DNA of 64,000 bases, taken from Fusobacterium massiliense. Lineage in GTDB: Bacteria; Fusobacteriota; Fusobacteriia; Fusobacteriales; Fusobacteriaceae. The notes below the pieces were generated by a model. That model was not told where the DNA came from. It was given only the letters and a program-made list of their open reading frames with translations, and did no database searches. This document shows positions 1 to 64,000 of this stretch, one piece after another (within the stretch, counting starts at the first letter, position 1; every line of letters begins with the position of its first letter). A program made the position numbers and the translations under genes. The stretch covers positions 186,001 to 250,000 of the forward strand of contig NZ_LT608327.1 in NCBI RefSeq assembly GCF_900095705.1, written 5' to 3'.

Positions 1-19
1 ATAGATACCTTTTTTTAAT

Positions 20-60
20 AATCTCTAAACTTGTAGAACTCATATGGCTATCAAGAGATT
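20..60. repeat. Remnant of the 76-bp palindromic repeat family
   Basis: This stretch has the outer arm AATCTCT, then the right half of the palindrome (TTGTAGAACTCATATGGCTA) and the closing arm AAGAGATT. Compared with the full copies the left inner arm and loop are missing, so it looks like an internally deleted copy. It lies directly behind the 3' end of the minus-strand threonine aldolase gene and is followed on the minus strand by a T-rich run, so it could still act as a terminator hairpin. Confidence 0.6.
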
Positions 61-63
61 TTT

Positions 64-1086
64 TTATAAGTTTTTAATAATTTCTATAAATTTATCAACA
101 TCTTCTTCTTTTGTAGCCCAAGAGGTAACAAATCTAGAACTTACATCATTACCTATTCCAAAAAATTCTACAGAAAAAATAACTTGTTTTTCTAATTCTC
201 TTATTTGATCTTTGCTTAAATTAACAAAAATTTGATTGGTATAGGAATCAGTAGCTAATTCTATGCCATTTTCAATAAAAGCTTTTTTAATTTTCATAGC
301 CATTTGATTAGCATGAACACCTATTCTGTAATATAGGTCATCTTTAAATAAAGTTAAAAATTGAACTCCAAGTAGTCGACCTTTTGCAAGTAAACCTCCC
401 TTTTGTTTTATTGAAAAAAGAAAATCCTTTTTTAACTCCTCTTTAACAATGACAACAGCTTCACCAAATAATAAGCCATTTTTTGTGCCACCAATATAAA
501 AAATATCACAATATTTAGGATAATCTTCAAGATTAAGATCAGATTTTTCAGAAGCTAAAGCTGAGGCAAGTCTTGCTCCATCTAAAAATAAATATAAATC
601 ATTTTCTTTACATACTTCACTTATATTTTCTATTTCTTCCTTTGAATAAACAGTTCCAATTTCAGTGGTATTTGAAATATAAACCATTTTTGGCTTAACC
701 ATATGATGATCTTCATGTTTTTTTAATTCATTTAAAATTAGATCAGCAGTCAATTTTCCATCAATACCATTAACTTCAATAATTTTATGTCCGGTAGCTT
801 CAATAGCTCCAGTTTCATGTATAGAAATATGCCCAGTTTTACAAGCAATAACAGCTTCATAAGGTTTTAAGATATGAGAAATTACTGTTGTATTAGTTTG
901 AGTTCCCCCCACTAAAAAATAAATATCTGCATTTTGATAATTTATGTTTTCACGAATTAAAATTTTCGCTTCTTCACAGTATTTATCTTCGCCATATCCA
1001 ATAGTTTGTTCAAAATTTGTTTTATTGAGAGCTTCCAGAACTTCAGGACAAGCTCCTTCACTATAATCATTTTTGAAATTTAGCAT
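64..1086 (-). CDS. ltaE: Low-specificity threonine aldolase family (PLP)
   Basis: A 340-residue fold-type I PLP enzyme of the beta-eliminating lyase/threonine aldolase family, which cleaves L-threonine or allo-threonine to glycine and acetaldehyde. Visible hallmarks are the N-terminal NFKNDYSEGA segment, the cofactor aspartate in FLDGAR (about 167-172) and the Schiff-base lysine in GGTKNG (K202). I chose the ATG at 1086 rather than one 15 bases upstream because a GAGAGGG ribosome site sits just before it and family members start with MLNFKNDYSEGA. It is the last gene of a minus-strand series beginning at mtnN, with 27 bases to the DHH gene upstream. The exact substrate cannot be read from sequence. 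Confidence 0.88.
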   Translation of the reverse strand: MLNFKNDYSEGACPEVLEALNKTNFEQTIGYGEDKYCEEAKILIRENINYQNADIYFLVGGTQTNTTVISHILKPYEAVIACKTGHISIHETGAIEATGHKIIEVNGIDGKLTADLILNELKKHEDHHMVKPKMVYISNTTEIGTVYSKEEIENISEVCKENDLYLFLDGARLASALASEKSDLNLEDYPKYCDIFYIGGTKNGLLFGEAVVIVKEELKKDFLFSIKQKGGLLAKGRLLGVQFLTLFKDDLYYRIGVHANQMAMKIKKAFIENGIELATDSYTNQIFVNLSKDQIRELEKQVIFSVEFFGIGNDVSSRFVTSWATKEEDVDKFIEIIKNL

Positions 1087-1113
1087 TTTTATCCCTCTCA
1101 TATTTTTATTATT

Positions 1114-2082
1114 TTAATTAATTGATTCTTTTAATTTTTCTTTTATAATTTCTAATATTTCTTCAGAACTTTTATTTGAACTAAAGCCAGCTGCTTTTAT
1201 ATGACCTCCACCATTGAAAATATTAGCAATTTTATTCACATCAATGTTATGTTTACTTCTCATACTACCTTTAATTTTCCCATCGTTTTCTTCTCTTAAA
1301 AATAACGAAACAGAAGCTTCTTGATATGATAAAATTTTCTCAACTATACCTTCAGTATCTTCTTTACGAGCATTATATTTATTCATAGTTTTTTTATCTA
1401 AGTAATAATAACTTAATTTTATATCATCAAAAAATTCAAAGTTTGTTAAAGCTTCTCCCATTAGCTTTAATGTTTGAAATGAATTAGCATTTAAAAAATT
1501 AGTTACTATATAATTATTATTAACCCCTAATTTTATTAAATTTGTAGCTATTTGCATAGTTTCAAAACTTACATTACTATGAGAAAAATTTCCTGTATCA
1601 TTAACTAGACCAAGGTATATTGCTTCTCCTGCTTCTTTAGAAAGGGTATAAGCACACTCTTCAATGAAATTATAAATAATTTCTGAAGTAGATGAGCAAG
1701 TTGGTATAACACAGTTTATATCTCCATATGATGGATTGCTAATATGATGATCTATATTGATATATTTTTTAGCTTTTATTTTTTCAGAAACTTTTCCAGT
1801 TCTTTCTTTATTTGCAGAGTCTAAAAAGATTAATAAATCGGTATTGTAAATTTCATTTTCATTCAATATTTCTATTTGATCAGAACCATATAAAAATTTT
1901 GTTGTATATGGGATTGGATCTTGTAAAATAAATCTAATATTTTTATTAGGATATTTATTTTTTAGAGTTAAAAATAAAGCAAGACCAGAGCCAATAGCAT
2001 CTCCATCAGGATTAATATGAGCAGTTAAAATAATATTCTCATTTTTTTTAATTTCTTTTTTGATTTCCAAAAATTGTTCCAT
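1114..2082 (-). CDS. nrnA: DHH/DHHA1 phosphoesterase, NrnA type (nanoRNase/pAp phosphatase)
   Basis: A 322-residue DHH-family phosphoesterase. The N-terminal DHH domain has HxxxDxD (H22, D26, D28), D88 in the LDSA motif, and DHH at 111-113, which bind the two Mn ions. The C-terminal DHHA1 domain carries GGGHIKAAGF near residue 290. Length and motif order match NrnA, which degrades 2-5 nt oligoribonucleotides and dephosphorylates 3'-phosphoadenosine 5'-phosphate. The start has a good AAGGAG site. The stop of hprK is only 9 bases upstream, so the two are very probably co-transcribed. NrnA versus another standalone DHH enzyme is assigned by overall likeness, not by a proven specificity residue. 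Confidence 0.85.
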   Translation of the reverse strand: MEQFLEIKKEIKKNENIILTAHINPDGDAIGSGLALFLTLKNKYPNKNIRFILQDPIPYTTKFLYGSDQIEILNENEIYNTDLLIFLDSANKERTGKVSEKIKAKKYINIDHHISNPSYGDINCVIPTCSSTSEIIYNFIEECAYTLSKEAGEAIYLGLVNDTGNFSHSNVSFETMQIATNLIKLGVNNNYIVTNFLNANSFQTLKLMGEALTNFEFFDDIKLSYYYLDKKTMNKYNARKEDTEGIVEKILSYQEASVSLFLREENDGKIKGSMRSKHNIDVNKIANIFNGGGHIKAAGFSSNKSSEEILEIIKEKLKESIN

Positions 2083-2091
2083 ACAATCTCC

Positions 2092-3939
2092 TTATTTTTG
2101 CCCCAATAAACTAGACATATAGTCCATAACCATAACTTCAACCATTGCGGCAGCATTTCTACCAGAAGAAACTTCTAATTTTCTTTTCTTTATTGATTTT
2201 CCTAAAATATCTTCACATAGGTGAGTAGATGGAGCAGACATATATGCAGTGTTATCAATAGCTTGCATTTCTATAATCATATCAAGTCTTTTAGAAATTC
2301 TTACAGCACTAAGACCATATAATGTTTTTATATCAATTATCCCAAGTCCTCTAATTTCCATATAAAATGGTAGTGTAGCAGGTTTACCTATTATATCTCC
2401 TTGAGTATCCCGAGAAAATTTTACCATATCATCTGCAATAAGACGATGACCTCTATGTATAAGTTCAAGAGCAGTTTCACTTTTTCCTATTCCACTTTTT
2501 CCAGTTAACAAAACCCCAAAACCGAATAGTTCAACAAAAACTCCATGAACACTTATGCTTTCAGAAAAATATGAATCCAAAAAGTTGTTAAAATTTGCAA
2601 TTATTTGAGATGCTTTTTTATATGGAGCAACAGCTAATATATGTCCACTTTCTTTAACTAAATCATAAAAATATTTAGGTGGATTAGCATCTTCTGTTAA
2701 TACAATTAAAGGAATATCATATGTTAAAAATTTCTTTAAATTAATAATTCTTTCATCTTCAGGTAAACTCTCTAAAAATCTAAATTCAATTTTTGAAAAG
2801 ATTTGAATACCTATATTTTTAACTTCCTCAATTAAATCAAAGAAACCAATTAGAGAAAGAGAAGGTCTATACACATTAGATGAACTAATAAAAGTATTTT
2901 CAATTTTATTAATTCCATTTTTAACTTCTAAGTCAAATTCATTTATCAACTTTCTTACTGGTAATCTATTAGTATCCATATTTTTATCTCTCTCTTTCTT
3001 TTTTTTATCAATAATTTCTTGAGATTTTGTTAAGAATTCTAAAGGAGTATTAAGTCCCATTCTTCTAAGTCTAAAAGTAAGAGCAGCTGTCTCTATAATA
3101 ACAGCTAAATTTCTTCCTTTTCTAACAGGAATAACATATTTTTGTATTTTTTCTCCAACAAAATTTTCATATTCAACATCAAGACCAAGTCTATCGTAGA
3201 ATTTTTTTTCATTCCATTCTTCTAGCTCAATGAGTATATTTATTTTCTTTTCTTTTCTTGTAGATTTTACACCGAAGTGATCAGTAACATCTATTTCTCC
3301 ACCTTTGATATCTTCTAAGTAAAAATGCCCAATTTCTTCTCTTTTTTTGGCATTATAACCAACCAAATCATTTTCTCCAACACGACGAATGATAATATTT
3401 TTATCAGTTATCATTCTGTGTCCTCTTTCAATAAGTTCGATCATAACACCTTTTCTAGCATCGGGATATCCAGAAATTAAAACTCCGACTCCATGGATTT
3501 CCATTAAAGAAAAATCATCATATTCTTCTTCTATTGAGAGTGCTTTTGAAAGAAAAAATTTCAATTTTCTTATTGTAACAGAAGCTTTTTCATTACTTAT
3601 TAGCATGTTTTTATTATACTTTTGAGCATAATAAAAAAATTCTTCTGAAACTATTGCATCTTTAGAAAAAATTAAAGCTGGAAAAGTTAAAGACATATAT
3701 TGTGATAAAATCTCATCTTTTTTTTCTTTTGAAAAAGTTGCAATAAATCTTGATTCTTTTAAACTACAAACATTTATATATTTATTTAATTCATCACTTT
3801 CTTTATCAATAAAACCAACCAATTCATAGCCTATTTGATAAAGATTAGGAATTTCAATTTTTAAATCTAAATTACCTTCATTTAAAATCTCTAAATTTAA
3901 AGCCTTTACAATCTCTCTAATAGTTGTATAAGTTTGCAT
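2092..3939 (-). CDS. hprK: Tandem (fused) HPr kinase/phosphorylase, 615 aa
   Basis: HPr kinase/phosphorylase phosphorylates Ser46 of HPr in carbon catabolite control and is normally about 310 residues. This protein is twice that length and holds two HprK copies. The C-terminal half (about 325-615) has the intact Walker A GKSGIGKS (480-487), HG at 465-466, RGHRLIADD (496-504) and the signature EIRGLGII (528-535). The N-terminal half (1-312) aligns in the same order, but its P-loop is GYPDARKG (157-164), ADD is TDK, and the signature is ruined. It alone keeps the canonical C-terminal PVRKGRNLAVIIE (271-283) and FRLRRMG. So the halves look complementary: a structural half and a catalytic half. 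The start has a GGAGGAGAT site. Confidence 0.88.
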   Translation of the reverse strand: MQTYTTIREIVKALNLEILNEGNLDLKIEIPNLYQIGYELVGFIDKESDELNKYINVCSLKESRFIATFSKEKKDEILSQYMSLTFPALIFSKDAIVSEEFFYYAQKYNKNMLISNEKASVTIRKLKFFLSKALSIEEEYDDFSLMEIHGVGVLISGYPDARKGVMIELIERGHRMITDKNIIIRRVGENDLVGYNAKKREEIGHFYLEDIKGGEIDVTDHFGVKSTRKEKKINILIELEEWNEKKFYDRLGLDVEYENFVGEKIQKYVIPVRKGRNLAVIIETAALTFRLRRMGLNTPLEFLTKSQEIIDKKKKERDKNMDTNRLPVRKLINEFDLEVKNGINKIENTFISSSNVYRPSLSLIGFFDLIEEVKNIGIQIFSKIEFRFLESLPEDERIINLKKFLTYDIPLIVLTEDANPPKYFYDLVKESGHILAVAPYKKASQIIANFNNFLDSYFSESISVHGVFVELFGFGVLLTGKSGIGKSETALELIHRGHRLIADDMVKFSRDTQGDIIGKPATLPFYMEIRGLGIIDIKTLYGLSAVRISKRLDMIIEMQAIDNTAYMSAPSTHLCEDILGKSIKKRKLEVSSGRNAAAMVEVMVMDYMSSLLGQK

Positions 3940-3975
3940 ATCTCCTCCTACTATACAAAAGAAATATTAAAGTTA

Positions 3976-4983
3976 TTATAGATTATATGTTCCCTCAATC
4001 TCTTTAATTTCATTATTTAACTTTCTTTTTATCTCAGTATCATTTAAATGTTGAATAGTTTCAGTTTTTATTTTAATACTTTTTTCTTCAACATTTTCTT
4101 TTATACTATTAGTTTCTTTTTTTATTGGTTTTACAATATTATTTTTTACTTCTTCTTTCTTTTTAGGAATATTTATAACTTCATCTTTAACATTTTCTTT
4201 TTTTATAGTTTCTTTTTTAATCGCATCTTTTGTAACTTTTGTTCTTTCATCAACAGCTTTTCTTATAGCCTGTTTAGACTCTTCTAAGCTTTTTTTAGAA
4301 ATTTCACTTATTTTTTTAGTAGGTTTATTTTCTGCTTTCTCAATTTCTTTATTAGGAGTTTTTTCTACTTTTTTCTCATCTAAAGTTGCTTTTGAGTTAT
4401 TTTCTATTTTTTTCTTTTCTTCTTTTTCTTTTATTTTTTCTATTTTTTCAAGATTAATTTTATTGTTTTCTGCTTTCACTTCAGTCGAAGGAGTTTCTGT
4501 AAAAGAAGTTTTATTATTTTCAATCTTTTTATTTAAATTCTCATTTGTATTAGTACTATCAATATATGGAGTATTAATTTCTTCTTTTCCAGTTGTAACA
4601 TCAGCTGTATCATTAGGAGCATTTTCTTTTTGAGCAACTAATTCAGCTTCTGCCTGAGCTTCTTCTTCAGCTTTTTCAGCAACTTTTTTTGTAAAAATAG
4701 TTTCTTGAACTTCTTTTTTTTCTCCATTAAAAAAATCTTTTTGCCTTTGCTCAATAGAATTATCAATAATAGTATTATTCTCAGAAACAACTTTATTATT
4801 TTCTTTGCTTATATTTGAAAATTTTTGATACATAATTCTTACAAAAAATAAAAAAGCAATAAGAGAGATAAAATTTATAAGTTTCAAAAAAATTTTAAAT
4901 TTACTAACTTTCTTTTTTTTCTTTTTTTTCTTTTTAACAGCTTTTTTTTCAATATTTTCTTTTTTTTCTATTTCTTTACTCAT
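3976..4983 (-). CDS. Lys/Glu-rich single-pass membrane protein, unknown
   Basis: I do not recognise this 335-residue protein. It begins with a cytoplasmic Lys/Glu-rich tail including a run of nine lysines (about 17-25), then one transmembrane segment (about 31-52, LINFISLIAFLFFVRIMY). A long, very charged low-complexity periplasmic region of E/K/N-rich, probably helical sequence follows to the C-terminus. There is no recognisable C-terminal domain. The gene overlaps the end of folC by 8 bases, so it is translationally linked. The layout recalls TolA or a membrane anchor, but the TolA and TonB C-terminal domains are absent, so no function is assigned. Confidence 0.75.
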   Translation of the reverse strand: MSKEIEKKENIEKKAVKKKKKKKKKVSKFKIFLKLINFISLIAFLFFVRIMYQKFSNISKENNKVVSENNTIIDNSIEQRQKDFFNGEKKEVQETIFTKKVAEKAEEEAQAEAELVAQKENAPNDTADVTTGKEEINTPYIDSTNTNENLNKKIENNKTSFTETPSTEVKAENNKINLEKIEKIKEKEEKKKIENNSKATLDEKKVEKTPNKEIEKAENKPTKKISEISKKSLEESKQAIRKAVDERTKVTKDAIKKETIKKENVKDEVINIPKKKEEVKNNIVKPIKKETNSIKENVEEKSIKIKTETIQHLNDTEIKRKLNNEIKEIEGTYNL

Positions 4984-6211
4984 TTAAACCTTCTTTTAAT
5001 TTTATTAATATATAAAATGAACCACAACATATAGTTAATTTTCTTTTTGAAGATATAGCCATAGAATATGCTTTTATTGGATCTTCTTCGAAAGTAAAAT
5101 CTCTCTTATTTTCAACAAATTCATACAGTTCTTTAGCTGTAGATGCTCTAGGATTATCTGGGATAGATGTTAAAATTATATTAGATGAAATATCATTTAA
5201 TTTTTTAAACATTGTAGTTCTATCTTTATCTTTTAAGATTGATACAAGTATACTAACATCATCTTTTTTAAAATGTTGTTTAACTATTTTACAAAGTTCA
5301 TCAACACCAGCAGCATTATGAGCACCATCAAAAATTACTAAAGGCTCCTTTGAAAAAACTTCAAATCTACATTGCCAAATAACTTTTGATACGGCTTTTT
5401 TAATAATTTCTTCAGAAATTTTTAAATATTTAGCGACTTCATAGGCACATAAAAAATTGGTAAATTGGTAGTCTCCAAATAAAGAGTATTCATACTTATT
5501 ATCCCCTATAGTAATATTTGTTAAAAAATTAGAAAAATCTAAATTATAATAAGCATCTTTATATTTTTCAAGTACATTTACAGATGAGTTAGTTTCTGCA
5601 TCAATAGCTTTTTTAACATCTGGATTAGAATCAGCATAGATTGTATAAGGACAATTTTTTATTATACCAGCCTTTTCTCTAGCTATTTTATAAATGGTAT
5701 CTCCTAAGTATTCAGTATGCTCTAAGCTAACATTAGTTATAACTGAAACAATATTATCACATATGTTAGTTGCATCGTATCTTCCACCCATACCAGCTTC
5801 TAAAATTACATAGTCAGCTTTTACATCTTTAAAATATTCAAACATCATAGCAGTAGTAACTTCAAAAAAAGTTGCAGGAATATTATATTTATTTATAATT
5901 GTTTTAACTTTTTCATAGTATTTAGCAATATCAGAGTTACTAATATATTCGTTGTTGAAAGCTATTCTTTCATTAAAATGTAGTATATGTGGTGAAGTAT
6001 ATTTTCCAACCTTAAATCCAGCTTCTAATAATATTGTTTCTACTGTTGTAGAAGTAGAACCTTTACCATTTGTCCCAGTTATATGAATAACCTTATAGGA
6101 ATTTTGTGGATTTCCTAAATGTTTGCAAATTTCTTTTATATTGTCAAGACCAAGTCTTATACTAAACATAGAATAAGAGTACAATTCTTCAAGTAAAGCA
6201 TCGATATTCAT
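4976..6211 (-). CDS. folC: Bifunctional folylpolyglutamate/dihydrofolate synthase
   Basis: A 411-residue Mur-ligase-family ATPase that adds glutamate to dihydropteroate and to folates. The P-loop is in HITGTNGKGSTS (about 43-54 from the chosen start), and the GMGGRYDATN motif near residue 140 is the typical FolC substrate and metal loop. HNAAG in FDGAHNAAG lies at the start of the C-terminal ligase domain. The ATG at 6211 is preceded by TTGGAGGTCAAA, which gives a clear ribosome site, so I do not use the upstream TTG. The next gene overlaps its 3' end. The mtnN gene lies 37 bases upstream on the same strand. Confidence 0.92.
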   Translation of the reverse strand: MNIDALLEELYSYSMFSIRLGLDNIKEICKHLGNPQNSYKVIHITGTNGKGSTSTTVETILLEAGFKVGKYTSPHILHFNERIAFNNEYISNSDIAKYYEKVKTIINKYNIPATFFEVTTAMMFEYFKDVKADYVILEAGMGGRYDATNICDNIVSVITNVSLEHTEYLGDTIYKIAREKAGIIKNCPYTIYADSNPDVKKAIDAETNSSVNVLEKYKDAYYNLDFSNFLTNITIGDNKYEYSLFGDYQFTNFLCAYEVAKYLKISEEIIKKAVSKVIWQCRFEVFSKEPLVIFDGAHNAAGVDELCKIVKQHFKKDDVSILVSILKDKDRTTMFKKLNDISSNIILTSIPDNPRASTAKELYEFVENKRDFTFEEDPIKAYSMAISSKRKLTICCGSFYILIKLKEGLNE

Positions 6212-6248
6212 TTTGACCTCCAATACGAATTAAGTATATATTTTAAAT

Positions 6249-6950
6249 TTATTTCAAAATAGATAAAATACCCTCAACTATTAATTTAGAATTTTTAGCT
6301 GCAATTTTTACAAACTCATCAAATGAAAGCCCAGCTTCATTATCGGCTTTATCGGAAATAGATCTGATAATAATAAAAGGAACATTCATAATTTCACAAA
6401 CATGAGCAACAGCAGCTCCTTCCATTTCTACACATTCTGCATTAAAAATTTCTCTAAGTTTATTTACTTTTTCAGTGGAAGCAACAAATTCATCTCTACT
6501 AATTATTCTTCCAGTATGTATTTTGTTTTTACCAAAAAGTTTTATTGCAACTGATTCTGCTAATGTAAATAGATAAGGATCAGCTTTGAAAATAGAATTT
6601 TTCATACCAGGAATATCTCCCAACTTATAATTTCCACCTGCAGTAACATCCATATCAGATTCTATTAAATCAGTTCCAATAACAATATCTGTAACAGAAA
6701 TATCATTATTAACAGCTCCAGCAACTCCTGTAAAAATTATTTTATCTATATTAAAATTTGAGATTAAAAGTGTTGTTGCAATAGCAGCATTTACTTTCCC
6801 AATTCCACTTTGAACAAGAACAACATCTTTTGAATGAAGTTTCCCTTCAAAAAAAGTTAAATTTTTAATTCCAACTTCTTTAATCTCAGTCATAGCTTCT
6901 TTTAATTCAATTATTTCTTCGTGCATTGCACCAATTATTCCAATTCTCAT
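6249..6950 (-). CDS. mtnN: 5'-methylthioadenosine/S-adenosylhomocysteine nucleosidase
   Basis: A 233-residue purine-nucleoside-phosphorylase-fold hydrolase that releases adenine from MTA and SAH, supporting methionine and SAM recycling and the LuxS/AI-2 route. Catalytic residues can be placed by the motifs MHEE (E12), VEMEGAA (E177) and RSISDKAD (D200), with the glycine motif GVAGAVN at 75-81. Length matches the family. A CCTCCG complement just before the ATG gives a good ribosome site. It is the first gene of the minus-strand run and faces lpxL across a divergent intergenic region that contains a palindromic repeat. Confidence 0.95.
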   Translation of the reverse strand: MRIGIIGAMHEEIIELKEAMTEIKEVGIKNLTFFEGKLHSKDVVLVQSGIGKVNAAIATTLLISNFNIDKIIFTGVAGAVNNDISVTDIVIGTDLIESDMDVTAGGNYKLGDIPGMKNSIFKADPYLFTLAESVAIKLFGKNKIHTGRIISRDEFVASTEKVNKLREIFNAECVEMEGAAVAHVCEIMNVPFIIIRSISDKADNEAGLSFDEFVKIAAKNSKLIVEGILSILK

Positions 6951-6980
6951 AAAAATCCTCCGTCATTTTTTATAATAAAT

Positions 6981-6989
6981 ATTATAGCA
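6981..6989 (-). promoter_or_regulatory. Probable extended -10 element of the mtnN operon
   Basis: On the minus strand this reads TGCTATAAT, an extended -10 box (TGn-TATAAT), about 30 bases before the mtnN start codon. I do not see a convincing -35 at 17 bases, which is usual for extended -10 promoters. Confidence 0.4.
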
Positions 6990-7046
6990 TATTATGGACA
7001 AATTTTAGAAAATATATTATTATTATTGTTGTATTATGATAAATAA

Positions 7047-7122
7047 AGTCTTCTGACAGCCGTATGAGTTCTCCGAGCTCAATAAACACAGGCTCTTCGA
7101 ACTAATACGGACGTCAGAGACT
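7047..7122 (-). repeat. 76-bp palindromic repeat, copy 1
   Basis: A full copy with outer arms AGTCTTCTGAC and GTCAGAGACT, inner arms CCGTATGAGTTC and GAACTAATACGG, and loop region GAGCTCAATAAACACAGG. The AT-rich flank is present in reverse complement downstream (7131-7153, TATTTAATTTTATACTCTTC). It lies between two divergent genes, mtnN and lpxL, so it is not simply a terminator. Confidence 0.9.
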
Positions 7123-7214
7123 AAATTTTGCTATTTAATTTTATACTCTTCTACAGAATAAAAAATTAAAATGAAATTTATGAGATAGAATTAAAAAATT
7201 AATGGAGGATTAAT

Positions 7215-8105
7215 ATGTATTATATTCAATATATTATTGCTAGATTTTTTATATTTTTATTGCTTTTGTTACCAGAAAAAGCTAGATTTAAGTTTGGAGA
7301 TTTTTTAGGAATGGTCGCTTATAAATTAATTAAAAGTAGGAGATTAACAGCTATTATAAATTTAAAGATGGCCTTTCCAGAAAAAGGAGATGCAGAAATA
7401 GAAGAAATAGCAAAAAAATCTTTTAAAATTATGATAAAAGCTTTTTTGTGTTCTTTATGGTTTGATAAATATTTTAAAGATACTTCAAATTATAAAATAA
7501 TAAATCAAAAATCTGTTTTTGATGCCTATGCAAAGGGACAAGGTGTAATGGCTGCAACAATGCATATGGGAAATATGGAAGCTAGTACTGTTGTAACAGG
7601 AGAAAATGAAATAATAACAGTTGCTAAAAAGCAAAGAAATCCGTATATAAATAAATATATTACAGAAACTAGAAGCAAAGTAGTTAAAATGGAAGTTATA
7701 GAAAAAGATGAACATACAAGTAAAAAATTAATTTCTAAATTAAAAGAGAGAAAAATATATGCTTTGTTCTCTGACCACAGAGATAAAGGAGCAATAGTTA
7801 ATTTTTTTGGAAAAGAGACTAAGGCACCAAGTGGAGCAGTTTCAATGGCTTTAAAGTTTGGTATGCCATTATTGCTTGTATATAATGTTTTAAACGATGA
7901 TAATACTATAACGATATATGTAAGTGATGAAATTCAAATGATAAAAACAGGAAATTTTAAAGAAGATGTACAGTCAAATGTTCAATTGTTGATTAATAAA
8001 ATGGAAGATATTATAAGACAGAATCCAACACAATGGATGTGGTTCCATGATAGATGGAATAATTTTAGAGAATATAAATCAATGAAAAAGAAAGGTTCTT
8101 TTTAA
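7215..8105 (+). CDS. Lysophospholipid acyltransferase family, lipid A acyltransferase (LpxL/HtrB type)
   Basis: A 296-residue member of the LpxL/LpxM late acyltransferase family, which transfers an acyl chain from acyl-ACP onto Kdo2-lipid IVA at the inner membrane. The N-terminus has one hydrophobic anchor (about 6-20). The catalytic HX4(D/E) motif is H117-MGNM-E122, and SDHRDKG and PSGAVSMALKFGMPLL further on fit the fold. The C-terminal TQWMWFHDRW segment is highly typical of the family. Length is close to the usual 300 residues. The start has ATGGAGGATTAAT upstream. Which acyl chain and position it serves cannot be told. It supports a Gram-negative envelope. Confidence 0.88.
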   Translation: MYYIQYIIARFFIFLLLLLPEKARFKFGDFLGMVAYKLIKSRRLTAIINLKMAFPEKGDAEIEEIAKKSFKIMIKAFLCSLWFDKYFKDTSNYKIINQKSVFDAYAKGQGVMAATMHMGNMEASTVVTGENEIITVAKKQRNPYINKYITETRSKVVKMEVIEKDEHTSKKLISKLKERKIYALFSDHRDKGAIVNFFGKETKAPSGAVSMALKFGMPLLLVYNVLNDDNTITIYVSDEIQMIKTGNFKEDVQSNVQLLINKMEDIIRQNPTQWMWFHDRWNNFREYKSMKKKGSF

Positions 8106-8142
8106 AAAATAGTAATAAATTTAGAATATAATATAAACTTTT

Positions 8143-8207
8143 AGAGAGTTAAAATTTTTGTAAGCAATTTTTAATTGTAAAAACAAAAATGAAAAAACTC
8201 TCTTTTC
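8143..8207 (+). terminator. Intrinsic terminator after lpxL-type gene
   Basis: AGAGAGTT at 8143-8150 pairs with AACTCTCT at 8196-8203, extended inward by AAAATTTTT/AAAAA pairing, and is followed by TTTTC. Confidence 0.6.
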
Positions 8208-8229
8208 TAATTTTAGATAAGTTTTATTA

Positions 8230-8258
8230 ATGACAAATTAAAAAAAATATAGTATAAT
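8230..8258 (+). promoter_or_regulatory. tRNA-Arg promoter
   Basis: ATGACA at 8230-8235, a 17-base spacer and TATAAT at 8253-8258, ending 11 bases before the tRNA 5' end. Confidence 0.7.
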
Positions 8259-8269
8259 TTAAAAAGTAT

Positions 8270-8346
8270 GACCCCGTAGCTCAGTTGGATAGAGCAACCC
8301 CCTCCTAAGGGGTAGGTCGTGCGTTCAATCCGCATCGGGGTCGCCA
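8270..8346 (+). tRNA. tRNA-Arg (anticodon CCT)
   Basis: A complete cloverleaf: acceptor stem GACCCCG (8270-8276) pairs with CGGGGTC (8336-8342), discriminator G, and encoded CCA at 8344-8346. The anticodon stem ACCCC/GGGGT encloses the loop CTCCTAA, anticodon CCT, reading AGG. The T arm contains GTTCAATC. The 3' end overlaps the reading frame of the integrase remnant on the other strand, which marks this tRNA as an integration site. Confidence 0.95.
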
Positions 8347-8710
8347 TAATAGCCGATTTTTTGCACTTTGAAGAGTATTAATTCAATTTTATCTTTAAAG
8401 ATTTTTATATCTTTTACAAAAGTTTCAATAATTTCTGTATCAATATCTTTGTTATTTCTTTCTTTGAAACTATTAAGAATTTCTATGATTTCATCTTCTG
8501 TAAGAACTTTATCTTTATTTTCTTCAATAAAATAAAGTTTAGACTTAATTGTATCAATTTCCTCCTTTATCTTTCTACTTTTTATTTTAAATGTTTCTTC
8601 AGGAATAAAATCACCTAAGCTTCTATCTAAAAGTTTTAAAGCTTTTTTATTTAGTTTTTCCATTTCTTTTTTATATTTTTCAATTTTTGTTACCACTTCT
8701 TTATTTAAAA
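8325..8710 (-). pseudogene. C-terminal remnant of a large serine recombinase (integrase)
   Basis: The minus strand encodes about 125 residues typical of the C-terminal coiled coil and tail of large serine recombinases: KYKKEMEKLNKKALKLLDRS, a segment DFIPEETFKIKSRKIKEEID, and the terminal FVKDIKIFKDKIELILF. The catalytic resolvase domain and zinc ribbon are missing. The open frame continues upstream to 8834, but the added residues are unrelated and lie opposite another fragment. The last codons (GYYGDPDAD) are read through the 3' end of the tRNA-Arg gene, so the integrase 3' end overlapped its attachment site. I interpret this as a decayed integrated element. Confidence 0.72.
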
Positions 8711-8748
8711 AAATATAAAATAAAGAGGCTAGAAAGAATATTTTAAAT

Positions 8749-9014
8749 ATGCCTAATGAAATGATTGAAGAAACTATAAGAGATTCTAAAACTGAATCTG
8801 AAAGCATATTAGCATTAGAGATAGGGCATAGCATAGAAGATATAAAAGAAACTTTAGTTGAAATTAAAAATAAGGGTATTATTGAAATCCCTGAAAAATT
8901 AAAGACTACAAGGAAGTAAATATAGATAACTTAGTATATGATGTAAAAACTAAATGGAATGATATTCCAGTACAAAAAAAGAAAAGGTTGAGAGCTTATT
9001 TAAGAAGATATTAA
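8749..9014 (+). pseudogene. Frameshifted gene fragment of probable phage/element origin
   Basis: An ATG at 8749 opens 56 codons ending at the TAA at 8917-8919 (MPNEMIEETIRDSK...). A second frame, shifted by one base, runs from 8916 to the TAA at 9012-9014 (VNIDNLVYDVKTKWNDIPVQ...) and looks like a natural continuation ending in a basic tail. The segment IGHSIEDIKETLVEIKNKGI resembles a winged-helix piece such as those in phage replication proteins, but this is a weak likeness. No ribosome site is evident. I treat it as island debris between the integrase tail and the toxin-antitoxin pair. Confidence 0.4.
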
Positions 9015-9086
9015 AGATTATAGGGGAATAAAGATAAGCAGCCAACTTGTCTGATAAAAATAAAAAAAATTAAAGGAGTGACAAAT

Positions 9087-9329
9087 ATGTCGACATTGTA
9101 TGATTTAACATTAAAAAAAGAAGTTGCAAGAGAATGTGCTTGGGGAGTAATGGGGACTATTAGTAGAATTGAAAATAAAAAAGGAGAAAATGAAGTTTTA
9201 AATTTAATAGAAAAAAAAGTTTGGGAAAAAACAATGGATATTCCAAAAATGACTCTTGAAGAAGTTGAAAAATTTGATATAGAAGTAGATTTTTTAATAT
9301 CTCTTCTTTCAGAATTGGAGGGTAAATAA
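9087..9329 (+). CDS. Putative antitoxin of the zeta-type toxin
   Basis: An 80-residue acidic protein (MSTLYDLTLKKEVAR...) directly upstream of a zeta-toxin gene and overlapping its start by one base (TAATG). I chose the ATG at 9087: a TTAAAGGAG ribosome site ends 8-9 bases before it, and the alternative GTG at 9078 lies inside that site. Predicted mostly helical. It is not the classic Epsilon sequence as far as I can judge, so its antitoxin role rests on size and position, which are the norm for such modules. Confidence 0.65.
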   Translation: MSTLYDLTLKKEVARECAWGVMGTISRIENKKGENEVLNLIEKKVWEKTMDIPKMTLEEVEKFDIEVDFLISLLSELEGK

Positions 9330-10231
9330 TGGAAATAGAAAAAAATTATACTAATAGTGAACTTGAGTTTGCATTTAAAAAAATTTTAAAGAAATATACT
9401 CAAGATTATTTACCGAATGATAATCCAAAAGTATTTTTACTAGGAGGTCAACCAGGTGCTGGAAAAACAGCTTTAGAAAATATGATTAATATAAATAATG
9501 AATATATATCAATAAGTGGGGATGATTTTAGAGAATATCACCCTTTATTTAAAGAATTGAATAAGAAATATGGTAAAGAAGCTTCCAAACATACTCAACA
9601 ATGGGCTGGAGAGATGACAGAAAAACTTATAAAAGAACTAAAAGATAATAAATATAATTTAATCATTGAGGGAACTTTAAGAACTGCTGAACTACCTTTA
9701 AAAGAAGCGACTAGATTTAAAAAAGTAGGTTATGAAGTTGAATTGTGTGTTGTAGCTGTTAAACCTGAGAAATCAAGATTAGGGACTTTAGAAAGATATG
9801 AGACAATGCTAAAAAGAGGGAAGACTCCTAGAATGACTCCTAAAGAACATCATGATTTAGTTGTTAATAATATTCCTGATAATTTAGATGTCTTATATAA
9901 GTCAGGAAAATTTGATAATATTAGATTATTTAATAGAGATAATGAGTGTTTATATAATTTAAAAGAAACTCTTGATATTAGCCCTAAAGAAATTATTAAT
10001 CAAGAATTTAATAGTGAATGGAAGTTAAATGAGATTGAAGAATACAGAGAAAGATGGAATAATTTAATAGATGGTATGCAAAAAAGAGGCGAAGATAGAG
10101 ATGAAATTAAATCTCTAAAATTTGAAAGAAACTTTATTATAGATAGAATAAACAATTTTAAAGATATTAAAGAACATTCTAATATTTTTAATTCTGTCCA
10201 AAAGAATAAAGATAAAGATTTTGATAGATAA
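9329..10231 (+). CDS. Zeta-toxin family kinase (UDP-GlcNAc kinase-like)
   Basis: A 300-residue P-loop kinase of the zeta toxin family, which phosphorylates UDP-N-acetyl sugars and blocks peptidoglycan synthesis. Walker A is GGQPGAGKT (39-47). ISGDDFREYHP (62-72) contains the conserved aspartate and DxFR..HP substrate motif, and IEGTLR near residue 113-118 is the usual second sugar-binding motif. The last ~60 residues are a charged helical extension. Translation is coupled to the antitoxin by a one-base overlap. It is intact, unlike the neighbouring island genes, consistent with selection for retention of an addiction module. Confidence 0.82.
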   Translation: MEIEKNYTNSELEFAFKKILKKYTQDYLPNDNPKVFLLGGQPGAGKTALENMININNEYISISGDDFREYHPLFKELNKKYGKEASKHTQQWAGEMTEKLIKELKDNKYNLIIEGTLRTAELPLKEATRFKKVGYEVELCVVAVKPEKSRLGTLERYETMLKRGKTPRMTPKEHHDLVVNNIPDNLDVLYKSGKFDNIRLFNRDNECLYNLKETLDISPKEIINQEFNSEWKLNEIEEYRERWNNLIDGMQKRGEDRDEIKSLKFERNFIIDRINNFKDIKEHSNIFNSVQKNKDKDFDR

Positions 10232-10250
10232 AAATAAACAGGTGTGAAAT

Positions 10251-10284
10251 AAAAAGACTACTAATTGCAATTAGTAGTCTTTTT
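10251..10284 (+). terminator. Terminator of the toxin-antitoxin operon
   Basis: AAAAAGACTACTAATTGC is followed by its exact complement, giving a 13-bp perfect stem (AGACTACTAATTG / CAATTAGTAGTCT) with a T run after it. The A run before it makes the hairpin potentially bidirectional. Confidence 0.85.
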
Positions 10285-10680
10285 GATATTTCTTTTTTCA
10301 TTTTATTACTAGTAGTATTATTTAAATAACTTAAGTATACTATTAATTATTTTAGCAAAAAAATTATTTCTAACAATTTTTTGCTAAATTTTCTATTTCT
10401 TCATATCCATCATAGAACTTATAATAAAATTCACACAGAAGTCAATCCTTATTAGTAAGTTAATATATCCAACTTTTTGAGGTCAGTACAAAATTGGTCT
10501 CTGATATTCGTATTAGTCCGAAGAGCGTGTGTTCATTGAGCTTATAAAACTCAAACAAATGTTGATGGATTTTATTTGTTATTTTATTTATAGAAGATAA
10601 AAATTAGATAAAAATCAAATAAAATACTAGCATATATTGCTAAAATATTATATAATTACAAGATACAAAAGTTTTTTTAA
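10285..10680. other. Gene-free stretch behind the island
   Basis: AT-rich DNA of about 400 bases with no open frame I can support. It contains one degenerate palindromic repeat (10496-10553). I looked here for a second copy of the tRNA-Arg 3' end that would mark the far attachment site and did not see one. Confidence 0.5.
10496..10553 (+). repeat. Degenerate copy of the palindromic repeat
   Basis: The left arm and loop are recognisable (GGTCTCTGATATTCGTATTA, then GAAGAGCGTGTGTTCATTGA) followed by a damaged right arm (GCTTATAAAACTC). The closing ATACGG...AGAGACT is lost. No TATAGGAAAG flank is seen. Confidence 0.7.
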
Positions 10681-10694
10681 ATGTGGAGGGTAAA

Positions 10695-11885
10695 GTGAAA
10701 TATTCAGATAGAGTAGAAAAAATGAAATATTCAGCTGTAAGGAAATTGGTTCCTTTAGCAACAGAAGCTGAAAAAAAAGGAGTAAAAGTCTATCGTTTAA
10801 ATATAGGGCAACCTAATATAAAGACACCAAAATCTTTTTTTGAAGGTTTAAATAATATAAATGATGAAGTTATAAGATATGCAGATTCAAGAGGAGTTTC
10901 TGAATTGCTTGATAGAGTAGTTGAAGTTTATGCTAGAGATGGACATATCTTAAATAGAGAAGATGTAATTGTAACTCAAGGTGGAAGTGAAGCTTTGACA
11001 TTTGTAGTTTCAGCAATTTGTAATGAAGGAGATGAGATTTTAATTCCAGAACCTTTTTATTCGAATTATAAAAGTTTTATTGATTTTGCAGGAGGAGTAA
11101 TAAAACCAATACCAACAAATATAGTTAATGATTTTGCACTTCCAAGTAAAAGTGAAATAGTTAAATTAATATCTCCTAAGACAAAAGCAATATTATACTC
11201 AAATCCTTGTAATCCAACAGGAAAGGTTTACACAAAAGAAGAAGTAGAAATGCTTATAGAAATTGCTGTTGAAAATGATTTATTTATAATAGCAGATGAG
11301 CCATATAGAGAATTTATATATGACGATAATTTAAAATTCTATTCAGTTTTAGATTTTGAAGCAAAAGAAAATATTGTAGTTATAGACAGTGTTTCAAAAC
11401 ATTATAGTGCTTGTGGTGCTAGAGTTGGTTTTTTAATTTCAAAAAATAAAACATTTATGAATTATGTTATGAAGTTTTGTCAAGCTAGACTTGCTGCACC
11501 AACTGTAGAACAATATGCAGTAGCTAGTTTAATGAAAGAACCGAAAGAGTACTTTAAAGAAATTAAAGATATTTATAACAGAAGAAGGGATATTATAGTT
11601 AATTCTTTAAATAAAATAGAAGGAGTTACTTGTTCGGCACCTAATGGAGCAATTTATGCTTTTGCTAAATTACCAGTTGATAGTACGGAAGAATTTTGTA
11701 AATGGTTATTAACAGATTTTAGATATGAAAATTCAACTGTTATGATGGCTCCAGGGGAAGGTTTCTATGAAACTGAAGGTTTAGGAAAACAAGAAGTAAG
11801 ACTTTCGTTTTGTGTAGGAGAAGAAGATATAGAAAAAGCAATGAAAGTTTTAGAAGAAGCATTAAAAGTTTATAATAAAAGATAG
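10695..11885 (+). CDS. Class I/II PLP aminotransferase (aspartate aminotransferase-like)
   Basis: A 396-residue fold-type I aminotransferase. Motifs in order: NIGQPNI near 33-39, YSNPCNPTGKVY (substrate-binding Asn), IADEPYREFIYDD (cofactor Asp), and SVSKHYSACGARVG, with the PLP-binding lysine in SVSKHYS. R in EVRLSF near residue 370 would bind the alpha-carboxylate. It resembles subgroup I-gamma aspartate/aromatic aminotransferases; the donor/acceptor pair cannot be fixed. The GTG at 10695 is preferred because GGAGGG at 10685-10690 is correctly spaced before it, whereas the GTG at 10683 overlaps that site. Confidence 0.88.
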   Translation: MKYSDRVEKMKYSAVRKLVPLATEAEKKGVKVYRLNIGQPNIKTPKSFFEGLNNINDEVIRYADSRGVSELLDRVVEVYARDGHILNREDVIVTQGGSEALTFVVSAICNEGDEILIPEPFYSNYKSFIDFAGGVIKPIPTNIVNDFALPSKSEIVKLISPKTKAILYSNPCNPTGKVYTKEEVEMLIEIAVENDLFIIADEPYREFIYDDNLKFYSVLDFEAKENIVVIDSVSKHYSACGARVGFLISKNKTFMNYVMKFCQARLAAPTVEQYAVASLMKEPKEYFKEIKDIYNRRRDIIVNSLNKIEGVTCSAPNGAIYAFAKLPVDSTEEFCKWLLTDFRYENSTVMMAPGEGFYETEGLGKQEVRLSFCVGEEDIEKAMKVLEEALKVYNKR

Positions 11886-11895
11886 GAGAGTAAAA

Positions 11896-12225
11896 ATGAA
11901 AAAAGTTTTAATAATGTTAGCTTTAATATCAACTATAGCTAGTGCAACTGAAAAGTTTTCAGAGTTTTATATAATGGAAAAAGTTTTACCTCAATTATCT
12001 AAAGCACAAAGTTATACATTTGATGGAAAAGAATATAAGGCAGTAAAAGTAGATAAAAAAATATTAAAAGCACTAGACACAAGTAGTGATCCTTTTTATT
12101 ATACTAATTCAAAGAATGAAACAAAAATGGTAAGAATAGGAGATTATATAATAACACCTATGACATTTTCAGAGATAGATTCTATTGATATGAATTACTT
12201 TAAAGATAATTTTATAAAAAAATAA
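11896..12225 (+). CDS. Small secreted protein, unknown
   Basis: A 109-residue protein with a clear signal peptide (MKKVLIMLALISTIASA, cleavage expected near residue 17) and a mature part of about 90 residues with no motif I recognise and no cysteine. It sits 10 bases behind the aminotransferase and 21 bases before the YihY gene, each with its own ribosome site, so it is part of the same transcript. Probably periplasmic. Confidence 0.7.
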   Translation: MKKVLIMLALISTIASATEKFSEFYIMEKVLPQLSKAQSYTFDGKEYKAVKVDKKILKALDTSSDPFYYTNSKNETKMVRIGDYIITPMTFSEIDSIDMNYFKDNFIKK

Positions 12226-12246
12226 TATAATTAAAGAGGAAAAAGA

Positions 12247-13506
12247 ATGAAAAAATATCTTGAAAGTTTAAATTTTAAAATTGATACAAAAAATATAATG
12301 GAAATTTTAAAAAGAGCTTATGAAAAGTATAAGGGAGCAAATTCTACTTTTTGGGTAACTTCTCTATCTTTTTATACTATATTAGCAATAGTTCCTATTT
12401 TTGCTATTTTATTTAGTTTAGCTAATTGGTTTGGAGCAGGAGACTATATAGTAAGACAAATAGATAAGGTTTCACCAATAAAAAATGAGGCTCTTTATAC
12501 TTTAGAAACATTTTCGTATAATTTATTAGATAATGCTAGAGGAGGATTATTAGCAGGAGTAGGCTTTATATTTTTAGGCTGGACATTCTTACAAATGTTT
12601 TCATTGATAGAAGAAGCTTTTAATGACATTTGGCATATAAAAAAATCTAGAACTTTAATTAGAAAAATAAGTGATTATATATCATTTTTTATTTTTATTC
12701 CTTTATTGTTTATTATTTTAAATGGAGTGTTATTATTTCTTTTATCAAAAGTTCAAGGAATAAAAATACTTTATTATGTAGTCTCAAATGCATTACCTTT
12801 AGTAAGCTTAACTGTCTTCCTAATGTCTTTATATCTAGTTATGCCAAATACAAATGTAAAGATTTTTTCGGCTTTTTTCTCAGCTATTATTATATCTATA
12901 GCATTTATGATTTTTCAAAGATTATTTGTTTTACTTCAGTTTAGTTTAATAAAATATAATGCTATATATGGAAGTTTTTCTGTAGTATTCATATTTTTAA
13001 TATGGATAAGAGTCTGTTGGTTTTTAATTATTTTGGGAGTACATTTATCTTATTTACTTGAAAATATGAGTTTTGATTTAAACTTAGAGAATGAGGAATT
13101 GGTAACTAATTTTAATTCAAAATTGTATATTGTATTAAAAATATTACAAGAAATATCTTATAGATATGTTAAAAATATGCCTTTAGCAACTATAGATGAT
13201 CTAAAAAAAGTAATAAAGACTTCCCCAGTTATTATTGAAAGTCTTTTAGAAGAATTAATAAAAGGGAAATATATAGTTAGTACACAAGATTACGATGAAA
13301 AATCTTATTCAATTCAAAAAAATATTGAAAATGTATCTTTAGAAGAAATATATAATTTTGTTGCAAATATAGGAGAAAGTATATATTTTTTAGAAAATGA
13401 AGATGAAAAAAGTGATACAATAGAAAATAGAATAAAGAATAATAACTTTAAAGGGAATTTAATGGATCTTATAAATATGGAGGAAAAAAGTGAAAAAAAA
13501 GAATAA
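12247..13506 (+). CDS. YihY/BrkB family inner-membrane protein
   Basis: A 419-residue protein of the YihY/virulence-factor-BrkB family. The N-terminal ~270 residues hold about six membrane segments and the family pattern SLSFYTILAIVPIFAILFSL (about 39-58) and GSFSVVFIFLIWIRVCWFLI. The C-terminal ~140 residues are soluble and contain a region (about 300-350, IDDLKKVIKTSPVIIESLLE) that looks like a winged helix, as in the longer members of the family. Formerly misnamed RNase BN; the biochemical role is not settled. The 3' end overlaps the penicillin-binding protein gene by 17 bases. Confidence 0.85.
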   Translation: MKKYLESLNFKIDTKNIMEILKRAYEKYKGANSTFWVTSLSFYTILAIVPIFAILFSLANWFGAGDYIVRQIDKVSPIKNEALYTLETFSYNLLDNARGGLLAGVGFIFLGWTFLQMFSLIEEAFNDIWHIKKSRTLIRKISDYISFFIFIPLLFIILNGVLLFLLSKVQGIKILYYVVSNALPLVSLTVFLMSLYLVMPNTNVKIFSAFFSAIIISIAFMIFQRLFVLLQFSLIKYNAIYGSFSVVFIFLIWIRVCWFLIILGVHLSYLLENMSFDLNLENEELVTNFNSKLYIVLKILQEISYRYVKNMPLATIDDLKKVIKTSPVIIESLLEELIKGKYIVSTQDYDEKSYSIQKNIENVSLEEIYNFVANIGESIYFLENEDEKSDTIENRIKNNNFKGNLMDLINMEEKSEKKE

Positions 13507-15673
13507 AAAAAAAGGAAATTCTTTAATTCAAAAATTACTAATTTTTTTAGTAATTTTAGTAGTAGCTGTAGTGCTATTTTTACAAAAAAGATATTTTTTA
13601 TTTTTTTCAGTCCTAGCCATATCTTTTATAAGTTATATATTTTATCTTGTAGTAAAAAGTTTTGATAAAGAAAAAAGTCTTTTTTCCAAAAGAAAAGCTA
13701 TATTGATAATGATAATTTTTGTATGTTTTCTTATCTACGTATTAAGACTTATTAAGATACAGTTTTTTGATGTTGAAAAATACACAAATCTGATGAATAA
13801 ACAATTGCTAAGTACAGATAGAGAAACAGGACAAAGAGGAATTATTTATGATAGCAATGGTAAAAAAATGGCTTTTAATAAAAGATTGTATACTTTAATA
13901 GTTGATCCTTCTTTATTGAATGATGATAAAGTTAGAGATAATCTTTTAAAGGATATTACTGCTATAAAAGAAAGTGGTATAATAGAGTTAAATCCAAATG
14001 TTGAAGAAGAAATAAAAGATTTAGCTGAAAAGAATATTAGATATAAAGTCTTACTAAAAAATATAGATGATGAAAAGAAAGAAAAAATAGATGCCTTATT
14101 AACAGAGCTTCATAAAGAAACTAATGGAAAGAAAAAGAAATATAGAACGCATTTAATGTTTGAAAAATTAATAGATAGAGTATATTTTCAAAAAAAAGAA
14201 TATGAAAAATTAATTGGAATATACGGAATGACTGAAAATAGTAATTCACAGAAAATAGGGGTTTCAGGTCTTGAAAAAGGTTATGAAAAATATTTAGTAG
14301 AAAGAAGAAGAGCTATTTCAAAACTCTATGGTCTTAATAAGAAAAATACATTGGCATTATCCAAAGATGTATTGTATTTAAATTTAGATGGAAAAGATTT
14401 ACATTTGACTATAAATACCAATCTTAACTATATTTTAAATGAAGAGATAAAAACACAATTTGAAGCAACAAATGCTTATGAAGCTTATGGCGTTATAATG
14501 GATCCAAATAGTGGTAAAATATTAGCTCTATCAGCTTTTTCTAAGGACACAAACTTATTAAGAAACAACCTTTTTCAAAGTCAGTACGAACCGGGATCAA
14601 TTTTTAAACCTCTTATAGTTGCAGCAGCAATGAATGAAAATTTTATAACTCCTGAAAGTAAGTTTGATGTAGGAGACGGAAGAATAGTAAGATTTAAAAG
14701 AACTATTAGAGAAAGTAGTAGATCTACAAGGGGAGTTATCACAGCTAGAGAAGTTATAATGAAGTCAAGTAACGTTGGAATGGTTCTTATAAGTGATTAT
14801 TTTAGTAATGAACTTTTTGAAAAATATTTGAAAGATTTTGGCTTGTATAATAAGACAGGAGTAGATTTTCCTAATGAATTAAAACCATATACTTTACCAT
14901 ATGATAAATGGGATGGTTTAAAGAAAAATAATATGGCATTCGGACAAGGTGTAGTTGTTACTCCTATTCAAATGATAACTGCGTTTTCAGCTGTTGTAAA
15001 TGGTGGAATACTTTATAAGCCTTATATTGTTGATAATATAACAGATTCTGATGGAAATGTAATAATGAGAAATATCCCAACTAAAGTCAGAAGAGTTGTG
15101 TCTGAAGATGTTTCTAAAAAAATGAGAAGTATTTTGGAAGATACTGTTGCGAATGGAACAGGGAGAAGAGCTAAAGTTGAAGGATATGCTGTTGGAGGAA
15201 AAACAGGTACCGCACAGCTAAGTGGAGGAAAAACAGGTTATTTAAAACAAGAATATTTATCTTCATTTATAGGATTCTTCCCAGCAGATGACCCTAAATA
15301 TGTTGTAATGGCTATGTTTATGAGACCTCAGTCGGAAGTCATGGCAAATAAATTCGGGGGTGTGGTTGCTGCACCAGTTGTAGGTAATGTTATAGGTAGA
15401 ATAATAAAACAAGAAGAAAATTTTGGAAAAAATATTTCAAAAATAAATTTTTCAAAAGAAAATAAATTAAGTAATACAAGAGATATTACAGCTGTAAGTT
15501 ATGAAGATGTTATGCCTGATTTAGAGGGAATGAGTCCACAAGAAGTTTTAGCTCTTTTTAAAGATACGAATATTGATATCGAAGTAGTTGGAATAGGTCT
15601 CGTGAAAGAACAATTACCTAAAAAAGGAGAAAACTTAGATAATATTAGGAAGATAAAAATTATTTTAGAGTAA
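13490..15673 (+). CDS. Class B penicillin-binding protein with PASTA domain (FtsI/PBP2-like)
   Basis: A 727-residue transpeptidase that cross-links septal or side-wall peptidoglycan in the periplasm. Transpeptidase motifs: SxxK in EPGSIFKP (near 369), SxN in KSSNVGM (near 426) and KTG in GGKTGTAQ (near 571). The C-terminal ~57 residues (MPDLEGMSPQEVL...) form one PASTA domain. The N-terminus is unusual, with three hydrophobic segments (about 17-33, 36-54 and 69-87) rather than one anchor. The start is GTG, 17 bases inside the preceding gene, with a GGAGGAAAAAA site. PASTA-bearing PBPs are more familiar from Firmicutes. Confidence 0.85.
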   Translation: MKKKNKKKGNSLIQKLLIFLVILVVAVVLFLQKRYFLFFSVLAISFISYIFYLVVKSFDKEKSLFSKRKAILIMIIFVCFLIYVLRLIKIQFFDVEKYTNLMNKQLLSTDRETGQRGIIYDSNGKKMAFNKRLYTLIVDPSLLNDDKVRDNLLKDITAIKESGIIELNPNVEEEIKDLAEKNIRYKVLLKNIDDEKKEKIDALLTELHKETNGKKKKYRTHLMFEKLIDRVYFQKKEYEKLIGIYGMTENSNSQKIGVSGLEKGYEKYLVERRRAISKLYGLNKKNTLALSKDVLYLNLDGKDLHLTINTNLNYILNEEIKTQFEATNAYEAYGVIMDPNSGKILALSAFSKDTNLLRNNLFQSQYEPGSIFKPLIVAAAMNENFITPESKFDVGDGRIVRFKRTIRESSRSTRGVITAREVIMKSSNVGMVLISDYFSNELFEKYLKDFGLYNKTGVDFPNELKPYTLPYDKWDGLKKNNMAFGQGVVVTPIQMITAFSAVVNGGILYKPYIVDNITDSDGNVIMRNIPTKVRRVVSEDVSKKMRSILEDTVANGTGRRAKVEGYAVGGKTGTAQLSGGKTGYLKQEYLSSFIGFFPADDPKYVVMAMFMRPQSEVMANKFGGVVAAPVVGNVIGRIIKQEENFGKNISKINFSKENKLSNTRDITAVSYEDVMPDLEGMSPQEVLALFKDTNIDIEVVGIGLVKEQLPKKGENLDNIRKIKIILE

Positions 15674-15688
15674 TTTTTGGGAGAAAAT

Positions 15689-18001
15689 ATGCAATATTTT
15701 GATGTATATGTAGATGGGATAAAAGATTTATACACGTATTTAGATGAAAAAGATGAATATGCGCTTGGAGATAATGTAATAGTACCATTTAGAAATACAA
15801 AAAAAAGTGGATTTTTGATAAGAAAAAATGAAAATAAAAACTTTGATTTTAAAGTTTTAAATATTTTATCGAAAATGAAAAACTCTGTAAAATTATCTAT
15901 GAAGCAGTTGGAATTAATAGAGTGGTTAGTTAGTTATTATTTAGCTAGTTATGACTCTGTTATTAGTGCCATTTTACCTAAAAAAGTAAAAATAAGTTAT
16001 TCAAATAGTTATCAACTTAACTTTCAAGTCTTAAGAGAAAAGCTAGAGTTTATTGAAAACGAGATTGTCACTTATATTTTATCTTTAGGAGATATGACAG
16101 AAAAAACTGCAAGAGCAAAATTTAAAGTAGTTTTATTTAAAGAATTAATAGAAGAAAAAATTTTAAAATTAAAGAATGGAATTGTTTCAATAGATGTTCA
16201 AAATTTTTATAAATTGGAAGGAAAAAACTTAGAAATATTCAAGTATTATGAAAAAAAATTGTCAGTCAAAAAAGAAAAAATAGAAAAAATTTTTTCAAGA
16301 AAAGATATAAAAAAATTAGAGGAAAAAAGAATTTTAGAAGTAATTACAAATATTTCAAATAAAAAAAATCTAGAAGAAGAGAAATTATCAAAAATCAACA
16401 AGACTGAAACTATACTTACTGGGGAACAACTACTTGTAAAAGAAAAAATAGAAAAAAGTGATAATAGGTATTTTCTATTAAAAGGTGTTACAGGTTCAGG
16501 GAAAACAGAAGTTTATTTAGAGCTTATAAAAAATGCCTTTTTTAATGGAGAAGGAAGTATATTTTTAGTACCTGAAATATCATTAACTCCTCAAATGATG
16601 AATAGATTCAGGAATGAATTTAAAAATAATATAGCAATTTTACATAGTTCTCTGAGGGATAATGATAGAGCTAAAGAATGGGAAGCAATATACAAAGGAG
16701 AGAAGAAGATAGTTTTAGGAGTTAGATCTGCAATATTTTCTCCGGTAAAAAATTTGAAGTATATCATATTAGATGAAGAGCATGAAGGAACTTATAAACA
16801 AGATAGTAATCCAAGATATAATGCAAAATATGTTGCAATAAAGAGATGCCTTATAGAAAAATGTAAATTAATATTAGGTTCAGCTACTCCATCAATAGAA
16901 AGTTTTTATTATGCTAAAACAGGTATATATGAGTTATTAGAGATAAATAAAAGACATGGAAATTCTGTAATGCCTGACATAGAAGTTGTTGATATGAAAA
17001 AAGAGGATAATACTTTTTTTAGTAAAAAACTTTTAAATGAAATAAAGAATACTTTATTAAAAAATGAGCAAGTAATTTTGTTTTTGAATAGAAAAGGCTA
17101 TTCAACATATATTCAATGTAAAAAATGTGGTTATGTCGAAGAATGTCCTGATTGTTCAATAAAAATGAGTTATTATAGTAGTATAAATCAATATAAGTGT
17201 AACTATTGTGGAAAACATAAAAAATACAATGGGAAATGCTCAAAATGTGGAAGTGAAGATTTGGTACATAGTGGAAAAGGTATTGAAAGAATAGAAGATG
17301 AGTTAAAAAAATATTTTAATGTTCCTATAATAAAAGCTGATGCTGATTTATCTAAGAGTAAAAATTATTTTCAAAATTTATATGAAGATTTTTTAAATAA
17401 GAAATATAGTATTTTGATAGGTACACAGATAATAACTAAAGGGTTACATTTTCCAGATGTAACTTTAGTTGGAGTGATAAACTCAGATACAACTTTAAAT
17501 TTTCCAGATTTTCGTTCAGGAGAAAAAACTTTTCAATTATTAACCCAAGTTTCAGGAAGAGCAGGTAGAGGTTTAAAAAAGGGAAAGGTCATTATTCAGT
17601 CTTTTGAACCAGAAAATACAATAATAAAAGATAGTCGTGAAGAAAATTATGGACTTTTTTATGAAAAGGAAATAAAATCTAGAAAGATATTTTCCTATCC
17701 ACCATTTAGTAAAATAATAAATGTTGGTTTTTCTTCAGAAGATGAACAAAGATTATGGGAAATTTCAAATAATATTTTGAATCAGATAAAAAAAGAAAGT
17801 TCAGAACTTAATTTATATATTAATGGACCTTTACCAAGTTTGGTATATAAGGTAAAAAAAAGATTTAGAGTAAATATTTTTATAAAAGGCAAGAAAGAAG
17901 ATATTGAAAAAATAAAAACAGTATTAAGAAAAATTATAAGAGTATATAATGATATAAAAGTTAGAATGGTAGTAGATATAGATTCAATTAATTTGATGTA
18001 A
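15689..18001 (+). CDS. priA: Primosomal replication-restart helicase PriA
   Basis: A 770-residue superfamily 2 helicase that reloads the replisome at stalled forks. The N-terminal ~100 residues form the DNA 3'-end-binding domain. Walker A is GVTGSGKTEVY (about 268-278) and Walker B is LDEEHEGTYKQ. Eight cysteines in four CxxC-type pairs (CKKCGYVEECPDC, CNYCGKHKKYNGKCSKC) around 475-520 bind two zinc ions. The helicase motif VSGRAGRG is present. The ATG at 15689 follows TTGGGAGAAAAT, a proper ribosome site; the upstream TTG is not needed. It starts 15 bases behind the PBP gene. Confidence 0.95.
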   Translation: MQYFDVYVDGIKDLYTYLDEKDEYALGDNVIVPFRNTKKSGFLIRKNENKNFDFKVLNILSKMKNSVKLSMKQLELIEWLVSYYLASYDSVISAILPKKVKISYSNSYQLNFQVLREKLEFIENEIVTYILSLGDMTEKTARAKFKVVLFKELIEEKILKLKNGIVSIDVQNFYKLEGKNLEIFKYYEKKLSVKKEKIEKIFSRKDIKKLEEKRILEVITNISNKKNLEEEKLSKINKTETILTGEQLLVKEKIEKSDNRYFLLKGVTGSGKTEVYLELIKNAFFNGEGSIFLVPEISLTPQMMNRFRNEFKNNIAILHSSLRDNDRAKEWEAIYKGEKKIVLGVRSAIFSPVKNLKYIILDEEHEGTYKQDSNPRYNAKYVAIKRCLIEKCKLILGSATPSIESFYYAKTGIYELLEINKRHGNSVMPDIEVVDMKKEDNTFFSKKLLNEIKNTLLKNEQVILFLNRKGYSTYIQCKKCGYVEECPDCSIKMSYYSSINQYKCNYCGKHKKYNGKCSKCGSEDLVHSGKGIERIEDELKKYFNVPIIKADADLSKSKNYFQNLYEDFLNKKYSILIGTQIITKGLHFPDVTLVGVINSDTTLNFPDFRSGEKTFQLLTQVSGRAGRGLKKGKVIIQSFEPENTIIKDSREENYGLFYEKEIKSRKIFSYPPFSKIINVGFSSEDEQRLWEISNNILNQIKKESSELNLYINGPLPSLVYKVKKRFRVNIFIKGKKEDIEKIKTVLRKIIRVYNDIKVRMVVDIDSINLM

Positions 18002-18014
18002 GAAAGGAAAAATT

Positions 18015-18527
18015 ATGGTCTATGAAATTAAAAAAATAGGAGAAGATGTTTTAAAACAAGTTGCTAAAGAAGTAGAAAAAAATGAAATAAACGATGAATT
18101 TAGAAAATTTTTAGATGACATGGTAGAAACTATGTATAAAACAGATGGAATAGGATTAGCTGCCCCTCAAATAGGTGTTAGTAAGAGAATATTTGTTTGT
18201 GATGATGGGACAGGAGTTGTGAGAAAAGTTATAAATCCTGTTATAGTTCCTTTGACAGAAGAAACTCAAGACTATGAAGAAGGTTGTTTGAGTGTGCCAG
18301 GAATTTTTAAAAAAGTATCAAGACCTAAAAAAATATCTGTAAAATACTTAAATGAAAATGGAGAAGAAATTGAAGAAGTAGCAGAGAATTTCTTAGCAAT
18401 AGTTATGCAACATGAATATGATCATCTAAATGGAGTATTATTTATTGAAAGGATATCTCCTATGGCAAAAAGAATGATAGCTAAAAAATTAGCTACATTA
18501 AAAAAAGAATTAGCTCAGGCTAGATAA
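18015..18527 (+). CDS. def: Peptide deformylase
   Basis: A 170-residue metallo-amidase that removes the formyl group from nascent N-termini. All three family motifs are intact: GIGLAAPQIG (about 50-59), EGCLSVPG (about 93-100, metal Cys) and QHEYDHLNG (about 136-144, two metal His and catalytic Glu). Length is normal. It follows priA by 13 bases, the common priA-def arrangement, although fmt is not next to it here. Confidence 0.96.
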   Translation: MVYEIKKIGEDVLKQVAKEVEKNEINDEFRKFLDDMVETMYKTDGIGLAAPQIGVSKRIFVCDDGTGVVRKVINPVIVPLTEETQDYEEGCLSVPGIFKKVSRPKKISVKYLNENGEEIEEVAENFLAIVMQHEYDHLNGVLFIERISPMAKRMIAKKLATLKKELAQAR

Positions 18528-18537
18528 GGAAATGAAA

Positions 18538-18861
18538 ATGAAAACTGATATTAAAAAAAATTTTTTATGGGTTGTAGTTATTTTTGCAATTTTTGCTTAT
18601 AGTGTAAAAGTGTATTTTCAAATTTCAAAAAATATTTCAAAAAAAGCAAATATTGAGGAAGAAATAGTTCGTGTAAATAAGAAAATAGAAGAAACGAAAA
18701 ATAAAATAGCAATTTATGATGATAGAATAAAGGCCTTAGATAATGATTTTGAAAAAGAAAAATTAGCTAGAAATATGTTAAAAATGGTTAAGGAAAATGA
18801 AGTAATATATAAATATGTTGAAAAAGATAATAAAAAAGATGTGGAGGTAGAAGAAAAATGA
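18538..18861 (+). CDS. FtsB/DivIC-like septum protein
   Basis: A 107-residue bitopic protein: short cytoplasmic tail, one membrane segment (about 8-27, FLWVVVIFAIFAYSVKVYF), then a heptad-rich coiled coil and the segment DFEKEKLARNMLKMVKENEVIYKY. The pattern ...EKLARN.l.MvkpgE.iYK is the family signature of FtsB/DivIC, which scaffold the divisome with FtsL. The ATG at 18538 is preferred since AAGGA ends 7 bases before it; the ATG at 18532 is too close. Its stop overlaps the glpX start (ATGA). Confidence 0.75.
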   Translation: MKTDIKKNFLWVVVIFAIFAYSVKVYFQISKNISKKANIEEEIVRVNKKIEETKNKIAIYDDRIKALDNDFEKEKLARNMLKMVKENEVIYKYVEKDNKKDVEVEEK

Positions 18862-19898
18862 AAAGAGAATTAGCTTTGGAGTTTGCAAGAGTAACTGAAG
18901 CAGCAGCATTAGCAGCTCATAAATGGGTTGGTAGAGGTAAAAAAGAATCTGCCGATCAAGCAGGGGTTGATGCTATGAGAACTATGCTTAATAGACTTGC
19001 TATTGATGGAGAAATTGTCATTGGAGAAGGAGAAATAGATGAAGCTCCTATGCTATATATAGGAGAAAAAGTTGGAATGATATATAATCCAGAAGAAAAA
19101 GACAATGTTACACAAGTAGACCCAGTTGATATAGCAGTAGATCCAGTTGAGGGAACAAGAATGACTGCTCAAGGGCAACCTAATGCTATAACAGTTTTAG
19201 CAGTTGGGAAAAAAGGAAGTTTTTTAAAAGCTCCAGATATGTATATGGAAAAATTAATTGTTGGTCCTGAAGCTAAAGGAGTTATTGATTTATCAAAACC
19301 TTTGGAAGATAATATTCATGCAGTAGCTAAAGCATTAAAAAAAGATTTAAAAGATCTAATGATAGTTATTTTAGATAAACCAAGACATAAAGAATTAATA
19401 AAAGATTTACAAGAAATGGGAGTTAAAGTATATGCATTACCTGATGGAGATGTAGCAGGTTCAATTTTAACTTGTATGATAGACTCAGATGTTGATATGC
19501 TTTATGGGATAGGAGGAGCTCCAGAAGGAGTTATTTCTGCTGCTGTTATAAGAGCATTAGGTGGAGATATGCAAGCTAGATTAAAATTAAGAAATGAAGT
19601 TAAAGGAAACTCTATAGAAAATGATAAAATATCTAAATTTGAAAAATTAAGATGTGAAGAACAAGGGCTTCATGTTGGAGATATTTTAAAACTTGATGAT
19701 TTAGCAAAAGATGATGAAATAATTTTCTCAGCGACTGGTATAACAGGTGGAGATTTATTAGAAGGGGTAAAAAGAAAAGGAAATATTGCTAGAACTCAAA
19801 CTTTAGTTGTAAGAGGATTGTCAAAGACCGTTAGATATATTAACTCTATACATAATTTAGATTTTAAAGATGAAAAAATAAGTCATTTGGTAAAATAG
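18858..19898 (+). CDS. glpX: Class II fructose-1,6-bisphosphatase
   Basis: A 346-residue GlpX-type phosphatase that makes fructose 6-phosphate in gluconeogenesis. Metal and substrate motifs: VIGEGEIDEAPML (about 54-66), DPVDIAVDPVEGTRMTAQGQ (about 90-109) and the downstream GIGGAPEGVISAA (about 218-230). Length and motif spacing are normal. Its start codon overlaps the stop of the FtsB-like gene, so it is in the same operon, though it has no functional link to division. Confidence 0.95.
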   Translation: MKRELALEFARVTEAAALAAHKWVGRGKKESADQAGVDAMRTMLNRLAIDGEIVIGEGEIDEAPMLYIGEKVGMIYNPEEKDNVTQVDPVDIAVDPVEGTRMTAQGQPNAITVLAVGKKGSFLKAPDMYMEKLIVGPEAKGVIDLSKPLEDNIHAVAKALKKDLKDLMIVILDKPRHKELIKDLQEMGVKVYALPDGDVAGSILTCMIDSDVDMLYGIGGAPEGVISAAVIRALGGDMQARLKLRNEVKGNSIENDKISKFEKLRCEEQGLHVGDILKLDDLAKDDEIIFSATGITGGDLLEGVKRKGNIARTQTLVVRGLSKTVRYINSIHNLDFKDEKISHLVK

Positions 19899-19907
19899 GA
19901 GAATTGA

Positions 19908-20393
19908 ATGTTATTCTATGAAGAATTAATAAAAAAAATAGAAAGTCAAAGTTTAACAGATATAAAAAAGGTAGAAAAATTTACCTTAAATATGTCAAAA
20001 AAAATATCTGGATATGGTATAGCTTTACCGTTGATAGCAATAGGAATTTTTCAAGCATACTCATATACGCTTTTTCATAAGTGGTATTTACTGCTTTTTG
20101 CTATTATATTTTCATTTATAGGCTTTAAACAATTTAAAAATATATTTTCTTATTCTATATCGATTGATACTGAAATTGCTAGGATAAAAAGTGGAAAATT
20201 AGACTTATTATTTGAAAATGTTGAAAGTGCCGAATTAAAAGAAATGAAGTTTGGAAAAAAGATTATTACAGTTATTGATATGATAACTAAAGATAAAAAA
20301 CAAGTTATAATCCCTTTATATATGAATAGAATAGAAAGATTTATACTTGTTGTAAAAAGCATTTTAGGGGATAAATTTCAAATAATAAAGTAA
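19908..20393 (+). CDS. Two-TM membrane protein, unknown
   Basis: A 161-residue protein with a soluble N-terminal stretch of about 35 residues, two adjacent membrane segments (about 36-53 and 58-77) and a basic soluble C-terminal domain of about 80 residues with alternating beta-like strands (KKIITVIDMITKDKKQVIIP). The arrangement of paired helices followed by a beta domain resembles bacterial PH-like membrane proteins, but I cannot place it in a family. It sits between glpX and aroA, 9 and 17 bases from them. Confidence 0.65.
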   Translation: MLFYEELIKKIESQSLTDIKKVEKFTLNMSKKISGYGIALPLIAIGIFQAYSYTLFHKWYLLLFAIIFSFIGFKQFKNIFSYSISIDTEIARIKSGKLDLLFENVESAELKEMKFGKKIITVIDMITKDKKQVIIPLYMNRIERFILVVKSILGDKFQIIK

Positions 20394-20410
20394 AAATTGA
20401 GAGGAAACTT

Positions 20411-21667
20411 ATGGAAAATAAATTTATAAGTGCTAGTAAATTGCAGGGGGAAGTTATTCCCCCACCCTCTAAAAGTATATTACATAGGTATATAATTGGA
20501 GCTTCTCTAGCAAAAGGTATATCTAGAATTGAAAATGTAGCTTATTCTGATGATATTAAGGCAACAATAATTGCTATGAAAGAACTAGGAGCAAAAATAA
20601 CAGAAGAAGAAAATAGTCTTTTAATTGACGGAACTAGTACATTTTTAAATTTAGAAAAAAATAAAAAAATAATAATAGATTGTAATGAATCAGGCTCAAC
20701 ATTGAGATTTTTAATACCTATTTCTTTAATAAATGGAAATGAAGTTATTTTTAAAGGAAAAGGAAAACTTTTAAAAAGACCATTAGAGCCTTATTTTTTT
20801 AATTTTAAAGAAAAAGAAATAACTTATGAATATGAAAGTGAAAATACTATAAGCTTTAAAGGAAATTTAAAAAATGGAGTATATAAAATTGCTGGAAATA
20901 TAAGCTCTCAATTTGTAACAGGACTTTTATTTTCCTTACCTTTATTAAAAAAAGATTCTAAAATTCTAATTGAAGGAAATTTAGAATCTAAATCTTATGT
21001 GGATATGACATTAGATTGTCTTAAAGATTTTGGGGTAAAAATTGAAAATAAAAATTATGAAGAGTTTTTAATTAAAGGTGGACAAGAATATAAAAAAATA
21101 TCTCATAGTATAGAAGCAGATTATTCACAAGCCGCTTTTTTTATAATTGCCAATTCTATTGGAGCAAATATAAAAATAAAAAATTTGAATTTAAATTCTC
21201 TTCAAGGAGATAAAAAAATAATTCAGCTAATTTCAACTATAGATGAATGGAATAGAGATGAAAGACTTATTATAGACGGAGGAGATACTCCTGATATAAT
21301 TCCAATTTTAACCTTAAAAGCTATTGCTTCAAAAAAAGAAATAGAGATAATTAATATTGGAAGATTAAGAATAAAAGAAAGTGATAGATTGAGAGCAGTA
21401 GTTACAGAATTGTCAAAACTAGGGTATGATTTGATAGAAAAAGAAGAGAGTATAATCATTAATTCTAAAATAGGTAATAATTTAGAAAATATAGATAAAG
21501 AAATAATTGAAGTATCTTCACATTCGGATCACAGAATAGCAATGATGTTAGCTATAACTACTTTTTATTATAGAAAAAAAATAAAATTAGATAATTTAGA
21601 TTGTGTAAAAAAATCTTATCCAAATTTTTGGGAAGTTTTTCTTAGCTTGGGGGGTAAAGTTGAATGA
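20411..21667 (+). CDS. aroA: 3-phosphoshikimate 1-carboxyvinyltransferase (EPSP synthase)
   Basis: A 418-residue shikimate-pathway enzyme that joins PEP to shikimate 3-phosphate. Visible motifs: PPPSKSILHRYIIGASL (about 17-33, substrate lysine), ESGSTLRFLIP (about 94-104, the signature loop), and RLRIKESDRLRA (about 318-329). The C-terminal SSHSDHRIAMMLA completes the active site. Translation of aroC is coupled through an ATGA overlap. Confidence 0.95.
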   Translation: MENKFISASKLQGEVIPPPSKSILHRYIIGASLAKGISRIENVAYSDDIKATIIAMKELGAKITEEENSLLIDGTSTFLNLEKNKKIIIDCNESGSTLRFLIPISLINGNEVIFKGKGKLLKRPLEPYFFNFKEKEITYEYESENTISFKGNLKNGVYKIAGNISSQFVTGLLFSLPLLKKDSKILIEGNLESKSYVDMTLDCLKDFGVKIENKNYEEFLIKGGQEYKKISHSIEADYSQAAFFIIANSIGANIKIKNLNLNSLQGDKKIIQLISTIDEWNRDERLIIDGGDTPDIIPILTLKAIASKKEIEIINIGRLRIKESDRLRAVVTELSKLGYDLIEKEESIIINSKIGNNLENIDKEIIEVSSHSDHRIAMMLAITTFYYRKKIKLDNLDCVKKSYPNFWEVFLSLGGKVE

Positions 21668-22746
21668 ATATTTGGGGAAATAGAATAAAATTATCTATAT
21701 TTGGAGAATCTCATGGAAAAGCCATAGGGATTACTATAGATGGTTTACCAGCTGGAATAGAACTAGATTTTCAAAAAATAAATCTTTTTTTAGAAAGAAG
21801 AAAAGCAGGGAAAAATAAGTATACTACTTCAAGAAAAGAAAAAGATGAATTTATAATATTAAGTGGATATAAAGATGGCTATACAACTGGAGCACCTTTA
21901 TGTACAATTTTTGAAAATTCAAATACAATAGGAAAAGATTATGATAATTTAAAATATCTATTAAGACCTGGGCATTCTGATTATCCAGCTGGAGTAAAAT
22001 TTAATGGATATAATGATGTAAGCGGAGGAGGACATTTTTCTGGAAGAATAACTTTGGCTTTAGCTTTTGCAGGAGCTATTGCAATAGATATTTTAGAGAG
22101 AAAAAATATTAAAATATATTCTCATATAAAAAAAATACTGGATATCAAGGATAAAAGTTTTTTAGAATTTTCTGAAGATGATATTTTAAATAAATTTAAA
22201 AATTTAAAAGAAAAAGATTTACCTTTTATAGATGAAAAAAAAGAAAATGAAGCTAAAGAATTATTAGAAAAAATAAGCCAAATGGGAGATTCTGTTGGAG
22301 GAGAAATAGAATGTACTTGTTTAAATCTTCCTACTGGTCTAGGAAGTCCTTTTTTTGATAGTTTAGAAAGTAAAATTTCACATTTAGCCTTCTCTATACC
22401 TGCTATAAAAGGAATAGCTTTTGGTTTAGGATTTGAATTTTCAGATATTTTAGGTTCAAAAGCTAATGACTTATATTATTTGAATGAAAAAAAAGAAATA
22501 AAAACTGAAACGAATAATAATGGTGGAATTTTAGGAGGTTTGTCAACAGGAATGCCTTTGAATTTTACAGTTGTTGTAAAACCAACATCATCAATTTCTA
22601 AAATTCAAAAAACTGTAAATATAAAAACAATGAAAGAAGATAGTATAGAGATAAAAGGAAGACATGATTCTTGTATAGTGCCAAGAGTTCTACCTGTTGT
22701 AGAGGCTATAACAGCTCTTGCTATTTTAGATGAGATTATTAGCTAA
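21664..22746 (+). CDS. aroC: Chorismate synthase
   Basis: A 360-residue FMN-dependent lyase forming chorismate from EPSP. Motifs: GESHGKAIGITIDGLPAG (about 14-31), RPGHSDYPAGVKFNGYNDV (about 102-120) followed by SGGGHFSGR, and the C-terminal GRHDSCIVPRVLPVVEA. All are canonical. The terminator at 22782-22839 ends this plus-strand operon. Confidence 0.96.
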   Translation: MNIWGNRIKLSIFGESHGKAIGITIDGLPAGIELDFQKINLFLERRKAGKNKYTTSRKEKDEFIILSGYKDGYTTGAPLCTIFENSNTIGKDYDNLKYLLRPGHSDYPAGVKFNGYNDVSGGGHFSGRITLALAFAGAIAIDILERKNIKIYSHIKKILDIKDKSFLEFSEDDILNKFKNLKEKDLPFIDEKKENEAKELLEKISQMGDSVGGEIECTCLNLPTGLGSPFFDSLESKISHLAFSIPAIKGIAFGLGFEFSDILGSKANDLYYLNEKKEIKTETNNNGGILGGLSTGMPLNFTVVVKPTSSISKIQKTVNIKTMKEDSIEIKGRHDSCIVPRVLPVVEAITALAILDEIIS

Positions 22747-22781
22747 AAGATGTAAAAAAAATTGAATTGATTAGAATTTAT

Positions 22782-22839
22782 AAATAACTCTTTGCTAAAT
22801 AGATTTTTAGACAAAATTTATTTAGCAAAGAGTTATTTT
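22782..22839 (+). terminator. Intrinsic terminator after aroC
   Basis: AAATAACTCTTTGCTAAAT (22782-22800) pairs with ATTTAGCAAAGAGTTATTT (22819-22837): a 19-bp perfect stem with an 18-base loop, followed by TATTATA. The symmetric A/T tails could make it work both ways. Confidence 0.85.
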
Positions 22840-22843
22840 ATTA

Positions 22844-22940
22844 TATAGGAAAGTATAAAATAAAAGTAAAAATTAGTCTCTGACGTCCGTATTAGTTTGA
22901 AGAGCCTGTGTTCATTAAGCTCGTAGAATATCAAGAGACT
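22844..22940 (+). repeat. Palindromic repeat, copy 2, with AT-rich flank
   Basis: The flank TATAGGAAAGTATAAAATAA (from 22844) is followed by the core at 22875-22940. The left arm is normal (AGTCTCTGACGTCCGTATTA), but about 10 bases are missing from the right arm (GTAGAATATCAAGAGACT), so ATACGGCTG is lost. It follows the aroC terminator immediately. Confidence 0.88.
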
Positions 22941-23061
22941 TTATTTATTTTATAAGAAAATATAAAGATAAATAGACTTTAATAAAAAGAATAGTTAACT
23001 GATTTAGAATAGTTTTATTCTGAAATAGAACATAAAAAATAAAAAAAAAATAAAAAAATTC

Positions 23062-23090
23062 TTGACAAATAAAATAATTCTATTTATTAT
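23062..23090 (+). promoter_or_regulatory. Promoter of the receptor-autotransporter operon
   Basis: TTGACA at 23062-23067, a 17-base spacer and TATTAT at 23085-23090, about 55 bases before the start codon. The -10 region and downstream DNA are a run of A/T-only sequence in which an iron regulator site could hide, but I could not fit a Fur box convincingly. Confidence 0.7.
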
Positions 23091-23144
23091 TATTTTGATT
23101 ATTAAAATTATTGTAATATACAAAATTTGAAAGGGGATATAATA

Positions 23145-25388
23145 ATGAAAAAATTATTGATAATACTAAGTATTTTATCAGCAATTCAAACTCTTGCAGA
23201 AGATACAATAAAACTAGAGAAATCAGTAATAAAAGGGAATGGGAAAAGTTCAAATTACACTTTAATTCCAAAAGAGATTAAAAATACTTTTACTATTACT
23301 CAAGAAAAAATAAGAGAAAAAAATTATAAGAATGTAGAAGAAATATTGAGAGATTCTCCAGGAGTAATAGTTCAAAACACTGCTTTTGGACCTAGAATAG
23401 ATATGAGAGGTAGTGGAGAAAAATCTTTAAGTAGAGTCAAAGTTTTAGTTGATGGAATTAGTATTAATCCGACAGAAGAAACAATGGCAAGCTTACCTAT
23501 AAATGCAATTCCTGTTGAAACAATAAAGAAAATAGAAATTATACCAGGTGGAGGAGCTACTCTATATGGTAGTGGATCTGTTGGAGGAGTAATTAATATC
23601 TCAACAAATTCAAATGTTACAAAAGATAATTTCTTCATGGATTTAAATTATGGATCTTTTGATAATAGAAACTTTGGTTTTGCTGGTGGATATAATTTTA
23701 ATAAAAATTTATATGTAAACTATGGATTTAGTTATCTTAATAGTGAAGATTATAGAGAACACGAAGAAAAAGAAAATAAGATTTATTTATTAGGTTTTGA
23801 CTATAAAATAAATCCTAAAAATAGATTTAGATTACAGACTAGATTTAGTGATATAAAACAAGATGGAACTAACCAAGTTGCTATTAAAGAATTAGAAAAT
23901 AATAGAAAACAACCAGGACTTAGTTTAGACTTAAACACAAAAGATAGAAGCTATACTTTTGATTATGAAGCTAGACCATTAGATAACTTAGTTTTATCAA
24001 CTAGTTTGTATAAACAAAAACAAGATAGAAATATAAGTACAGAAAGTATTGATGATATAAATATAGTAGCTTCAGATAGGAGTCATACGTGGGCAAAAAC
24101 TGAAATGAATTTTTATGATGTAAAGTCAGAAATGGAAGCTAAGTTTAAAGAAGATAAACAAGGTGCAAAAATTAAAGCTAAGTATGATTATACATTTTTG
24201 GGAAATCCTGGTGAGGTAATTGTTGGTTATGATTATCAAAAAGCTAAAAATTTTAGAGATTCTTATGTAAAATCTGAAACTTTAAAAACATATAATAATG
24301 GTTATATGGATACTGTTTTAGATCAATCGAATAGGCTACCAGTTATAAATAAAGTTAATATGAAAATGGAAAAAGAATCTCAAGGAATATATGTTTTTGA
24401 TAAAATGGGACTGACAGATAAGTTAGATTGGACGACAGGAATTAGATTTGAAAAAACTAAATATAATGGTTATAGAAAAAATGGACCTAATGTTATGCCT
24501 TATGTAGATCCTAAAATTAAAGAAATCAATACTGATAGAAGATTAACTAATTATTCTGGAGAGTTTGGTTTACTATATAAATATAATGATACTGGAAGAG
24601 TTTTTACTAGATTTGAAAAAGGTTTTGTTACACCTTTTGGAAATCAATTGACTGATAAAGTACATGATACAACATTAAAAAATCCTGATGCTGGAATTAT
24701 AATTCCACCTGTAGTAAATGTTGCATCTAAATATGTTGATAATAATTTACAAGCAGAAAGAACAAATACAGCAGAAGTAGGTTTTAGAGATTATATATTA
24801 GGTTCAACAATAAGCACATCTCTTTTCTTAACTGATACTAAAGATGAAATAACACTTATAAGCTCAGGAGTAACCAATCCGGCAGTTAATAGATGGAAAT
24901 ATAGAAATATAGGAAAAACAAGAAGGATGGGATTAGAATTTGAAGCAGAGCAACACTATGGAAAATTTAGATTTAATCAATCTTTAACTTTAGTAAAAAC
25001 AAAAGTTTTGATAGCTAATGAGGAAGCTAAAATAGAAAGAGGGGACAGAGTTCCTATGGTTCCAAGATTGAAAGCTACTTTAGGAGTAAAGGTTGATTTC
25101 ACACAAAGATTATCAGGATATCTAAATTATACGTATATCTCTAAACAAGAAACTAGAGAATTAAGAGAAAATGAAGATTTAAATCAAGATGATAAAATTA
25201 TAAAGCATACTATTCCTGCTCATGGAACAGTTGATGGAGGTTTCCAATTTAAACCAGATAATTATTCGAATATAAAAATTGGAGCTAAAAATTTATTTTC
25301 AAAAAAATATAATTTAAGAGAAACAAGTTTGGAAGGACTTCCAGCACCAGAAAGAAATTATTATTTAGAGCTAAATGTTAGATTTTAA
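23145..25388 (+). CDS. TonB-dependent outer-membrane receptor 1
   Basis: A 747-residue receptor with a signal peptide (about 1-20, ending TLA). The plug domain (about 40-160) has the typical RDSPGVIVQ, RVKVLVDGISINP, IEIIPGGGATLYGSGSVGGV and INISTNS segments. A 22-strand barrel follows, ending ...NYYLELNVRF with the C-terminal Phe needed for assembly. The N-terminal DTIKLEKSVI is a candidate TonB box. I start at the ATG at 23145, behind AAAGGGGAT, not at the TTG 18 bases upstream. Such receptors import iron chelates, haem or cobalamin using TonB energy; the ligand is unknown here. Own promoter at 23062. Confidence 0.9.
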   Translation: MKKLLIILSILSAIQTLAEDTIKLEKSVIKGNGKSSNYTLIPKEIKNTFTITQEKIREKNYKNVEEILRDSPGVIVQNTAFGPRIDMRGSGEKSLSRVKVLVDGISINPTEETMASLPINAIPVETIKKIEIIPGGGATLYGSGSVGGVINISTNSNVTKDNFFMDLNYGSFDNRNFGFAGGYNFNKNLYVNYGFSYLNSEDYREHEEKENKIYLLGFDYKINPKNRFRLQTRFSDIKQDGTNQVAIKELENNRKQPGLSLDLNTKDRSYTFDYEARPLDNLVLSTSLYKQKQDRNISTESIDDINIVASDRSHTWAKTEMNFYDVKSEMEAKFKEDKQGAKIKAKYDYTFLGNPGEVIVGYDYQKAKNFRDSYVKSETLKTYNNGYMDTVLDQSNRLPVINKVNMKMEKESQGIYVFDKMGLTDKLDWTTGIRFEKTKYNGYRKNGPNVMPYVDPKIKEINTDRRLTNYSGEFGLLYKYNDTGRVFTRFEKGFVTPFGNQLTDKVHDTTLKNPDAGIIIPPVVNVASKYVDNNLQAERTNTAEVGFRDYILGSTISTSLFLTDTKDEITLISSGVTNPAVNRWKYRNIGKTRRMGLEFEAEQHYGKFRFNQSLTLVKTKVLIANEEAKIERGDRVPMVPRLKATLGVKVDFTQRLSGYLNYTYISKQETRELRENEDLNQDDKIIKHTIPAHGTVDGGFQFKPDNYSNIKIGAKNLFSKKYNLRETSLEGLPAPERNYYLELNVRF

Positions 25389-25413
25389 AGAAAATTAAAA
25401 GGAGTAGTATATA

Positions 25414-28400
25414 ATGAAAAAAAATATCTTAATGCTAATGATGTTAATAGCAGTAAATTCATATAGTGATACAAAAATAAAAAACCCAAATATGAGTGCA
25501 ACTCCTCATTATAGAGTTCCTTTAACAAATGAGTTTGTAGAAGCTATTGAGCAAAAGGGTTATAATGATTTTTTAAGAGTAGTTGATGAAATAAGTAAAA
25601 ACAATAATATTGTTACGAATTATACAAGTAAAACAACAAAAAAAGCAAATAGATTACATGATGATGTTGATTTAGTACCAGTTGCACATGTAGTTGATAA
25701 TGGTGGTGATTTATGGAAGTATGAAATAGAGGATCTTAAAACACCTGTTCCAGATTCTGATGCAGGTAGAAGTTTTCATAGAGTCGATAAGCTAGTTACA
25801 GATTCAGAAAATAGTATAGATAAAGAAAGTCTGGAAAAATTAGGGTATAAAGTAAGTGGATATCAAAATAGATTTTATTTAGGAAATGGAAATTTGATAA
25901 AAGATATAGTTTATTTAAATAAAGATAAATTTTCAGAAAAAGTAAAAAAAGAAAAAGATAATCAAAAATATCTTGTAGAAGGAGTATATGAAAAACTTGA
26001 TTTGGGAGATAAAGTTTCTATTCCTAATGATTATCCAAATGAAAAAAATACTAATATATTAGGGATTAAAGTAGATGCTACTAAAAATGCTAACGGAGAG
26101 TATACTGATGAATATTATGCTAAAATTCAAGGAAAATCAAGAAAAGAAGTAGCAGAATTTTTAAAAGAAAAAATGGAAAAAGAAGGAATAAAAGGAATTA
26201 TTCAAAAAGGTGATGAGCTTTATACAAAAGATAGCAATGGAAAAGAATGGAGAGTGCTATGGAGTATAGAGCCAATATCTCTTCATAAGTCATCAGCTCC
26301 AGATGATGAGAAATTTAAAGATACTTTACTTACTCGTATTTTTACTTATAAAGAATTTGATGATAATTCAACAACAGATAGTTCGGGTAAAAAATTATAT
26401 ACAAAAGATGGTAGTATTTATTTACAAGATAAATATAATTATGAAACTAAATTAATGATAAAAGATGGTTGGGCTGCTCCTAAAACACTTGAAGAAAAGA
26501 TAAAAGAAGCAAGAGAAAATCTTGCAGAAGGGAATGAACCAAGTAGTGCACTTGAACATTATCTTTATGATAAAGAAAATTTAAATTCTACACAATTTAA
26601 TGAAAAATGGGTAAAACCTTTTGAAAACGGAGATTTCGAAAAAGATTTAGCTAATTTAAGAAAAGATGTTAAAGAGGCAAAAGAAAAATTGATTCCTATT
26701 GAAAAAAAATACAATGAAGCAAAAGAGAAAACGAGTGCTGCTTTAAATGATCCTAATTGGCCAAAAGGACTTTATTACTGGGATATTGAAGATAAAAATG
26801 AAAACGAGCTAGAAAATATTCTTAGTACAAAGACTGAAAAAGAAAAAGAATTGATAAATGAATGGAGAAAGTACAACGCTATCCAAAAAGAAGAAGGAGC
26901 AAAAAAAGATAAGTTAGATGAAGATATTCAAATAAATTTTCCTAAGAAATATGGGTTTTATAAAGCATACTGGGGTGGAACAGCTAATGATGAAAGATGG
27001 TTAAACAGAGTAATACAAGATACTAAAATTATTAAGGATTTACTTGGAAAAAATGTTCAATTTAGAGGGAGAGGTAGAATAGAAGGAACTATTGACTTAG
27101 GTGAAGGAAGTAATCAAATTGAAATTGAAGAACAATTTACTGGTAGATATGGAACAAATGTAATTTTAGGACCTTATTCAAAAATAGTAAATGTAAAAAG
27201 AGTATGGGTTGGAGGACAATTAGGATCTGATTCAGGAGTCTCTATTTCTGGTAGAACTTCTTTATCTTTAGATATAGATGCTAACAAAAAGAATGCTGAA
27301 GGGAATTATTATCAACATGCTTTAAAAGATTCTGATCCTAATATAACTTTTATGAGTAGAGATGCAGTAACAAATTTAAATAATCGTAATGACTTTAGAA
27401 TCGAAATCATGACAAGTAAAATATCTGAAGATGGAACAATAGATATGGGAAGAAAGATTAATTACAAATATACTGATGTGACAACTGGAAAAGAATACGA
27501 TATGACTATGCCGTTTATATCTGATTCTATTGCACATAGTTTAGTTGATAATCAAAAAAACTCGAATGTAGGAACTTCATTAATTGGAGTAAAAATTAAA
27601 GATAAGATAAAAAGACTTACTGATGATGAAAATGAAGTTTATAGAAGTATAAAAAATGCTAAAAAACTTTCTGCTTTACAAGAAACTTTAACAACAACTA
27701 ATAAGAAAACTACATTTAGTGTTGCTGATGATGAAAAAAATGAAAATAAACTTATTAACTTAGCTACATATTTAAAGACTAAAAATACAGAAGAGTTATT
27801 AAAAGATTTATCTCAATTTAATTTATCTTCTACTGAAAAAGAAGAAATGAAAAAATTGATTGAAAACATTAAGATTAGTAAACCTATTGAAGAAAATCTT
27901 AAAAATGAGCAATATTTAAAAGATAAATTAAAAATAGCTGAAAAATTAGAAAAAACTCCAGAATACAAGTCATTAAATTTAGTTTCTCTATTAAATGAAA
28001 TAGAAACTTTTAATATAGAAGATTTAAGAAATAAAAGAGATATTGAAGATGTAAGAAATGAAAATACTCAAAAAATTAAAGATTTAGTTAATAAAATAGA
28101 TATGAAAGCATTAGAAAAATTAAAAACTGAATATCCAGGACTTAGTTTAAGTGAGTTGTTAACAGCAATAAATAATGTAAAGACACAAAATGTTGTGGAT
28201 AAATGGGATTTTGGATTTCTTATTAGTAGATTAGAAACTTTAAAAGAAGCAACAAAAAATCAACTAAATGATAGTATTGAAAAAATAAATGAAAAATTAG
28301 CTAATAGTGATAGAGATTTATCAAAGTTGTTAGAAGGTTACACAACTGATATATCTAAAGATTATCAAAATTTAAAAGCTAAAATTTATTACACTATGAG

Positions 28401-29385
28401 AGAAGAAGAAGTTTTATCTGAATTGAAAAATATGCTTAATCAAATGAGTGATAGAAATATTTATTCTAAATTAAATAAAATTTCTAAAAATGAACTTTCA
28501 ACTTATACAAGTATTCCATTTGAAGTTACTCATGCTCTAAGTGAAAATAAAAATTTAGCTAGAGGTGGATTTATTTCTAATAGAACTGTTCAAGAGAATT
28601 TTAAAGGAAATATTTATACAGCTTATGGTTTATTTGAAAAAGGTATATCTTCTAATAATAAATGGGGATTGATGATAGGTGGAGCAAATACAAACCATAC
28701 AGAAGTTTATAAGAGAACTTTAACTACTGTTGCTACAGAGTCTGAAATAAAAGGAGTTTCTGCTTATTTAGGAACTTACTATAATAAAGAACTTGCTCAT
28801 AATCTAAATTGGCTTACTGGTGTCGGAGCTCAATATGGAAAATATGATGTTAAGAGAAATATGAAGAATAATTACCAAACTTTAGATTCTAAAGGAAAAG
28901 TAAACACATATGGACTTAACACATATTCAGGACTTGTCATGACTTATCCTATTCAAGAAGATGTATATTTACAATTTAAAGGACTTTTAAGTTATAGTGC
29001 AATAAAACAAAGTAAGGTAAATGAAAGTGGAGATTTACCATTAAATATTAAATCAAATATTTATCAATATGTAGATGGAGAAGCTGGAGTAAGTTTCAAT
29101 AAAATATTCTATGGTGATGATATAAAGAGTAGTATATCAGCTGGAGCTTATGGAGTTGTAGGAATATTTGGTTATAACAATAAAAATATGAATGCTAAAG
29201 TAGATGGAAGTACTTCTTCATTTGACATAAAAGGAGATAAAGTAAAAAAAGATGCAGTAAAAATTAATTTGGATTATAATGTTCAAGAAGAATCTGGATA
29301 TAACTATGGTTTAGAAGGAACATATATCACAAATTCAAAAGAAAACAATGTTAAAATTGGTATAAAAGCAGGATATGTATTTTAA
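25414..29385 (+). CDS. Large autotransporter adhesin-like protein
   Basis: A 1323-residue type V secretion protein. Signal peptide about 1-18 (MKKNILMLMMLIAVNSYS). The passenger is unusual: charged, globular-looking, lysine/glutamate-rich sequence for about 540 residues, a short beta-helix-like stretch (about 549-620: GRGRIEGTIDLGEGSNQIEI), then a long helical, heptad-rich linker (about 750-1040). The C-terminal ~276 residues (from LARGGFISN) form the 12-stranded autotransporter barrel ending in GIKAGYVF. No protease triad or passenger family that I recognise. It lies 25 bases behind receptor 1 and shares its transcript, with a terminator after it. Confidence 0.82.
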   Translation: MKKNILMLMMLIAVNSYSDTKIKNPNMSATPHYRVPLTNEFVEAIEQKGYNDFLRVVDEISKNNNIVTNYTSKTTKKANRLHDDVDLVPVAHVVDNGGDLWKYEIEDLKTPVPDSDAGRSFHRVDKLVTDSENSIDKESLEKLGYKVSGYQNRFYLGNGNLIKDIVYLNKDKFSEKVKKEKDNQKYLVEGVYEKLDLGDKVSIPNDYPNEKNTNILGIKVDATKNANGEYTDEYYAKIQGKSRKEVAEFLKEKMEKEGIKGIIQKGDELYTKDSNGKEWRVLWSIEPISLHKSSAPDDEKFKDTLLTRIFTYKEFDDNSTTDSSGKKLYTKDGSIYLQDKYNYETKLMIKDGWAAPKTLEEKIKEARENLAEGNEPSSALEHYLYDKENLNSTQFNEKWVKPFENGDFEKDLANLRKDVKEAKEKLIPIEKKYNEAKEKTSAALNDPNWPKGLYYWDIEDKNENELENILSTKTEKEKELINEWRKYNAIQKEEGAKKDKLDEDIQINFPKKYGFYKAYWGGTANDERWLNRVIQDTKIIKDLLGKNVQFRGRGRIEGTIDLGEGSNQIEIEEQFTGRYGTNVILGPYSKIVNVKRVWVGGQLGSDSGVSISGRTSLSLDIDANKKNAEGNYYQHALKDSDPNITFMSRDAVTNLNNRNDFRIEIMTSKISEDGTIDMGRKINYKYTDVTTGKEYDMTMPFISDSIAHSLVDNQKNSNVGTSLIGVKIKDKIKRLTDDENEVYRSIKNAKKLSALQETLTTTNKKTTFSVADDEKNENKLINLATYLKTKNTEELLKDLSQFNLSSTEKEEMKKLIENIKISKPIEENLKNEQYLKDKLKIAEKLEKTPEYKSLNLVSLLNEIETFNIEDLRNKRDIEDVRNENTQKIKDLVNKIDMKALEKLKTEYPGLSLSELLTAINNVKTQNVVDKWDFGFLISRLETLKEATKNQLNDSIEKINEKLANSDRDLSKLLEGYTTDISKDYQNLKAKIYYTMREEEVLSELKNMLNQMSDRNIYSKLNKISKNELSTYTSIPFEVTHALSENKNLARGGFISNRTVQENFKGNIYTAYGLFEKGISSNNKWGLMIGGANTNHTEVYKRTLTTVATESEIKGVSAYLGTYYNKELAHNLNWLTGVGAQYGKYDVKRNMKNNYQTLDSKGKVNTYGLNTYSGLVMTYPIQEDVYLQFKGLLSYSAIKQSKVNESGDLPLNIKSNIYQYVDGEAGVSFNKIFYGDDIKSSISAGAYGVVGIFGYNNKNMNAKVDGSTSSFDIKGDKVKKDAVKINLDYNVQEESGYNYGLEGTYITNSKENNVKIGIKAGYVF

Positions 29386-29404
29386 AAATTGATTTTATAT
29401 TAAT

Positions 29405-29446
29405 AAAAGCACCTATAACTTTATCTTAAAGTTTACGGGTGCTTTA
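29405..29446 (+). terminator. Terminator between autotransporter and receptor 2
   Basis: AAAGCACC (29405-29412) pairs with GGTGCTTT, extended inward by TAACTTTA/TAAAGTTTA with mismatches, followed by ATTATTTAA. It separates the operon from receptor 2, whose start codon lies only about 25 bases further on. Confidence 0.75.
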
Positions 29447-29471
29447 TTATTTAATCATGAAAGGAGAAATT

Positions 29472-31571
29472 ATGGATAAGAGTAAGTTATTATTGTTGTT
29501 TTTATTGGGAAATGTAGAAAATTTTGCAGAAGAATATATAAAACTGCCTGAAAGTAAAATAACATCGGACTATATTGAAATAAACAAAATGAAAGATACA
29601 AAGAATGTTATTGTAATTGATAAAAAAATAATAGAAGAGAAAGGATATAAAGATTTATCATCAGTTTTAGAAAGTATTCCAAGTATAAATGTTGGGAAAA
29701 CAGGTTGGGGAGATATAGATATAAGAGGTCAAGGAGAAGGAAATTCTGCTAAAAACTTACAAGTTTTAGTTGATGGTGCTCCAATTACTACTTTGGTAAA
29801 TCATCCACTTCAAACAAATTATAATGTTGTTCCCGTAGAAAATATAGAAAGAATAGAAATAATTCCTGGAGGAGGCTCTATTATTTATGGTTCGGGAACA
29901 GCTGGAGGGGTAATAAATATAACAACTAATTTAAAAAGATTATCTAAAGTTGTAAATTCTGCTGAAGTATCAATTGCTAATCAAGGTGAAAAATATGATA
30001 TTAATTTAGGGCATAAGATAAATGATAAGATTAATTTACAAGTTTCTTATTTAAGAGATAACAAAGATTTATATTTTAAGAATACATATAGAAAAAGTGA
30101 TTATTTTACATCAGGGATAAATTTAAATATATCAGATAATCAAAATTTATCTTTTAGATACAGCACATTAAACGAAAATGGTCAATTTGTAAGAAATTTA
30201 AATTATGAAAAATTTATGAAAGTTAAAAAAGATTATGTTCCAGAAGAAAGAAAAATTACACTTGGTTTAGATAAAAATGGACATAAAATAGAAACAGTAA
30301 GAAATGGTTACTCCAATGCTAGAAGAAGGTTTGATAGTTATAATTTAAGTTATACTGTGAATAATAAAAATAATATTAAGTATTTAGTTGATTTATTTTA
30401 TAATAAAGGAAATTTTTCAAATACTTCTATTGGAGATTTAGTTATGTATCACCATACATATGGAGTAAAAAATAAATTTGATATAGAATATGGAAAAAAT
30501 ACAATTTTTGACGGAAGCAGCTTATTAATTGGTTATGATGCATATAAACAAGATTCAAAGCTAGAGTATGATGATTATAAAATGATAAATTTCAAAAAAA
30601 AGATATATAAAACCAATCCTTTATCTTTTAAATACAATAAAGAAACAAGAGCTTTCTATTTTTTAAATACTTTAAAATTAGGAAATTGGGAAAGTTCTCA
30701 AGGAATTAGAAGAGATTACACTTATTGGACTTTTGATAAAAAAGCAGCTAAAAATAAAGGGAAGGAGACAAGTCATAGACATAATACAAATTATGAATTA
30801 AGTTTAGCATATAAATATAGTGACACAGGAAGAATTTATAGTAGATATGAAAGAGGTTTTACATCTCCAGATGGTTTAGAAATAACAGATGATTTCTCAG
30901 CACAAGATATAAAAGCGACTAAAGGAGAAGATGAAATTTATGATCTTTATGAAGTTGGATTAAGAGACTATTTTAAATTTACAACTGTTAGTTTAACTGC
31001 TTTTTATTCTAAAACTGACAATGAAATGACTAGAAATTATATATTGGATCCAAATTTAGGTTTTGGTAGAAAAAGTATTAATATATTGAAAACTAAAAGA
31101 AAAGGACTTGAAATAGACTTAAGTCAAAAAATAGGTAAATTAGAATTAAAAGAAAGTTATTCGTATCTAAAGGGTAAAAGAGATTATAACGGAAGAGAAG
31201 GTGAGTTTTTAAAACCTGATTCTATTGTTGATTGGAGTAATACAGGATTAAAAAAAGTGCCTAAACATTCTTTAGCATTAGCAGCAACTTATCAATTTAC
31301 AGATAGATTATCTGCAGGTATTAATTATAGATACAGTGGAAAATATAGTAATTTTTCAGATATGAAAGAAAAAGAAGAAGAAGGATATATTAGTTCATAT
31401 TCTATAACAGACTTAAATATAAATTATCATCATGAAAATGGACTAACTGTTTATGCTGGTATAAATAATGTGTTTGATAAATTACATTTTGAATATATCG
31501 GTTCAAGACAATATAGTGTAATGCCAGCAGATGGAAGAAATTATTATGCAGGAATAAAATATAAATTTTAA
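29472..31571 (+). CDS. TonB-dependent outer-membrane receptor 2
   Basis: A 699-residue receptor, shorter than receptor 1 and clearly related to it. It has an N-terminal hydrophobic signal segment, a plug with SVLESIPSINVGK, LQVLVDGAPITTL, RIEIIPGGGSIIYGSGTAGG and INITTN, and a barrel ending in NYYAGIKYKF (terminal Phe). The GTGRIYSRYERGFTSPDG-type strand matches the same place in receptor 1. The start ATG at 29472 follows AAAGGAGAAATT; an in-frame codon at 29439 lies inside the upstream terminator and is rejected. No separate promoter was seen, so expression probably relies on read-through or on a weak promoter hidden in the terminator region. Confidence 0.88.
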   Translation: MDKSKLLLLFLLGNVENFAEEYIKLPESKITSDYIEINKMKDTKNVIVIDKKIIEEKGYKDLSSVLESIPSINVGKTGWGDIDIRGQGEGNSAKNLQVLVDGAPITTLVNHPLQTNYNVVPVENIERIEIIPGGGSIIYGSGTAGGVINITTNLKRLSKVVNSAEVSIANQGEKYDINLGHKINDKINLQVSYLRDNKDLYFKNTYRKSDYFTSGINLNISDNQNLSFRYSTLNENGQFVRNLNYEKFMKVKKDYVPEERKITLGLDKNGHKIETVRNGYSNARRRFDSYNLSYTVNNKNNIKYLVDLFYNKGNFSNTSIGDLVMYHHTYGVKNKFDIEYGKNTIFDGSSLLIGYDAYKQDSKLEYDDYKMINFKKKIYKTNPLSFKYNKETRAFYFLNTLKLGNWESSQGIRRDYTYWTFDKKAAKNKGKETSHRHNTNYELSLAYKYSDTGRIYSRYERGFTSPDGLEITDDFSAQDIKATKGEDEIYDLYEVGLRDYFKFTTVSLTAFYSKTDNEMTRNYILDPNLGFGRKSINILKTKRKGLEIDLSQKIGKLELKESYSYLKGKRDYNGREGEFLKPDSIVDWSNTGLKKVPKHSLALAATYQFTDRLSAGINYRYSGKYSNFSDMKEKEEEGYISSYSITDLNINYHHENGLTVYAGINNVFDKLHFEYIGSRQYSVMPADGRNYYAGIKYKF

Positions 31572-31619
31572 AACAAATAGAATACTTACTTTAAAGTATA
31601 AATCTAAAAACTAAAAATT

Positions 31620-31695
31620 AGTCTCTGACGTCCGTATTAGTTCGAAGAGCTTGTATTCATTGAGCTCCTAGAACTCATACGGATATTAAGAGACA
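31620..31695 (+). repeat. Palindromic repeat, copy 3
   Basis: Full-length core with arms AGTCTCTGACGTCCGTATTA and GAACTCATACGG; the closing arm is altered (ATATTAAGAGACA). The upstream flank is degraded (TTTAAAGTATAAATCTAAAA). It lies between convergent genes (receptor 2 and the permease) and is followed by TTTTTTTATT, so here it would serve as the shared terminator. Confidence 0.88.
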
Positions 31696-31706
31696 TTTTT
31701 TTATTC

Positions 31707-33092
31707 CTATTTATTTCTTCTCATATAAATTCTTAATAAAATTGGTAATACAAGATAGCCAATTAACATAGAAAAGACAGCTTTAATATTTAAAACTCTA
31801 GTTCCATCATCTAAAGTATTTGAGAATTGACCTACCCAATTAAACTTTATTAATAGTAAGATAGTTAATAATAATGCAATTATTGGAATAATAACATCTA
31901 TAATAAAATTCTTTTTTGCATTAATAATTTCTTCCTTACTTTTTCCATAGAAAAATGAAATAACAGCTAAAGGTACAATTAAAAACTGAATGAATCTTGA
32001 AATAGAGCTAATTATAATAATTCCAGCCATATTATAATTGAAAGCTAAAGGAATTACAACAGCTATTAGGGCTGTTAAAATAAAAGATGTTATAGGAAGA
32101 CCTGCACTAGTTCTTTTAGTAAAAAAATCAGGTACTTGTTTTTCTGCTGCCATAGCTTCAAAAACTCTTGGAGTATGGAAAGAAGCAGCAACATTTATTC
32201 CAAACATAGACATTAAAGCACCTATAACAATTATTTTTTGTAATAAATCATTTTTGAAAATAGAAGCCAGTACAACAGGTTCATTTGATGTTACCATTGC
32301 AACAGGATTTATATTCATAGAAACATAAACTATTCCAAAATATATTAATGCAATTATTAGAATGGCTAAAGGGATTGCTCTAGGTAGATTTTTTTCAGGT
32401 TCTTCCATATCTGTAGAACCACTAGCAACGCTTTCAAAACCTGTAAAAGCATAAAAAGCTCCGATTAAAGCAGTAACAAATACAGATGTTGTAAACTCAG
32501 GAATAATACTGTTTCCATTTGCATCTACTAACAAATTAATTTCATTTAGATGATTTTCAGAAGTAAAAAGTAAAATTCCTAAACCAGCTAGAATAGTTAT
32601 TCCTAATGCACCGACTTTTCCTATTGTTGAAATGTTACTTATTAAAGTTAAAAGTTTGGTACCAATTAAATTTATTAATAAAAGTACAATCATCAAAGTT
32701 ATAAAACCAATAGTAACATTAGTTATATTAGATGAATCAAGTCCAAAGATAGACATTGTAGTCTTTACTACTCCTGTTGCCATAACTCCCCAAGCTATAC
32801 TTGCAGAAACAACTCTAGTAATTCCAACATACGAACCAACTTCATTACCAAAGGCTGCTTTTGAATAAGCATAAGCTGCTCCACCTTTAGAAACATATTT
32901 AGAAGCTGCTGCAAATGTTACAGCCAATACAATAGCAAAAACTGCAGCTGCAAGATATATCATAGCAGCTTTATCTCCAACTGATTTAACAACTGCTCCT
33001 GGAGATAAAAATATACCAGTTCCTATAATAGAATTAATTGTAAGTAGTACAATAGACCAAAATTTCATTTTTTGAGTATTTGAATTTGTCAT
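31707..33092 (-). CDS. APC-superfamily amino-acid permease
   Basis: A 461-residue inner-membrane transporter with about 12 predicted helices. The first helix has the GTGIFLSPG motif (about 22-30) typical of the APC family, in which glycines bind the amino-acid backbone. The segment FYAFTGFESVASGSTDMEEP and then RAIPLAI is the characteristic helix 6-loop region. The ATG at 33092 is preceded by GGGAGGATTC; the ATG 12 bases upstream overlaps this site. The gene for a C26 amidotransferase ends 19 bases upstream, suggesting uptake of a gamma-glutamyl compound or polyamine, though the substrate is unproven. Confidence 0.88.
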   Translation of the reverse strand: MTNSNTQKMKFWSIVLLTINSIIGTGIFLSPGAVVKSVGDKAAMIYLAAAVFAIVLAVTFAAASKYVSKGGAAYAYSKAAFGNEVGSYVGITRVVSASIAWGVMATGVVKTTMSIFGLDSSNITNVTIGFITLMIVLLLINLIGTKLLTLISNISTIGKVGALGITILAGLGILLFTSENHLNEINLLVDANGNSIIPEFTTSVFVTALIGAFYAFTGFESVASGSTDMEEPEKNLPRAIPLAILIIALIYFGIVYVSMNINPVAMVTSNEPVVLASIFKNDLLQKIIVIGALMSMFGINVAASFHTPRVFEAMAAEKQVPDFFTKRTSAGLPITSFILTALIAVVIPLAFNYNMAGIIIISSISRFIQFLIVPLAVISFFYGKSKEEIINAKKNFIIDVIIPIIALLLTILLLIKFNWVGQFSNTLDDGTRVLNIKAVFSMLIGYLVLPILLRIYMRRNK

Positions 33093-33111
33093 GAATCCTC
33101 CCATATTTAAA

Positions 33112-33873
33112 TTATTTATTTTTATTTTTTAGTGCTTCTAGTATAAAAAGTTTGAAAAGTTCCAAGTTTTCTTGGCAATTAACAGCCAACATTTCAGGAT
33201 GCCATTGAACTCCTAAAACAAAATGAAATTCTTTATGTTTTACAGCTTCAACAACATCATCACTTGCTCTAGCAATAACTTCTAAATTATTTCCTACTTT
33301 ATCTAATGTTTGATGATGAAAAGAATTTACCATAGTTTCTTTTCCAAATATATTTTTTAATATAGAATCATCTTTGATTTCTATTTTATGTGTTTTTAGT
33401 GTAGGATTAGATACTTGGTTATGCTTTAAAACATTTTTATTAGGTATTAAAGATAAATCTTGGAATAAAGTTCCATTTTCAATAACATTTATTAGTTGCA
33501 TACCTCTACAAATACCTAAAACAGGTATATTTTTTTCTTTTGTTGAATAATTATATAGTATAGTTTCGTATTTATCTCTTTCAGGGAAAGTATCTCCTAA
33601 TTTTTGATGAGGTTCTTGTCCATAATTATATGGACTAACATCATGACCACCAGATATAATTAGTCCATCAATGATACTAGCTTGTTCCTTTATTACATCT
33701 TCATTTTCACTAAAAGGAATAATAAAAGGAATACCTCCAGCTTTTATAACAGCATCAACATAATCTTTATTTACATAAGCCCTTTGATAACCTGCAAAAC
33801 TTCCATTTGAGTCTGTTATAATGCTAGATGAAATACCTATAATTGGTTTATTTTTTATAATTTCGTTAGACAT
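33112..33873 (-). CDS. Class I glutamine amidotransferase-like hydrolase (peptidase C26, PuuD-like)
   Basis: A 253-residue peptidase C26 protein. The nucleophile is the Cys in LGICRGMQLIN (about 116-126), and the His-Glu pair is in GVQWHPEML near 222-230. The substrate loop SGGHDVSPYNYG fits gamma-glutamyl-GABA hydrolase PuuD and related enzymes that split gamma-glutamyl amides. The start at 33873 has AGGAAGTGAT before it. It heads a two-gene operon with the permease, consistent with uptake and hydrolysis of a gamma-glutamylated amino compound (inference). Confidence 0.85.
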   Translation of the reverse strand: MSNEIIKNKPIIGISSSIITDSNGSFAGYQRAYVNKDYVDAVIKAGGIPFIIPFSENEDVIKEQASIIDGLIISGGHDVSPYNYGQEPHQKLGDTFPERDKYETILYNYSTKEKNIPVLGICRGMQLINVIENGTLFQDLSLIPNKNVLKHNQVSNPTLKTHKIEIKDDSILKNIFGKETMVNSFHHQTLDKVGNNLEVIARASDDVVEAVKHKEFHFVLGVQWHPEMLAVNCQENLELFKLFILEALKNKNK

Positions 33874-34010
33874 AAATATCACTTCCTTATATAATAATTA
33901 CATTTATTGCATTATCTATTCTATCATAATATTTAATAATTACAACTCTTTTAAGATATATAAGCTTTTTGTAAATGACTTTTGTTATTTAAAAAAAATA
34001 AAAATAGTGT

Positions 34011-34016
34011 TATAAT
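34011..34016 (+). promoter_or_regulatory. Candidate -10 box for xseA operon
   Basis: A perfect TATAAT sits 45 bases before the xseA start in AT-rich DNA. No good -35 is found at the right distance (TTGTTA at 33982 is too far), so this is tentative. Confidence 0.3.
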
Positions 34017-34060
34017 AAAAAAAATTGTAAAATAATTTAAAAAATAGTTAGGTGAAAATT

Positions 34061-35275
34061 GTGGAAAAAATATATACAGTTTCTGAATTTAATAGAATGG
34101 TAAAAGGTTATATTGATGATATTGATGATTTTCAAGAATTTTTTCTTGAAGGAGAAATTTCAAATATAACTTATTATAAAAGTGGGCATTTATATTTTTC
34201 AATAAAAGATAGTAAGGCACAGATAAAATGTGCTGCTTTTAATTATAAGCAAAAAAAAATTCCGGAAGATTTAAAAGAAGGAGATGCTATTAAATTATTT
34301 GGAGATGTTGGTTTTTATGAAACAAGAGGAGATTTTCAAGTATTAGCTAGATATATAGAAAAACAAAATTCATTAGGTTCTATGTTTGCAAAATTAGAAA
34401 AAGTTAAAGCTAAAATGGAAGAAAAAGGATATTTTGACTCAAAATATAAAAAAGAATTGCCCAAATATCCTAAAAATATAGGTGTTGTAACAGCTTTAAC
34501 AGGAGCAGCTCTTCAAGATATAATAAAAACAACTCGTAAAAGATTTGATTCAATAAATATATATGTTTATCCTGCTAAAGTGCAAGGAATAGGAGCAGAA
34601 CAAGAAATAATCAAAGGAATAGAAACATTAAATAAGATAGAGGAAATAGATTTGATAGTAGCTGGGAGAGGTGGAGGAAGCATAGAAGATTTATGGGCTT
34701 TTAATGAAGAAGAAGTTGCAATGGCATTTTTTAATTCTAAAAAACCTATCATTTCGGCAGTAGGTCATGAAATAGATATTTTATTATCAGATTTTACAGC
34801 AGATAAAAGAGCAGCTACGCCAACACAAGCAATAGAATTATCTGTTCCTGACAAGGAAAACTTAAAAAGAGAATTATTAGAAAAGGATAAATATTTAAAA
34901 CAATTATTGATGGCACAGCTAAAACATATGAAGAAAGAGTTGATATTGAGAGCAGAGAACTATCAATTAAAATTTTTTCCAAGTGTTGTAAATAATTATA
35001 GAGAAGTAATCATAGAAAAAGAAAAAAAATTAACAAATAGCATTAAATTATTAATAAATAATAAAAAAAGAGATTTCACAAGTGTGCTAGATAAGATTTC
35101 TGTTTTAAATCCAATAAATACTTTAAAAAGAGGGTATTCTGTTAGTCAAATAGAAGAAAAAAGAATTGATAGCATAGATGAAGTAGAGATTAATAAGGAT
35201 ATGATAACTATTTTTAGAGATGGTAAAGTAGTAAGTGTAGTTAAGGAGAAAATTTATGAAAAAAGTGTTGATTAG
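34061..35275 (+). CDS. xseA: Exodeoxyribonuclease VII large subunit
   Basis: A 404-residue XseA. The N-terminal OB-fold (about 1-100) includes EGEISNITYYKSGHLYFSIK, and the catalytic domain has the family core GRGGGSIEDLWAFNEEEVA (about 202-220) and SAVGHEID. A coiled coil (about 260-340) precedes the C-terminal strand RGYSVSQ. I prefer the GTG at 34061, since AGGTGA lies at proper distance; the GTG at 34052 overlaps that site. The small subunit gene xseB is not adjacent. The 3' end overlaps the next gene by 20 bases. Confidence 0.9.
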   Translation: MEKIYTVSEFNRMVKGYIDDIDDFQEFFLEGEISNITYYKSGHLYFSIKDSKAQIKCAAFNYKQKKIPEDLKEGDAIKLFGDVGFYETRGDFQVLARYIEKQNSLGSMFAKLEKVKAKMEEKGYFDSKYKKELPKYPKNIGVVTALTGAALQDIIKTTRKRFDSINIYVYPAKVQGIGAEQEIIKGIETLNKIEEIDLIVAGRGGGSIEDLWAFNEEEVAMAFFNSKKPIISAVGHEIDILLSDFTADKRAATPTQAIELSVPDKENLKRELLEKDKYLKQLLMAQLKHMKKELILRAENYQLKFFPSVVNNYREVIIEKEKKLTNSIKLLINNKKRDFTSVLDKISVLNPINTLKRGYSVSQIEEKRIDSIDEVEINKDMITIFRDGKVVSVVKEKIYEKSVD

Positions 35276-36014
35276 TATATTTTTTATAATGTCCGTATTA
35301 GCTTTATCACAGGAATTTGATAAAGTTGAAGGAAGCATAAATCAAAGCTCTTCAAATGAGAACTCAACAAGTGTGGAAGAAAATTTGGGAGAAGAAAGTG
35401 ATGGAAATATTTCTCAAGAACTTGAGAATAATAGAAAAATAGCAGAATATAGACCAAGTATTTTAAGAGAGATAGATGCTCAAATAAAATCTGCAAATAA
35501 TGGGAATATAGGAGGGTTAATAAAACGCTATAATATAGAGTTAGATAAATATTTAGAAAGCGTATCTTATGATAGTAATAGAATCTTTTTCTTAGCAAAT
35601 GAATATGTGCTATTAAATGATTATTCAAGAGCTAATATGATTTTTTTGAAAGATAATAAGGATATAAAAAATGTTTTTGGAGCAGCAACAACATATAGAT
35701 TCATGGGTAAAAATGAACAAGCTATTGAAAAATATACTCAAGCCATTTCTATAAATTCATCATTTGCAGAATCTTATTTAGGAAGAGGTTTAGCATATAG
35801 AAATATGGATAAATATGATGAAGCTGTAAGAGATTTAGAAAGATATCTTTCAATGACAGGAGCTCATGATGGATATGTAGCTTTAGCAGATGTATATTTC
35901 AAAATAGGGAAAAATAAAGAAGCATATAATATTGCAAGTAAAGGTTTGTCAAAATATGGTTCAAACATATTGAGGACTTTAGCAAATAATATTTTAAAAA
36001 ATAAAATTAATTAG
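35256..36014 (+). CDS. Secreted TPR-repeat protein
   Basis: A 252-residue protein with an N-terminal signal peptide (MKKVLISIFFIMSVLALS), a serine/asparagine/glutamate-rich low-complexity linker (about 25-60), and at least three tetratricopeptide repeats. The clearest repeat is at about 150-215 (AIEKYTQAISINSSFAESYL, then GRGLAYRNMDKYDEAVRDLE). Probably periplasmic and protein-binding. The start lies 20 bases inside xseA with an AAGGAGAAAATTT site, so it is translationally coupled to it. The partner is unknown. Confidence 0.78.
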   Translation: MKKVLISIFFIMSVLALSQEFDKVEGSINQSSSNENSTSVEENLGEESDGNISQELENNRKIAEYRPSILREIDAQIKSANNGNIGGLIKRYNIELDKYLESVSYDSNRIFFLANEYVLLNDYSRANMIFLKDNKDIKNVFGAATTYRFMGKNEQAIEKYTQAISINSSFAESYLGRGLAYRNMDKYDEAVRDLERYLSMTGAHDGYVALADVYFKIGKNKEAYNIASKGLSKYGSNILRTLANNILKNKIN

Positions 36015-36043
36015 ATTTATTTAACTCTTTAAGGGGTGATACT

Positions 36044-36913
36044 ATGAAATTTGATTTTTTTACAATAGATGATGACATATATCCAAAATATTTGAAAGAA
36101 ATAGAAAATCCACCAAAGAAATTGTATTATAAAGGAAATTTAGAATTATTAAAAAGTAATAGAATTTTATCGGTTGTAGGAACAAGAAATCCTAGTTCAT
36201 ATGGTAAACTAGCCTGTGAACATATAGTAAAAAAACTTATTAAGGCTGATATTACAATAGTTAGTGGTTTGGCTAGTGGTATTGATAGTATTGCACATAG
36301 AGTTTGTATTGATAATAAAAAAAATACAATAGGAGTAATAGCAACTGGTTTAGACATAGTTTATCCGGCATCAAATTTAAGATTATACGAAGAAATAGAA
36401 AGAACTGGTTTGATACTTAGTGAGTATGAAGTAGGTACTAGACCTTTTAAGCAAAATTTTCCAGAAAGAAATAGAATTATAGCAGGTTTATCTATGGGAA
36501 CAATCATAATTGAAAGTAAAGAAAAAGGTGGAAGTCTTATTACGGCTAATCTTGCTTTAGATAACAATAGAGATGTATATGCAGTTCCTGGAGATATTTT
36601 TTCTGAATATTCAAAAGGTTGTAATAAATTAATAAGAGATGCTAGAGCAAAACTTTTGATTAATCCAGAAGAAATTCTAGATGACTATTGTTGGGATTGT
36701 TTAGAAAATGATAACAATAAAAATTTAAAATTAACAGAAAATCAGAAAAAAATTATTAATGTATTAGGAAGAGATAAAGGTCTTGAAAGCATAGTGAACG
36801 AAACTAGAATAGAGCAATCAGAAATTTTATCTGAACTTTTGACATTAGAAGTAATGGGATTAATTAAAAGTTTACCTGGGGGAAGGTATAAAAAAGTAAT
36901 GGATTTAGTCTAA
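36044..36913 (+). CDS. dprA: DNA-processing protein DprA
   Basis: A 289-residue DprA/Smf protein, which loads RecA on incoming single-stranded DNA during transformation. The Rossmann-like core shows VGTRNPSSYGK (about 44-54), SGLASGIDSIAHR (about 73-85), GVIATGLDIVYP and PERNRIIAGLS; the C-terminal ~60 residues look like the winged-helix domain. It precedes topA by 52 bases, as in many bacteria (dprA-topA). This suggests competence capacity, although no other com genes lie in this window. Confidence 0.93.
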   Translation: MKFDFFTIDDDIYPKYLKEIENPPKKLYYKGNLELLKSNRILSVVGTRNPSSYGKLACEHIVKKLIKADITIVSGLASGIDSIAHRVCIDNKKNTIGVIATGLDIVYPASNLRLYEEIERTGLILSEYEVGTRPFKQNFPERNRIIAGLSMGTIIIESKEKGGSLITANLALDNNRDVYAVPGDIFSEYSKGCNKLIRDARAKLLINPEEILDDYCWDCLENDNNKNLKLTENQKKIINVLGRDKGLESIVNETRIEQSEILSELLTLEVMGLIKSLPGGRYKKVMDLV

Positions 36914-36965
36914 TTAATTTGATATAATTCGTCAGTAATTAGTAGAGTAAGGGGTGTTTTTAGTT

Positions 36966-39218
36966 ATGGCAAAAAATAAATTGGTAATAGTAGAGTCGCC
37001 AGCAAAAGCAAAAACAATAGAAAAAATATTAGGGACTACATATAAAGTTATATCTTCATATGGACATATAATTGATTTACCAAAAACAAAAATAGGTGTA
37101 GATGTAAATGATAATTTCAAACCATCTTATAATACAATAAAGGGAAAGGGAGAAGTTATTAAACAGCTTAAAGAAGCAGCAAAAAAAGCTGATAAAATCT
37201 ATCTGGCATCTGACCCGGATAGAGAAGGAGAATCTATTGCTTGGCATATAGCTAATACCTTAAAATTGAGTTATGACGAAAAAAATAGAATTGAATTTCA
37301 TGAAATTACGGAAAAAGCAATAAAAGAAGCAGTAAAAAAGCCAAGAACTATAAATTTAAATAAAGTTAATTCTCAACAAGCTAGAAGAATTTTAGATAGA
37401 CTTGTTGGTTACGAAATAAGCCCTTTTTTATGGAAACTAATATCTCCAAACACTAGTGCTGGTAGAGTTCAATCTGTTGCTTTAAAACTTATATGTGAAC
37501 TTGAAGATAAGATAAAGGCATTTATTCCAGAAAAGTATTGGGATATTAAGGGTATATTTGATAAAATATATACCTTAGATTTATATAAGATTGATGGAAA
37601 GAAAATAGAAAAATTAAAAGATGAAAAATTACTCGAAAGAGTAAAAAAAGATGTTAATGAAAGTTATAAAGTAATAACTTCAAAAATATCAAACAAGACT
37701 AAAAACCCACCAGCACCATTAAAAACTAGTACATTACAACAATTAGCTTCATCATATTTAGGTTTTTCTGCTAGTAAAACTATGATGGTAGCACAAAAAT
37801 TGTATGAAGGTGTTGATATAAAAGGGGAACATAAAGGTCTTATTACATATATGAGAACAGACTCTATAAGAATTTCTGAAGAAGCTAAAGAAATGGCAAG
37901 AAATTATATTAAAAAGAACTATGGAGAAAAATATTTAGGTGCAGGAGATAGAAAAGAAAAGAAAAATTCTAAAAATGTTCAAGATGCACATGAAGGAATT
38001 AGACCAACAGATATTAATTATACACCAGAAGAAATTATGGTTTATTTAGATAAAGACCAATTTAAACTATATAATTTGATATGGCAAAGATTCTTAATTT
38101 CTCAATTAGCTGCAATGAAATATGAACAATTTGAGTATATTTTAGAAAGAAGTGGCATAGAATATAGAGGAAGTATCAATAAAATAATTTTTGATGGTTA
38201 TTACAAGGTATTTAAAGATGAAGAAGAGCTTCAATTAGGAGATTTTCCTAAAATAAATGAGGGAGATATTTTTAATTTAGATAAATTAAATATTAAAGAA
38301 GATTATACTAAGGCACCAGCAAGATTAACAGAATCATCACTTGTTAAAACTCTTGAAGCCGAAGGAATAGGGAGACCATCAACTTATGCTAGTATTATAG
38401 AAACATTAAAAAAACGTGAATATGTTGAATTACAAAATAAAAGTTTTATTCCAACAGAAGTAGGGTATGAAGTAAAAGAACAATTAAGTAAATATTTTCC
38501 TAATATAATGAATGTAAAATTTACTGCTAAATTAGAAGATGAGCTTGATGAAGTTGATAATGGAGATAAAGATTGGATAGAATTATTGAAACAATTCTAT
38601 GATGAGTTACAAAAATATGAAGTTAAATGTAAGGTTGAAATTGAAAAAGAATTAGAGAAATTAGTTTTCTCAGATGTACTAGATAAAAATTTAGAACCAA
38701 TGATAATGAAAATAGGAAGATTTGGAAAATATTTAACATCTCAAAATCCTGATAATAAAGAAAATATATCATTAAAGGGAATTGATATTCCACTTGAAGA
38801 TATCAAAAAAGGAAAAATATTTGTAAAAGAACAAATAGAACAACTATTAAAGAAAAAAGAAGGACAAAAAACAGATATTATTTTAGAAAATGGAGCTAAA
38901 TTAATTTTAAAATATGGAAGATTTGGAAGTTATCTTGAAAGTGAAAACTATAAGGAAGATAATATTAGAAGAACTATTCCTAGTGAGATTAAAAAAGAAA
39001 TTGAACAAGGAAAAATACCGTCAAAAAATGATGAGCTTCAATTAAAAAATATATTTGATAAAATAGAAAAAGAAGAAAAAGAAATAATAAAAAAAGCAGG
39101 AAAATGTGAAAAATGTGGAAAGCCTTTTAAAGTTGGAAATGGAAGATGGGGTAAATTCTTAGCTTGTACAGGCTACCCAACTTGTAAAAATATAAAGAAA
39201 ATAGAAAAAAAGAAATAA
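36966..39218 (+). CDS. topA: DNA topoisomerase I
   Basis: A 750-residue type IA topoisomerase that relaxes negative supercoils. TOPRIM motifs: VIVESPAKAKTIEKILG (about 7-23) and SDPDREGESIAWH (about 83-95). The active-site Tyr is in GLITYMRTDSIRIS (about 295-308). The C-terminus has zinc-binding modules; the last has a four-cysteine pattern (CEKCGKPFKVGNGRWG...CTGYPTC). The ATG at 36966 is preferred over an in-frame start 12 bases earlier because AAGGGGTG lies before it and homologues begin MAKNKLVIVESP. trmFO begins 12 bases after the stop codon. Confidence 0.96.
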   Translation: MAKNKLVIVESPAKAKTIEKILGTTYKVISSYGHIIDLPKTKIGVDVNDNFKPSYNTIKGKGEVIKQLKEAAKKADKIYLASDPDREGESIAWHIANTLKLSYDEKNRIEFHEITEKAIKEAVKKPRTINLNKVNSQQARRILDRLVGYEISPFLWKLISPNTSAGRVQSVALKLICELEDKIKAFIPEKYWDIKGIFDKIYTLDLYKIDGKKIEKLKDEKLLERVKKDVNESYKVITSKISNKTKNPPAPLKTSTLQQLASSYLGFSASKTMMVAQKLYEGVDIKGEHKGLITYMRTDSIRISEEAKEMARNYIKKNYGEKYLGAGDRKEKKNSKNVQDAHEGIRPTDINYTPEEIMVYLDKDQFKLYNLIWQRFLISQLAAMKYEQFEYILERSGIEYRGSINKIIFDGYYKVFKDEEELQLGDFPKINEGDIFNLDKLNIKEDYTKAPARLTESSLVKTLEAEGIGRPSTYASIIETLKKREYVELQNKSFIPTEVGYEVKEQLSKYFPNIMNVKFTAKLEDELDEVDNGDKDWIELLKQFYDELQKYEVKCKVEIEKELEKLVFSDVLDKNLEPMIMKIGRFGKYLTSQNPDNKENISLKGIDIPLEDIKKGKIFVKEQIEQLLKKKEGQKTDIILENGAKLILKYGRFGSYLESENYKEDNIRRTIPSEIKKEIEQGKIPSKNDELQLKNIFDKIEKEEKEIIKKAGKCEKCGKPFKVGNGRWGKFLACTGYPTCKNIKKIEKKK

Positions 39219-39230
39219 TTGGAGGAAATA

Positions 39231-40550
39231 ATGACTTATCCAAAAGAAGTAATAGTTGTAGGAGCTGGGCTTGCTGGTTGTGAAGCTGCCTATCAACTTG
39301 CTGAAAAAGGAATAAAAGTAAAATTATATGAAATGAAGCCTAAAATTAAGACTGAAGCTCATTCAAAAGACTATTTTTCAGAATTAGTTTGTAGTAATTC
39401 TTTGGGAAGTGATAGTTTAGAAAATGCTGCAGGACTTATGAAAGAAGAATTAAGACTTTTAGGTTCTCTTCTTGTAAAAATTGCAGATAAGAATAGAGTA
39501 CCAGCAGGTCAAGCTTTAGCTGTTGATAGAGATACTTTTTCTGAAGAGATAACTTCTATTATAACTAATCATGAAAATATAGAAGTAATAGAAGAGGAAT
39601 TTACTGATATTCCAGATGATAAAATAGTGTTAATTGCAAGTGGACCACTTACTTCTGAAAAGTTATTTGCTAAAATAAGTGAATTAACAGGAGAGGAAAG
39701 TCTTTATTTTTATGATGCTGCAGCCCCAATAGTAACTTTTGATAGTATAAATATGAATAAAGCATATTTTCAATCAAGATATGGAAAGGGAGAAGGAGAA
39801 TACATAAATTGTCCAATGAATAAAGAGGAGTATTATAAGTTTTATAATGAACTTATCAATGCAGAAAGAGCAGAGCTTAAAAAATTTGAAAAAGAAAAAT
39901 TGTTTGATGCATGTATGCCTATTGAAAAGATAGCTATGAGTGGTGAAAAAACAATGACTTTTGGTCCTTTAAAACCAAAAGGATTAATTAACCCTAAAAC
40001 AGAAAAAATGGACTATGCTGTTGTACAACTGAGACAAGATGACAAAGAAGGAAAACTATATAATATTGTAGGTTTTCAAACAAATTTAAAATTTGGTGAA
40101 CAAAAAAGAGTGTTTTCAATGATACCGGGTCTTGAAAATGCAGAATTTATAAGATATGGTGTAATGCATAGAAATACCTTTATAAATTCTACAAAATTAT
40201 TGAATAAAACTCTTAATTTGAGAAATAAAGATAATATATATTTTGCAGGACAGATAACTGGAGGAGAGGGTTATATCTGTGCAATGGCTACAGGCTTATA
40301 TGCAGCAAAAAATATTATTAATAGATTAGAGTGTAAAAAAGAATTTTATTTAGAAGATGTTTCAGCAATAGGAGCTATTATTAAGTATATTACTGAAGAG
40401 AAAAAAAAGTTTCAACCTATGGGGCCAAATTTTGGAATAATAAAATCTTTAAATGAAAATATAAGAGATAAAAAAGAAAAATATAGAAAGTTATCTCAAG
40501 TAGCATTAGAATACTTAAAAAATAAGATAGTTGAGGATAAAAATGAATGA
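39231..40550 (+). CDS. trmFO: Methylenetetrahydrofolate-tRNA-(uracil-5-)-methyltransferase TrmFO
   Basis: A 439-residue flavoprotein that makes m5U54 in the tRNA T loop using methylene-THF. The FAD-binding GAGLAGCEAAYQLAEKG (about 9-25) opens the protein. SELVCSNSLGSD (about 49-60) has the conserved Cys, and YFAGQITGGEGYICAMATG closes the cofactor site. The start follows TTGGAGGAAATA. The gene order topA-trmFO-xer is shared with many Firmicutes. The next gene begins 8 bases before this stop. Confidence 0.95.
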   Translation: MTYPKEVIVVGAGLAGCEAAYQLAEKGIKVKLYEMKPKIKTEAHSKDYFSELVCSNSLGSDSLENAAGLMKEELRLLGSLLVKIADKNRVPAGQALAVDRDTFSEEITSIITNHENIEVIEEEFTDIPDDKIVLIASGPLTSEKLFAKISELTGEESLYFYDAAAPIVTFDSINMNKAYFQSRYGKGEGEYINCPMNKEEYYKFYNELINAERAELKKFEKEKLFDACMPIEKIAMSGEKTMTFGPLKPKGLINPKTEKMDYAVVQLRQDDKEGKLYNIVGFQTNLKFGEQKRVFSMIPGLENAEFIRYGVMHRNTFINSTKLLNKTLNLRNKDNIYFAGQITGGEGYICAMATGLYAAKNIINRLECKKEFYLEDVSAIGAIIKYITEEKKKFQPMGPNFGIIKSLNENIRDKKEKYRKLSQVALEYLKNKIVEDKNE

Positions 40551-41433
40551 TGAATTTAAAATAGAGAAATTATTTAAAGATTTTATTTATCAACTAGAAT
40601 TTTTAGAAAATAAAAAAAAGAATACCATAATATCTATAAAAAATGATGTTGAGCAATTTTTAAAATTTATTTTTGATAAGGGAATTTTTGAGATAGAAGA
40701 TATTGATGAAATTAATATCAGAGAATTTTTTTTTGATTTAAAAAAATTAGAGGTAACAACTTCTACATATAATAGAAAACTAGCTTCTGTAAAAAAATTT
40801 TTTAAATATACTTCTGAACAAGGGATAAAAAAAATAGAAATATTAATGGAAACTGAAAGAAAAGATGAAACTAAATCTATAGAGTATTTAACTTTAAGTG
40901 AAGTTGAAAAAATTAGAAATGTTATTTTAGAAAATGGATATAATTTTAATTCTTTGAGAGATAGATTTTTATTTGAATTATTATATTCAACAGGACTGAC
41001 AGTTTCAGAAGCTTTATCATTATCTGAGATAAATTTTGATATAGATAAGAGAGAAATTTATTTTTTAAAAAATAAAGAAAAAAGATTAGTTTATTTTAGT
41101 GAAATCTGTAAAGAATACTATGTTAAATTTTTAGAAATAAAAAAAGAAAAATTTTTAGAAAAAAATTCAAATATAATTTTTCTAAATAATTCTAATACCA
41201 GATTAACAGATAGGTCAGTAAGAAGAATTATAGGAAAATATGCAGAGAAAACAGACATTTCAAAAGAGATAAGTCCATATACAATAAGACATACTTTTTG
41301 TATTCATATGTTAAAAAATGGTATGCCTAAAGAATATTTAGCTAAATTATTAGGGTTAAGGGTTAGTTCTCTTTTAAATATTTATGAAGATATAATTAAA
41401 AAGGAGATTTTATGGCACAAAAAAAATGTGTAG
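40543..41433 (+). CDS. Degenerate tyrosine recombinase (XerC-like)
   Basis: A 296-residue protein with the lambda-integrase/Xer layout: SAM-like N-domain (about 8-95) and catalytic domain. Most of the catalytic set is changed. The first Arg of the usual TGLRVSEL is Thr (TGLTVSEA, T153). The His of HxxR is Tyr (PYTIRH, Y246, with R249 kept). The His/Trp of LLGH is Leu (LLGLRV, L272). The nucleophile Tyr (Y281, NIYEDI) and a beta-hairpin Lys (near 176-180) remain. It occupies the xerC position behind topA-trmFO. Either it is a non-catalytic partner or it works differently; the canonical dif recombinase is probably elsewhere. Confidence 0.8.
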   Translation: MNDEFKIEKLFKDFIYQLEFLENKKKNTIISIKNDVEQFLKFIFDKGIFEIEDIDEINIREFFFDLKKLEVTTSTYNRKLASVKKFFKYTSEQGIKKIEILMETERKDETKSIEYLTLSEVEKIRNVILENGYNFNSLRDRFLFELLYSTGLTVSEALSLSEINFDIDKREIYFLKNKEKRLVYFSEICKEYYVKFLEIKKEKFLEKNSNIIFLNNSNTRLTDRSVRRIIGKYAEKTDISKEISPYTIRHTFCIHMLKNGMPKEYLAKLLGLRVSSLLNIYEDIIKKEILWHKKNV

Positions 41434-42521
41434 GTTGTGGAATAGAATTACAGAATAAAGATGCAAATGTAGTTGGATATACTCCAAAAGAAATAAAAAA
41501 GAATGAAGATATGTATTGTCAGAGATGTTTTCAATTAAATCATTATGGAAAACATTCAATGAATACTTTAACAAGAGATGATTATAGAAAAGAAGTAAAT
41601 AGCTTAATGGATGAAGTAGAATTAGCAATAGCTGTTTTTGATATTATAGATTTTGAAGGTTCTTTTGATGATGAAATTTTAGATATTTTAAGAGAAAAAG
41701 AATCAATAGTTGTTATAAATAAATTAGATTTAATTCCTGAAGAAAAACATCCATCTGAGGTTGCAAATTGGATAAAAAACAGATTGGAAGAAGAAAGTAT
41801 AGTTCCTTTGGATATAGCAATAGTAAGTACAAAAAATGGCTATGGTGTAAATGGTATTTTCAAAAAAATAAAACATTTTTATCCTGATGGTGTAAAAGCA
41901 ATGGTAATAGGAGTTACAAATGTTGGGAAATCTAGTGTTATAAATAGACTTCTAGGAAAAAGAATAACAACTGTTTCAAAGTATCCTGGAACAACATTAA
42001 AAAATAATTTAAATATAATACCTTTAACTAATATTGGTTTATATGATACACCTGGTTTAATTCCTAAGGGAAGAGCATCAGATTTATTGTGTGAGTGTTG
42101 TGCAGAAAAATTAATACCTTCAAGTGAAATATCAAGAAAAACATATAAAGGTGAAATAAATAAAGTTATAATGATAGGCAATATGCTAAAATTTAAAATA
42201 CTAGAAGATAAAGAAGAAAATATAAAACCTATATTTTCTATATTTGCAGCTAAAGATGTTCCCTTTCATGTAACAAATGCAGAGAGAGCTATCGAGCTTG
42301 AAATTAGTAATTACTTTGATTTGCCTTGCTCTTTATGTAATGAAGAGTATAAAAAAAATAAAAAAGTAAAAAAATTTTTTAAATTAAATACTGGAGAGGA
42401 GTTAGTGTTTAAAGGCTTAGGTTGGATATCTGTAAAAAAAGGTCCGCTTCTATTAGAAGTAGTAATACCAGAAAAAATTGATACTTTGGTTAGGAAAGCT
42501 TTTATAAACCCTAAGAGATAA
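41412..42521 (+). CDS. yqeH: Circularly permuted ribosome-biogenesis GTPase, YqeH type
   Basis: A 369-residue GTPase. It begins with a zinc finger (CVGCGIELQNKD ... CQRC, about 5-40). The GTPase motifs are in permuted order: NKLDL (G4, about 97-101) comes before GVTNVGKSSVINRLLGK (G1, about 169-185), then PGTTLKN (G2) and DTPGLIP (G3). In B. subtilis YqeH is needed for 30S assembly. The gene overlaps the xer-like gene by 22 bases and is followed after 1 base by a pseudopilin-like gene. Confidence 0.9.
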   Translation: MAQKKCVGCGIELQNKDANVVGYTPKEIKKNEDMYCQRCFQLNHYGKHSMNTLTRDDYRKEVNSLMDEVELAIAVFDIIDFEGSFDDEILDILREKESIVVINKLDLIPEEKHPSEVANWIKNRLEEESIVPLDIAIVSTKNGYGVNGIFKKIKHFYPDGVKAMVIGVTNVGKSSVINRLLGKRITTVSKYPGTTLKNNLNIIPLTNIGLYDTPGLIPKGRASDLLCECCAEKLIPSSEISRKTYKGEINKVIMIGNMLKFKILEDKEENIKPIFSIFAAKDVPFHVTNAERAIELEISNYFDLPCSLCNEEYKKNKKVKKFFKLNTGEELVFKGLGWISVKKGPLLLEVVIPEKIDTLVRKAFINPKR

Positions 42522-42522
42522 A

Positions 42523-43008
42523 ATGAAAATAAGAAATAGAATATGGAATAAATTGATATCATTAATACCATTTTTGATAGCGATACCAATTTTAATTATG
42601 TTAGGACTTTATTTTATAAACAAGAAAAATAATAAAGTAGAGGATATTGATGTTGCTAAAGGACTAATAAAAGATATAAAGATTATGAGAGTAGCAATAG
42701 ATGAATATTATCAAAAAACTGGAACTTTTCCAGATTTAGCTTTAAACAACGAAGAAAATGAAATAGAAAAAATATTTTACAAGACAGATAGTGGGACAGT
42801 GTATTTTAAAGATTTATTAAAGGAAAGTTCTATTCCTAAAACGCCAGCTGGTTCTGGACTATCAGCTTCCAACAAGATCTATACTATTAAAAACTTTGAT
42901 GAAGCAACAAAAGATGGAGGTTGGAATTACAATAGTTCTACTGGAGAAATTCATGTAAATTTACCAGAGAACTTTTTAGGGCAAGGAATAGAATGGGAAA
43001 CTTATTAA
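42523..43008 (+). CDS. Pseudopilin-like membrane protein
   Basis: A 161-residue protein with a basic N-terminus, one membrane helix (about 12-31) and a periplasmic part. The part LIKDIKIMRVAIDEYYQKTG, then TFPD, and the late DGGWNYNSSTGEIHVNLP are hallmarks of type II/IV pseudopilin heads (GspG-like). The prepilin peptidase site (G/FTLxE) is lacking, so it is probably a membrane-anchored relative rather than a processed pilin. It lies between yqeH and ftsY, with weak ribosome binding (AAGAGA). Confidence 0.65.
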   Translation: MKIRNRIWNKLISLIPFLIAIPILIMLGLYFINKKNNKVEDIDVAKGLIKDIKIMRVAIDEYYQKTGTFPDLALNNEENEIEKIFYKTDSGTVYFKDLLKESSIPKTPAGSGLSASNKIYTIKNFDEATKDGGWNYNSSTGEIHVNLPENFLGQGIEWETY

Positions 43009-43030
43009 AATAAGCTTAGTGAGGTGAAAC

Positions 43031-44140
43031 ATGGGATTTTTTGATAAATTATTCAAAAAAAAGGAAGAAAAGATAGAAGAAATTCAAAAAGAGATTGAAA
43101 CTAATTTAAATGAAAATATAGAAAAAATTAAAGATATAGAAAAAGATACTAAAGAATTTTTGAAAGAAGTAAAAGAAGATATAAAAGAAGAAATTGAAGT
43201 TCAAATTGAAACTGTTGAAAATAAAATTTCAGATTCAAAAGAAAATATTTCTGAAAGATTAACAAAAAGCAAAGAGGGATTTTTTTCAAAATTAAAAAAT
43301 ATATTTACATCAAAAAGTAAGATAGATGATACTATTTATGAAGAATTAGAAGATCTTTTAATACAATCTGATATAGGTTTCGATATGACAGCTAAGTTAA
43401 TTAATCAACTTGAGAAAGAAGTAAAAGTAAAAAAAATATCGGAAACCTCAGAAGTATATGAAATATTAAAAAGATTGATGTCAGATTTTTTATTATCTCA
43501 AGACAGTAAATTGGTTTTAAAAGAAGATAAAATAAATGTGATTTTAATAGTTGGAGTAAATGGAGTAGGTAAGACAACAACTATTGGGAAATTAGCTTTA
43601 AAGTATAAGAAAATGGGTAAAAAGGTATTATTAGGAGCTGGAGATACATTTAGAGCAGCAGCAGTAGAACAACTAGAGGAATGGGCAAAGAGAGCTGATG
43701 TTGACATAGTTAAAGGTAAGGAAGGAGCAGATCCAGCTTCTGTAGTTTTTGATACATTAAGTAGGGCTGAACAAATTAAAGCAGATGTAGTAATAATTGA
43801 TACTGCCGGTAGATTACATAATAAATCTAATCTAATGAGAGAATTAGAAAAAATAAATAATATTATTAAGAAAAAAATTGGAGAACAAGAATATGAATCT
43901 CTTTTAGTAATTGATGGAACTACTGGACAAAATGGTTTAAATCAAGCTAAAGAATTTAATTCAGTAACAGAATTAACAGGTTTTATAGTGACAAAGCTTG
44001 ATGGAACAGCAAAAGGTGGGATAGTGTTTGCCGTTTCTGAAGAATTGAAAAAACCTATAAAATTTATAGGATTGGGAGAAAAAATAGATGATTTAATAGA
44101 GTTTAATTCTAAAAATTTCGTTGATGCAATTTTTGATTAA
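43031..44140 (+). CDS. ftsY: Signal recognition particle receptor FtsY
   Basis: A 369-residue SRP receptor GTPase for co-translational membrane targeting. A Lys/Glu-rich acidic A domain (about 1-85) precedes the N domain. The G domain follows, with GVNGVGKTTTIGKLALKYK (from about 174), DTFRAAAVEQL, DTAGRLHNKSNLM and TKLDGTAKGG. All GTPase motifs are intact. ffh is not adjacent. A terminator follows at 44181. Confidence 0.96.
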   Translation: MGFFDKLFKKKEEKIEEIQKEIETNLNENIEKIKDIEKDTKEFLKEVKEDIKEEIEVQIETVENKISDSKENISERLTKSKEGFFSKLKNIFTSKSKIDDTIYEELEDLLIQSDIGFDMTAKLINQLEKEVKVKKISETSEVYEILKRLMSDFLLSQDSKLVLKEDKINVILIVGVNGVGKTTTIGKLALKYKKMGKKVLLGAGDTFRAAAVEQLEEWAKRADVDIVKGKEGADPASVVFDTLSRAEQIKADVVIIDTAGRLHNKSNLMRELEKINNIIKKKIGEQEYESLLVIDGTTGQNGLNQAKEFNSVTELTGFIVTKLDGTAKGGIVFAVSEELKKPIKFIGLGEKIDDLIEFNSKNFVDAIFD

Positions 44141-44180
44141 ATTTTGTTAAGTATAACTTAATTTTTTTTGAAAAATTTAA

Positions 44181-44226
44181 AAGGAAGTGCTATACTGTCA
44201 AAGTAAGAATAGCAGTTCCTTTTTTC
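44181..44226 (+). terminator. Intrinsic terminator after ftsY
   Basis: AAGGAAGTGCTAT (44181-44193) pairs with ATAGCAGTTCCTT (44209-44221), one mismatch in the middle, followed by TTTTTC. Confidence 0.85.
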
Positions 44227-44229
44227 TTC

Positions 44230-44345
44230 TATAGGAAAGTATAAAATTAAATAGCAAATAGCAAAAAATAGTCTCTTGACAGCCGTATAAGTTCTACGAG
44301 CTCAATGAACGCAGGCTCTTCGAACTAATACGGACGTCAGAGACT
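44230..44345 (-). repeat. Palindromic repeat, copy 4, with AT-rich flank
   Basis: The flank TATAGGAAAGTATAAAATTA (44230-44253) is followed by the core 44270-44345. The core is in inverted orientation relative to copies 2, 3 and 10 (left arm AGTCTCTTGACAGCCGTAT, right arm ACGGACGTCAGAGACT), while the flank is in the same orientation. The two parts therefore vary independently. A T6 run follows. Confidence 0.92.
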
Positions 44346-44488
44346 TTTTTATATTGTTAAATTAAACTCTTGCTAGTGTTAGCTAAGTACAATATAACTA
44401 AATTGTATCTAAATTTAAAAAAATAAAAAAAAGGTAATAAAAAAGGTAATATAATAGGTTTAGCTAGCATTATTTTAAAAATTATATA

Positions 44489-44517
44489 TTGCAATTAATT
44501 TCAATTAGTGTTAATAT
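44489..44517 (+). promoter_or_regulatory. Probable promoter of pta
   Basis: TTGCAA at 44489-44494, a 17-base spacer and TAATAT at 44512-44517, 48 bases before the pta start. The 130 bases before it (44350-44488) hold no gene; they contain TAGTGTTA, repeated at 44374 and 44506, which might be an operator but is too short to claim. Confidence 0.45.
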
Positions 44518-44564
44518 ATACTTAAATTTAAAAATTAAATTTAAAGAATAAGGAGTGATTTTAA

Positions 44565-45569
44565 ATGAGTTTTTTAGGTCAAGTTAGAAAAAAGGCCATG
44601 CAAGCAAATAGAAGAATTGTGTTACCTGAATCAAGTGATGAAAGAGTAATAAGAGCAGCTTCTCAAATTTTAAAGGAAGGGTTGGCAAAAGTTATCCTTG
44701 TTGGAAACCAAGAAGTTGTAATGGAAAGTGCAAGGGCTTACGAAGTTTCACTAAGTGGTGCAAAAATTGTTGATCCATATAATTTTGAAAGAATGGAAGA
44801 TTATATTAGTAAACTTGTGGAATTAAGATCTAAAAAAGGTATGACTCGTGAAGAAGCTAAAAAATTATTACAAAATGATCCTAACTTCTTTGGAGCAATG
44901 TTAGTAAGAATGGGAGATGCTGATGGTATGGTATCAGGTTCTGCATCACCTACTGCAAATGTTTTAAGAGCAGGAATACAAGTTATAGGAACTCAACCAG
45001 GTGTAAAAACAGTTTCATCTGTATTCATAATGGAATTATCTCAATTTAAAGATTTATTTGGAAGTATATTAGTGTTTGGAGATTGTTCAGTAATACCAGT
45101 TCCAACTTCTGAGCAATTAGCTGATATAGCAACTTCAGCTGCTGAAACTGCAACAAAAATAGCTGGAATTAATCCAAGGGTTGCTTTAATGACATTCTCA
45201 ACAAAAGGTTCTGCAAAACATGAATGTGTTGATAGAGTTATAGAAGCTGGACAAATTTTAAGAGATAGAAAAGTAACATTTAGATTTGATGCTGAGTTAC
45301 AAGCAGATGCTTCTTTAGTAAAATCTGTTGGAGAAATAAAAGCACCTTTATCAGATGTTTCTGGAAATGCAAACGTATTAATATTCCCTACATTATCTGC
45401 AGGAAATATTGGTTATAAATTAGTTCAAAGACTTGCAGGAGCAAATGCTTATGGTCCAATAATTCAAGGATTAAACTCACCTGTAAACGATTTATCAAGA
45501 GGATGTTCAGTTGAAGATATAGTTGTTTTAACTGCTATTACTTCAGCACAAGCTTGTGTAGATTGCTAA
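44565..45569 (+). CDS. pta: Phosphate acetyltransferase
   Basis: A 334-residue short-form (class I) phosphotransacetylase that converts acetyl-CoA and phosphate to acetyl-phosphate. Motifs: RIVLPESSDERVIRAA (about 18-33), GDADGMVSGSASPTANVLRA (about 117-136), and the C-terminal GANAYGPIIQGLNSPVNDLS followed by RGC. Start behind AAGGAGTGATTTTAA. It is followed by ackA and pyruvate oxidoreductase, so three consecutive genes encode pyruvate to acetate plus ATP. Confidence 0.96.
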   Translation: MSFLGQVRKKAMQANRRIVLPESSDERVIRAASQILKEGLAKVILVGNQEVVMESARAYEVSLSGAKIVDPYNFERMEDYISKLVELRSKKGMTREEAKKLLQNDPNFFGAMLVRMGDADGMVSGSASPTANVLRAGIQVIGTQPGVKTVSSVFIMELSQFKDLFGSILVFGDCSVIPVPTSEQLADIATSAAETATKIAGINPRVALMTFSTKGSAKHECVDRVIEAGQILRDRKVTFRFDAELQADASLVKSVGEIKAPLSDVSGNANVLIFPTLSAGNIGYKLVQRLAGANAYGPIIQGLNSPVNDLSRGCSVEDIVVLTAITSAQACVDC

Positions 45570-45637
45570 TTTATAATAAAAAAAGGGTAGATACTAAAGA
45601 CTTAATACTAAAAAATATATAATACTTGGAGGAATAA

Positions 45638-46834
45638 ATGAAAATATTAGTAATAAACTGTGGAAGTTCTTCACTTAAATATCAATTAATAAATCCGGAA
45701 ACTGAAGAAGTTTTTGCAAAAGGATTATGTGAAAGAATTGGAATAGATGGATCAAAAATGGAATACGAAGTCGTTGCAAAAGACTTTGAAAAAAAATTAG
45801 AAGTTCCTATGCCAACTCACAAAGAAGCATTAGAACTTGTTATATCTCATCTTACAGATAAAGAAATAGGAGTAATAAAATCAGTTGATGAAGTTGATGC
45901 ATTAGGACACAGAGTAGTACATGGTGGAGAAGAGTTTGCTCAATCTGTTTTAATAACTGAAGAAGTTTTAAAAGCTATTGAAGCAAATAATGATTTAGCA
46001 CCATTACATAATCCAGCTAACTTAATGGGAATAAGAACTTGTATGCAACTTATGCCTGGAAAGAAAAATGTAGCTGTGTTTGATACAGCTTTCCATCAAA
46101 CAATGAAACCAGAAGCATTTATGTATGCATTACCTTATGAAGATTACACAGAATTAAAAGTTAGAAAATATGGTTTCCATGGAACATCTCACTTATATGT
46201 ATCAGGAATAATGAGAGAAATAATGGGAAATCCAGAACATTCAAAAATAATAGTATGTCACTTAGGAAACGGAGCATCAATAACTGCTGTTAAAGATGGA
46301 AAATCAGTTGACACATCTATGGGATTAACTCCATTACAAGGTTTAATGATGGGAACAAGATGTGGGGATATAGATCCAGCAGCTGTTTTATTTGTTAAAA
46401 ATAAAAGAGGTTTAACTGATGCACAAATGGATGATAGAATGAATAAAAAATCTGGAATTTTAGGTTTATTCGGAAAATCTTCTGATTGTAGAGACATGGA
46501 AAATGGAGTTGTTGCAGGAGATGAAAGAGCAATACTTGCAGAAAGTGTATCAATGCATAAATTAAGATCATATATAGGAGCTTATGCTGCTATTATGGGC
46601 GGAGTTGATGCAATTTGCTTTACTGGAGGTATTGGAGAAAACTCTTCAATGACAAGAGAAAAAGCATTAGAAGGATTAGAATTCTTAGGAGTAGAATTAG
46701 ATAAAGAAGTTAATTCAGTTAGAAAAAAGGGAAATGTAAAATTATCTAAAGAAACTTCAAGAGTTTTAGTATATAAAATACCTACTAATGAAGAATTAGT
46801 GATAGCTAGAGATACATTTAGACTAGCAAAATAG
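45638..46834 (+). CDS. ackA: Acetate kinase
   Basis: A 398-residue ASKHA-fold kinase that makes ATP from acetyl-phosphate. The N-terminal VINCGSSSLKYQLI (about 4-17), FDTAFHQTM (about 147-155), HLGNGASI (about 207-214) and FTGGIGENSS (near 327-336) motifs are all present. The start has TTGGAGGAATAA. The gap to pta is 68 bases without a terminator. Confidence 0.97.
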   Translation: MKILVINCGSSSLKYQLINPETEEVFAKGLCERIGIDGSKMEYEVVAKDFEKKLEVPMPTHKEALELVISHLTDKEIGVIKSVDEVDALGHRVVHGGEEFAQSVLITEEVLKAIEANNDLAPLHNPANLMGIRTCMQLMPGKKNVAVFDTAFHQTMKPEAFMYALPYEDYTELKVRKYGFHGTSHLYVSGIMREIMGNPEHSKIIVCHLGNGASITAVKDGKSVDTSMGLTPLQGLMMGTRCGDIDPAAVLFVKNKRGLTDAQMDDRMNKKSGILGLFGKSSDCRDMENGVVAGDERAILAESVSMHKLRSYIGAYAAIMGGVDAICFTGGIGENSSMTREKALEGLEFLGVELDKEVNSVRKKGNVKLSKETSRVLVYKIPTNEELVIARDTFRLAK

Positions 46835-46935
46835 TTTTAAGGAAGATACGAAAAGGAAGATACAAATTAATTATATTTAGTTATATAAGGAAATAGTGAA
46901 TTAGAAATTAAACAATTAAATAAGGAGGAAACAAT

Positions 46936-49900
46936 ATGGCAAAAAGAATGCAAACTATGGATGGAAACCAAGCTGCTGCATATGCATCATATGCTTTTAC
47001 TGAAGTTGCTGGGATTTATCCAATAACACCATCATCACCTATGGCAGAATATACTGATGAATGGGCTTCAAGAGGAATGAAAAATATATTTGGAGTGCCT
47101 GTAAAATTAGTGGAAATGCAATCTGAAGGAGGAGCAGCTGGAACGGTTCATGGATCTTTACAAGCTGGAGCATTAACTACAACATACACAGCTTCTCAAG
47201 GATTACTTTTAAAGATACCTAATATGTATAAAATAGCTGGAGAATTATTACCAGGAGTTATACATGTGTCTGCAAGATCTTTATCAGCTCAAGCGTTATC
47301 TATTTTTGGAGACCATCAAGATATTTATGCAGCTAGACAAACTGGTTTTGCAATGCTTGCAACAAATTCTGTTCAAGAAGTTATGGATTTAGCTGGAGTA
47401 GCTCACTTAGCAGCATTAAAGTCAAGAGTTCCATTTTTACATTTCTTCGATGGTTTTAGAACTTCTCATGAAATTCAAAAAGTTGAAGTAATGGAATATG
47501 ATGATTTAAAGAAATTAATAGACTGGAAAGCTTTAGAAGAATTTAGAAAAAGAGCTTTAAATCCAGAACATCCAGTAACAAGAGGTACTGCACAAAATGA
47601 TGATATTTACTTCCAAGCAAGAGAAGTACAAAACAAATTTTATGATGCAGTTCCGGATATAGTTAATAACTATATGAAAGAAATTTCAAAAATAACTGGT
47701 AGAGATTATAAACCATTTAATTATTATGGTGCTCCAGATGCAGAAAGAATTATAATCGCAATGGGATCAGTTTGTGAAGCAGCACAAGAAGTTATAGATT
47801 ACTTACTAGAAAAAGGAGAAAAAGTAGGTTTAATATCTGTACACTTATTTAGACCTTTCTCTGCTAAATACTTCTTTGATGTTTTACCAAAAACTGTAAA
47901 AAGAATTTCAGTTTTAGATAGAACAAAAGAACCAGGTTCATTAGGAGAACCATTATTACTTGATATTAAAGCATTGTTCTATAATAAAGAAAATGCACCA
48001 CTTATAGTTGGTGGAAGATATGGATTATCTTCAAAAGATACAACTCCAGCTCAAATTTTAGCTGTATTTGAAAATTTAAAGAAAGATGAACCAAAAGATG
48101 CTTTTACAGTTGGTATAGTAGATGATGTTACTCATACATCACTTGAAGTAGGATCAGCAATAGCACTTGCTGACCCATCAACAAAAGCTTGTCTATTCTA
48201 TGGATTAGGAGCAGATGGAACAGTTGGAGCTAATAAAAACTCTATTAAAATTATAGGGGATAAAACAGACTTATATGCACAAGGATACTTTGCATATGAC
48301 TCTAAAAAATCAGGAGGAGTTACTAGATCTCACCTAAGATTTGGTAAAAAACCTATTAGATCAACTTATTTAGTTTCAAAACCAACATTTGTTGCTTGTT
48401 CAGTACCAGCATATCTACATCAATATGATATGACTTCTGGACTTAAAGAAGGAGGAAAATTCTTACTTAACTGTGTATGGTCTAAAGAGGAAGCGATAGA
48501 AAATATTCCTAATAATGTAAAAAGAGATTTAGCAAAAAATAAAGCAAGATTATTTATTATAAATGCTACTGCTCTTGCTCATGAAATCGGACTAGGACAA
48601 AGAACAAATACAATAATGCAAGCTGCGTTCTTTAAATTGGCAGAAATTATTCCATTTGAAGAAGCTCAACAATATATGAAAGATTATGCTAAAAAATCTT
48701 ATGCTAAAAAAGGTGATGAAATAGTTCAACTTAACTATAATGCAATAGATAGAGGAGCTAATGATATAGTTGAAATAGAAGTAGATCCAGCATGGGCAAA
48801 TCTTGAAGTAACACCTTTAAACGAACCAAAAGAAACTGCTGGTTGTGGTGGATGTTGTGCTACTCCAACTGATTTCGTTAAAAATATAGCAAAACCTATA
48901 AATGCAATAAAAGGATATGACTTACCTGTATCAGCATTTTTAGGTTATGAAGATGGTACTTTTGAAAATGGTACTTCTGCTTTTGAAAAAAGAGGAGTTG
49001 CTGTTGATGTACCTATATGGAATATAGATAAATGTATACAATGTAACCAATGTTCATATGTATGTCCACATGCAGTCATTAGACCTTTCTTAATAAATGA
49101 AGAAGAATTAAAAGCTGCTCCAGTTGAAATAGCAACTAAAAAACCTACTGGAAAAGGACTAGATGGATTAGGATACAGAATACAAGTTTCAACACTTGAT
49201 TGTGTTGGATGTGGTTCTTGTGCTCATGTATGTCCAGCAAAAGCACTAGATATGATGCCAATAGCAGATTCTTTAAATGACAAAGAAGATGTAAAAGCTG
49301 ATTATCTATTCAATAAAGTAGAATATAGAAGTGACTTAATGCCACTTGATACTGTAAAAGGTTCACAATTTTCTAAACCATTATTTGAATTCCATGGAGC
49401 ATGTCCTGGATGTGGAGAAACACCTTATATTAAATTAATAACTCAATTATATGGAGATAGAATGATGGTTGCCAATGCTACTGGATGTTCATCAATTTAT
49501 TCAGGTTCTGCACCTTCAACTCCATATACAACTAATAAAAATGGCGAAGGACCTTCTTGGGCATCTTCATTATTTGAAGACAATGCTGAATATGGATTTG
49601 GTATGCATGTGGGAGTTGAAGCTTTAAGATCTAGAATTCAACATACTATGGAAGAAAATATGGATAAAGTAGATGAAGATATAGCTACTCTATTTAAAGA
49701 TTGGATAGCAAATAGACAATTCTCTGTAAGAACAAGAGAAATTAGAGATATTCTTGTTCCAAAACTAGAAGCATTAAATACAGATTTTGCAAAAGAAATA
49801 TTAGATTTGAAACAATATCTAATTAAGAAATCTCAATGGATAATTGGTGGAGACGGTTGGGCATATGATATTGGTTATGGTGGACTTGACCATGTTCTTG

Positions 49901-50505
49901 CATCTAATGAAGATGTAAATATATTAGTAGTGGATACAGAAGTTTACTCTAATACAGGAGGACAAGCATCAAAATCTACACCAACTGGAGCTGTTGCAAA
50001 ATTTGCTGCAGCAGGAAAACCAGTTAAGAAAAAAGACTTAGCAGCAATAGCAATGTCTTATGGACATATTTATGTTGCACAAGTTTCAATGGGGGCTAAC
50101 CAACAACAAGCTTTAAAAGCTATTAAAGAAGCTGAAGCACATCAAGGACCTTCAATTATAATTGCATATTCTCCTTGTATCAACCATGGTATTAAGAAAG
50201 GTATGTCACAATCTCAAACTGAAATGAAGCTTGCAACTGAATGTGGATATTGGCCAATATTCAGATATAATCCATCAGTTGAAAAATTAGGTAAAAACCC
50301 ATTACAAATAGATTGTAAAGAACCTAAATGGGAAAAATATGAAGAATATCTAACAGGAGAAGTTAGATATCAAACTCTAACTAAATCTAATCCAGAACAA
50401 GCTAAAATTTTATTTGAAGCAAATAAAAAAGAAGCTCAAAAGAGATGGAGACAATATAAGAGAATGGCTGCACTAGATTATAGTGAAGAAAAAGAAGAAG
50501 AATAA
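46936..50505 (+). CDS. nifJ: Pyruvate:ferredoxin (flavodoxin) oxidoreductase
   Basis: A 1189-residue single-chain pyruvate synthase that splits pyruvate to acetyl-CoA and CO2 and reduces ferredoxin. In order: N-terminal pyrimidine-binding domain (AYTEVAGIYPITPSSPM-type opening), gamma domain, two 4Fe-4S clusters (CIQCNQCSYVCPHAV and CVGCGSCAHVCPAKAL, about 700-770), and the TPP domain with CPGCGE and the GDGWAYDIGYGG motif (about 974-985). Length is that of the standard homodimeric enzyme. It feeds pta-ackA. An ISL3 element has landed 33 bases behind its stop. Confidence 0.96.
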   Translation: MAKRMQTMDGNQAAAYASYAFTEVAGIYPITPSSPMAEYTDEWASRGMKNIFGVPVKLVEMQSEGGAAGTVHGSLQAGALTTTYTASQGLLLKIPNMYKIAGELLPGVIHVSARSLSAQALSIFGDHQDIYAARQTGFAMLATNSVQEVMDLAGVAHLAALKSRVPFLHFFDGFRTSHEIQKVEVMEYDDLKKLIDWKALEEFRKRALNPEHPVTRGTAQNDDIYFQAREVQNKFYDAVPDIVNNYMKEISKITGRDYKPFNYYGAPDAERIIIAMGSVCEAAQEVIDYLLEKGEKVGLISVHLFRPFSAKYFFDVLPKTVKRISVLDRTKEPGSLGEPLLLDIKALFYNKENAPLIVGGRYGLSSKDTTPAQILAVFENLKKDEPKDAFTVGIVDDVTHTSLEVGSAIALADPSTKACLFYGLGADGTVGANKNSIKIIGDKTDLYAQGYFAYDSKKSGGVTRSHLRFGKKPIRSTYLVSKPTFVACSVPAYLHQYDMTSGLKEGGKFLLNCVWSKEEAIENIPNNVKRDLAKNKARLFIINATALAHEIGLGQRTNTIMQAAFFKLAEIIPFEEAQQYMKDYAKKSYAKKGDEIVQLNYNAIDRGANDIVEIEVDPAWANLEVTPLNEPKETAGCGGCCATPTDFVKNIAKPINAIKGYDLPVSAFLGYEDGTFENGTSAFEKRGVAVDVPIWNIDKCIQCNQCSYVCPHAVIRPFLINEEELKAAPVEIATKKPTGKGLDGLGYRIQVSTLDCVGCGSCAHVCPAKALDMMPIADSLNDKEDVKADYLFNKVEYRSDLMPLDTVKGSQFSKPLFEFHGACPGCGETPYIKLITQLYGDRMMVANATGCSSIYSGSAPSTPYTTNKNGEGPSWASSLFEDNAEYGFGMHVGVEALRSRIQHTMEENMDKVDEDIATLFKDWIANRQFSVRTREIRDILVPKLEALNTDFAKEILDLKQYLIKKSQWIIGGDGWAYDIGYGGLDHVLASNEDVNILVVDTEVYSNTGGQASKSTPTGAVAKFAAAGKPVKKKDLAAIAMSYGHIYVAQVSMGANQQQALKAIKEAEAHQGPSIIIAYSPCINHGIKKGMSQSQTEMKLATECGYWPIFRYNPSVEKLGKNPLQIDCKEPKWEKYEEYLTGEVRYQTLTKSNPEQAKILFEANKKEAQKRWRQYKRMAALDYSEEKEEE

Positions 50506-50594
50506 AAAATGAAATTGAAAGGGAGCTATAATTATAGCGGCTATTTGTCAAATAGTGTTGATGAAAAAGTTTAGACTATGACTTAGCATAATTA

Positions 50595-50636
50595 AGAGAA
50601 TTTTTGAGAATAAAAACTTGAAAATTCTCTTTTTTT
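50595..50636 (+). terminator. Terminator inside the left end of the IS
   Basis: AGAGAATTTT (50595-50604) pairs with AAAATTCTCT (50621-50630), followed by TTTTTT. It points rightward, so it would stop transcription entering from nifJ and protect the transposase gene from antisense transcription. Confidence 0.7.
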
Positions 50637-50669
50637 ATTGTTACTAAAATTCATTATTGCATAAAAAAA

Positions 50670-51956
50670 TTAGGCATTAATTGAAACAATTCCTTCTTGA
50701 ATTAATATACGCTTTTTAAAATTGCTAAATTTTGAATATCCAAATGCAGTTCTTTTTATTGATTTAATTTTATTATTTAAACCTTCTATTACTCCATTAG
50801 TAATATTAGTTTCAAACATATTTTTAATATATTCCATATATTTTTTAAGAGTTTTTAAAGCAACTCTCATTTTCTCAGAAATTTTTTCTTTACTTCCAAG
50901 ATATTTTTCTACTATTCCTTCAAATTTTTTAAAATTATTATGTTTAATTGCTTGGATAATATCTTGATATATATTAAAATTAATTTCTAATTCAGGTATT
51001 TTATCAAGAATATAATCTACTTTATCTTTACTACTTAATTTGTACTTAAAACTTTGACAGTAGTATTTTATTTCGCAAAGGTCAGGGTAATATTTTAATA
51101 ATAACTTCCAAAATCTCTTTAATTTTCTTTTTAAAGAAGGATCTTGAATAGAGTTCATAATATATATTCTAGTTTGATTAAATGCTCTGTTAATAAGGTT
51201 AACAATATGAAATTTATCTAAAACTATTTCTCCATTAGGAAAGATAGATTTAACTAAGCTAATATATGGAGCATACATATCCATACAAATATATTTCACA
51301 TTATTTTTAGATTTTAAAGAAAATCTAGAAAAATATTCTGTAAGAGAAGGAAGTCTTCTATCTTCCACTATATCGATAATGCTCTTACTTTGAAAGTCAG
51401 CAAAAACAAAAGACATAGCGCCATCAATATTTTTAACAGATTTAAATTCATCAATACAAATAGTTTCTGGTAAATGTTCTCTATTAACTTTAAAATTAGA
51501 ATAGCAGGTATCCATAATTCTTTGCACAGAAGAGACGGAAATATTATATCTCTTAGCAATAGATGTAAGAGAAATATTTTTTTGAAGTTCAAGCGCGATA
51601 GTATATTTAAGATTATTAGATATACTAGAATTATTACTAACAACATTAGTGGAAGGTGAAAAAGTTTTTTTACAATCCTTACAAATATACCTTTGTATAG
51701 TAAGCTCAAGTTCAATATTGTAATTCTGGTAAGGAATATACCTAACTTTACGAATTCTTGAACCATTTTTAACAATATTTTTAGAGTTACAATGTGGACA
51801 AGCACAGTGATTAGATTTAAGAAATCCTTTAAAAACTTTAATAAAGAAATCGTTTTTTTTAATAATTTGAAAATAGTTTTCTTCTGGAAAAGAAATATTA
51901 TTATCTTGAATATTTAAGATATTTTTGATAAAATCAGATGGAGACAATGAAATCAC
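50670..51956 (-). CDS. ISL3-family transposase
   Basis: A 428-residue DDE transposase. The N-terminus carries a zinc ribbon (CPHCNSKNIVKNG, and CKDCKKTF), then a helix-turn-helix (SLTSIAKRYNISVSSVQRIM). The RNase H-like core follows, with ICIDEFKSVK (first Asp), CMDMYAPYISLVKSIFPNGE (second Asp) and ITNGVIEGLNNKIKSIKRTA (Glu). This is the full ISL3 layout and length, so it is likely intact. The start has AGGAAGTGATTTC upstream. Confidence 0.92.
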   Translation of the reverse strand: MISLSPSDFIKNILNIQDNNISFPEENYFQIIKKNDFFIKVFKGFLKSNHCACPHCNSKNIVKNGSRIRKVRYIPYQNYNIELELTIQRYICKDCKKTFSPSTNVVSNNSSISNNLKYTIALELQKNISLTSIAKRYNISVSSVQRIMDTCYSNFKVNREHLPETICIDEFKSVKNIDGAMSFVFADFQSKSIIDIVEDRRLPSLTEYFSRFSLKSKNNVKYICMDMYAPYISLVKSIFPNGEIVLDKFHIVNLINRAFNQTRIYIMNSIQDPSLKRKLKRFWKLLLKYYPDLCEIKYYCQSFKYKLSSKDKVDYILDKIPELEINFNIYQDIIQAIKHNNFKKFEGIVEKYLGSKEKISEKMRVALKTLKKYMEYIKNMFETNITNGVIEGLNNKIKSIKRTAFGYSKFSNFKKRILIQEGIVSINA

Positions 51957-52085
51957 TTCCTTTATGGTTATTTTGAGCGATTTAATTTTAACAGGAAAAT
52001 TTCATTGTCTCAATTTTTTTTTTATTAAAAAATGGCATTAATAGAAATTTTTTCTATCAACACCATTTAGTATACAACCCTTATT

Positions 52086-52108
52086 TATAAGGAAAGTATA
52101 AATTTAAA
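52086..52108 (+). repeat. Solo AT-rich flank of the palindromic repeat
   Basis: TATAAGGAAAGTATAAATTT matches the flank that precedes other copies, but no palindrome follows. It begins 6 bases after the right end of the ISL3 element. It may be the remainder of the original nifJ downstream region, in which a terminator and then this motif are expected. Confidence 0.6.
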
Positions 52109-52209
52109 GAGATATAAATAATATATGTGGTATATATATATATACTAAATAAAAAATAGTGTTTTTTTGAAAAAAATCTTTAAAATAATTAAAAATTTGC
52201 ATCACAAAA

Positions 52210-52235
52210 AGCTCTAATGAAAAATACTCATTAGA
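52210..52235. other. Hairpin at the 3' end of the IS91-like transposase gene
   Basis: CTCTAATGA, a 7-base loop and TCATTAGAG form a perfect 9-bp stem just beyond the transposase stop codon. IS91-type elements carry a subterminal palindrome near the replication end, so this is a candidate; it could also be an ordinary terminator for the minus-strand gene. Confidence 0.45.
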
Positions 52236-52241
52236 GAATTA

Positions 52242-53447
52242 TTAGAAATATACCTTATGTATGGTCCGTCCATACCAATCTGAGCTAACATATATTTCTT
52301 GTATATCCATCATAATTTTACAATAAGGACACATAAATGGATGTACACCAAATGTATCAATAGATTGTTTTACATAAAAAGAATATTCAGATTTAGAAAA
52401 ACTTTTTTTGTATTTCTTAACTATATTTCTTAATTTTGCTGTAATATTGTGCCCATAAAATCCAAATCTATTAATCATTTTAAAATTTTTTGGAGGTAAA
52501 TGGATAAGAATTTGTTGAACAAATTTATCTATATCCATAGTTACATATTTTTTCTTTTTCTCATCAGCTAAATCATTAAAGAAGAAAGTAACTTTTTCAT
52601 TATCATAATAAGTGATTTTGTATTCAGCAATGGGAGCACGAGCGAGATATCTACCTAAATATTTTACAATTCCTTTAGGTGAATTAACATCACCAGAGCC
52701 TACATTAAAGAATAATCTTTTATCTTCTTTATATAATTTAGAAACAGCTTTTTGAGCAAGATTTTTAATTTTAAGATTAGGATAATTACTATTTTGAACA
52801 ATATTAAGGACAAGATACTTTCATTGCCCAGCAATAGAAGGAACATGAAAGTAGTCTAACTTTTTAAAAGTAAAATTTTTGGTAAAGCCACCAAGAGAAA
52901 CAAGAGCATGTATATGTGGATTCCATTTTAGATCTCTGCCAAAAGTATGAATAACAGTGATAAGTCCATAATGAACAATATCAGAATTAGTAAAATAATT
53001 AGGAGAAGATTTAGGAACTTTAAATTTTCGAGCGATTTTTTTGTGCATATTATGAAATTGATATTTCATAACTTCATTAATAGTCTTAGCAAGTTTAGAG
53101 AGTAAAGTTCTATCATAACAAAAAAATGCTCTTAATTCTTCAGGAATAGTAAAAAGAATATGCCTATGAGGAATATTAAGAATATCATTAGTCATCTTTT
53201 GAGTCCAAGTAGCAGAGTATTTAAAACCACAAGAAGGACAAAGTCTAGATTTACAAGTAATAGGAATGGTATGGTAATGTCCACACTCAGTACAAGTATA
53301 TTTAATGAAACCAGTTTTAATATCACGACAAAGTAAGAATTTGTTGATAGAAGCCTTAATATATTCAAAATGTTGTTGAGTTAAAAAAGGGTTGATAAAA
53401 TTAAGAATATGTGATAAATTAACTAGGGATAGTATTTCTTTAATCAT
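52242..53447 (-). pseudogene. IS91-like (Y2/HUH) transposase interrupted by one nonsense codon
   Basis: The minus strand has one continuous frame of about 401 codons broken only by a TGA at 52821-52823 (SIAGQ-stop-KYLVLNIV), where homologues would be expected to have Trp (TGG). The N-terminal zinc ribbon is intact (CTECGHYHTIPITCKSRLCP then SCG). It is followed by IPHRHILFTIP and the metal-binding HUH motif in WNPHIHAL. The part after the stop has GIVKYLGRYLARAPIAEYKI, which carries the catalytic tyrosine region, and FYGHN near the end. Upstream and downstream parts both lack other defects, so the loss is recent, or the copy may be read through. Confidence 0.85.
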
Positions 53448-53502
53448 GAGATATTACTCCTTTCTGTATGTTTTAGTGCAAATAAATTTTACAGAAAAAG
53501 AG

Positions 53503-53550
53503 AGCCAATTGCAAAAGATTTTTTTAAAATCTGCAATTGGCTTTTTTTTT
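53503..53550 (+). terminator. Strong hairpin with T run before the ABC genes
   Basis: AGCCAATTGCA (53503-53513) pairs with TGCAATTGGCT (53532-53542), with further GATTTT/AAAATC pairing inside, followed by ten T residues. It points rightward although no plus-strand gene lies directly upstream. It may insulate the ABC operon from the insertion sequences or be the displaced end of an older transcript. Confidence 0.7.
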
Positions 53551-53577
53551 TAAAGTATATTTCTTTTTAATAAATAT

Positions 53578-53606
53578 TTGATTTACTAATATTATAGGTA
53601 TATAAT
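53578..53606 (+). promoter_or_regulatory. Promoter of the ABC exporter pair
   Basis: TTGATT at 53578-53583, a 17-base spacer and TATAAT at 53601-53606, 36 bases before the start codon. Confidence 0.65.
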
Positions 53607-53641
53607 ATTAATGTAAAAATATAGTAAAGGAGGTTAGATTT

Positions 53642-55357
53642 ATGAAACAAAAGAGTAATTTTACTTTTCTTCTTTCTTATGCAAAAAATGAAAAATATAA
53701 ATTATATTTTTCAGCTTTTTTAAGTGTATGTAGTTCAATACTTATGGTTGTACCTTATATACTTATATATAATATTATTTTAGAGCTATTAAAAACAGAT
53801 TTAGATTATAATAGAGTTAAGAAACTAGCTATCTATACTGCAATTTTAATAATTCTAAGATTAGTATTATTTATATTATCAGGAGTATTTTCACATGTGG
53901 CAGCATTTAATATACTTTATAATATTAGAATGCAGGCAGTGAAGCATTTAGGAAATATTAATTTAGGATATTTTAGAGAGAAAAATATTGGTGAAATAAA
54001 AAAAGCTATAAATGAAGATGTTGAAAAACTAGAAAATTTTTTAGCACACCAAATTCCAGATTTAGCAGCAGCAATAACAACTCCAATAGTTATATTAGTA
54101 TTTTTATTTTTCTTAGAGTGGAGAATAACAATATTTTTAATTATTCCTATAATACTTGCTATTTTAACTCAATTTGCTATGTTTAAAGGTTATGGTAAGC
54201 GTTTAGATAACTATAATTCTCTACTTCAAAGATTAACTTCAACAATAACTCAGTATATAAAGGGAATGAATGTGTTTAAAGCCTTTAACTTAACAGCACA
54301 TTCTTTTAAAAAATATATTGATATAAATAATGAATATACAGAAAATTGGCATGAAATGACAGATGATTACAGAGCACCTTATGGAATATTTTTAGCAGTT
54401 GTAGATTCAGCATTAATTTTTGTTATTCCAAGTGGAGGCTATTTGTATTTAACTGACAAAATTAATATTTCTACATTTTTAATATTTTTACTTTTAAGTT
54501 ATACATTCCTGAGTTCATTCAAAATATTAATGCAATTTGCTGGAACTTTTTCTTTTGTTTTAGCAGGAGCAAATAATGTTAGAAGTATAATTGAATTTCC
54601 TATTCAAAATGATGGAAAAAATTTAAAAAATATTAATTTTAAAGAAAATATTTCATTTAATGATGTAACTTTTTCTTATGATAAAAATGATGTTTTAAAG
54701 AATATTAACTTAATTTTAAAAGCTAATACAATAACTGCACTTGTTGGACCATCAGGCTCTGGAAAGACAACTATTGCTTATTTATTGGGTAGATTTTGGG
54801 ATATTCAAAAAGGAAGTATAAAAATTGGAGATATTGATATAAAGGATATAGATATAAATTATTTGTTATCCAATATTTCCTATGTATTTCAAGATATTTT
54901 TATATTGACAGATACAATTTTTGAAAATATCAAAATGGGACTTGATAAAACAAAAGAAGAGGTGTATAAGGCTGCAAAAGATGCTGAAATTCATGAATTT
55001 ATTATGAGCTTGCCAAATGGCTATGATACTATTATTGGAGATGGATATATAAAATTAAGTGGTGGAGAAAAACAAAGAATTTCAATAGCAAGGTGTCTAC
55101 TTAAAAATAGTCCAATAGTTGTTTTAGATGAAATAACAGCTTATTCTGATATAGAAAATGAAGCTAAAATACAAAGTGCTATTAGAAATTTATTAAAAGA
55201 TAAAACAGCTATTATAATAGCTCACAGATTGTATACTATAAAAGATGTTGATAATATTATTGTACTAAATGAAGGAGAAATTGTAGAAAGTGGAAAACAC
55301 CAAGATTTAATTATAAAAGAAAATGGCTTATATAAACATCTTTGGGAGGTGAAATAA
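53642..55357 (+). CDS. ABC transporter, fused permease-ATPase, subunit 1
   Basis: A 571-residue half-transporter of the type IV (exporter) fold. Six helices (about 20-300) are followed by a nucleotide-binding domain with Walker A GPSGSGKTT, Q-loop VFQD, signature LSGGEKQRI, Walker B VVLDE and H-loop IIAHR. The D-loop is unusual (AYSDIE instead of ASLDxx). It pairs with the next gene, 3 bases away. Exporter-fold pairs of this sort include drug exporters and siderophore importers such as YbtPQ and IrtAB; direction and substrate are unknown. Start behind AAAGGAGGTTAGATT. Confidence 0.88.
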   Translation: MKQKSNFTFLLSYAKNEKYKLYFSAFLSVCSSILMVVPYILIYNIILELLKTDLDYNRVKKLAIYTAILIILRLVLFILSGVFSHVAAFNILYNIRMQAVKHLGNINLGYFREKNIGEIKKAINEDVEKLENFLAHQIPDLAAAITTPIVILVFLFFLEWRITIFLIIPIILAILTQFAMFKGYGKRLDNYNSLLQRLTSTITQYIKGMNVFKAFNLTAHSFKKYIDINNEYTENWHEMTDDYRAPYGIFLAVVDSALIFVIPSGGYLYLTDKINISTFLIFLLLSYTFLSSFKILMQFAGTFSFVLAGANNVRSIIEFPIQNDGKNLKNINFKENISFNDVTFSYDKNDVLKNINLILKANTITALVGPSGSGKTTIAYLLGRFWDIQKGSIKIGDIDIKDIDINYLLSNISYVFQDIFILTDTIFENIKMGLDKTKEEVYKAAKDAEIHEFIMSLPNGYDTIIGDGYIKLSGGEKQRISIARCLLKNSPIVVLDEITAYSDIENEAKIQSAIRNLLKDKTAIIIAHRLYTIKDVDNIIVLNEGEIVESGKHQDLIIKENGLYKHLWEVK

Positions 55358-55360
55358 ATA

Positions 55361-57085
55361 ATGTTAAATAATTTAAAAATATTATTAGATAAAGATTACA
55401 CTCCTGTAAAAAAAGCTACTTGTTATCAGTTATTAGATATTTTATTTAATATGATAATTTATACTATTTTATTTTTAACAATATATTCACTGATAGAAAA
55501 ATCTTTTACTATGAATAAAATCTATTGCTATTCTGGACTTTTGCTTATAGCTCTTATTTTTAAAAGTTATTTTGGTGGTTGGGCTATGGTTAAAATGCAA
55601 AAAACAGGAAGTACAGCTTCAAAAGATTTAAGAATAGCAATGGGAGACCATGTTAAAAAATTAAATTTAGGTTATTTTAATAGCCATAATTTAGGATATT
55701 TAATTAATATATTAACTATGGATATAACAGATTTTGAACAAGCTGTAACTCATAATATTCCTGATTTATTAAAGGTTTTAGTTTTGAGTATTTATTTGTT
55801 ACTTATAACTTTCTTTATAAATTTTAAACTTGCTATAATTCAAATTATTGTTGTGTTATTGACTATACCTATTCTTAAAATTGGTGGAGAAAAATTGGAA
55901 AAGATTGGGGTAGAAAAGAAAAGTGTTTCTGCTAAATTAATTTCAACTATTATAGAATATATAAGTGGTATAGAAGTTTTTAAAAGTTTTGGGGTTATAG
56001 GAGATAAATTTGAAAGATTAGAAAAGGGATTTAGAGATTTAAAGAAATATTCTATAAAATTAGAGCTTACTGCTGTTCCTTATGTTTTACTTTTTCAAGT
56101 GATTATTGATTTGTTATTCCCTATTCTTTTATTATTAGCAGTTAGGTTTTTTATGAATGGAGAATTGGAAGCTAAAATGTTAGTAGGCTTTATAGTTTTA
56201 AGTTTAACACTTACTAATGTTATAAGAAATTTTTCAGCTAGTTATTCTGTAACAAGATATTTATTTGTTTCAGTTGCTAAAATCTCAGATACTTTAAATT
56301 ACCCAACTATTTCATATAAAGATGAAGATTTTAATTTTTCAAGCTATGATATAAGTTTTGAAAATGTTGACTTCTCTTATACAAAAGATAGAAAAGTTTT
56401 AAAAGATATTAATTTTATAGCAAAGAATAATGAAATTACTGCCTTAGTTGGAAAGTCTGGTTCTGGAAAATCAACTGTTATGAGTTTGATAGCAAGATTT
56501 TGGGATACAACAAAGGGAAGTATAAAAATTGGAGGAAAAGATATAAAAGAAGTTAGTCCTGATTCACTTTTAAAAAATATAGGTATGGTGTTTCAAGATG
56601 TTTATTTAATTAATGATACTATCTATGAAAATATTAGAATAGGTAATTTAAATGCTAGTGAGGAAGAAATTATGAATGCTGCAAAAATAGCAAATTGCCA
56701 TTATTTTATTTCTAAATTACCTAAGGGTTATGATACTTATATAGGTGAAGAAGGAAGTACATTATCAGGTGGAGAAAAACAAAGAATTTCAATAGCAAGA
56801 GCATTATTAAAGAATTATCCAATTATATTATTAGATGAAGCTACTGCTTCTCTTGATGCTGATAGTGAACATGAAATAAAAATGGCTATAAATGAATTAA
56901 TAAAAGATAAGACTGTTATAATTATTGCTCATAGATTGAATACTATAAAAGATGCAAATAAAATAATAGTTATGGATGATGGAAAAATTATTGAAAGTGG
57001 TAATCATGAAAAATTAATGAATGATAAAGGAACTTATTATTCAATGTTTACTGCTATGGAAAAAGCAAAAGAATTTTGTATATAA
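55361..57085 (+). CDS. ABC transporter, fused permease-ATPase, subunit 2
   Basis: A 574-residue partner of subunit 1 with the same layout: six membrane helices, then Walker A GKSGSGKST, VFQDVYL, signature LSGGEKQRI, Walker B IILLDEATASLDAD and H-loop IIAHRLN. All ATPase motifs are canonical, in contrast to the altered D-loop of subunit 1. The two probably form an asymmetric heterodimer. The start follows GGGAGGTGAAATAA at the end of subunit 1. A terminator lies 53 bases behind the stop. Confidence 0.9.
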   Translation: MLNNLKILLDKDYTPVKKATCYQLLDILFNMIIYTILFLTIYSLIEKSFTMNKIYCYSGLLLIALIFKSYFGGWAMVKMQKTGSTASKDLRIAMGDHVKKLNLGYFNSHNLGYLINILTMDITDFEQAVTHNIPDLLKVLVLSIYLLLITFFINFKLAIIQIIVVLLTIPILKIGGEKLEKIGVEKKSVSAKLISTIIEYISGIEVFKSFGVIGDKFERLEKGFRDLKKYSIKLELTAVPYVLLFQVIIDLLFPILLLLAVRFFMNGELEAKMLVGFIVLSLTLTNVIRNFSASYSVTRYLFVSVAKISDTLNYPTISYKDEDFNFSSYDISFENVDFSYTKDRKVLKDINFIAKNNEITALVGKSGSGKSTVMSLIARFWDTTKGSIKIGGKDIKEVSPDSLLKNIGMVFQDVYLINDTIYENIRIGNLNASEEEIMNAAKIANCHYFISKLPKGYDTYIGEEGSTLSGGEKQRISIARALLKNYPIILLDEATASLDADSEHEIKMAINELIKDKTVIIIAHRLNTIKDANKIIVMDDGKIIESGNHEKLMNDKGTYYSMFTAMEKAKEFCI

Positions 57086-57138
57086 TATTGTAAATTAAAA
57101 GAGGGATATAAATAGAAAAAATTATTTTAACAATATCT

Positions 57139-57186
57139 AGCAATTCATCTCCCACTTTTATAAGTAGGAGATAAATTGCTTTTTTC
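57139..57186 (+). terminator. Terminator after the ABC pair
   Basis: AGCAATT-C-ATCTCC pairs with GGAGAT-A-AATTGCT across a CACTTTTATAAGTA apex, followed by TTTTTTC. Confidence 0.85.
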
Positions 57187-57192
57187 TTGTTC

Positions 57193-57318
57193 TATAGGAA
57201 AGTATAAATTTAATATGAAAATAGTCTCCGACGTCCGTATTACTCTGGAAAGCATTTCGGTGAGCTCGGAAGAGTCATACGGCTGTCAGGTGACTTATAG
57301 GAAATGATAAAATTGAAT
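57193..57318 (+). repeat. Palindromic repeat, copy 5 (divergent, flanks on both sides)
   Basis: The core 57223-57295 is the most diverged full copy, yet it keeps its pairing. Inner arms are CCGTATTACTCT and AGAGTCATACGG instead of CCGTATTAGTTC and GAACTCATACGG, and the outer arms have CC/GG instead of CT/AG. The loop also differs (GGAAAGCATTTCGGTGAGCTC). The AT-rich flank occurs both before (57193-57215) and after (57296-57318, TATAGGAAATGATAAAATTG), in the same direction, so it may be a direct repeat bounding the unit. Confidence 0.88.
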
Positions 57319-57457
57319 AGCTAATATTTATATTTTATTTAAATAGAGAGGATTTATAGGGCTGTTAAACTATTTGGTTCATAAAAATATAACTGCTTGA
57401 CTTTTTTAATTATAAGTTATAAGCTATTGCTATAATTTTACTTTAATGAGGAATTTT
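57319..57457. other. Leader of the next gene
   Basis: About 140 bases of AT-rich DNA without a gene. A TTGACT at 57397 lies upstream of TATAAT at 57431, but the spacing of 28 bases is too long for a normal promoter, so none is annotated. Confidence 0.35.
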
Positions 57458-57994
57458 ATGAAAAAAATTAAATTTTTATTGACATTTATTCCATTGAGTT
57501 TAGGAATATTAATTTATTTGTTATATAGAAGTAGAAAATTATTTTATTATAATTTTATTCATCTTTTTAATATAAATGGGTATATTGTGTTAGCTAGGGA
57601 GTCGGCACACATATATAGACCTTTATTTCCAACCTGGGTCATTTATTCTCTTCCTGATGGATTATGGCTTTTTTCTGTTGGCTCTTTAATTTTACTTTGT
57701 AGAAATAGATATTTTTTACATTTAATTTGGTTTTTATTTATATATTTATTAACTATTTTACAGGAATATCTACAAAAGTTTTTTGGAGGACATGGTACAG
57801 CTGTTGGAACATTTGACAAAACGGATATTGTTGCATTTACTTATGCTTTTGTTACAATTGTTTTAATTTCTTTAGTTTTTAGAAAAATTGATAATAAATT
57901 TAGGTATAAGGAAAATTTATATATGGAGTTATCCGAAAATATTTTGTATAGTTTAATATTTTTTATTATAGGAATTTTACCGAATATGTTATAG
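57458..57994 (+). CDS. Integral membrane protein, possibly VanZ-like
   Basis: A 178-residue protein with about five membrane segments (about 5-24, 60-80, 85-105, 125-145 and 158-175). The stretch LTILQEYLQKFFGGHGTAVG, then TFDKTDIVAFTYAF, loosely matches the E-x-x-Q...D-x-x-x-N pattern of VanZ-like proteins, which is not enough for a firm call. The ATG at 57458 has GAGGAATTTT before it; an ATG 12 bases upstream overlaps this site. It stands alone between two repeats. Confidence 0.65.
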   Translation: MKKIKFLLTFIPLSLGILIYLLYRSRKLFYYNFIHLFNINGYIVLARESAHIYRPLFPTWVIYSLPDGLWLFSVGSLILLCRNRYFLHLIWFLFIYLLTILQEYLQKFFGGHGTAVGTFDKTDIVAFTYAFVTIVLISLVFRKIDNKFRYKENLYMELSENILYSLIFFIIGILPNML

Positions 57995-58016
57995 ACTTCT
58001 CAGATATAATGTAAAT

Positions 58017-58080
58017 AAAAATCCCTGATTTCTACGTGGCTTATAGTATACTTATAAGTCATATCAATATCAGGGTTTTT
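58017..58080 (+). terminator. Terminator after the VanZ-like gene
   Basis: AAAATCCCTGAT (58017-58028) pairs with ATCAGGG (58068-58074) followed by TTTTT; a second small stem (CTTATAG / CTTATAAG region) fills the apex. Confidence 0.75.
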
Positions 58081-58084
58081 ATTT

Positions 58085-58190
58085 TATAGGAAAGTATAAA
58101 TTTAAATGCTTATTAGTCTCTTGATAGCCGTATGAGTTCTACGAGCTCAATGAACACAGGCTCTTCGAACTAATACGGAGGTCAGAGACT
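58085..58190 (-). repeat. Palindromic repeat, copy 6, with AT-rich flank
   Basis: The flank TATAGGAAAGTATAAATTTA (from 58085) precedes the core at 58115-58190, which is in inverted orientation (AGTCTCTTGATAGCCGTATG ... ACGGAGGTCAGAGACT). The core ends 3 bases before the stop codon of the convergent ROK gene, so it would form the 3' hairpin of that minus-strand transcript. Confidence 0.92.
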
Positions 58191-58193
58191 ATT

Positions 58194-59141
58194 TTATATA
58201 AATAAGGCAACGGCTCCTTTAATACCAGCTTCATTACCTAAAGTTCCTATTTTTAATTCAACATCTTTTAAAGCAGTTGGAAGAGCATATTTTTCCAATT
58301 TTTCTTTTATAGGATTTAAAATTTCATCACTAGCTAAAGATATCCCACCACTTATAACAATACATTCAGGATTAATTATGTTAAGTAAATTAGCAATACC
58401 TAGAGCAAGATATTCACTTTCGTAATCAATTAACTCAATAGAAAGATGATCACCTAGTTTAGCCATATCAAAGATGTTTTTAGCTTCTAATTTATCCAAA
58501 TCGTTATCGATACTTTTTAAAAGTAAACTGTTAGGAAAATCTTTTAATCTTTCTTTTGCAACACGAACAAGAGAACTAGCAGAGGCATAGGCTTCTAAAC
58601 AACCATTTTGTCCACAACCACATTTTCTACCATCTCTAGCAATTTTCATATGTCCAACTTCTCCACCTACACCATTTATTCCAGATAGAAGAGTCCCATT
58701 AATATAAATTCCTGCTCCGATACCAGTTCCTATAGCAAAAGTAATAGATGATTTTTTACCTATTGCTGCACCAAAAAGAGCTTCTCCTTGAGCAATAACA
58801 TTTACATCATTTTCAACTCTAGTCTCAATACCTGAAATTTTTTCCATCTTTTCTTTTAGATTCATATTCTTTTCCCAATTAAAATTAGCAAAAAAACCAA
58901 CTATACTTTGTTCTTTAACAGGTCCAGGAATTCCGATACCAATACCAACAACAGAAAACAAAGGAATTTTCTTTTCTAATACCAATCTCTTTGCTTCTTC
59001 CCAAATTCTTGTTAAGGTATTATCTGCATTTTCATGAGAATTAGTTTTTATGATACTTGAATTTATAATATTTCCTTCAATATCAACTATACCTATTTTA
59101 GTGTTAGTCCCACCTAAATCAATACCAATGTAATGTTTCAT
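58194..59141 (-). CDS. ROK-family sugar kinase (glucokinase-like)
   Basis: A 315-residue ASKHA kinase of the ROK family, phosphorylating glucose or a related sugar with ATP. The N-terminal GIDLGGTNTKIGIVD (about 5-19) binds phosphate; IGIPGPV (about 69-75) and TGIGAGIYING follow. The ROK zinc site is complete (CGCGQNGCLEAYAS, near 175-188) with the preceding GEVGHMKI histidine. No N-terminal helix-turn-helix, so it is a kinase, not a repressor. Start with AAGGAGCACTTTTTT. It lies 26 bases behind trxB in the minus-strand group. Confidence 0.9.
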   Translation of the reverse strand: MKHYIGIDLGGTNTKIGIVDIEGNIINSSIIKTNSHENADNTLTRIWEEAKRLVLEKKIPLFSVVGIGIGIPGPVKEQSIVGFFANFNWEKNMNLKEKMEKISGIETRVENDVNVIAQGEALFGAAIGKKSSITFAIGTGIGAGIYINGTLLSGINGVGGEVGHMKIARDGRKCGCGQNGCLEAYASASSLVRVAKERLKDFPNSLLLKSIDNDLDKLEAKNIFDMAKLGDHLSIELIDYESEYLALGIANLLNIINPECIVISGGISLASDEILNPIKEKLEKYALPTALKDVELKIGTLGNEAGIKGAVALFI

Positions 59142-59167
59142 AAAAAAGTGCTCCTTTTAATAAAAAA

Positions 59168-60109
59168 TTATTTTGTAGAATTTTCTTTTTTTGATTTTAA
59201 TATTTCTTTTAAAATAATTGTTGTAGCTATCACACCATCATTAGTTGCTGTTGCAATTTGTCTAACTTCTTTTTCTCTGATGTCTCCTATTGCATACATT
59301 TTATCAGTTCTAGTTTTCATTGACTCATCTGTCAAAATATAGCCACTAGGACTTAAGTTCACAAATTCTCCATATAATTCAAGATTATTTTTAGTTCCTA
59401 AATATAAAAATACAAAATCTGTAGGGAAAACTTCCTTATTTCCAGAAACTTCAAGATGAAGTTCAGTAACAAACTCTTCACCAGTAATTTCTAACAATTT
59501 TATATTTTTAGTTATTTTTACATTTTCTTTAGAAAGAATAGCTTCTTTTAACTCATCGTTACAATCTAAATTTTCAGATGTTAGGAAAATATTAACTTCT
59601 TTTGCATATCTAGTTAAAAATAATGCTTCTTCAATAATTTCATCTCCTTTTCCAACTAAAGATACAACTCTTCCTTTTGTAAAGGCTCCATCACAAGTTG
59701 CACAGTAAGATACACCAGCACCTAAGAATTTATTTTCACCTTTAACTTTTTTTGCACCTATTTTTCCAAGACCAGTTGCTATAATAATATATCTAGTTTT
59801 GAAATTTCCTGCATCTGTTTTTACAATTTTTATCTCATCATAAGGGTCAAATCCTAAAACAGTAGCTGCCTTAATTTCACAACCAAATTCAATAGCTTGT
59901 TTTTTCATTGAGGCATAAATTTCTTTTCCACTTGTTCCTGATGGGAAACCAGGGTAATTATCAACTTGATGTGTCATTATCATACTTCCAATACCTTCTT
60001 TTTCAAGTATAAGAGTATCAAGATTACCTCTACCTGCATAAATTCCAGCTGATAGTCCAGCAGGACCAGCTCCAACAATTACAATATCATAAATTTTATT
60101 TGTGTCCAT
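59168..60109 (-). CDS. trxB: Thioredoxin-disulfide reductase
   Basis: A 313-residue low-molecular-weight thioredoxin reductase. The FAD motif IVGAGPAGLSAGIYAGRG (about 11-28), redox pair CATCD (C136 and C139), NADPH motif LVGKGDEIIEEALFL (GxGxxx with D in place of the usual second G/S) and C-terminal YAIGDIREKEVRQIATATND are visible. The second glycine motif of the NADPH site is not quite canonical, so an alternative electron donor cannot be excluded. I start at the ATG at 60109 with GGAGATGTATTT; an upstream extension of 12 codons overlaps the neighbouring gene and is not needed. Confidence 0.9.
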   Translation of the reverse strand: MDTNKIYDIVIVGAGPAGLSAGIYAGRGNLDTLILEKEGIGSMIMTHQVDNYPGFPSGTSGKEIYASMKKQAIEFGCEIKAATVLGFDPYDEIKIVKTDAGNFKTRYIIIATGLGKIGAKKVKGENKFLGAGVSYCATCDGAFTKGRVVSLVGKGDEIIEEALFLTRYAKEVNIFLTSENLDCNDELKEAILSKENVKITKNIKLLEITGEEFVTELHLEVSGNKEVFPTDFVFLYLGTKNNLELYGEFVNLSPSGYILTDESMKTRTDKMYAIGDIREKEVRQIATATNDGVIATTIILKEILKSKKENSTK

Positions 60110-60131
60110 AAATACATCTCCTATCTTAATT

Positions 60132-60755
60132 TTAAAGAATACCAATTCTTTTTAAAAACATTTTTTCATCAGCTATAGTTGTAACTTCTGTATGTCCACT
60201 ATATACAAGAGTTTGATCTGGAAGTTTAATTAATTTTTCAAGACTTTTAGCTAACATATCAAAATCACCGGTAGGCAAGTCATATCTTCCATAACTTCTT
60301 CTAAACAGAGTATCACCAGATATTAAAATATTGCTTTCTTCATTATAGAAACATTTAGAACCAATAGTATGTCCCGGAGTATCTAAAACTAAGAAATCTC
60401 CAATTAAATCTCCTTCTTTTACAGTTGTATATGTACCATTAAATTTAAAATTTTCTCCAAATATCCTATCAGAAAGGCTATATTCTGAATTAAATAAGAA
60501 ATCTTTTTCTTCTTCACCAATAAAGACTTTCGCATTTGGAAAATGATTAGCCAGCTCATTTAAACCTTGAATATGATCACCATGACCATGAGTTAGTATT
60601 ATATATTTTAAATTTAATTTATTTTCTTCAATAAAATTATACAAACTTGATAAATTTAATCCGCCACAGTCAAAAAAGTAAGCCTCTTTATTGTTATTAT
60701 ATGTTAAATAACAATTTGTTCCCATGGCACCTAAATGAAAACATTTTATTTGCAT
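60132..60755 (-). CDS. Metallo-beta-lactamase-fold hydrolase (glyoxalase II-like)
   Basis: A 207-residue single-domain MBL hydrolase with the metal motif THGHGDHIQG (HxHxDH, 56-61), later metal ligands in DTPGHTIGS and SGDTLFRR, and the final H in YSGHTE. Size and motif set fit the YcbL-type glyoxalase II subgroup. The start codon lacks a visible ribosome site (TACTAAACTAACT before ATG), but the N-terminus MQIKCFHLGAMGTNCYL matches the family, so the start is kept. It is the first gene of the minus-strand trio. Confidence 0.86.
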   Translation of the reverse strand: MQIKCFHLGAMGTNCYLTYNNNKEAYFFDCGGLNLSSLYNFIEENKLNLKYIILTHGHGDHIQGLNELANHFPNAKVFIGEEEKDFLFNSEYSLSDRIFGENFKFNGTYTTVKEGDLIGDFLVLDTPGHTIGSKCFYNEESNILISGDTLFRRSYGRYDLPTGDFDMLAKSLEKLIKLPDQTLVYSGHTEVTTIADEKMFLKRIGIL

Positions 60756-60954
60756 AGTTAGTTTAGTACAATAAATACAAAAAGTATTTATTTATACAAT
60801 CTCCTTTCATAATATACTGTCTTTAATGTCAATAAATTAATTATATCAAAATATACTAAAATAGTCTATCTTTAATCTAAAGATAAAAAGTCATATTCTA
60901 TGGATTGATAAAATATATAAATATATATAATAAAAATATTTTTATAAAAAATAA

Positions 60955-61030
60955 AGTCTCTTGACAGCCGTATGAGTTCTACCAACTCAATGAACACAGG
61001 CTCTTCGAACTAATACGGACGTCAGAGACT
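60955..61030 (-). repeat. Palindromic repeat, copy 7
   Basis: Full core (AGTCTCTTGACAGCCGTATG ... ACGGACGTCAGAGACT) with a loop variant ACCAACTCAATGAACACAGG. The AT-rich flank follows in reverse complement (61039-61061, TTTAATTTTATACTTTCCTA). It lies in a divergent region between the MBL gene and the YhdT-panF operon. Confidence 0.92.
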
Positions 61031-61152
61031 AATTTTATTATTTAATTTTATACTTTCCTAATATAATCAAAAAAGTCTTTATAAATAATAAAAAACGTAT
61101 GTTATTTATATTCTCTATATATGTGTATATCTATTTTTATTAAATAAAAGTA

Positions 61153-61182
61153 TTGAACTTTTTTAAAAATTGATGATATAAT
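61153..61182 (+). promoter_or_regulatory. Promoter upstream of the YhdT-PanF operon
   Basis: TTGAAC at 61153-61158, an 18-base spacer and TATAAT at 61177-61182. It leaves a leader of about 150 bases in which I see no known riboswitch. Confidence 0.55.
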
Positions 61183-61336
61183 AGGAGCCAATCAAAATAT
61201 TGTATAATAAAAAAACAAAATATAGACTTATAAAATTCTTAATAACTATAATAATTCGTAAAAAAAAATCATATAATTCTTCTAGTTTTAAATTATACGA
61301 TATTAAATTATGATATTTTTGGAGGTAATAAAAAAA

Positions 61337-61645
61337 ATGAAGGAAAACTCTAAGAAAAGAGAAATTTCTAAACAAATTAATAAAGAGGTTATAGTAACAT
61401 TAGTTCTTTATCTAATCTATTTTTTGTGGTGGTATTACTTTGCTTATGAATTTTCTACAGATAATGTTGAAGACTATAAGTATATTTTAGGACTTCCTGA
61501 ATGGTTTTTTTATTCTTGTGTTGTAGGTTTAGTCCTTATCAATTTTTTAGTTTTTCTTGCTATAAAATTCTTTTTTAAAGAAATAGATCTTGATGAATTT
61601 GAAAAAAATGAAGAAACAAATCAAAATAATAAGGAGAACAAATAA
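61337..61645 (+). CDS. YhdT-like small membrane protein
   Basis: A 102-residue protein with a charged N-terminus, two membrane helices (about 19-36 and 60-82) and an acidic, Asn/Glu-rich tail. The segment LVLYLIYFLWWYYFAYEF, then the LGLPEWFFYSCVVG motif, is typical of YhdT, which is regularly encoded just upstream of panF in the same operon and probably serves as an accessory subunit. The ATG at 61337 follows GGAGGTAATAAAAA. PanF begins 2 bases after its stop. Confidence 0.85.
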   Translation: MKENSKKREISKQINKEVIVTLVLYLIYFLWWYYFAYEFSTDNVEDYKYILGLPEWFFYSCVVGLVLINFLVFLAIKFFFKEIDLDEFEKNEETNQNNKENK

Positions 61646-61647
61646 AA

Positions 61648-63099
61648 ATGAATAACTTTTTAATATTAGTACCAATAGTAATTTATTTGTTGGCTATGTT
61701 GTATATTGCATATAAAGTAAGCGAGATAAAAAATAATGCTAAAAGTTTTACGGCAGAATATTTTATTGGAAATAGATCTTTAGGTGGTTTTGTTTTAGCA
61801 ATGACAATAGTTGCAACCTATATAGGAGCTAGTTCATTTATCGGAGGTCCTGGAATTGCATATAAATTAGGACTTGGTTGGGTATTACTTGCCTGCATAC
61901 AAGTACCAACAGCTTTTTTTACTTTAGGAATATTAGGAAAAAAGATGTCTATCATATCTAGAAAAATAAATGCTATAACGGTTTTTGATATTTTAAAAGC
62001 TAGATATAATAGTAATTTTTTAAATATACTCTCATCAATAATACTTGTTATGTTTTTTATAGGAGCTATGGTTGCACAATTTATTGGTGGAGCAAGACTA
62101 TTTGAAACAGTTACAGGGTTACCATATATTACAGGTCTTATAATTTTTTCAACAGTTGTAATAATTTATACAACATTTGGTGGATTTAGAGCAGTTACAA
62201 TAACAGATGCAATTCAAGCTGTTGTAATGTTTTTAGCAACATTAGTTTTATTCATAGTAATTTTAAAAAATGGACATGGTATGCAAAATATAATGCTAAA
62301 AATAAAAGAAATTGACCCTAATTTATTAAGACCTGATTCTGGTGGAAATATAGCTAAACCTTTTATAATGTCATTTTGGGTTCTAGTAGGTATAGCTATT
62401 TTAGGTTTACCAGTTACAACCGTTAGATGCATGGCTTTTAAAGATAGTAAAGCAATGCATAATGCTATGATAATAGGTACTTCATTAGTTGGAATATTAA
62501 TTTTAGGTATGCATTTGGTTGGAGTAATGGGAAGAGCAGTTATAACAGATTTAACAGATGCAGATAAAATTATACCAATATTAGCTCTAAAAAATTTACA
62601 CCCATTATTAGCAGGAGTTTTTATTGGAGGTCCTTTAGCAGCAATAATGTCATCAGTTGATTCTGTTCTTATACTATCATCTTCAACTTTAATCAAGGAT
62701 ATGTATATAGGATATTTTGATAAAACAGCAAGTGAAAAGAAAATAAAGAAAATATCTATGATTACATCATTAGTAATAGGAATTTTAGTATTTATTTTAT
62801 CAGCTAAACCACTTAGTTTAATTGTTTGGATCAATTTATTTTCATTATCTGGACAAGAAATAGTATTTTTACTTCCTTTGATATTTGGGTTATACTGGAA
62901 AAGAGCTAACTCAACAGGAGCTATAATTTCTATATTAGGAGGAATTCCAGCTTATTTATTTTTAGAAATAACAAAGATAAAAGTTTTTGGACTTCATAAT
63001 ATAGTTCCATCTTTAGTAGTTGCTTTTGTATTATTTGTTATAGGTTCATATCTTGGAAAAAAAGATGATGAAAAAACATTAGAAATATTTTTTGAATAA
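61648..63099 (+). CDS. panF: Sodium/pantothenate symporter
   Basis: A 483-residue sodium:solute symporter (SSS family) with about 13 helices. Features: EYFIGNRSLGGFVLAMTIVA (about 38-57), ASSFIGGPG (sodium site region), TTFGGFRAVTITDAIQAVVM (near 181-200, family signature), and GGPLAAIMSSVDSVLI. Coupling to the YhdT-like gene favours pantothenate as substrate, since that pair is the usual context of PanF. It ends just before the methionine-riboswitch unit. Confidence 0.9.
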   Translation: MNNFLILVPIVIYLLAMLYIAYKVSEIKNNAKSFTAEYFIGNRSLGGFVLAMTIVATYIGASSFIGGPGIAYKLGLGWVLLACIQVPTAFFTLGILGKKMSIISRKINAITVFDILKARYNSNFLNILSSIILVMFFIGAMVAQFIGGARLFETVTGLPYITGLIIFSTVVIIYTTFGGFRAVTITDAIQAVVMFLATLVLFIVILKNGHGMQNIMLKIKEIDPNLLRPDSGGNIAKPFIMSFWVLVGIAILGLPVTTVRCMAFKDSKAMHNAMIIGTSLVGILILGMHLVGVMGRAVITDLTDADKIIPILALKNLHPLLAGVFIGGPLAAIMSSVDSVLILSSSTLIKDMYIGYFDKTASEKKIKKISMITSLVIGILVFILSAKPLSLIVWINLFSLSGQEIVFLLPLIFGLYWKRANSTGAIISILGGIPAYLFLEITKIKVFGLHNIVPSLVVAFVLFVIGSYLGKKDDEKTLEIFFE

Positions 63100-63131
63100 T
63101 AAAAACTAATAAAAAAAATTAAAAAAAATTA

Positions 63132-63160
63132 TTGACAAAAAAACTAGAATATTATATACT
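63132..63160 (+). promoter_or_regulatory. Promoter of the SAM riboswitch-metN unit
   Basis: TTGACA at 63132-63137, a 17-base spacer and TATACT at 63155-63160; the transcript would start near 63167, some 25 bases before the riboswitch. Confidence 0.8.
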
Positions 63161-63191
63161 TACACAAACAATCAAAATTGATGTGTGAATA

Positions 63192-63273
63192 ACCATCCAG
63201 AGAAACTGAGGGACTGGCCCTGTGATGTTTCAGCAACCTACTTTATGTGTGGTGCTAATTCCAGAGAGATGGA
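63192..63273 (+). ncRNA. SAM-I riboswitch (S box) aptamer
   Basis: P1 is CCATC (63193-63197) with GATGG (63268-63272). In between are the conserved S-box pieces: CAGAGAAACTGAGGGACTGG, GGCCCTGTGATG, TTTCAGCAACCT, a P3 hairpin around ACTTTATGTGTGGT, and GCTAATTCCAGA with GAGAGATGG. Order and spacing match the SAM-I class, which turns genes off when S-adenosylmethionine is abundant. It leads a methionine ABC importer gene. Confidence 0.93.
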
Positions 63274-63296
63274 GAGGCTATATATTTTTAAATACC

Positions 63297-63328
63297 AATC
63301 CATACTCTCAAAAGGGTATGGATTTTTT
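63297..63328 (+). terminator. Expression-platform terminator of the SAM riboswitch
   Basis: ATCCATAC (63298-63305) pairs with GTATGGAT (63316-63323) across TCTCAAAAGG, followed by TTTTT. An anti-terminator could form from the 3' side of P1 (GAGATGGAG) and the left arm, but I could not fold this in detail. Confidence 0.85.
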
Positions 63329-63339
63329 ATTTATTTATT

Positions 63340-63448
63340 TATAGGAAAGTATAAAATTAAATAAAGAAAATTAGTCTCTGACGTCCGTATTAGTTCGAAG
63401 AGCCTATGTTCATTGAGCTCGTAGAACTCATACGGCTGTCAAGAGACT
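63340..63448 (+). repeat. Palindromic repeat, copy 8, in the metN leader
   Basis: The flank TATAGGAAAGTATAAAATTA (63340-63363) and the core 63373-63448, near-perfect consensus (AGTCTCTGACGTCCGTATTA ... ATACGGCTGTCAAGAGACT). It is located between the riboswitch terminator and the metN start codon, so every metN message must pass through it unless a second promoter exists downstream. Confidence 0.93.
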
Positions 63449-63473
63449 TTAATTTATAGCAGAGGGAGGAAAA

Positions 63474-64000
63474 ATGATAGTACTTGAAAATGTGAACAAG
63501 GTCTATCCAAATGGCTTACATGCTGTTAAAGATGTAAGTTTAAAAGTTAAAGAAGGAGATATTTTTGGAATAATCGGTCTGAGTGGTGCTGGTAAATCTT
63601 CTCTTATAAGACTTATAAACAGATTGGAAGAACCTACAAGTGGAAAAATAATTATTAATGATCAAGATATTTTGAGCCTTAATAAAAGCCAACTTTTAGA
63701 AAGAAGAAAAAAAATAGGAATGATATTTCAACATTTCAACCTTTTATCTTCAAGAACAGTTGAAGAAAATGTAGCTTTTTCTCTTGAAATTGCTAATTGG
63801 AATAAAAAAGAAATAAAAAGTAGAGTAGCAGAGTTATTAGAAATTGTTGGTTTGAGTGATAAGGCAAAATACTATCCTAGTCAATTAAGTGGAGGACAAA
63901 AACAAAGAGTTTCCATAGCAAGAGCTTTGGCAAATAATCCAGATATACTATTATCTGATGAAGCAACTTCAGCATTAGATCCAAAGACAACAAAATCTAT
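63474..64000 (+). CDS. metN: Methionine ABC importer ATPase MetN (partial, cut by window end)
   Basis: The first 175 codons of the methionine importer ATPase. Walker A is [10 protein letters not shown] (about 36-45), Q-loop [12 protein letters not shown] (the Met-type segment), signature LSGGQKQRV and Walker [13 protein letters not shown] are visible. The QHFNLL sequence and the SAM riboswitch upstream distinguish it from other amino-acid ABC ATPases. The start follows GAGGGAGGAAAA. The expected metI and metQ would lie beyond the window. The MetN C-terminal regulatory domain is not covered. Confidence 0.93.

What the first reader, a model, noticed from the sequence alone, without database searches (positions are those of the whole stretch)
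7047..63448. A dispersed family of 76-bp imperfect palindromes, all intergenic, possibly an undescribed structured repeat
I count eight well-preserved cores (7047, 22875, 31620, 44270, 57223, 58115, 60955, 63373), one degenerate copy (10496) and one deleted remnant (20-60), about one per 7 kb, none inside a gene. Each folds as: outer stem AGTCTCT/AGAGACT with a bulge, GAC/GTC, a 2x2 mismatch (GT against CT), CCGTAT/ATACGG, a T.C mismatch, AGTTC/GAACT, a 3x3 loop (GAA against GTA), GAGC/GCTC, and an apical loop TGTGTTCATTGA. The mismatches are conserved across copies, unlike a simple terminator, and suggest a recognised fold. Candidates are REP/BIME-type elements mobilised by an HUH (TnpA/RAYT-type) enzyme, a MITE, a protein- or gyrase-binding DNA site, or an mRNA-processing element.
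Basis: partly seen in the sequence, partly recalled or inferred. Interest (0 to 1): 0.85.

Follow-up and report, generated by a model that had tools for sequence, protein, structure and literature searches.

The report
Terminator-hopping mini-transposons of an IS91-like element
The repeats look like tiny passenger transposons, present in well over a hundred copies in this Fusobacterium relative, that move with the help of a rolling-circle transposase and land just behind the natural stop signals of transcription, where they do little harm.

Summary
The palindromes are real, but the 76-nt core is only the tail of a unit of about 118 bp: a 22-nt head (TATAGGAAAGTATAAAWTTAAA), an AT-rich spacer, the core in either orientation, and a T-tract. 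In 424 kb around the window there are 85 cores, 84 of them intergenic; 64 of 100 intergenic gaps of at least 150 bp hold one. The core was found in none of 60 other genomes of the family. The head, however, is the end of IS91-family (Y2 HUH) insertion sequences, one of which lies in the window at about 52085-53551. These end in a hairpin plus T-tract and sit right behind hairpin-plus-T-run sites: 29 of 30 heads examined, against 13 of 60 control T-tracts. They also form exact tandems. The small repeats do the same: 67 of 117 heads follow a hairpin and T-run, against 6 of 117 mirror flanks, and 9 of 9 close pairs lie head-to-tail. Best reading: non-autonomous elements moved in trans by an IS91-type transposase that accepts an intrinsic terminator in place of its own hairpin end; a new variant of the REP/MITE kind. 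Mobilisation, the origin of the core, and the in-frame TGA in the three long transposase copies of this genome remain unexplained or inferred.

The parts
7047..7122 (-). core palindrome (strand = F reading of the core)
7134..7155 (-). head of the same unit, 3 mismatches
10496..10571 (+). degenerate core, head not recognised
22844..22865 (+). head
22875..22940 (+). core with 10-nt deletion in the 3' arm
31620..31695 (+). core; head weak (scored below threshold)
44230..44251 (+). head, directly behind hairpin and T-run GGAAGTGCTATACTG..CAGTTCCTTTTTT
44270..44345 (-). core, inverted (R) relative to its head
52085..53551 (-). IS91-family insertion sequence (limits approximate): head at 52087-52108, transposase frame on the minus strand, hairpin plus T-tract end at 53503-53551
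   Evidence: relatives
52242..53447 (-). Y2 HUH transposase frame: Zn_Tnp_IS91 (PF14319) and Y2_Tnp (PF04986), with one in-frame TGA at 52821-52823
53503..53551 (+). hairpin AGCCAATTGC..GCAATTGGCT plus T-tract: far end of the insertion sequence, counterpart of the core plus T-tract in the small repeats
57193..57214 (+). head
57223..57295 (+). core of variant subfamily (inner stem changed on both sides)
57296..57317 (+). degenerate head directly behind the 57223 core (remnant of a tandem unit)
58085..58106 (+). head
58115..58190 (-). core, inverted (R) relative to its head
60955..61030 (-). core
61041..61062 (-). head
63340..63361 (+). head
63373..63448 (+). core, lying between panF and an RBS-preceded frame
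20..60 (+). core remnant

Best explanation
The repeats are non-autonomous mobile elements of about 118 bp. One end, the head TATAGGAAAGTATAAAWTTAAA, is the transposase-recognised end of a Fusobacteriaceae branch of IS91-family insertion sequences (Y2 HUH transposase; by its place downstream of the transposase gene it corresponds to oriIS). The other end is a DNA hairpin followed by a T-tract, in the insertion sequence a 40-nt hairpin, in the repeats the 76-nt core, and corresponds to terIS. The transposase joins the head to a hairpin followed by TTTTTTAT. Any intrinsic terminator has that form, so elements land directly behind terminators, between genes, leaving the terminator whole; each insertion brings a new hairpin and T-tract, which can be a target again and gives head-to-tail tandems. 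Shown from sequence: shared head, same architecture, position behind hairpin and T-run, tandems, intergenic confinement. Inferred: that the transposase moved the repeats in trans, that the hairpin is recognised as single-stranded DNA, and that the first repeat arose when one-ended transposition from a head stopped at a chance hairpin.
For: Shared head: pattern found 239 times in the own genome, 12 in F. gastrosuis (G001), 2 in G002, with 0 reversed-pattern controls in these three; in G037 its 10 exact matches are all ends of one insertion sequence of about 1.46 kb whose two frames are PF14319 and PF04986; the same insertion sequence with the same head stands in the window and in L219. Target: 29 of 30 insertion-sequence heads in G025, G027 and G037 have a hairpin of -4 kcal/mol or better at the T-run, 4 of the 30 being ends of another insertion sequence copy, against 13 of 60 intergenic and 9 of 60 coding control T-tracts in each of two other genomes. 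Repeats: 105 of 117 heads preceded by a T-run and 67 of 117 by hairpin and T-run, against 49 and 6 of 117 mirror flanks, p = 3.5e-19; 14 of the 117 have the end of another core copy upstream. T-tract behind the core: 105 of 119 have 5 or more T in 8. Tandems: three exact 1442-bp junctions in G037; 9 of 9 core pairs spaced 140 bp or less on the same strand, seven of them at 107-128 bp. The upstream gene runs in the element's direction in 45 of 62, p = 0.0005. Junction pattern T-tract plus head in 34 of 98 Fusobacteriota genomes, 12 of 29 genera, 3 control hits in all. Literature: IS91-type elements start at one essential end and can stop at other sequences (one-ended transposition), and act in trans (PMC3189936, passages).
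Against: No copy of the transposase seen in this genome is whole: the three long copies carry an in-frame TGA and the two others are short matches near contig ends. The core is unlike the insertion sequence's own hairpin in sequence. 50 of 117 heads show no hairpin by my test, and the window's own insertion sequence copy has no clear terminator in front (by eye). 23 of 85 cores have no recognised head. Four copies sit in a different element with its own inverted ends and no T-tract. F. gastrosuis and G002 have heads but no Y2_Tnp match. Only 7 of 85 sites could be compared with F. gastrosuis gene pairs; the gap there is shorter by a median of 132 bp, but one is longer. No movement was observed.
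Confidence: 0.8

Rival explanations
1. The core is mainly a functional RNA or DNA element of the host: a back-up terminator, 3'-end stabiliser or protein-binding site, multiplied and kept because it is useful; the transposon head is incidental.
For: Very stable hairpin; 64 of 100 larger gaps hold one; 72 of 2775 oriented pair cells changed on both sides with pairing kept, over 11 of 25 pairs; G-C pairs diverge less than unpaired G/C columns, 9.8% against 17%; in the head-oriented reading G-T pairs exceed A-C pairs 87 to 51, p = 0.003, as expected for a selected transcript.
Against: Copies are related by descent so those cells are not independent; by distinct pairs it is 18 against 15, no real difference. 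The core occurs in both orientations, lies behind an existing terminator, and is absent from the closest relatives.
Confidence: 0.12
2. REP/BIME-type repeats moved by a Y1 TnpA-REP (RAYT) enzyme.
For: Extragenic palindromes in high copy number, often paired.
Against: Only one 47-codon PF01797 remnant in the whole genome, next to an IS605-like TnpB frame; the shared head leads to a Y2 enzyme instead.
Confidence: 0.03
3. A MITE of a DDE transposon with terminal inverted repeats.
For: Four cores lie in an element of about 120-350 bp with inverted ends TAAATTTTAATTT; an ISL3-type DDE transposase lies at 50670-51956.
Against: The common unit has unlike ends; no copy scored a head on both sides (0 of 85).
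Confidence: 0.03

Closest known systems
IS91-family insertion sequences, in particular ISFv1 of F. varium Fv113-g1 (PMC5720691, one passage)
   Same: Zn_Tnp_IS91 and Y2_Tnp transposase, about 1.44 kb, unlike ends; G027 has that paper's chromosome length 3,965,155 and its copies have the architecture described here.
   Different: The passage on ISFv1 does not mention terminators ('terminator' does not occur in the text). IS91 and IS801 are known to insert at tetranucleotides such as GAAC (IS801); here the target is a hairpin with TTTTTTAT.
IS801 miniature sequences of Pseudomonas syringae (PMC3189936, passages)
   Same: Small derivatives of an IS91-family element, keeping the essential end and ending elsewhere; trans action; stop-bearing copies thought mobile.
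   Different: Those are pieces of IS801 itself and few; here only the head of about 22 nt is shared and the tail is a separate palindrome in high copy number.
REP elements and TnpA-REP (PMC8266576, search listing only)
   Same: Extragenic palindromes moved by an HUH enzyme.
   Different: Y2 instead of Y1 enzyme, long head, terminator target.
SPRITE, BOX and RUP elements and strictly intergenic MITEs (review PMC10969869, passages)
   Same: Short, intergenic, clustered, terminator-like hairpins.
   Different: No link to an IS91-type transposase in that review (IS91 and HUH occur 0 times).
Group IIC introns (recalled; abstracts in listings)
   Same: Insert behind intrinsic terminators (recalled).
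   Different: Retroelements, no HUH enzyme.
131-bp intergenic repeat of F. nucleatum (PMC1924603, passages)
   Same: Similar length, intergenic, same bacterial family.
   Different: Sequence not available here; our core pattern was not found in the species genome collection, which may leave out near records.

Membership tests
IS91 family (the insertion sequence at 52085-53551) | zinc-binding and Y2 HUH transposase domains | tested here: met
   PF14319 E 9e-23, PF04986 E 1.5e-31, TGA read as W; HIH and YLGRY (YxxxY) motifs visible in the frame (motif meaning recalled)
IS91 family (the insertion sequence at 52085-53551) | unlike ends able to form secondary structure, no terminal inverted repeats | tested here: met
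   head against hairpin plus T-tract
IS91 family (the insertion sequence at 52085-53551) | insertion at a GAAC/CTTG-type tetranucleotide | tested here: not met
   junctions show hairpin-TTTTTTAT/head; tandem junction TTTCCTAAAGA/ATAAAAAAAGCCGATTGG. Target differs between members of the family, so placement rests on the transposase
IS91 family (the insertion sequence at 52085-53551) | rolling-circle transposition | not testable with these tools
   tandem arrays fit it
non-autonomous derivative of that insertion sequence (the repeats) | shares the transposase-recognised end | tested here: met
   about 22 nt identical head
non-autonomous derivative of that insertion sequence (the repeats) | same target and same far-end architecture | tested here: met
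non-autonomous derivative of that insertion sequence (the repeats) | moved in trans by the transposase | not testable with these tools
   needs an assay
REP element with RAYT | Y1 TnpA-REP gene in the genome | tested here: not met
   47-codon remnant only
classical MITE | terminal inverted repeats | tested here: not met
   0 of 85 cores have a head on both sides; the ends differ
classical MITE | target-site duplication | tested here: inconclusive
   7 comparable sites, flanks too diverged
known Rfam RNA family | match at gathering score | tested here: not met
   only a SAM riboswitch and a tRNA in the window

The most novel reading that the evidence does not exclude
A phylum-wide branch of IS91-type transposons of Fusobacteriota has turned the intrinsic transcription terminator into its target: the Y2 enzyme recognises any hairpin followed by T6AT as single-stranded DNA, preferentially on the lagging-strand template, as a mimic of its own terminus, which gives self-renewing safe landing sites and lets chance hairpins become new mini-elements. 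Its transposase may in addition be read through an in-frame UGA.
Probability: 0.5. Interest if true: 0.75.

Novelty: new variant of a known kind. Interest (0 to 1): 0.65.

Why it matters
It links a large orphan repeat family to a transposase and gives a simple rule for its position. If right, a structure needed in every bacterium, the terminator, serves as a generic safe harbour for an HUH transposon, so target choice rests on DNA shape rather than on a fixed sequence. That bears on how REP-like repeats arise, why they are intergenic, and how programmable single-strand transposases choose sites. It can be tested directly with ISFv1, an apparently intact relative.

Tried and rejected
Rfam gave nothing on the repeats. 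The core or the 124-nt unit was not found in plasmids, phages or viral contigs, nor as an exact pattern in the species genomes. A Y1 transposase as the mover was rejected. The head alone as a separate element was considered; the three best cases without a core nearby in the 424 kb (C6 106357, 238087, 436319) include one that proved to be the window's insertion sequence and one that matches its first 210 bases or so. A G-T against A-C test for RNA selection gave p = 0.003 on non-independent cells and nothing by distinct pairs. The four cores in the inverted-end element were not followed to an origin. Papers: searches; in their listings I saw no report of an IS91-type element aimed at terminators; that library holds only open-licence papers.
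Full report
Observation. A covariance model from 20 copies recovers nine of them strongly and the 20-60 remnant weakly. The consensus core is far more stable than shuffles. In 424 kb of contig C6 I count 85 cores, 84 of them outside ORFs; about 360 for the genome is an extrapolation. Of 150 intergenic gaps of at least 60 bp, 72 hold a core; of 100 gaps of at least 150 bp, 64 do.

Anatomy. Aligning flanks shows a constant head TATAGGAAAGTATAAAWTTAAA about 20 bases from one side of the core and a T-rich stretch on the other. Of 148 distinct cores, 89 lie in F and 30 in R orientation relative to the head and 29 have no recognised head. The 63 or so cores from outside the 424 kb came from best-match lists and from the head search, so they favour well-kept copies; in the 424 kb alone it is 50 F, 12 R, 23 without head. 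R copies are less diverged (median 1.3% against 6.6%), with the same caution; in the 424 kb their mean core score is also higher, 87 against 69. Why the core turns round is not explained. Neighbouring cores at 140 bp or less are on the same strand in 9 of 9 pairs; seven are 107-128 bp apart and two, at 74 and 75, involve short copies.

Structure. Over 119 oriented copies 2593 of 2775 pair cells are Watson-Crick and 87 more are G-T; 72 cells are changed on both sides, spread over 11 of 25 pairs. Paired G/C columns diverge less than unpaired ones (9.8% and 17%), A/T columns do not differ (3.7% and 4.1%). So the stem is maintained, but the conservation of the A and T mismatches needs no special reason.

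Distribution. The model finds no match in the two congeners with normal filters nor in 58 further genomes of the family with stricter filters, and none in 400 kb of F. gastrosuis at E up to 5. The organism of the window itself I leave unnamed.

The head leads to a transposon. The head pattern, with up to 2 mismatches, occurs 239 times in G000, 12 in G001 and 2 in G002, with no reversed-pattern control hit in these; elsewhere in the family the counts are as low as the controls, except in G037, with 10 exact matches. In the 11 loci of G001 and G002 that I read, the head is not followed by the core; by eye at least six lie behind a terminator. In G037 all ten heads are the end of one insertion sequence whose frames match Zn_Tnp_IS91 and Y2_Tnp. 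Its far end is a hairpin with TTTTTTTAT. The same kind of insertion sequence stands in the window at about 52085-53551, transposase on the minus strand; Y2_Tnp is matched five times in G000 and in 22 of 61 genomes of the family.

Target. In G037 four copies of a second insertion sequence stand in tandem with an exact unit of 1442 bases; the three junctions fix the ends: head end, then AT and A-tract, then the hairpin of the next copy. Read the other way, the element joins a hairpin followed by TTTTTTAT. Of 30 heads in 27 of the 28 loci examined from G025, G027 and G037 (in L276 the head pattern was not met), 29 have a hairpin of -4 kcal/mol or better at the T-run; four of the 30 are ends of another insertion sequence copy. 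Controls, T-tracts with AT in F. gastrosuis and G000, give 13 of 60 between genes and 9 of 60 in ORFs, in each genome. For the small repeats 67 of 117 heads follow a hairpin and T-run, against 6 of 117 on the mirror side. A T-tract plus head pattern occurs in 34 of 98 Fusobacteriota genomes and 12 of 29 genera, with 3 reversed-pattern hits in all.

How it probably works. In IS91-type elements transposition starts at one essential end and stops at the other or at something like it, giving one-ended products, and the transposase acts in trans (PMC3189936, passages; end names also PMC13393415, passages). The head lies downstream of the transposase gene, as oriIS does (recalled for IS91). The hairpin end corresponds to terIS. 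Terminators imitate this end, and each insertion supplies another. This explains the intergenic position, the orientation along the upstream gene (45 of 62, p = 0.0005), the place behind the terminator, and the tandems. It does not explain where the 76-nt core came from.

Strand bias. In G027, which has the chromosome length of F. varium Fv113-g1 (PMC5720691, passage; there the element is ISFv1, IS91 family, 47 chromosomal copies), 41 of the 42 chromosomal copies listed lie on the strand that would be the lagging-strand template, if the origin is near the record start as GC skew suggests (two of 14 stretches do not fit the skew), against 139 of 192 ORFs (p = 0.0002). That would suit recognition of single-stranded DNA. 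The repeats in G000 show no more bias than genes.

The TGA. The three long transposase copies of G000 have an in-frame TGA at the same codon, where the G037 relatives have tryptophan; eight G037 copies have a TGA at another tryptophan position, and 14 further G037 copies have none. Two G000 copies differ at dS 0.47 with dN/dS 0.17, and 0.20 downstream of the TGA; local identity near it is about 89%, so no recent conversion tract shows. Selection thus seems to have acted beyond the TGA. Read-through is one reading; movement in trans by intact copies since lost is the other.

Verdict. A non-autonomous, terminator-seated derivative system of IS91-type transposons: new variant of a known kind. The searches listed no description of terminator targeting by this family; the library holds open-licence papers only.

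Noticed in passing
window 52821-52823; L219, L217; G037 copies: In-frame TGA in otherwise open IS91-type transposase frames, at tryptophan positions of relatives, with dN/dS 0.20 downstream of it between two copies.
   Followed up: partly
G000 C6 145082, 405458, 446435, 467751 (in L143, L153, L155, L156): Four near-identical cores with GATAGCCC/GGGGCTAT ends inside a different element of about 120-350 bp with inverted ends TAAATTTTAATTT.
   Followed up: partly
G027: IS91-type copies are split by replichore, 41 of 42 listed, beyond the gene strand bias.
   Followed up: partly
window 50540-50640; C6 106139, 118984, 359376, 368846, 411626, 475137: A further repeat of 85-100 bp (TTATTTATCAAATAGTATTGATAAAAAAGTTTAGAC..), seven places in 424 kb, ending in a terminator-like hairpin; in the window it lies beside an ISL3-type transposase.
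   Followed up: no
window 50670-51956: Apparently intact ISL3-type DDE transposase on the minus strand.
   Followed up: no
window 63190-63275: SAM riboswitch upstream of the element at 63340 and the frame that follows.
   Followed up: no
L158 (G000 C6:363776-366889): Decayed IS605-like element with a 47-codon Y1 transposase remnant beside a TnpB-like frame (TnpB by eye).
   Followed up: no

What the first reader, a model, noticed from the sequence alone, without database searches (positions are those of the whole stretch)
57223..57295. Compensatory base-pair changes in the divergent repeat copy
In this copy the inner stem AGTTC/GAACT has become ACTCT/AGAGT, giving three changed pairs (G-C to C-G, T-A to C-G, C-G to T-A) that all stay complementary. 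The last pair of the outer arm changes from T-A to C-G. At the same time the loop sequence has drifted freely. Paired substitutions with a free loop are the signature of selection on the fold rather than on the sequence. The neighbouring CCGTAT/ATACGG block is invariant, so this part may also be read as sequence.
Basis: seen in the sequence. Interest (0 to 1): 0.75.

Follow-up and report, generated by a model that had tools for sequence, protein, structure and literature searches.

The report
Tiny jumping elements behind transcription terminators
The repeat is one of several hundred tiny mobile DNA elements that appear to borrow the rolling-circle transposase of a nearby jumping gene, settle just behind the hairpin stop signals of other genes and carry a look-alike hairpin at their own end, which explains why the hairpin's shape has been kept while its sequence changed.

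Summary
The base-pair changes are real. The copy at 57223-57295 is not a lone drifter: it belongs to a subfamily B (28 sampled copies) beside a larger subfamily A (202 sampled; 178 hairpins in 850 kb of the 1.81 Mb genome). All four A-to-B pair changes stay complementary, and across 133 distinct copies 18 of 25 pairs have two-sided changes. But single copies decay: inside A the inner stem shows 42 mismatches against 5 compensations, and stem and loop diverge alike. The fold was kept in the source lineages, not in each copy.

The repeat is a ~116-bp non-autonomous element. One end (TATAGGAAAGTATAAATTTAA) is the origin-side end of IS91-family elements in the same genome, one of them in this window (52087-53551). 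The other end is the hairpin plus a T-rich tail. Elements sit directly behind intrinsic terminators (51-67% of non-tandem junctions, against 1-17% in flank controls), and so do IS91 relatives in three other genomes, including Hungatella. At metK the element lies behind the SAM-riboswitch terminator; two congeners have the empty site. Most likely the transposase reads "hairpin + T-tract" both as its end signal and as its target. I found no description of terminator targeting by IS91 elements in the papers searched.

The parts
57140..57190 (+). Intrinsic terminator (hairpin plus T tract) behind the ABC-transporter-like ORF 55361-57085; the insertion target
   Evidence: RNA fold -18.3 kcal/mol, z -6.1
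57193..57213 (+). Origin-side end (oriIS-like), TATAGGAAAGTATAAATTTAA
   Evidence: Shared with IS91-family elements in G000 and G019
57223..57295 (+). Subfamily B hairpin, the finding; proposed terIS-like end
57296..57311 (+). Decayed second origin-side end (TATAGGAAATGATAAA) directly behind the hairpin; reads as a head-to-tail insertion
   Evidence: Two mismatches to the motif; 13 of 112 elements sit right behind another element's hairpin
58011..58084 (+). Intrinsic terminator upstream of the second copy
   Evidence: RNA fold -26.1 kcal/mol, z -7.0
58085..58190 (+). Second element: origin-side end at 58085 and subfamily A hairpin 58115-58190 in inverted orientation
63190..63275 (+). SAM riboswitch; its terminator is followed by a repeat element
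   Evidence: RF00162, 65.5 bits; terminator hairpin folds
63340..63448 (+). Element (subfamily A, forward) behind the SAM-riboswitch terminator
52242..53447 (-). IS91-family transposase gene with one in-frame TGA at codon 209; proposed source of transposase
   Evidence: PF04986 110 bits, PF14319 80 bits, NF033538 233 bits
52087..52102 (+). Origin-side end of that IS91 element (ATAAGGAAAGTATAAA)
53503..53551 (-). Ter end of that IS91 element: A tract and hairpin GCCAATTGC...GCAATTGGC, terminator-like and unrelated in sequence to the repeat hairpin
   Evidence: DNA fold -13.7 kcal/mol, z -5.0
7047..7122 (-). Further copy (hairpin), subfamily A
10496..10571 (+). Further copy (hairpin), decayed
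22875..22940 (+). Further copy, hairpin shortened by a deletion, with origin-side end at 22844
31620..31695 (+). Further copy (hairpin), subfamily A
44230..44345 (+). Further copy, hairpin inverted, behind a terminator
60955..61030 (-). Further copy (hairpin), subfamily A; origin-side end at 61047-61062

Best explanation
The repeat is a miniature, non-autonomous element mobilised in trans by an IS91-family (HUH, two-tyrosine) transposase. On the strand taken to move, it reads origin-side end (TATAGGAAAGTATAAATTTAA), a ~10-nt linker, a 73-76-nt hairpin, then a T-rich tail (TTTATTTAT). Shown: the origin-side end is the same as in complete IS91-type elements; copies are intergenic and lie right behind intrinsic terminators; the ter ends of the IS91 relatives are also hairpin plus T tract, with unrelated sequences. 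Inferred: the transposase starts at the origin-side junction, stops when a hairpin followed by a T tract passes as single-stranded DNA, and joins the strand behind another hairpin-T-tract, that is, behind a terminator. Because the hairpin is read mainly as shape, source copies tolerate paired changes, inversion of the hairpin and unrelated hairpins, while inserted copies decay.
For: Origin-side motif found 113 times exactly in the genome (0 for the reversed control) and at the ends of IS91 elements in the same genome and in G019. Transposase family. Of 99 non-tandem junctions 51.5% have an adjacent hairpin of -8 kcal/mol or better, against 0.9% in the 3' flank and 3.7% at other T-tract sites (Fisher 1.2e-8 for the matched T-tract comparison). 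IS91 relatives: 16/16 copies in G019, 9/10 in G040 at -6.5 or better, 6/8 in Hungatella (ends). G026, in another family of the order, has 43 copies with the same origin-side motif, an unrelated hairpin and the same terminator sites (58% against 2%). Empty site at metK in two congeners. 3 of 178 hairpins in ORFs, 159 expected. Head-to-tail copies. Covariation.
Against: No transposition was observed. Every complete transposase copy in this genome has an in-frame TGA, so present activity is unclear. G026 has elements but no recognisable IS91 transposase. A third to a half of junctions have no strong hairpin, and five G026 copies stop at a T tract without one, so the T tract may matter more than the hairpin. 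The repeat's hairpin has no sequence in common with the local IS91 ter hairpin, so cross-recognition is inferred.
Confidence: 0.72

Rival explanations
1. Ordinary structured non-coding RNA or host-useful terminator: the copies are kept by the host as transcription terminators or RNA processing sites, and the compensations show host-level selection on the transcript's fold.
For: Hairpin plus T-rich tail; 78 of 112 elements lie behind the 3' end of a co-directional gene; stable RNA fold.
Against: Paired and unpaired sites decay alike; inner-stem mismatches outnumber compensations 42 to 5; at metK the element was added behind a terminator that congeners have without it; hairpin occurs in both orientations; no Rfam match.
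Confidence: 0.1
2. The compensations are mutational, not selected: template switching during replication corrects one arm of the quasi-palindrome from the other.
For: 19 of 112 elements carry the hairpin inverted between unchanged flanks, as strand switching would give; three neighbouring pairs changed together.
Against: Standing imperfections (T.C mismatch, GT/CT internal loop, A bulge) persist in both subfamilies and would be erased by correction; most single-copy mismatches are left uncorrected; unrelated hairpins with the same architecture exist in G026 and in the IS91 ter ends.
Confidence: 0.17
3. A classical MITE moved by a cut-and-paste DDE transposase through terminal inverted repeats.
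For: At least two copies carry the origin-side motif at both ends (L006, L027); TA-rich junctions; high copy number.
Against: In 112 sampled elements on C6 the motif is on one side only; the motif belongs to IS91 elements, which have asymmetric ends; insertion site is polar (T tract on one side only).
Confidence: 0.05
4. REP-like element moved by a single-tyrosine TnpA (IS200/REP type).
For: Intergenic imperfect palindrome in high copy; single-strand recognition by fold.
Against: Only one 38-residue fragment of Y1_Tnp in the genome; the end motif matches IS91 elements.
Confidence: 0.03

Closest known systems
IS91 family (IS91, IS801, IS1294, ISCR) and their oriIS/terIS ends
   Same: Transposase domains PF14319 and PF04986, NF033538; asymmetric ends that fold (ends described for ISCR/IS91 in PMC13393415)
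   Different: Target here is a T tract behind an intrinsic terminator, not the short GAAC/CAAG-type tetranucleotide I recall for IS91; the repeats carry no gene
Non-autonomous Helitrons (eukaryotic rolling-circle elements)
   Same: Works alike (from own knowledge): short element with an initiation end and a terminal hairpin, moved in trans by an HUH enzyme
   Different: No helicase; bacterial; target is a terminator instead of AT
SPRITE repeats of Streptococcus pneumoniae (PMC3049150)
   Same: Short intergenic repeats, hairpin plus T-rich tract, enriched behind CDS 3' ends
   Different: About 30 copies, AAAA/TTTT ends, no known transposase or origin-side motif; relation not tested
REP/BIME with TnpA_REP; IS elements that target REP (PMC1525189)
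   Same: Palindromic intergenic repeats; IS targeting of hairpins
   Different: Target there is REP and families are IS3, IS110, IS4, IS256, IS5; no intact Y1 transposase here
131-bp intergenic repeat of Fusobacterium nucleatum polymorphum (PMC1924603)
   Same: Multi-copy intergenic repeat in a related genus
   Different: Sequence not available in the text; relation not tested

Membership tests
IS91 family (for the element at 52087-53551) | HUH two-tyrosine transposase with N-terminal zinc-binding domain | tested here: met
   PF04986 1.5e-31, PF14319 9e-23, NF033538 233 bits over cut-off 125; NPHIHA and YLGRY motifs in the translation
IS91 family (for the element at 52087-53551) | Asymmetric ends, each with foldable sequence, no terminal inverted repeats | tested here: met
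   Ends mapped from multiple copies in G019, G040, Hungatella; G000 ends
IS91 family (for the element at 52087-53551) | Short fixed tetranucleotide target at the origin-side end | tested here: not met
   Junction consensus is TTTTTTTATT(C), usually behind a hairpin; the tetranucleotide itself is recalled, not looked up
IS91 family (for the element at 52087-53551) | Rolling-circle, one-ended transposition | not testable with these tools
   Only indirect: tandem arrays with spacing near 1,442 bp in G019 and short G026 forms ending at an inner T tract
Non-autonomous IS91 derivative (the repeat) | Shares a transposase-recognised end with an autonomous element in the same genome | tested here: met
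   21-23-nt origin-side end shared
Non-autonomous IS91 derivative (the repeat) | Shares the other end in sequence too | tested here: not met
   Hairpins unrelated in sequence; only architecture (hairpin plus T tract) is shared
MITE | Two terminal inverted repeats | tested here: not met
   Motif on one side in 112 of 112 sampled C6 elements; both sides in L006 and L027 only
MITE | Target-site duplication | tested here: inconclusive
   3' boundary lies in T/A-rich DNA; no duplication evident at metK
REP moved by TnpA_REP | Y1 transposase in the genome | tested here: not met
   Only a 38-residue fragment
Known structured RNA family | Match to an Rfam model | tested here: not met
   No match at the repeat even at relaxed threshold

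The most novel reading that the evidence does not exclude
A clade of IS91-type rolling-circle transposons found in Fusobacteriota and Firmicutes uses one structural word, a hairpin followed by a T tract, both as its own termination signal and as its target, so that every intrinsic terminator is a landing site and any terminator downstream of an origin end can become a new element end. Hairpin-only satellites of several hundred copies follow, some wired behind riboswitch terminators.
Probability: 0.5. Interest if true: 0.8.

Novelty: new variant of a known kind. Interest (0 to 1): 0.62.

Why it matters
How IS91-type elements choose their end and their target is, as far as I know, not settled, and they have clinical relatives (ISCR elements carry resistance genes). 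Here a natural system with several hundred copies, subfamilies with compensated stems, an empty site and relatives in another phylum makes the question directly testable. It would also explain a class of terminator-like intergenic repeats, perhaps including SPRITE, and shows elements added behind SAM-riboswitch terminators of metK and of the gene after 63340, where an extra hairpin could alter regulation.

Tried and rejected
Rfam search for a known RNA: nothing at the repeat. Exact-pattern scan of the hairpin in 84,980 genomes, blastn in phages and plasmids and the covariance model in six relatives (no positive control in that set): no hits, so the A/B hairpin looks private to this species. 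Per-copy selection on the fold: rejected on the mismatch counts. Classical MITE and REP readings: see rivals. Terminator targeting by IS91 in the literature: nothing found, but the library lacks most subscription journals and ISfinder was not searchable. Orthologue comparison at the window's own locus gave only coding matches.

Full report
What was checked. The hairpin at 57223-57295 is as described. Against the common copies it differs by AGTTC/GAACT to ACTCT/AGAGT and by one outer pair T-A to C-G, all complementary.

Copy number and subfamilies. The window is G000:C6:186001-250000 of a 1.81 Mb genome. A profile search over 850 kb of C6 found 178 hairpins, which scales to about 380 per genome; 230 distinct copies were sampled with loci from other contigs, 202 of type A and 28 of type B. 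The finding's copy is type B. So the paired changes separate two families of copies and were inherited together.

Is the fold selected? On 133 distinct aligned copies 18 of 25 pairs show a change on both sides, 130 cells against 38 in shuffles and 15-20 with slid partners (this alignment is fitted to the model, so it leans towards the structure; the ungapped alignment of 28 gives the same direction). Inside A, pairs 5-72 and 10-66 rank first and second among 2,628 column pairs by corrected mutual information. Yet inside A there are 292 mismatched and 205 wobble cells against 92 double Watson-Crick changes (33 expected by shuffling), and in the inner stem 42 mismatches against 5 compensations; paired and unpaired sites diverge alike. 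A copy that joins a B 5' half to an A 3' half has an unpaired inner stem (L075:10398-10470). The simplest reading is that the fold matters for being copied and not for the fate of a copy once inserted. Template-switch correction is the main neutral rival; the inverted hairpins (19 of 112) show that such switching may happen, but the retained T.C mismatch, GT/CT loop and A bulge argue that correction does not explain the pattern.

What the repeat is. In 112 elements with a recognisable end motif, TATAGGAAAGTATAAA lies on one side only, 29-34 nt from the hairpin in nearly all. The same motif ends complete IS91-family elements of the same genome, one of them in this window with its transposase at 53447-52242. 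Its other end is an A tract plus hairpin GCCAATTGC...GCAATTGGC, terminator-like in both directions, unrelated in sequence to the repeat's hairpin.

Where it sits. The base composition just upstream of the motif is TTTTTTTATT(C). Of 99 non-tandem junctions 51.5% have a hairpin of -8 kcal/mol or better ending 6-14 nt away, against 0.9% in the downstream flank and 3.7% at T6-8ATT sites elsewhere; with a wider hairpin search the figures are 67% for junctions and 17% for the downstream flank. Thirteen more sit directly behind another element's hairpin. Three of 178 hairpins lie in ORFs, 159 expected. The element's own tail is TTTATTTAT behind the hairpin, the same design as the target.

Empty site. 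At metK the element lies behind the terminator of the SAM riboswitch; two other species of the genus have riboswitch, terminator and metK without the element. In this window the copy at 63340 lies behind another SAM riboswitch.

Relatives. In G019 all 16 measured IS91 copies, in G040 9 of 10 and in Hungatella hathewayi 6 of 8 have their origin-side end against a terminator hairpin. Their ter ends are hairpins behind an A tract with different sequences. G026, in another family of the same order, holds 43 copies of a similar mini-element: same origin-side motif, unrelated hairpin (stem ATAAGCTACGC/GCGTAGCTTAT in the 25 copies with both arms), same terminator sites (58% against 2%), and five short forms that end at an inner T tract. 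G026 has no recognisable IS91 transposase. Plasmid records show the closest named transposase in Fusobacterium vincentii, a decayed copy, and the other near ones in Fusobacterium varium, Leptotrichia and Cetobacterium, so the host is most likely a member of the Fusobacteriales (inference; the genome itself is unnamed).

Mechanism. Shown: shared end, polar insertion behind hairpin-T-tract, ter ends of the same design, tandem copies, one empty site. Inferred: rolling-circle transfer of the strand that reads origin end to hairpin, termination at a hairpin-T-tract, joining behind another. Not shown: activity, cleavage sites, cross-recognition of the mini hairpin by the local transposase.

Membership. 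The 52087-53551 element is an IS91-family member by its transposase and asymmetric ends; its target differs from the tetranucleotide I recall for IS91. The repeat is best called a non-autonomous IS91-type element with a non-homologous ter end. It is not a MITE (one-sided motif) and not a REP (no intact Y1 transposase).

Novelty. Hairpin targeting by other IS families is known (REP, PMC1525189), terminator-like repeats are known (SPRITE, PMC3049150), and folded ends in IS91/ISCR are known (PMC13393415). I found no report of IS91-type elements that target intrinsic terminators or of their miniature satellites; the library searched is incomplete.

Noticed in passing
window 52242-53447 (codon 209); L120, L121; G019 loci L096-L116: All three longer IS91 transposase copies in G000 carry the same in-frame TGA at a position that is Trp in G019, while eight near-identical G019 copies carry a TGA at a different position that is Trp in G000. 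Could be read-through control or mobilisation in trans; G019 also has an intact 437-aa version.
   Followed up: partly
L079:17520-17850, L192, L197, L183, L188, L076, L078, L087: A separate ~300-bp repeat (nine copies sampled) with inverted ends AAATTTTAATTT holds the subfamily A hairpin core with its outer stem exchanged as a block to TAGCCCC/GGGGCTA.
   Followed up: partly
L033:1357-1620 and window 63190-63448: Elements sit between a SAM-riboswitch terminator and the regulated gene; the extra hairpin may change metK and transporter expression.
   Followed up: partly
G019:C1:1274754-1280279 (L299): Head-to-tail array of four IS91-type copies at 1,442-bp spacing.
   Followed up: no
L006:1475-1598 and L027: Rare elements with the origin-side motif at both ends in inverted orientation.
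   Followed up: no
L075:10398-10470: Hybrid hairpin, B-type 5' half and A-type 3' half, with an unpaired inner stem.
   Followed up: yes
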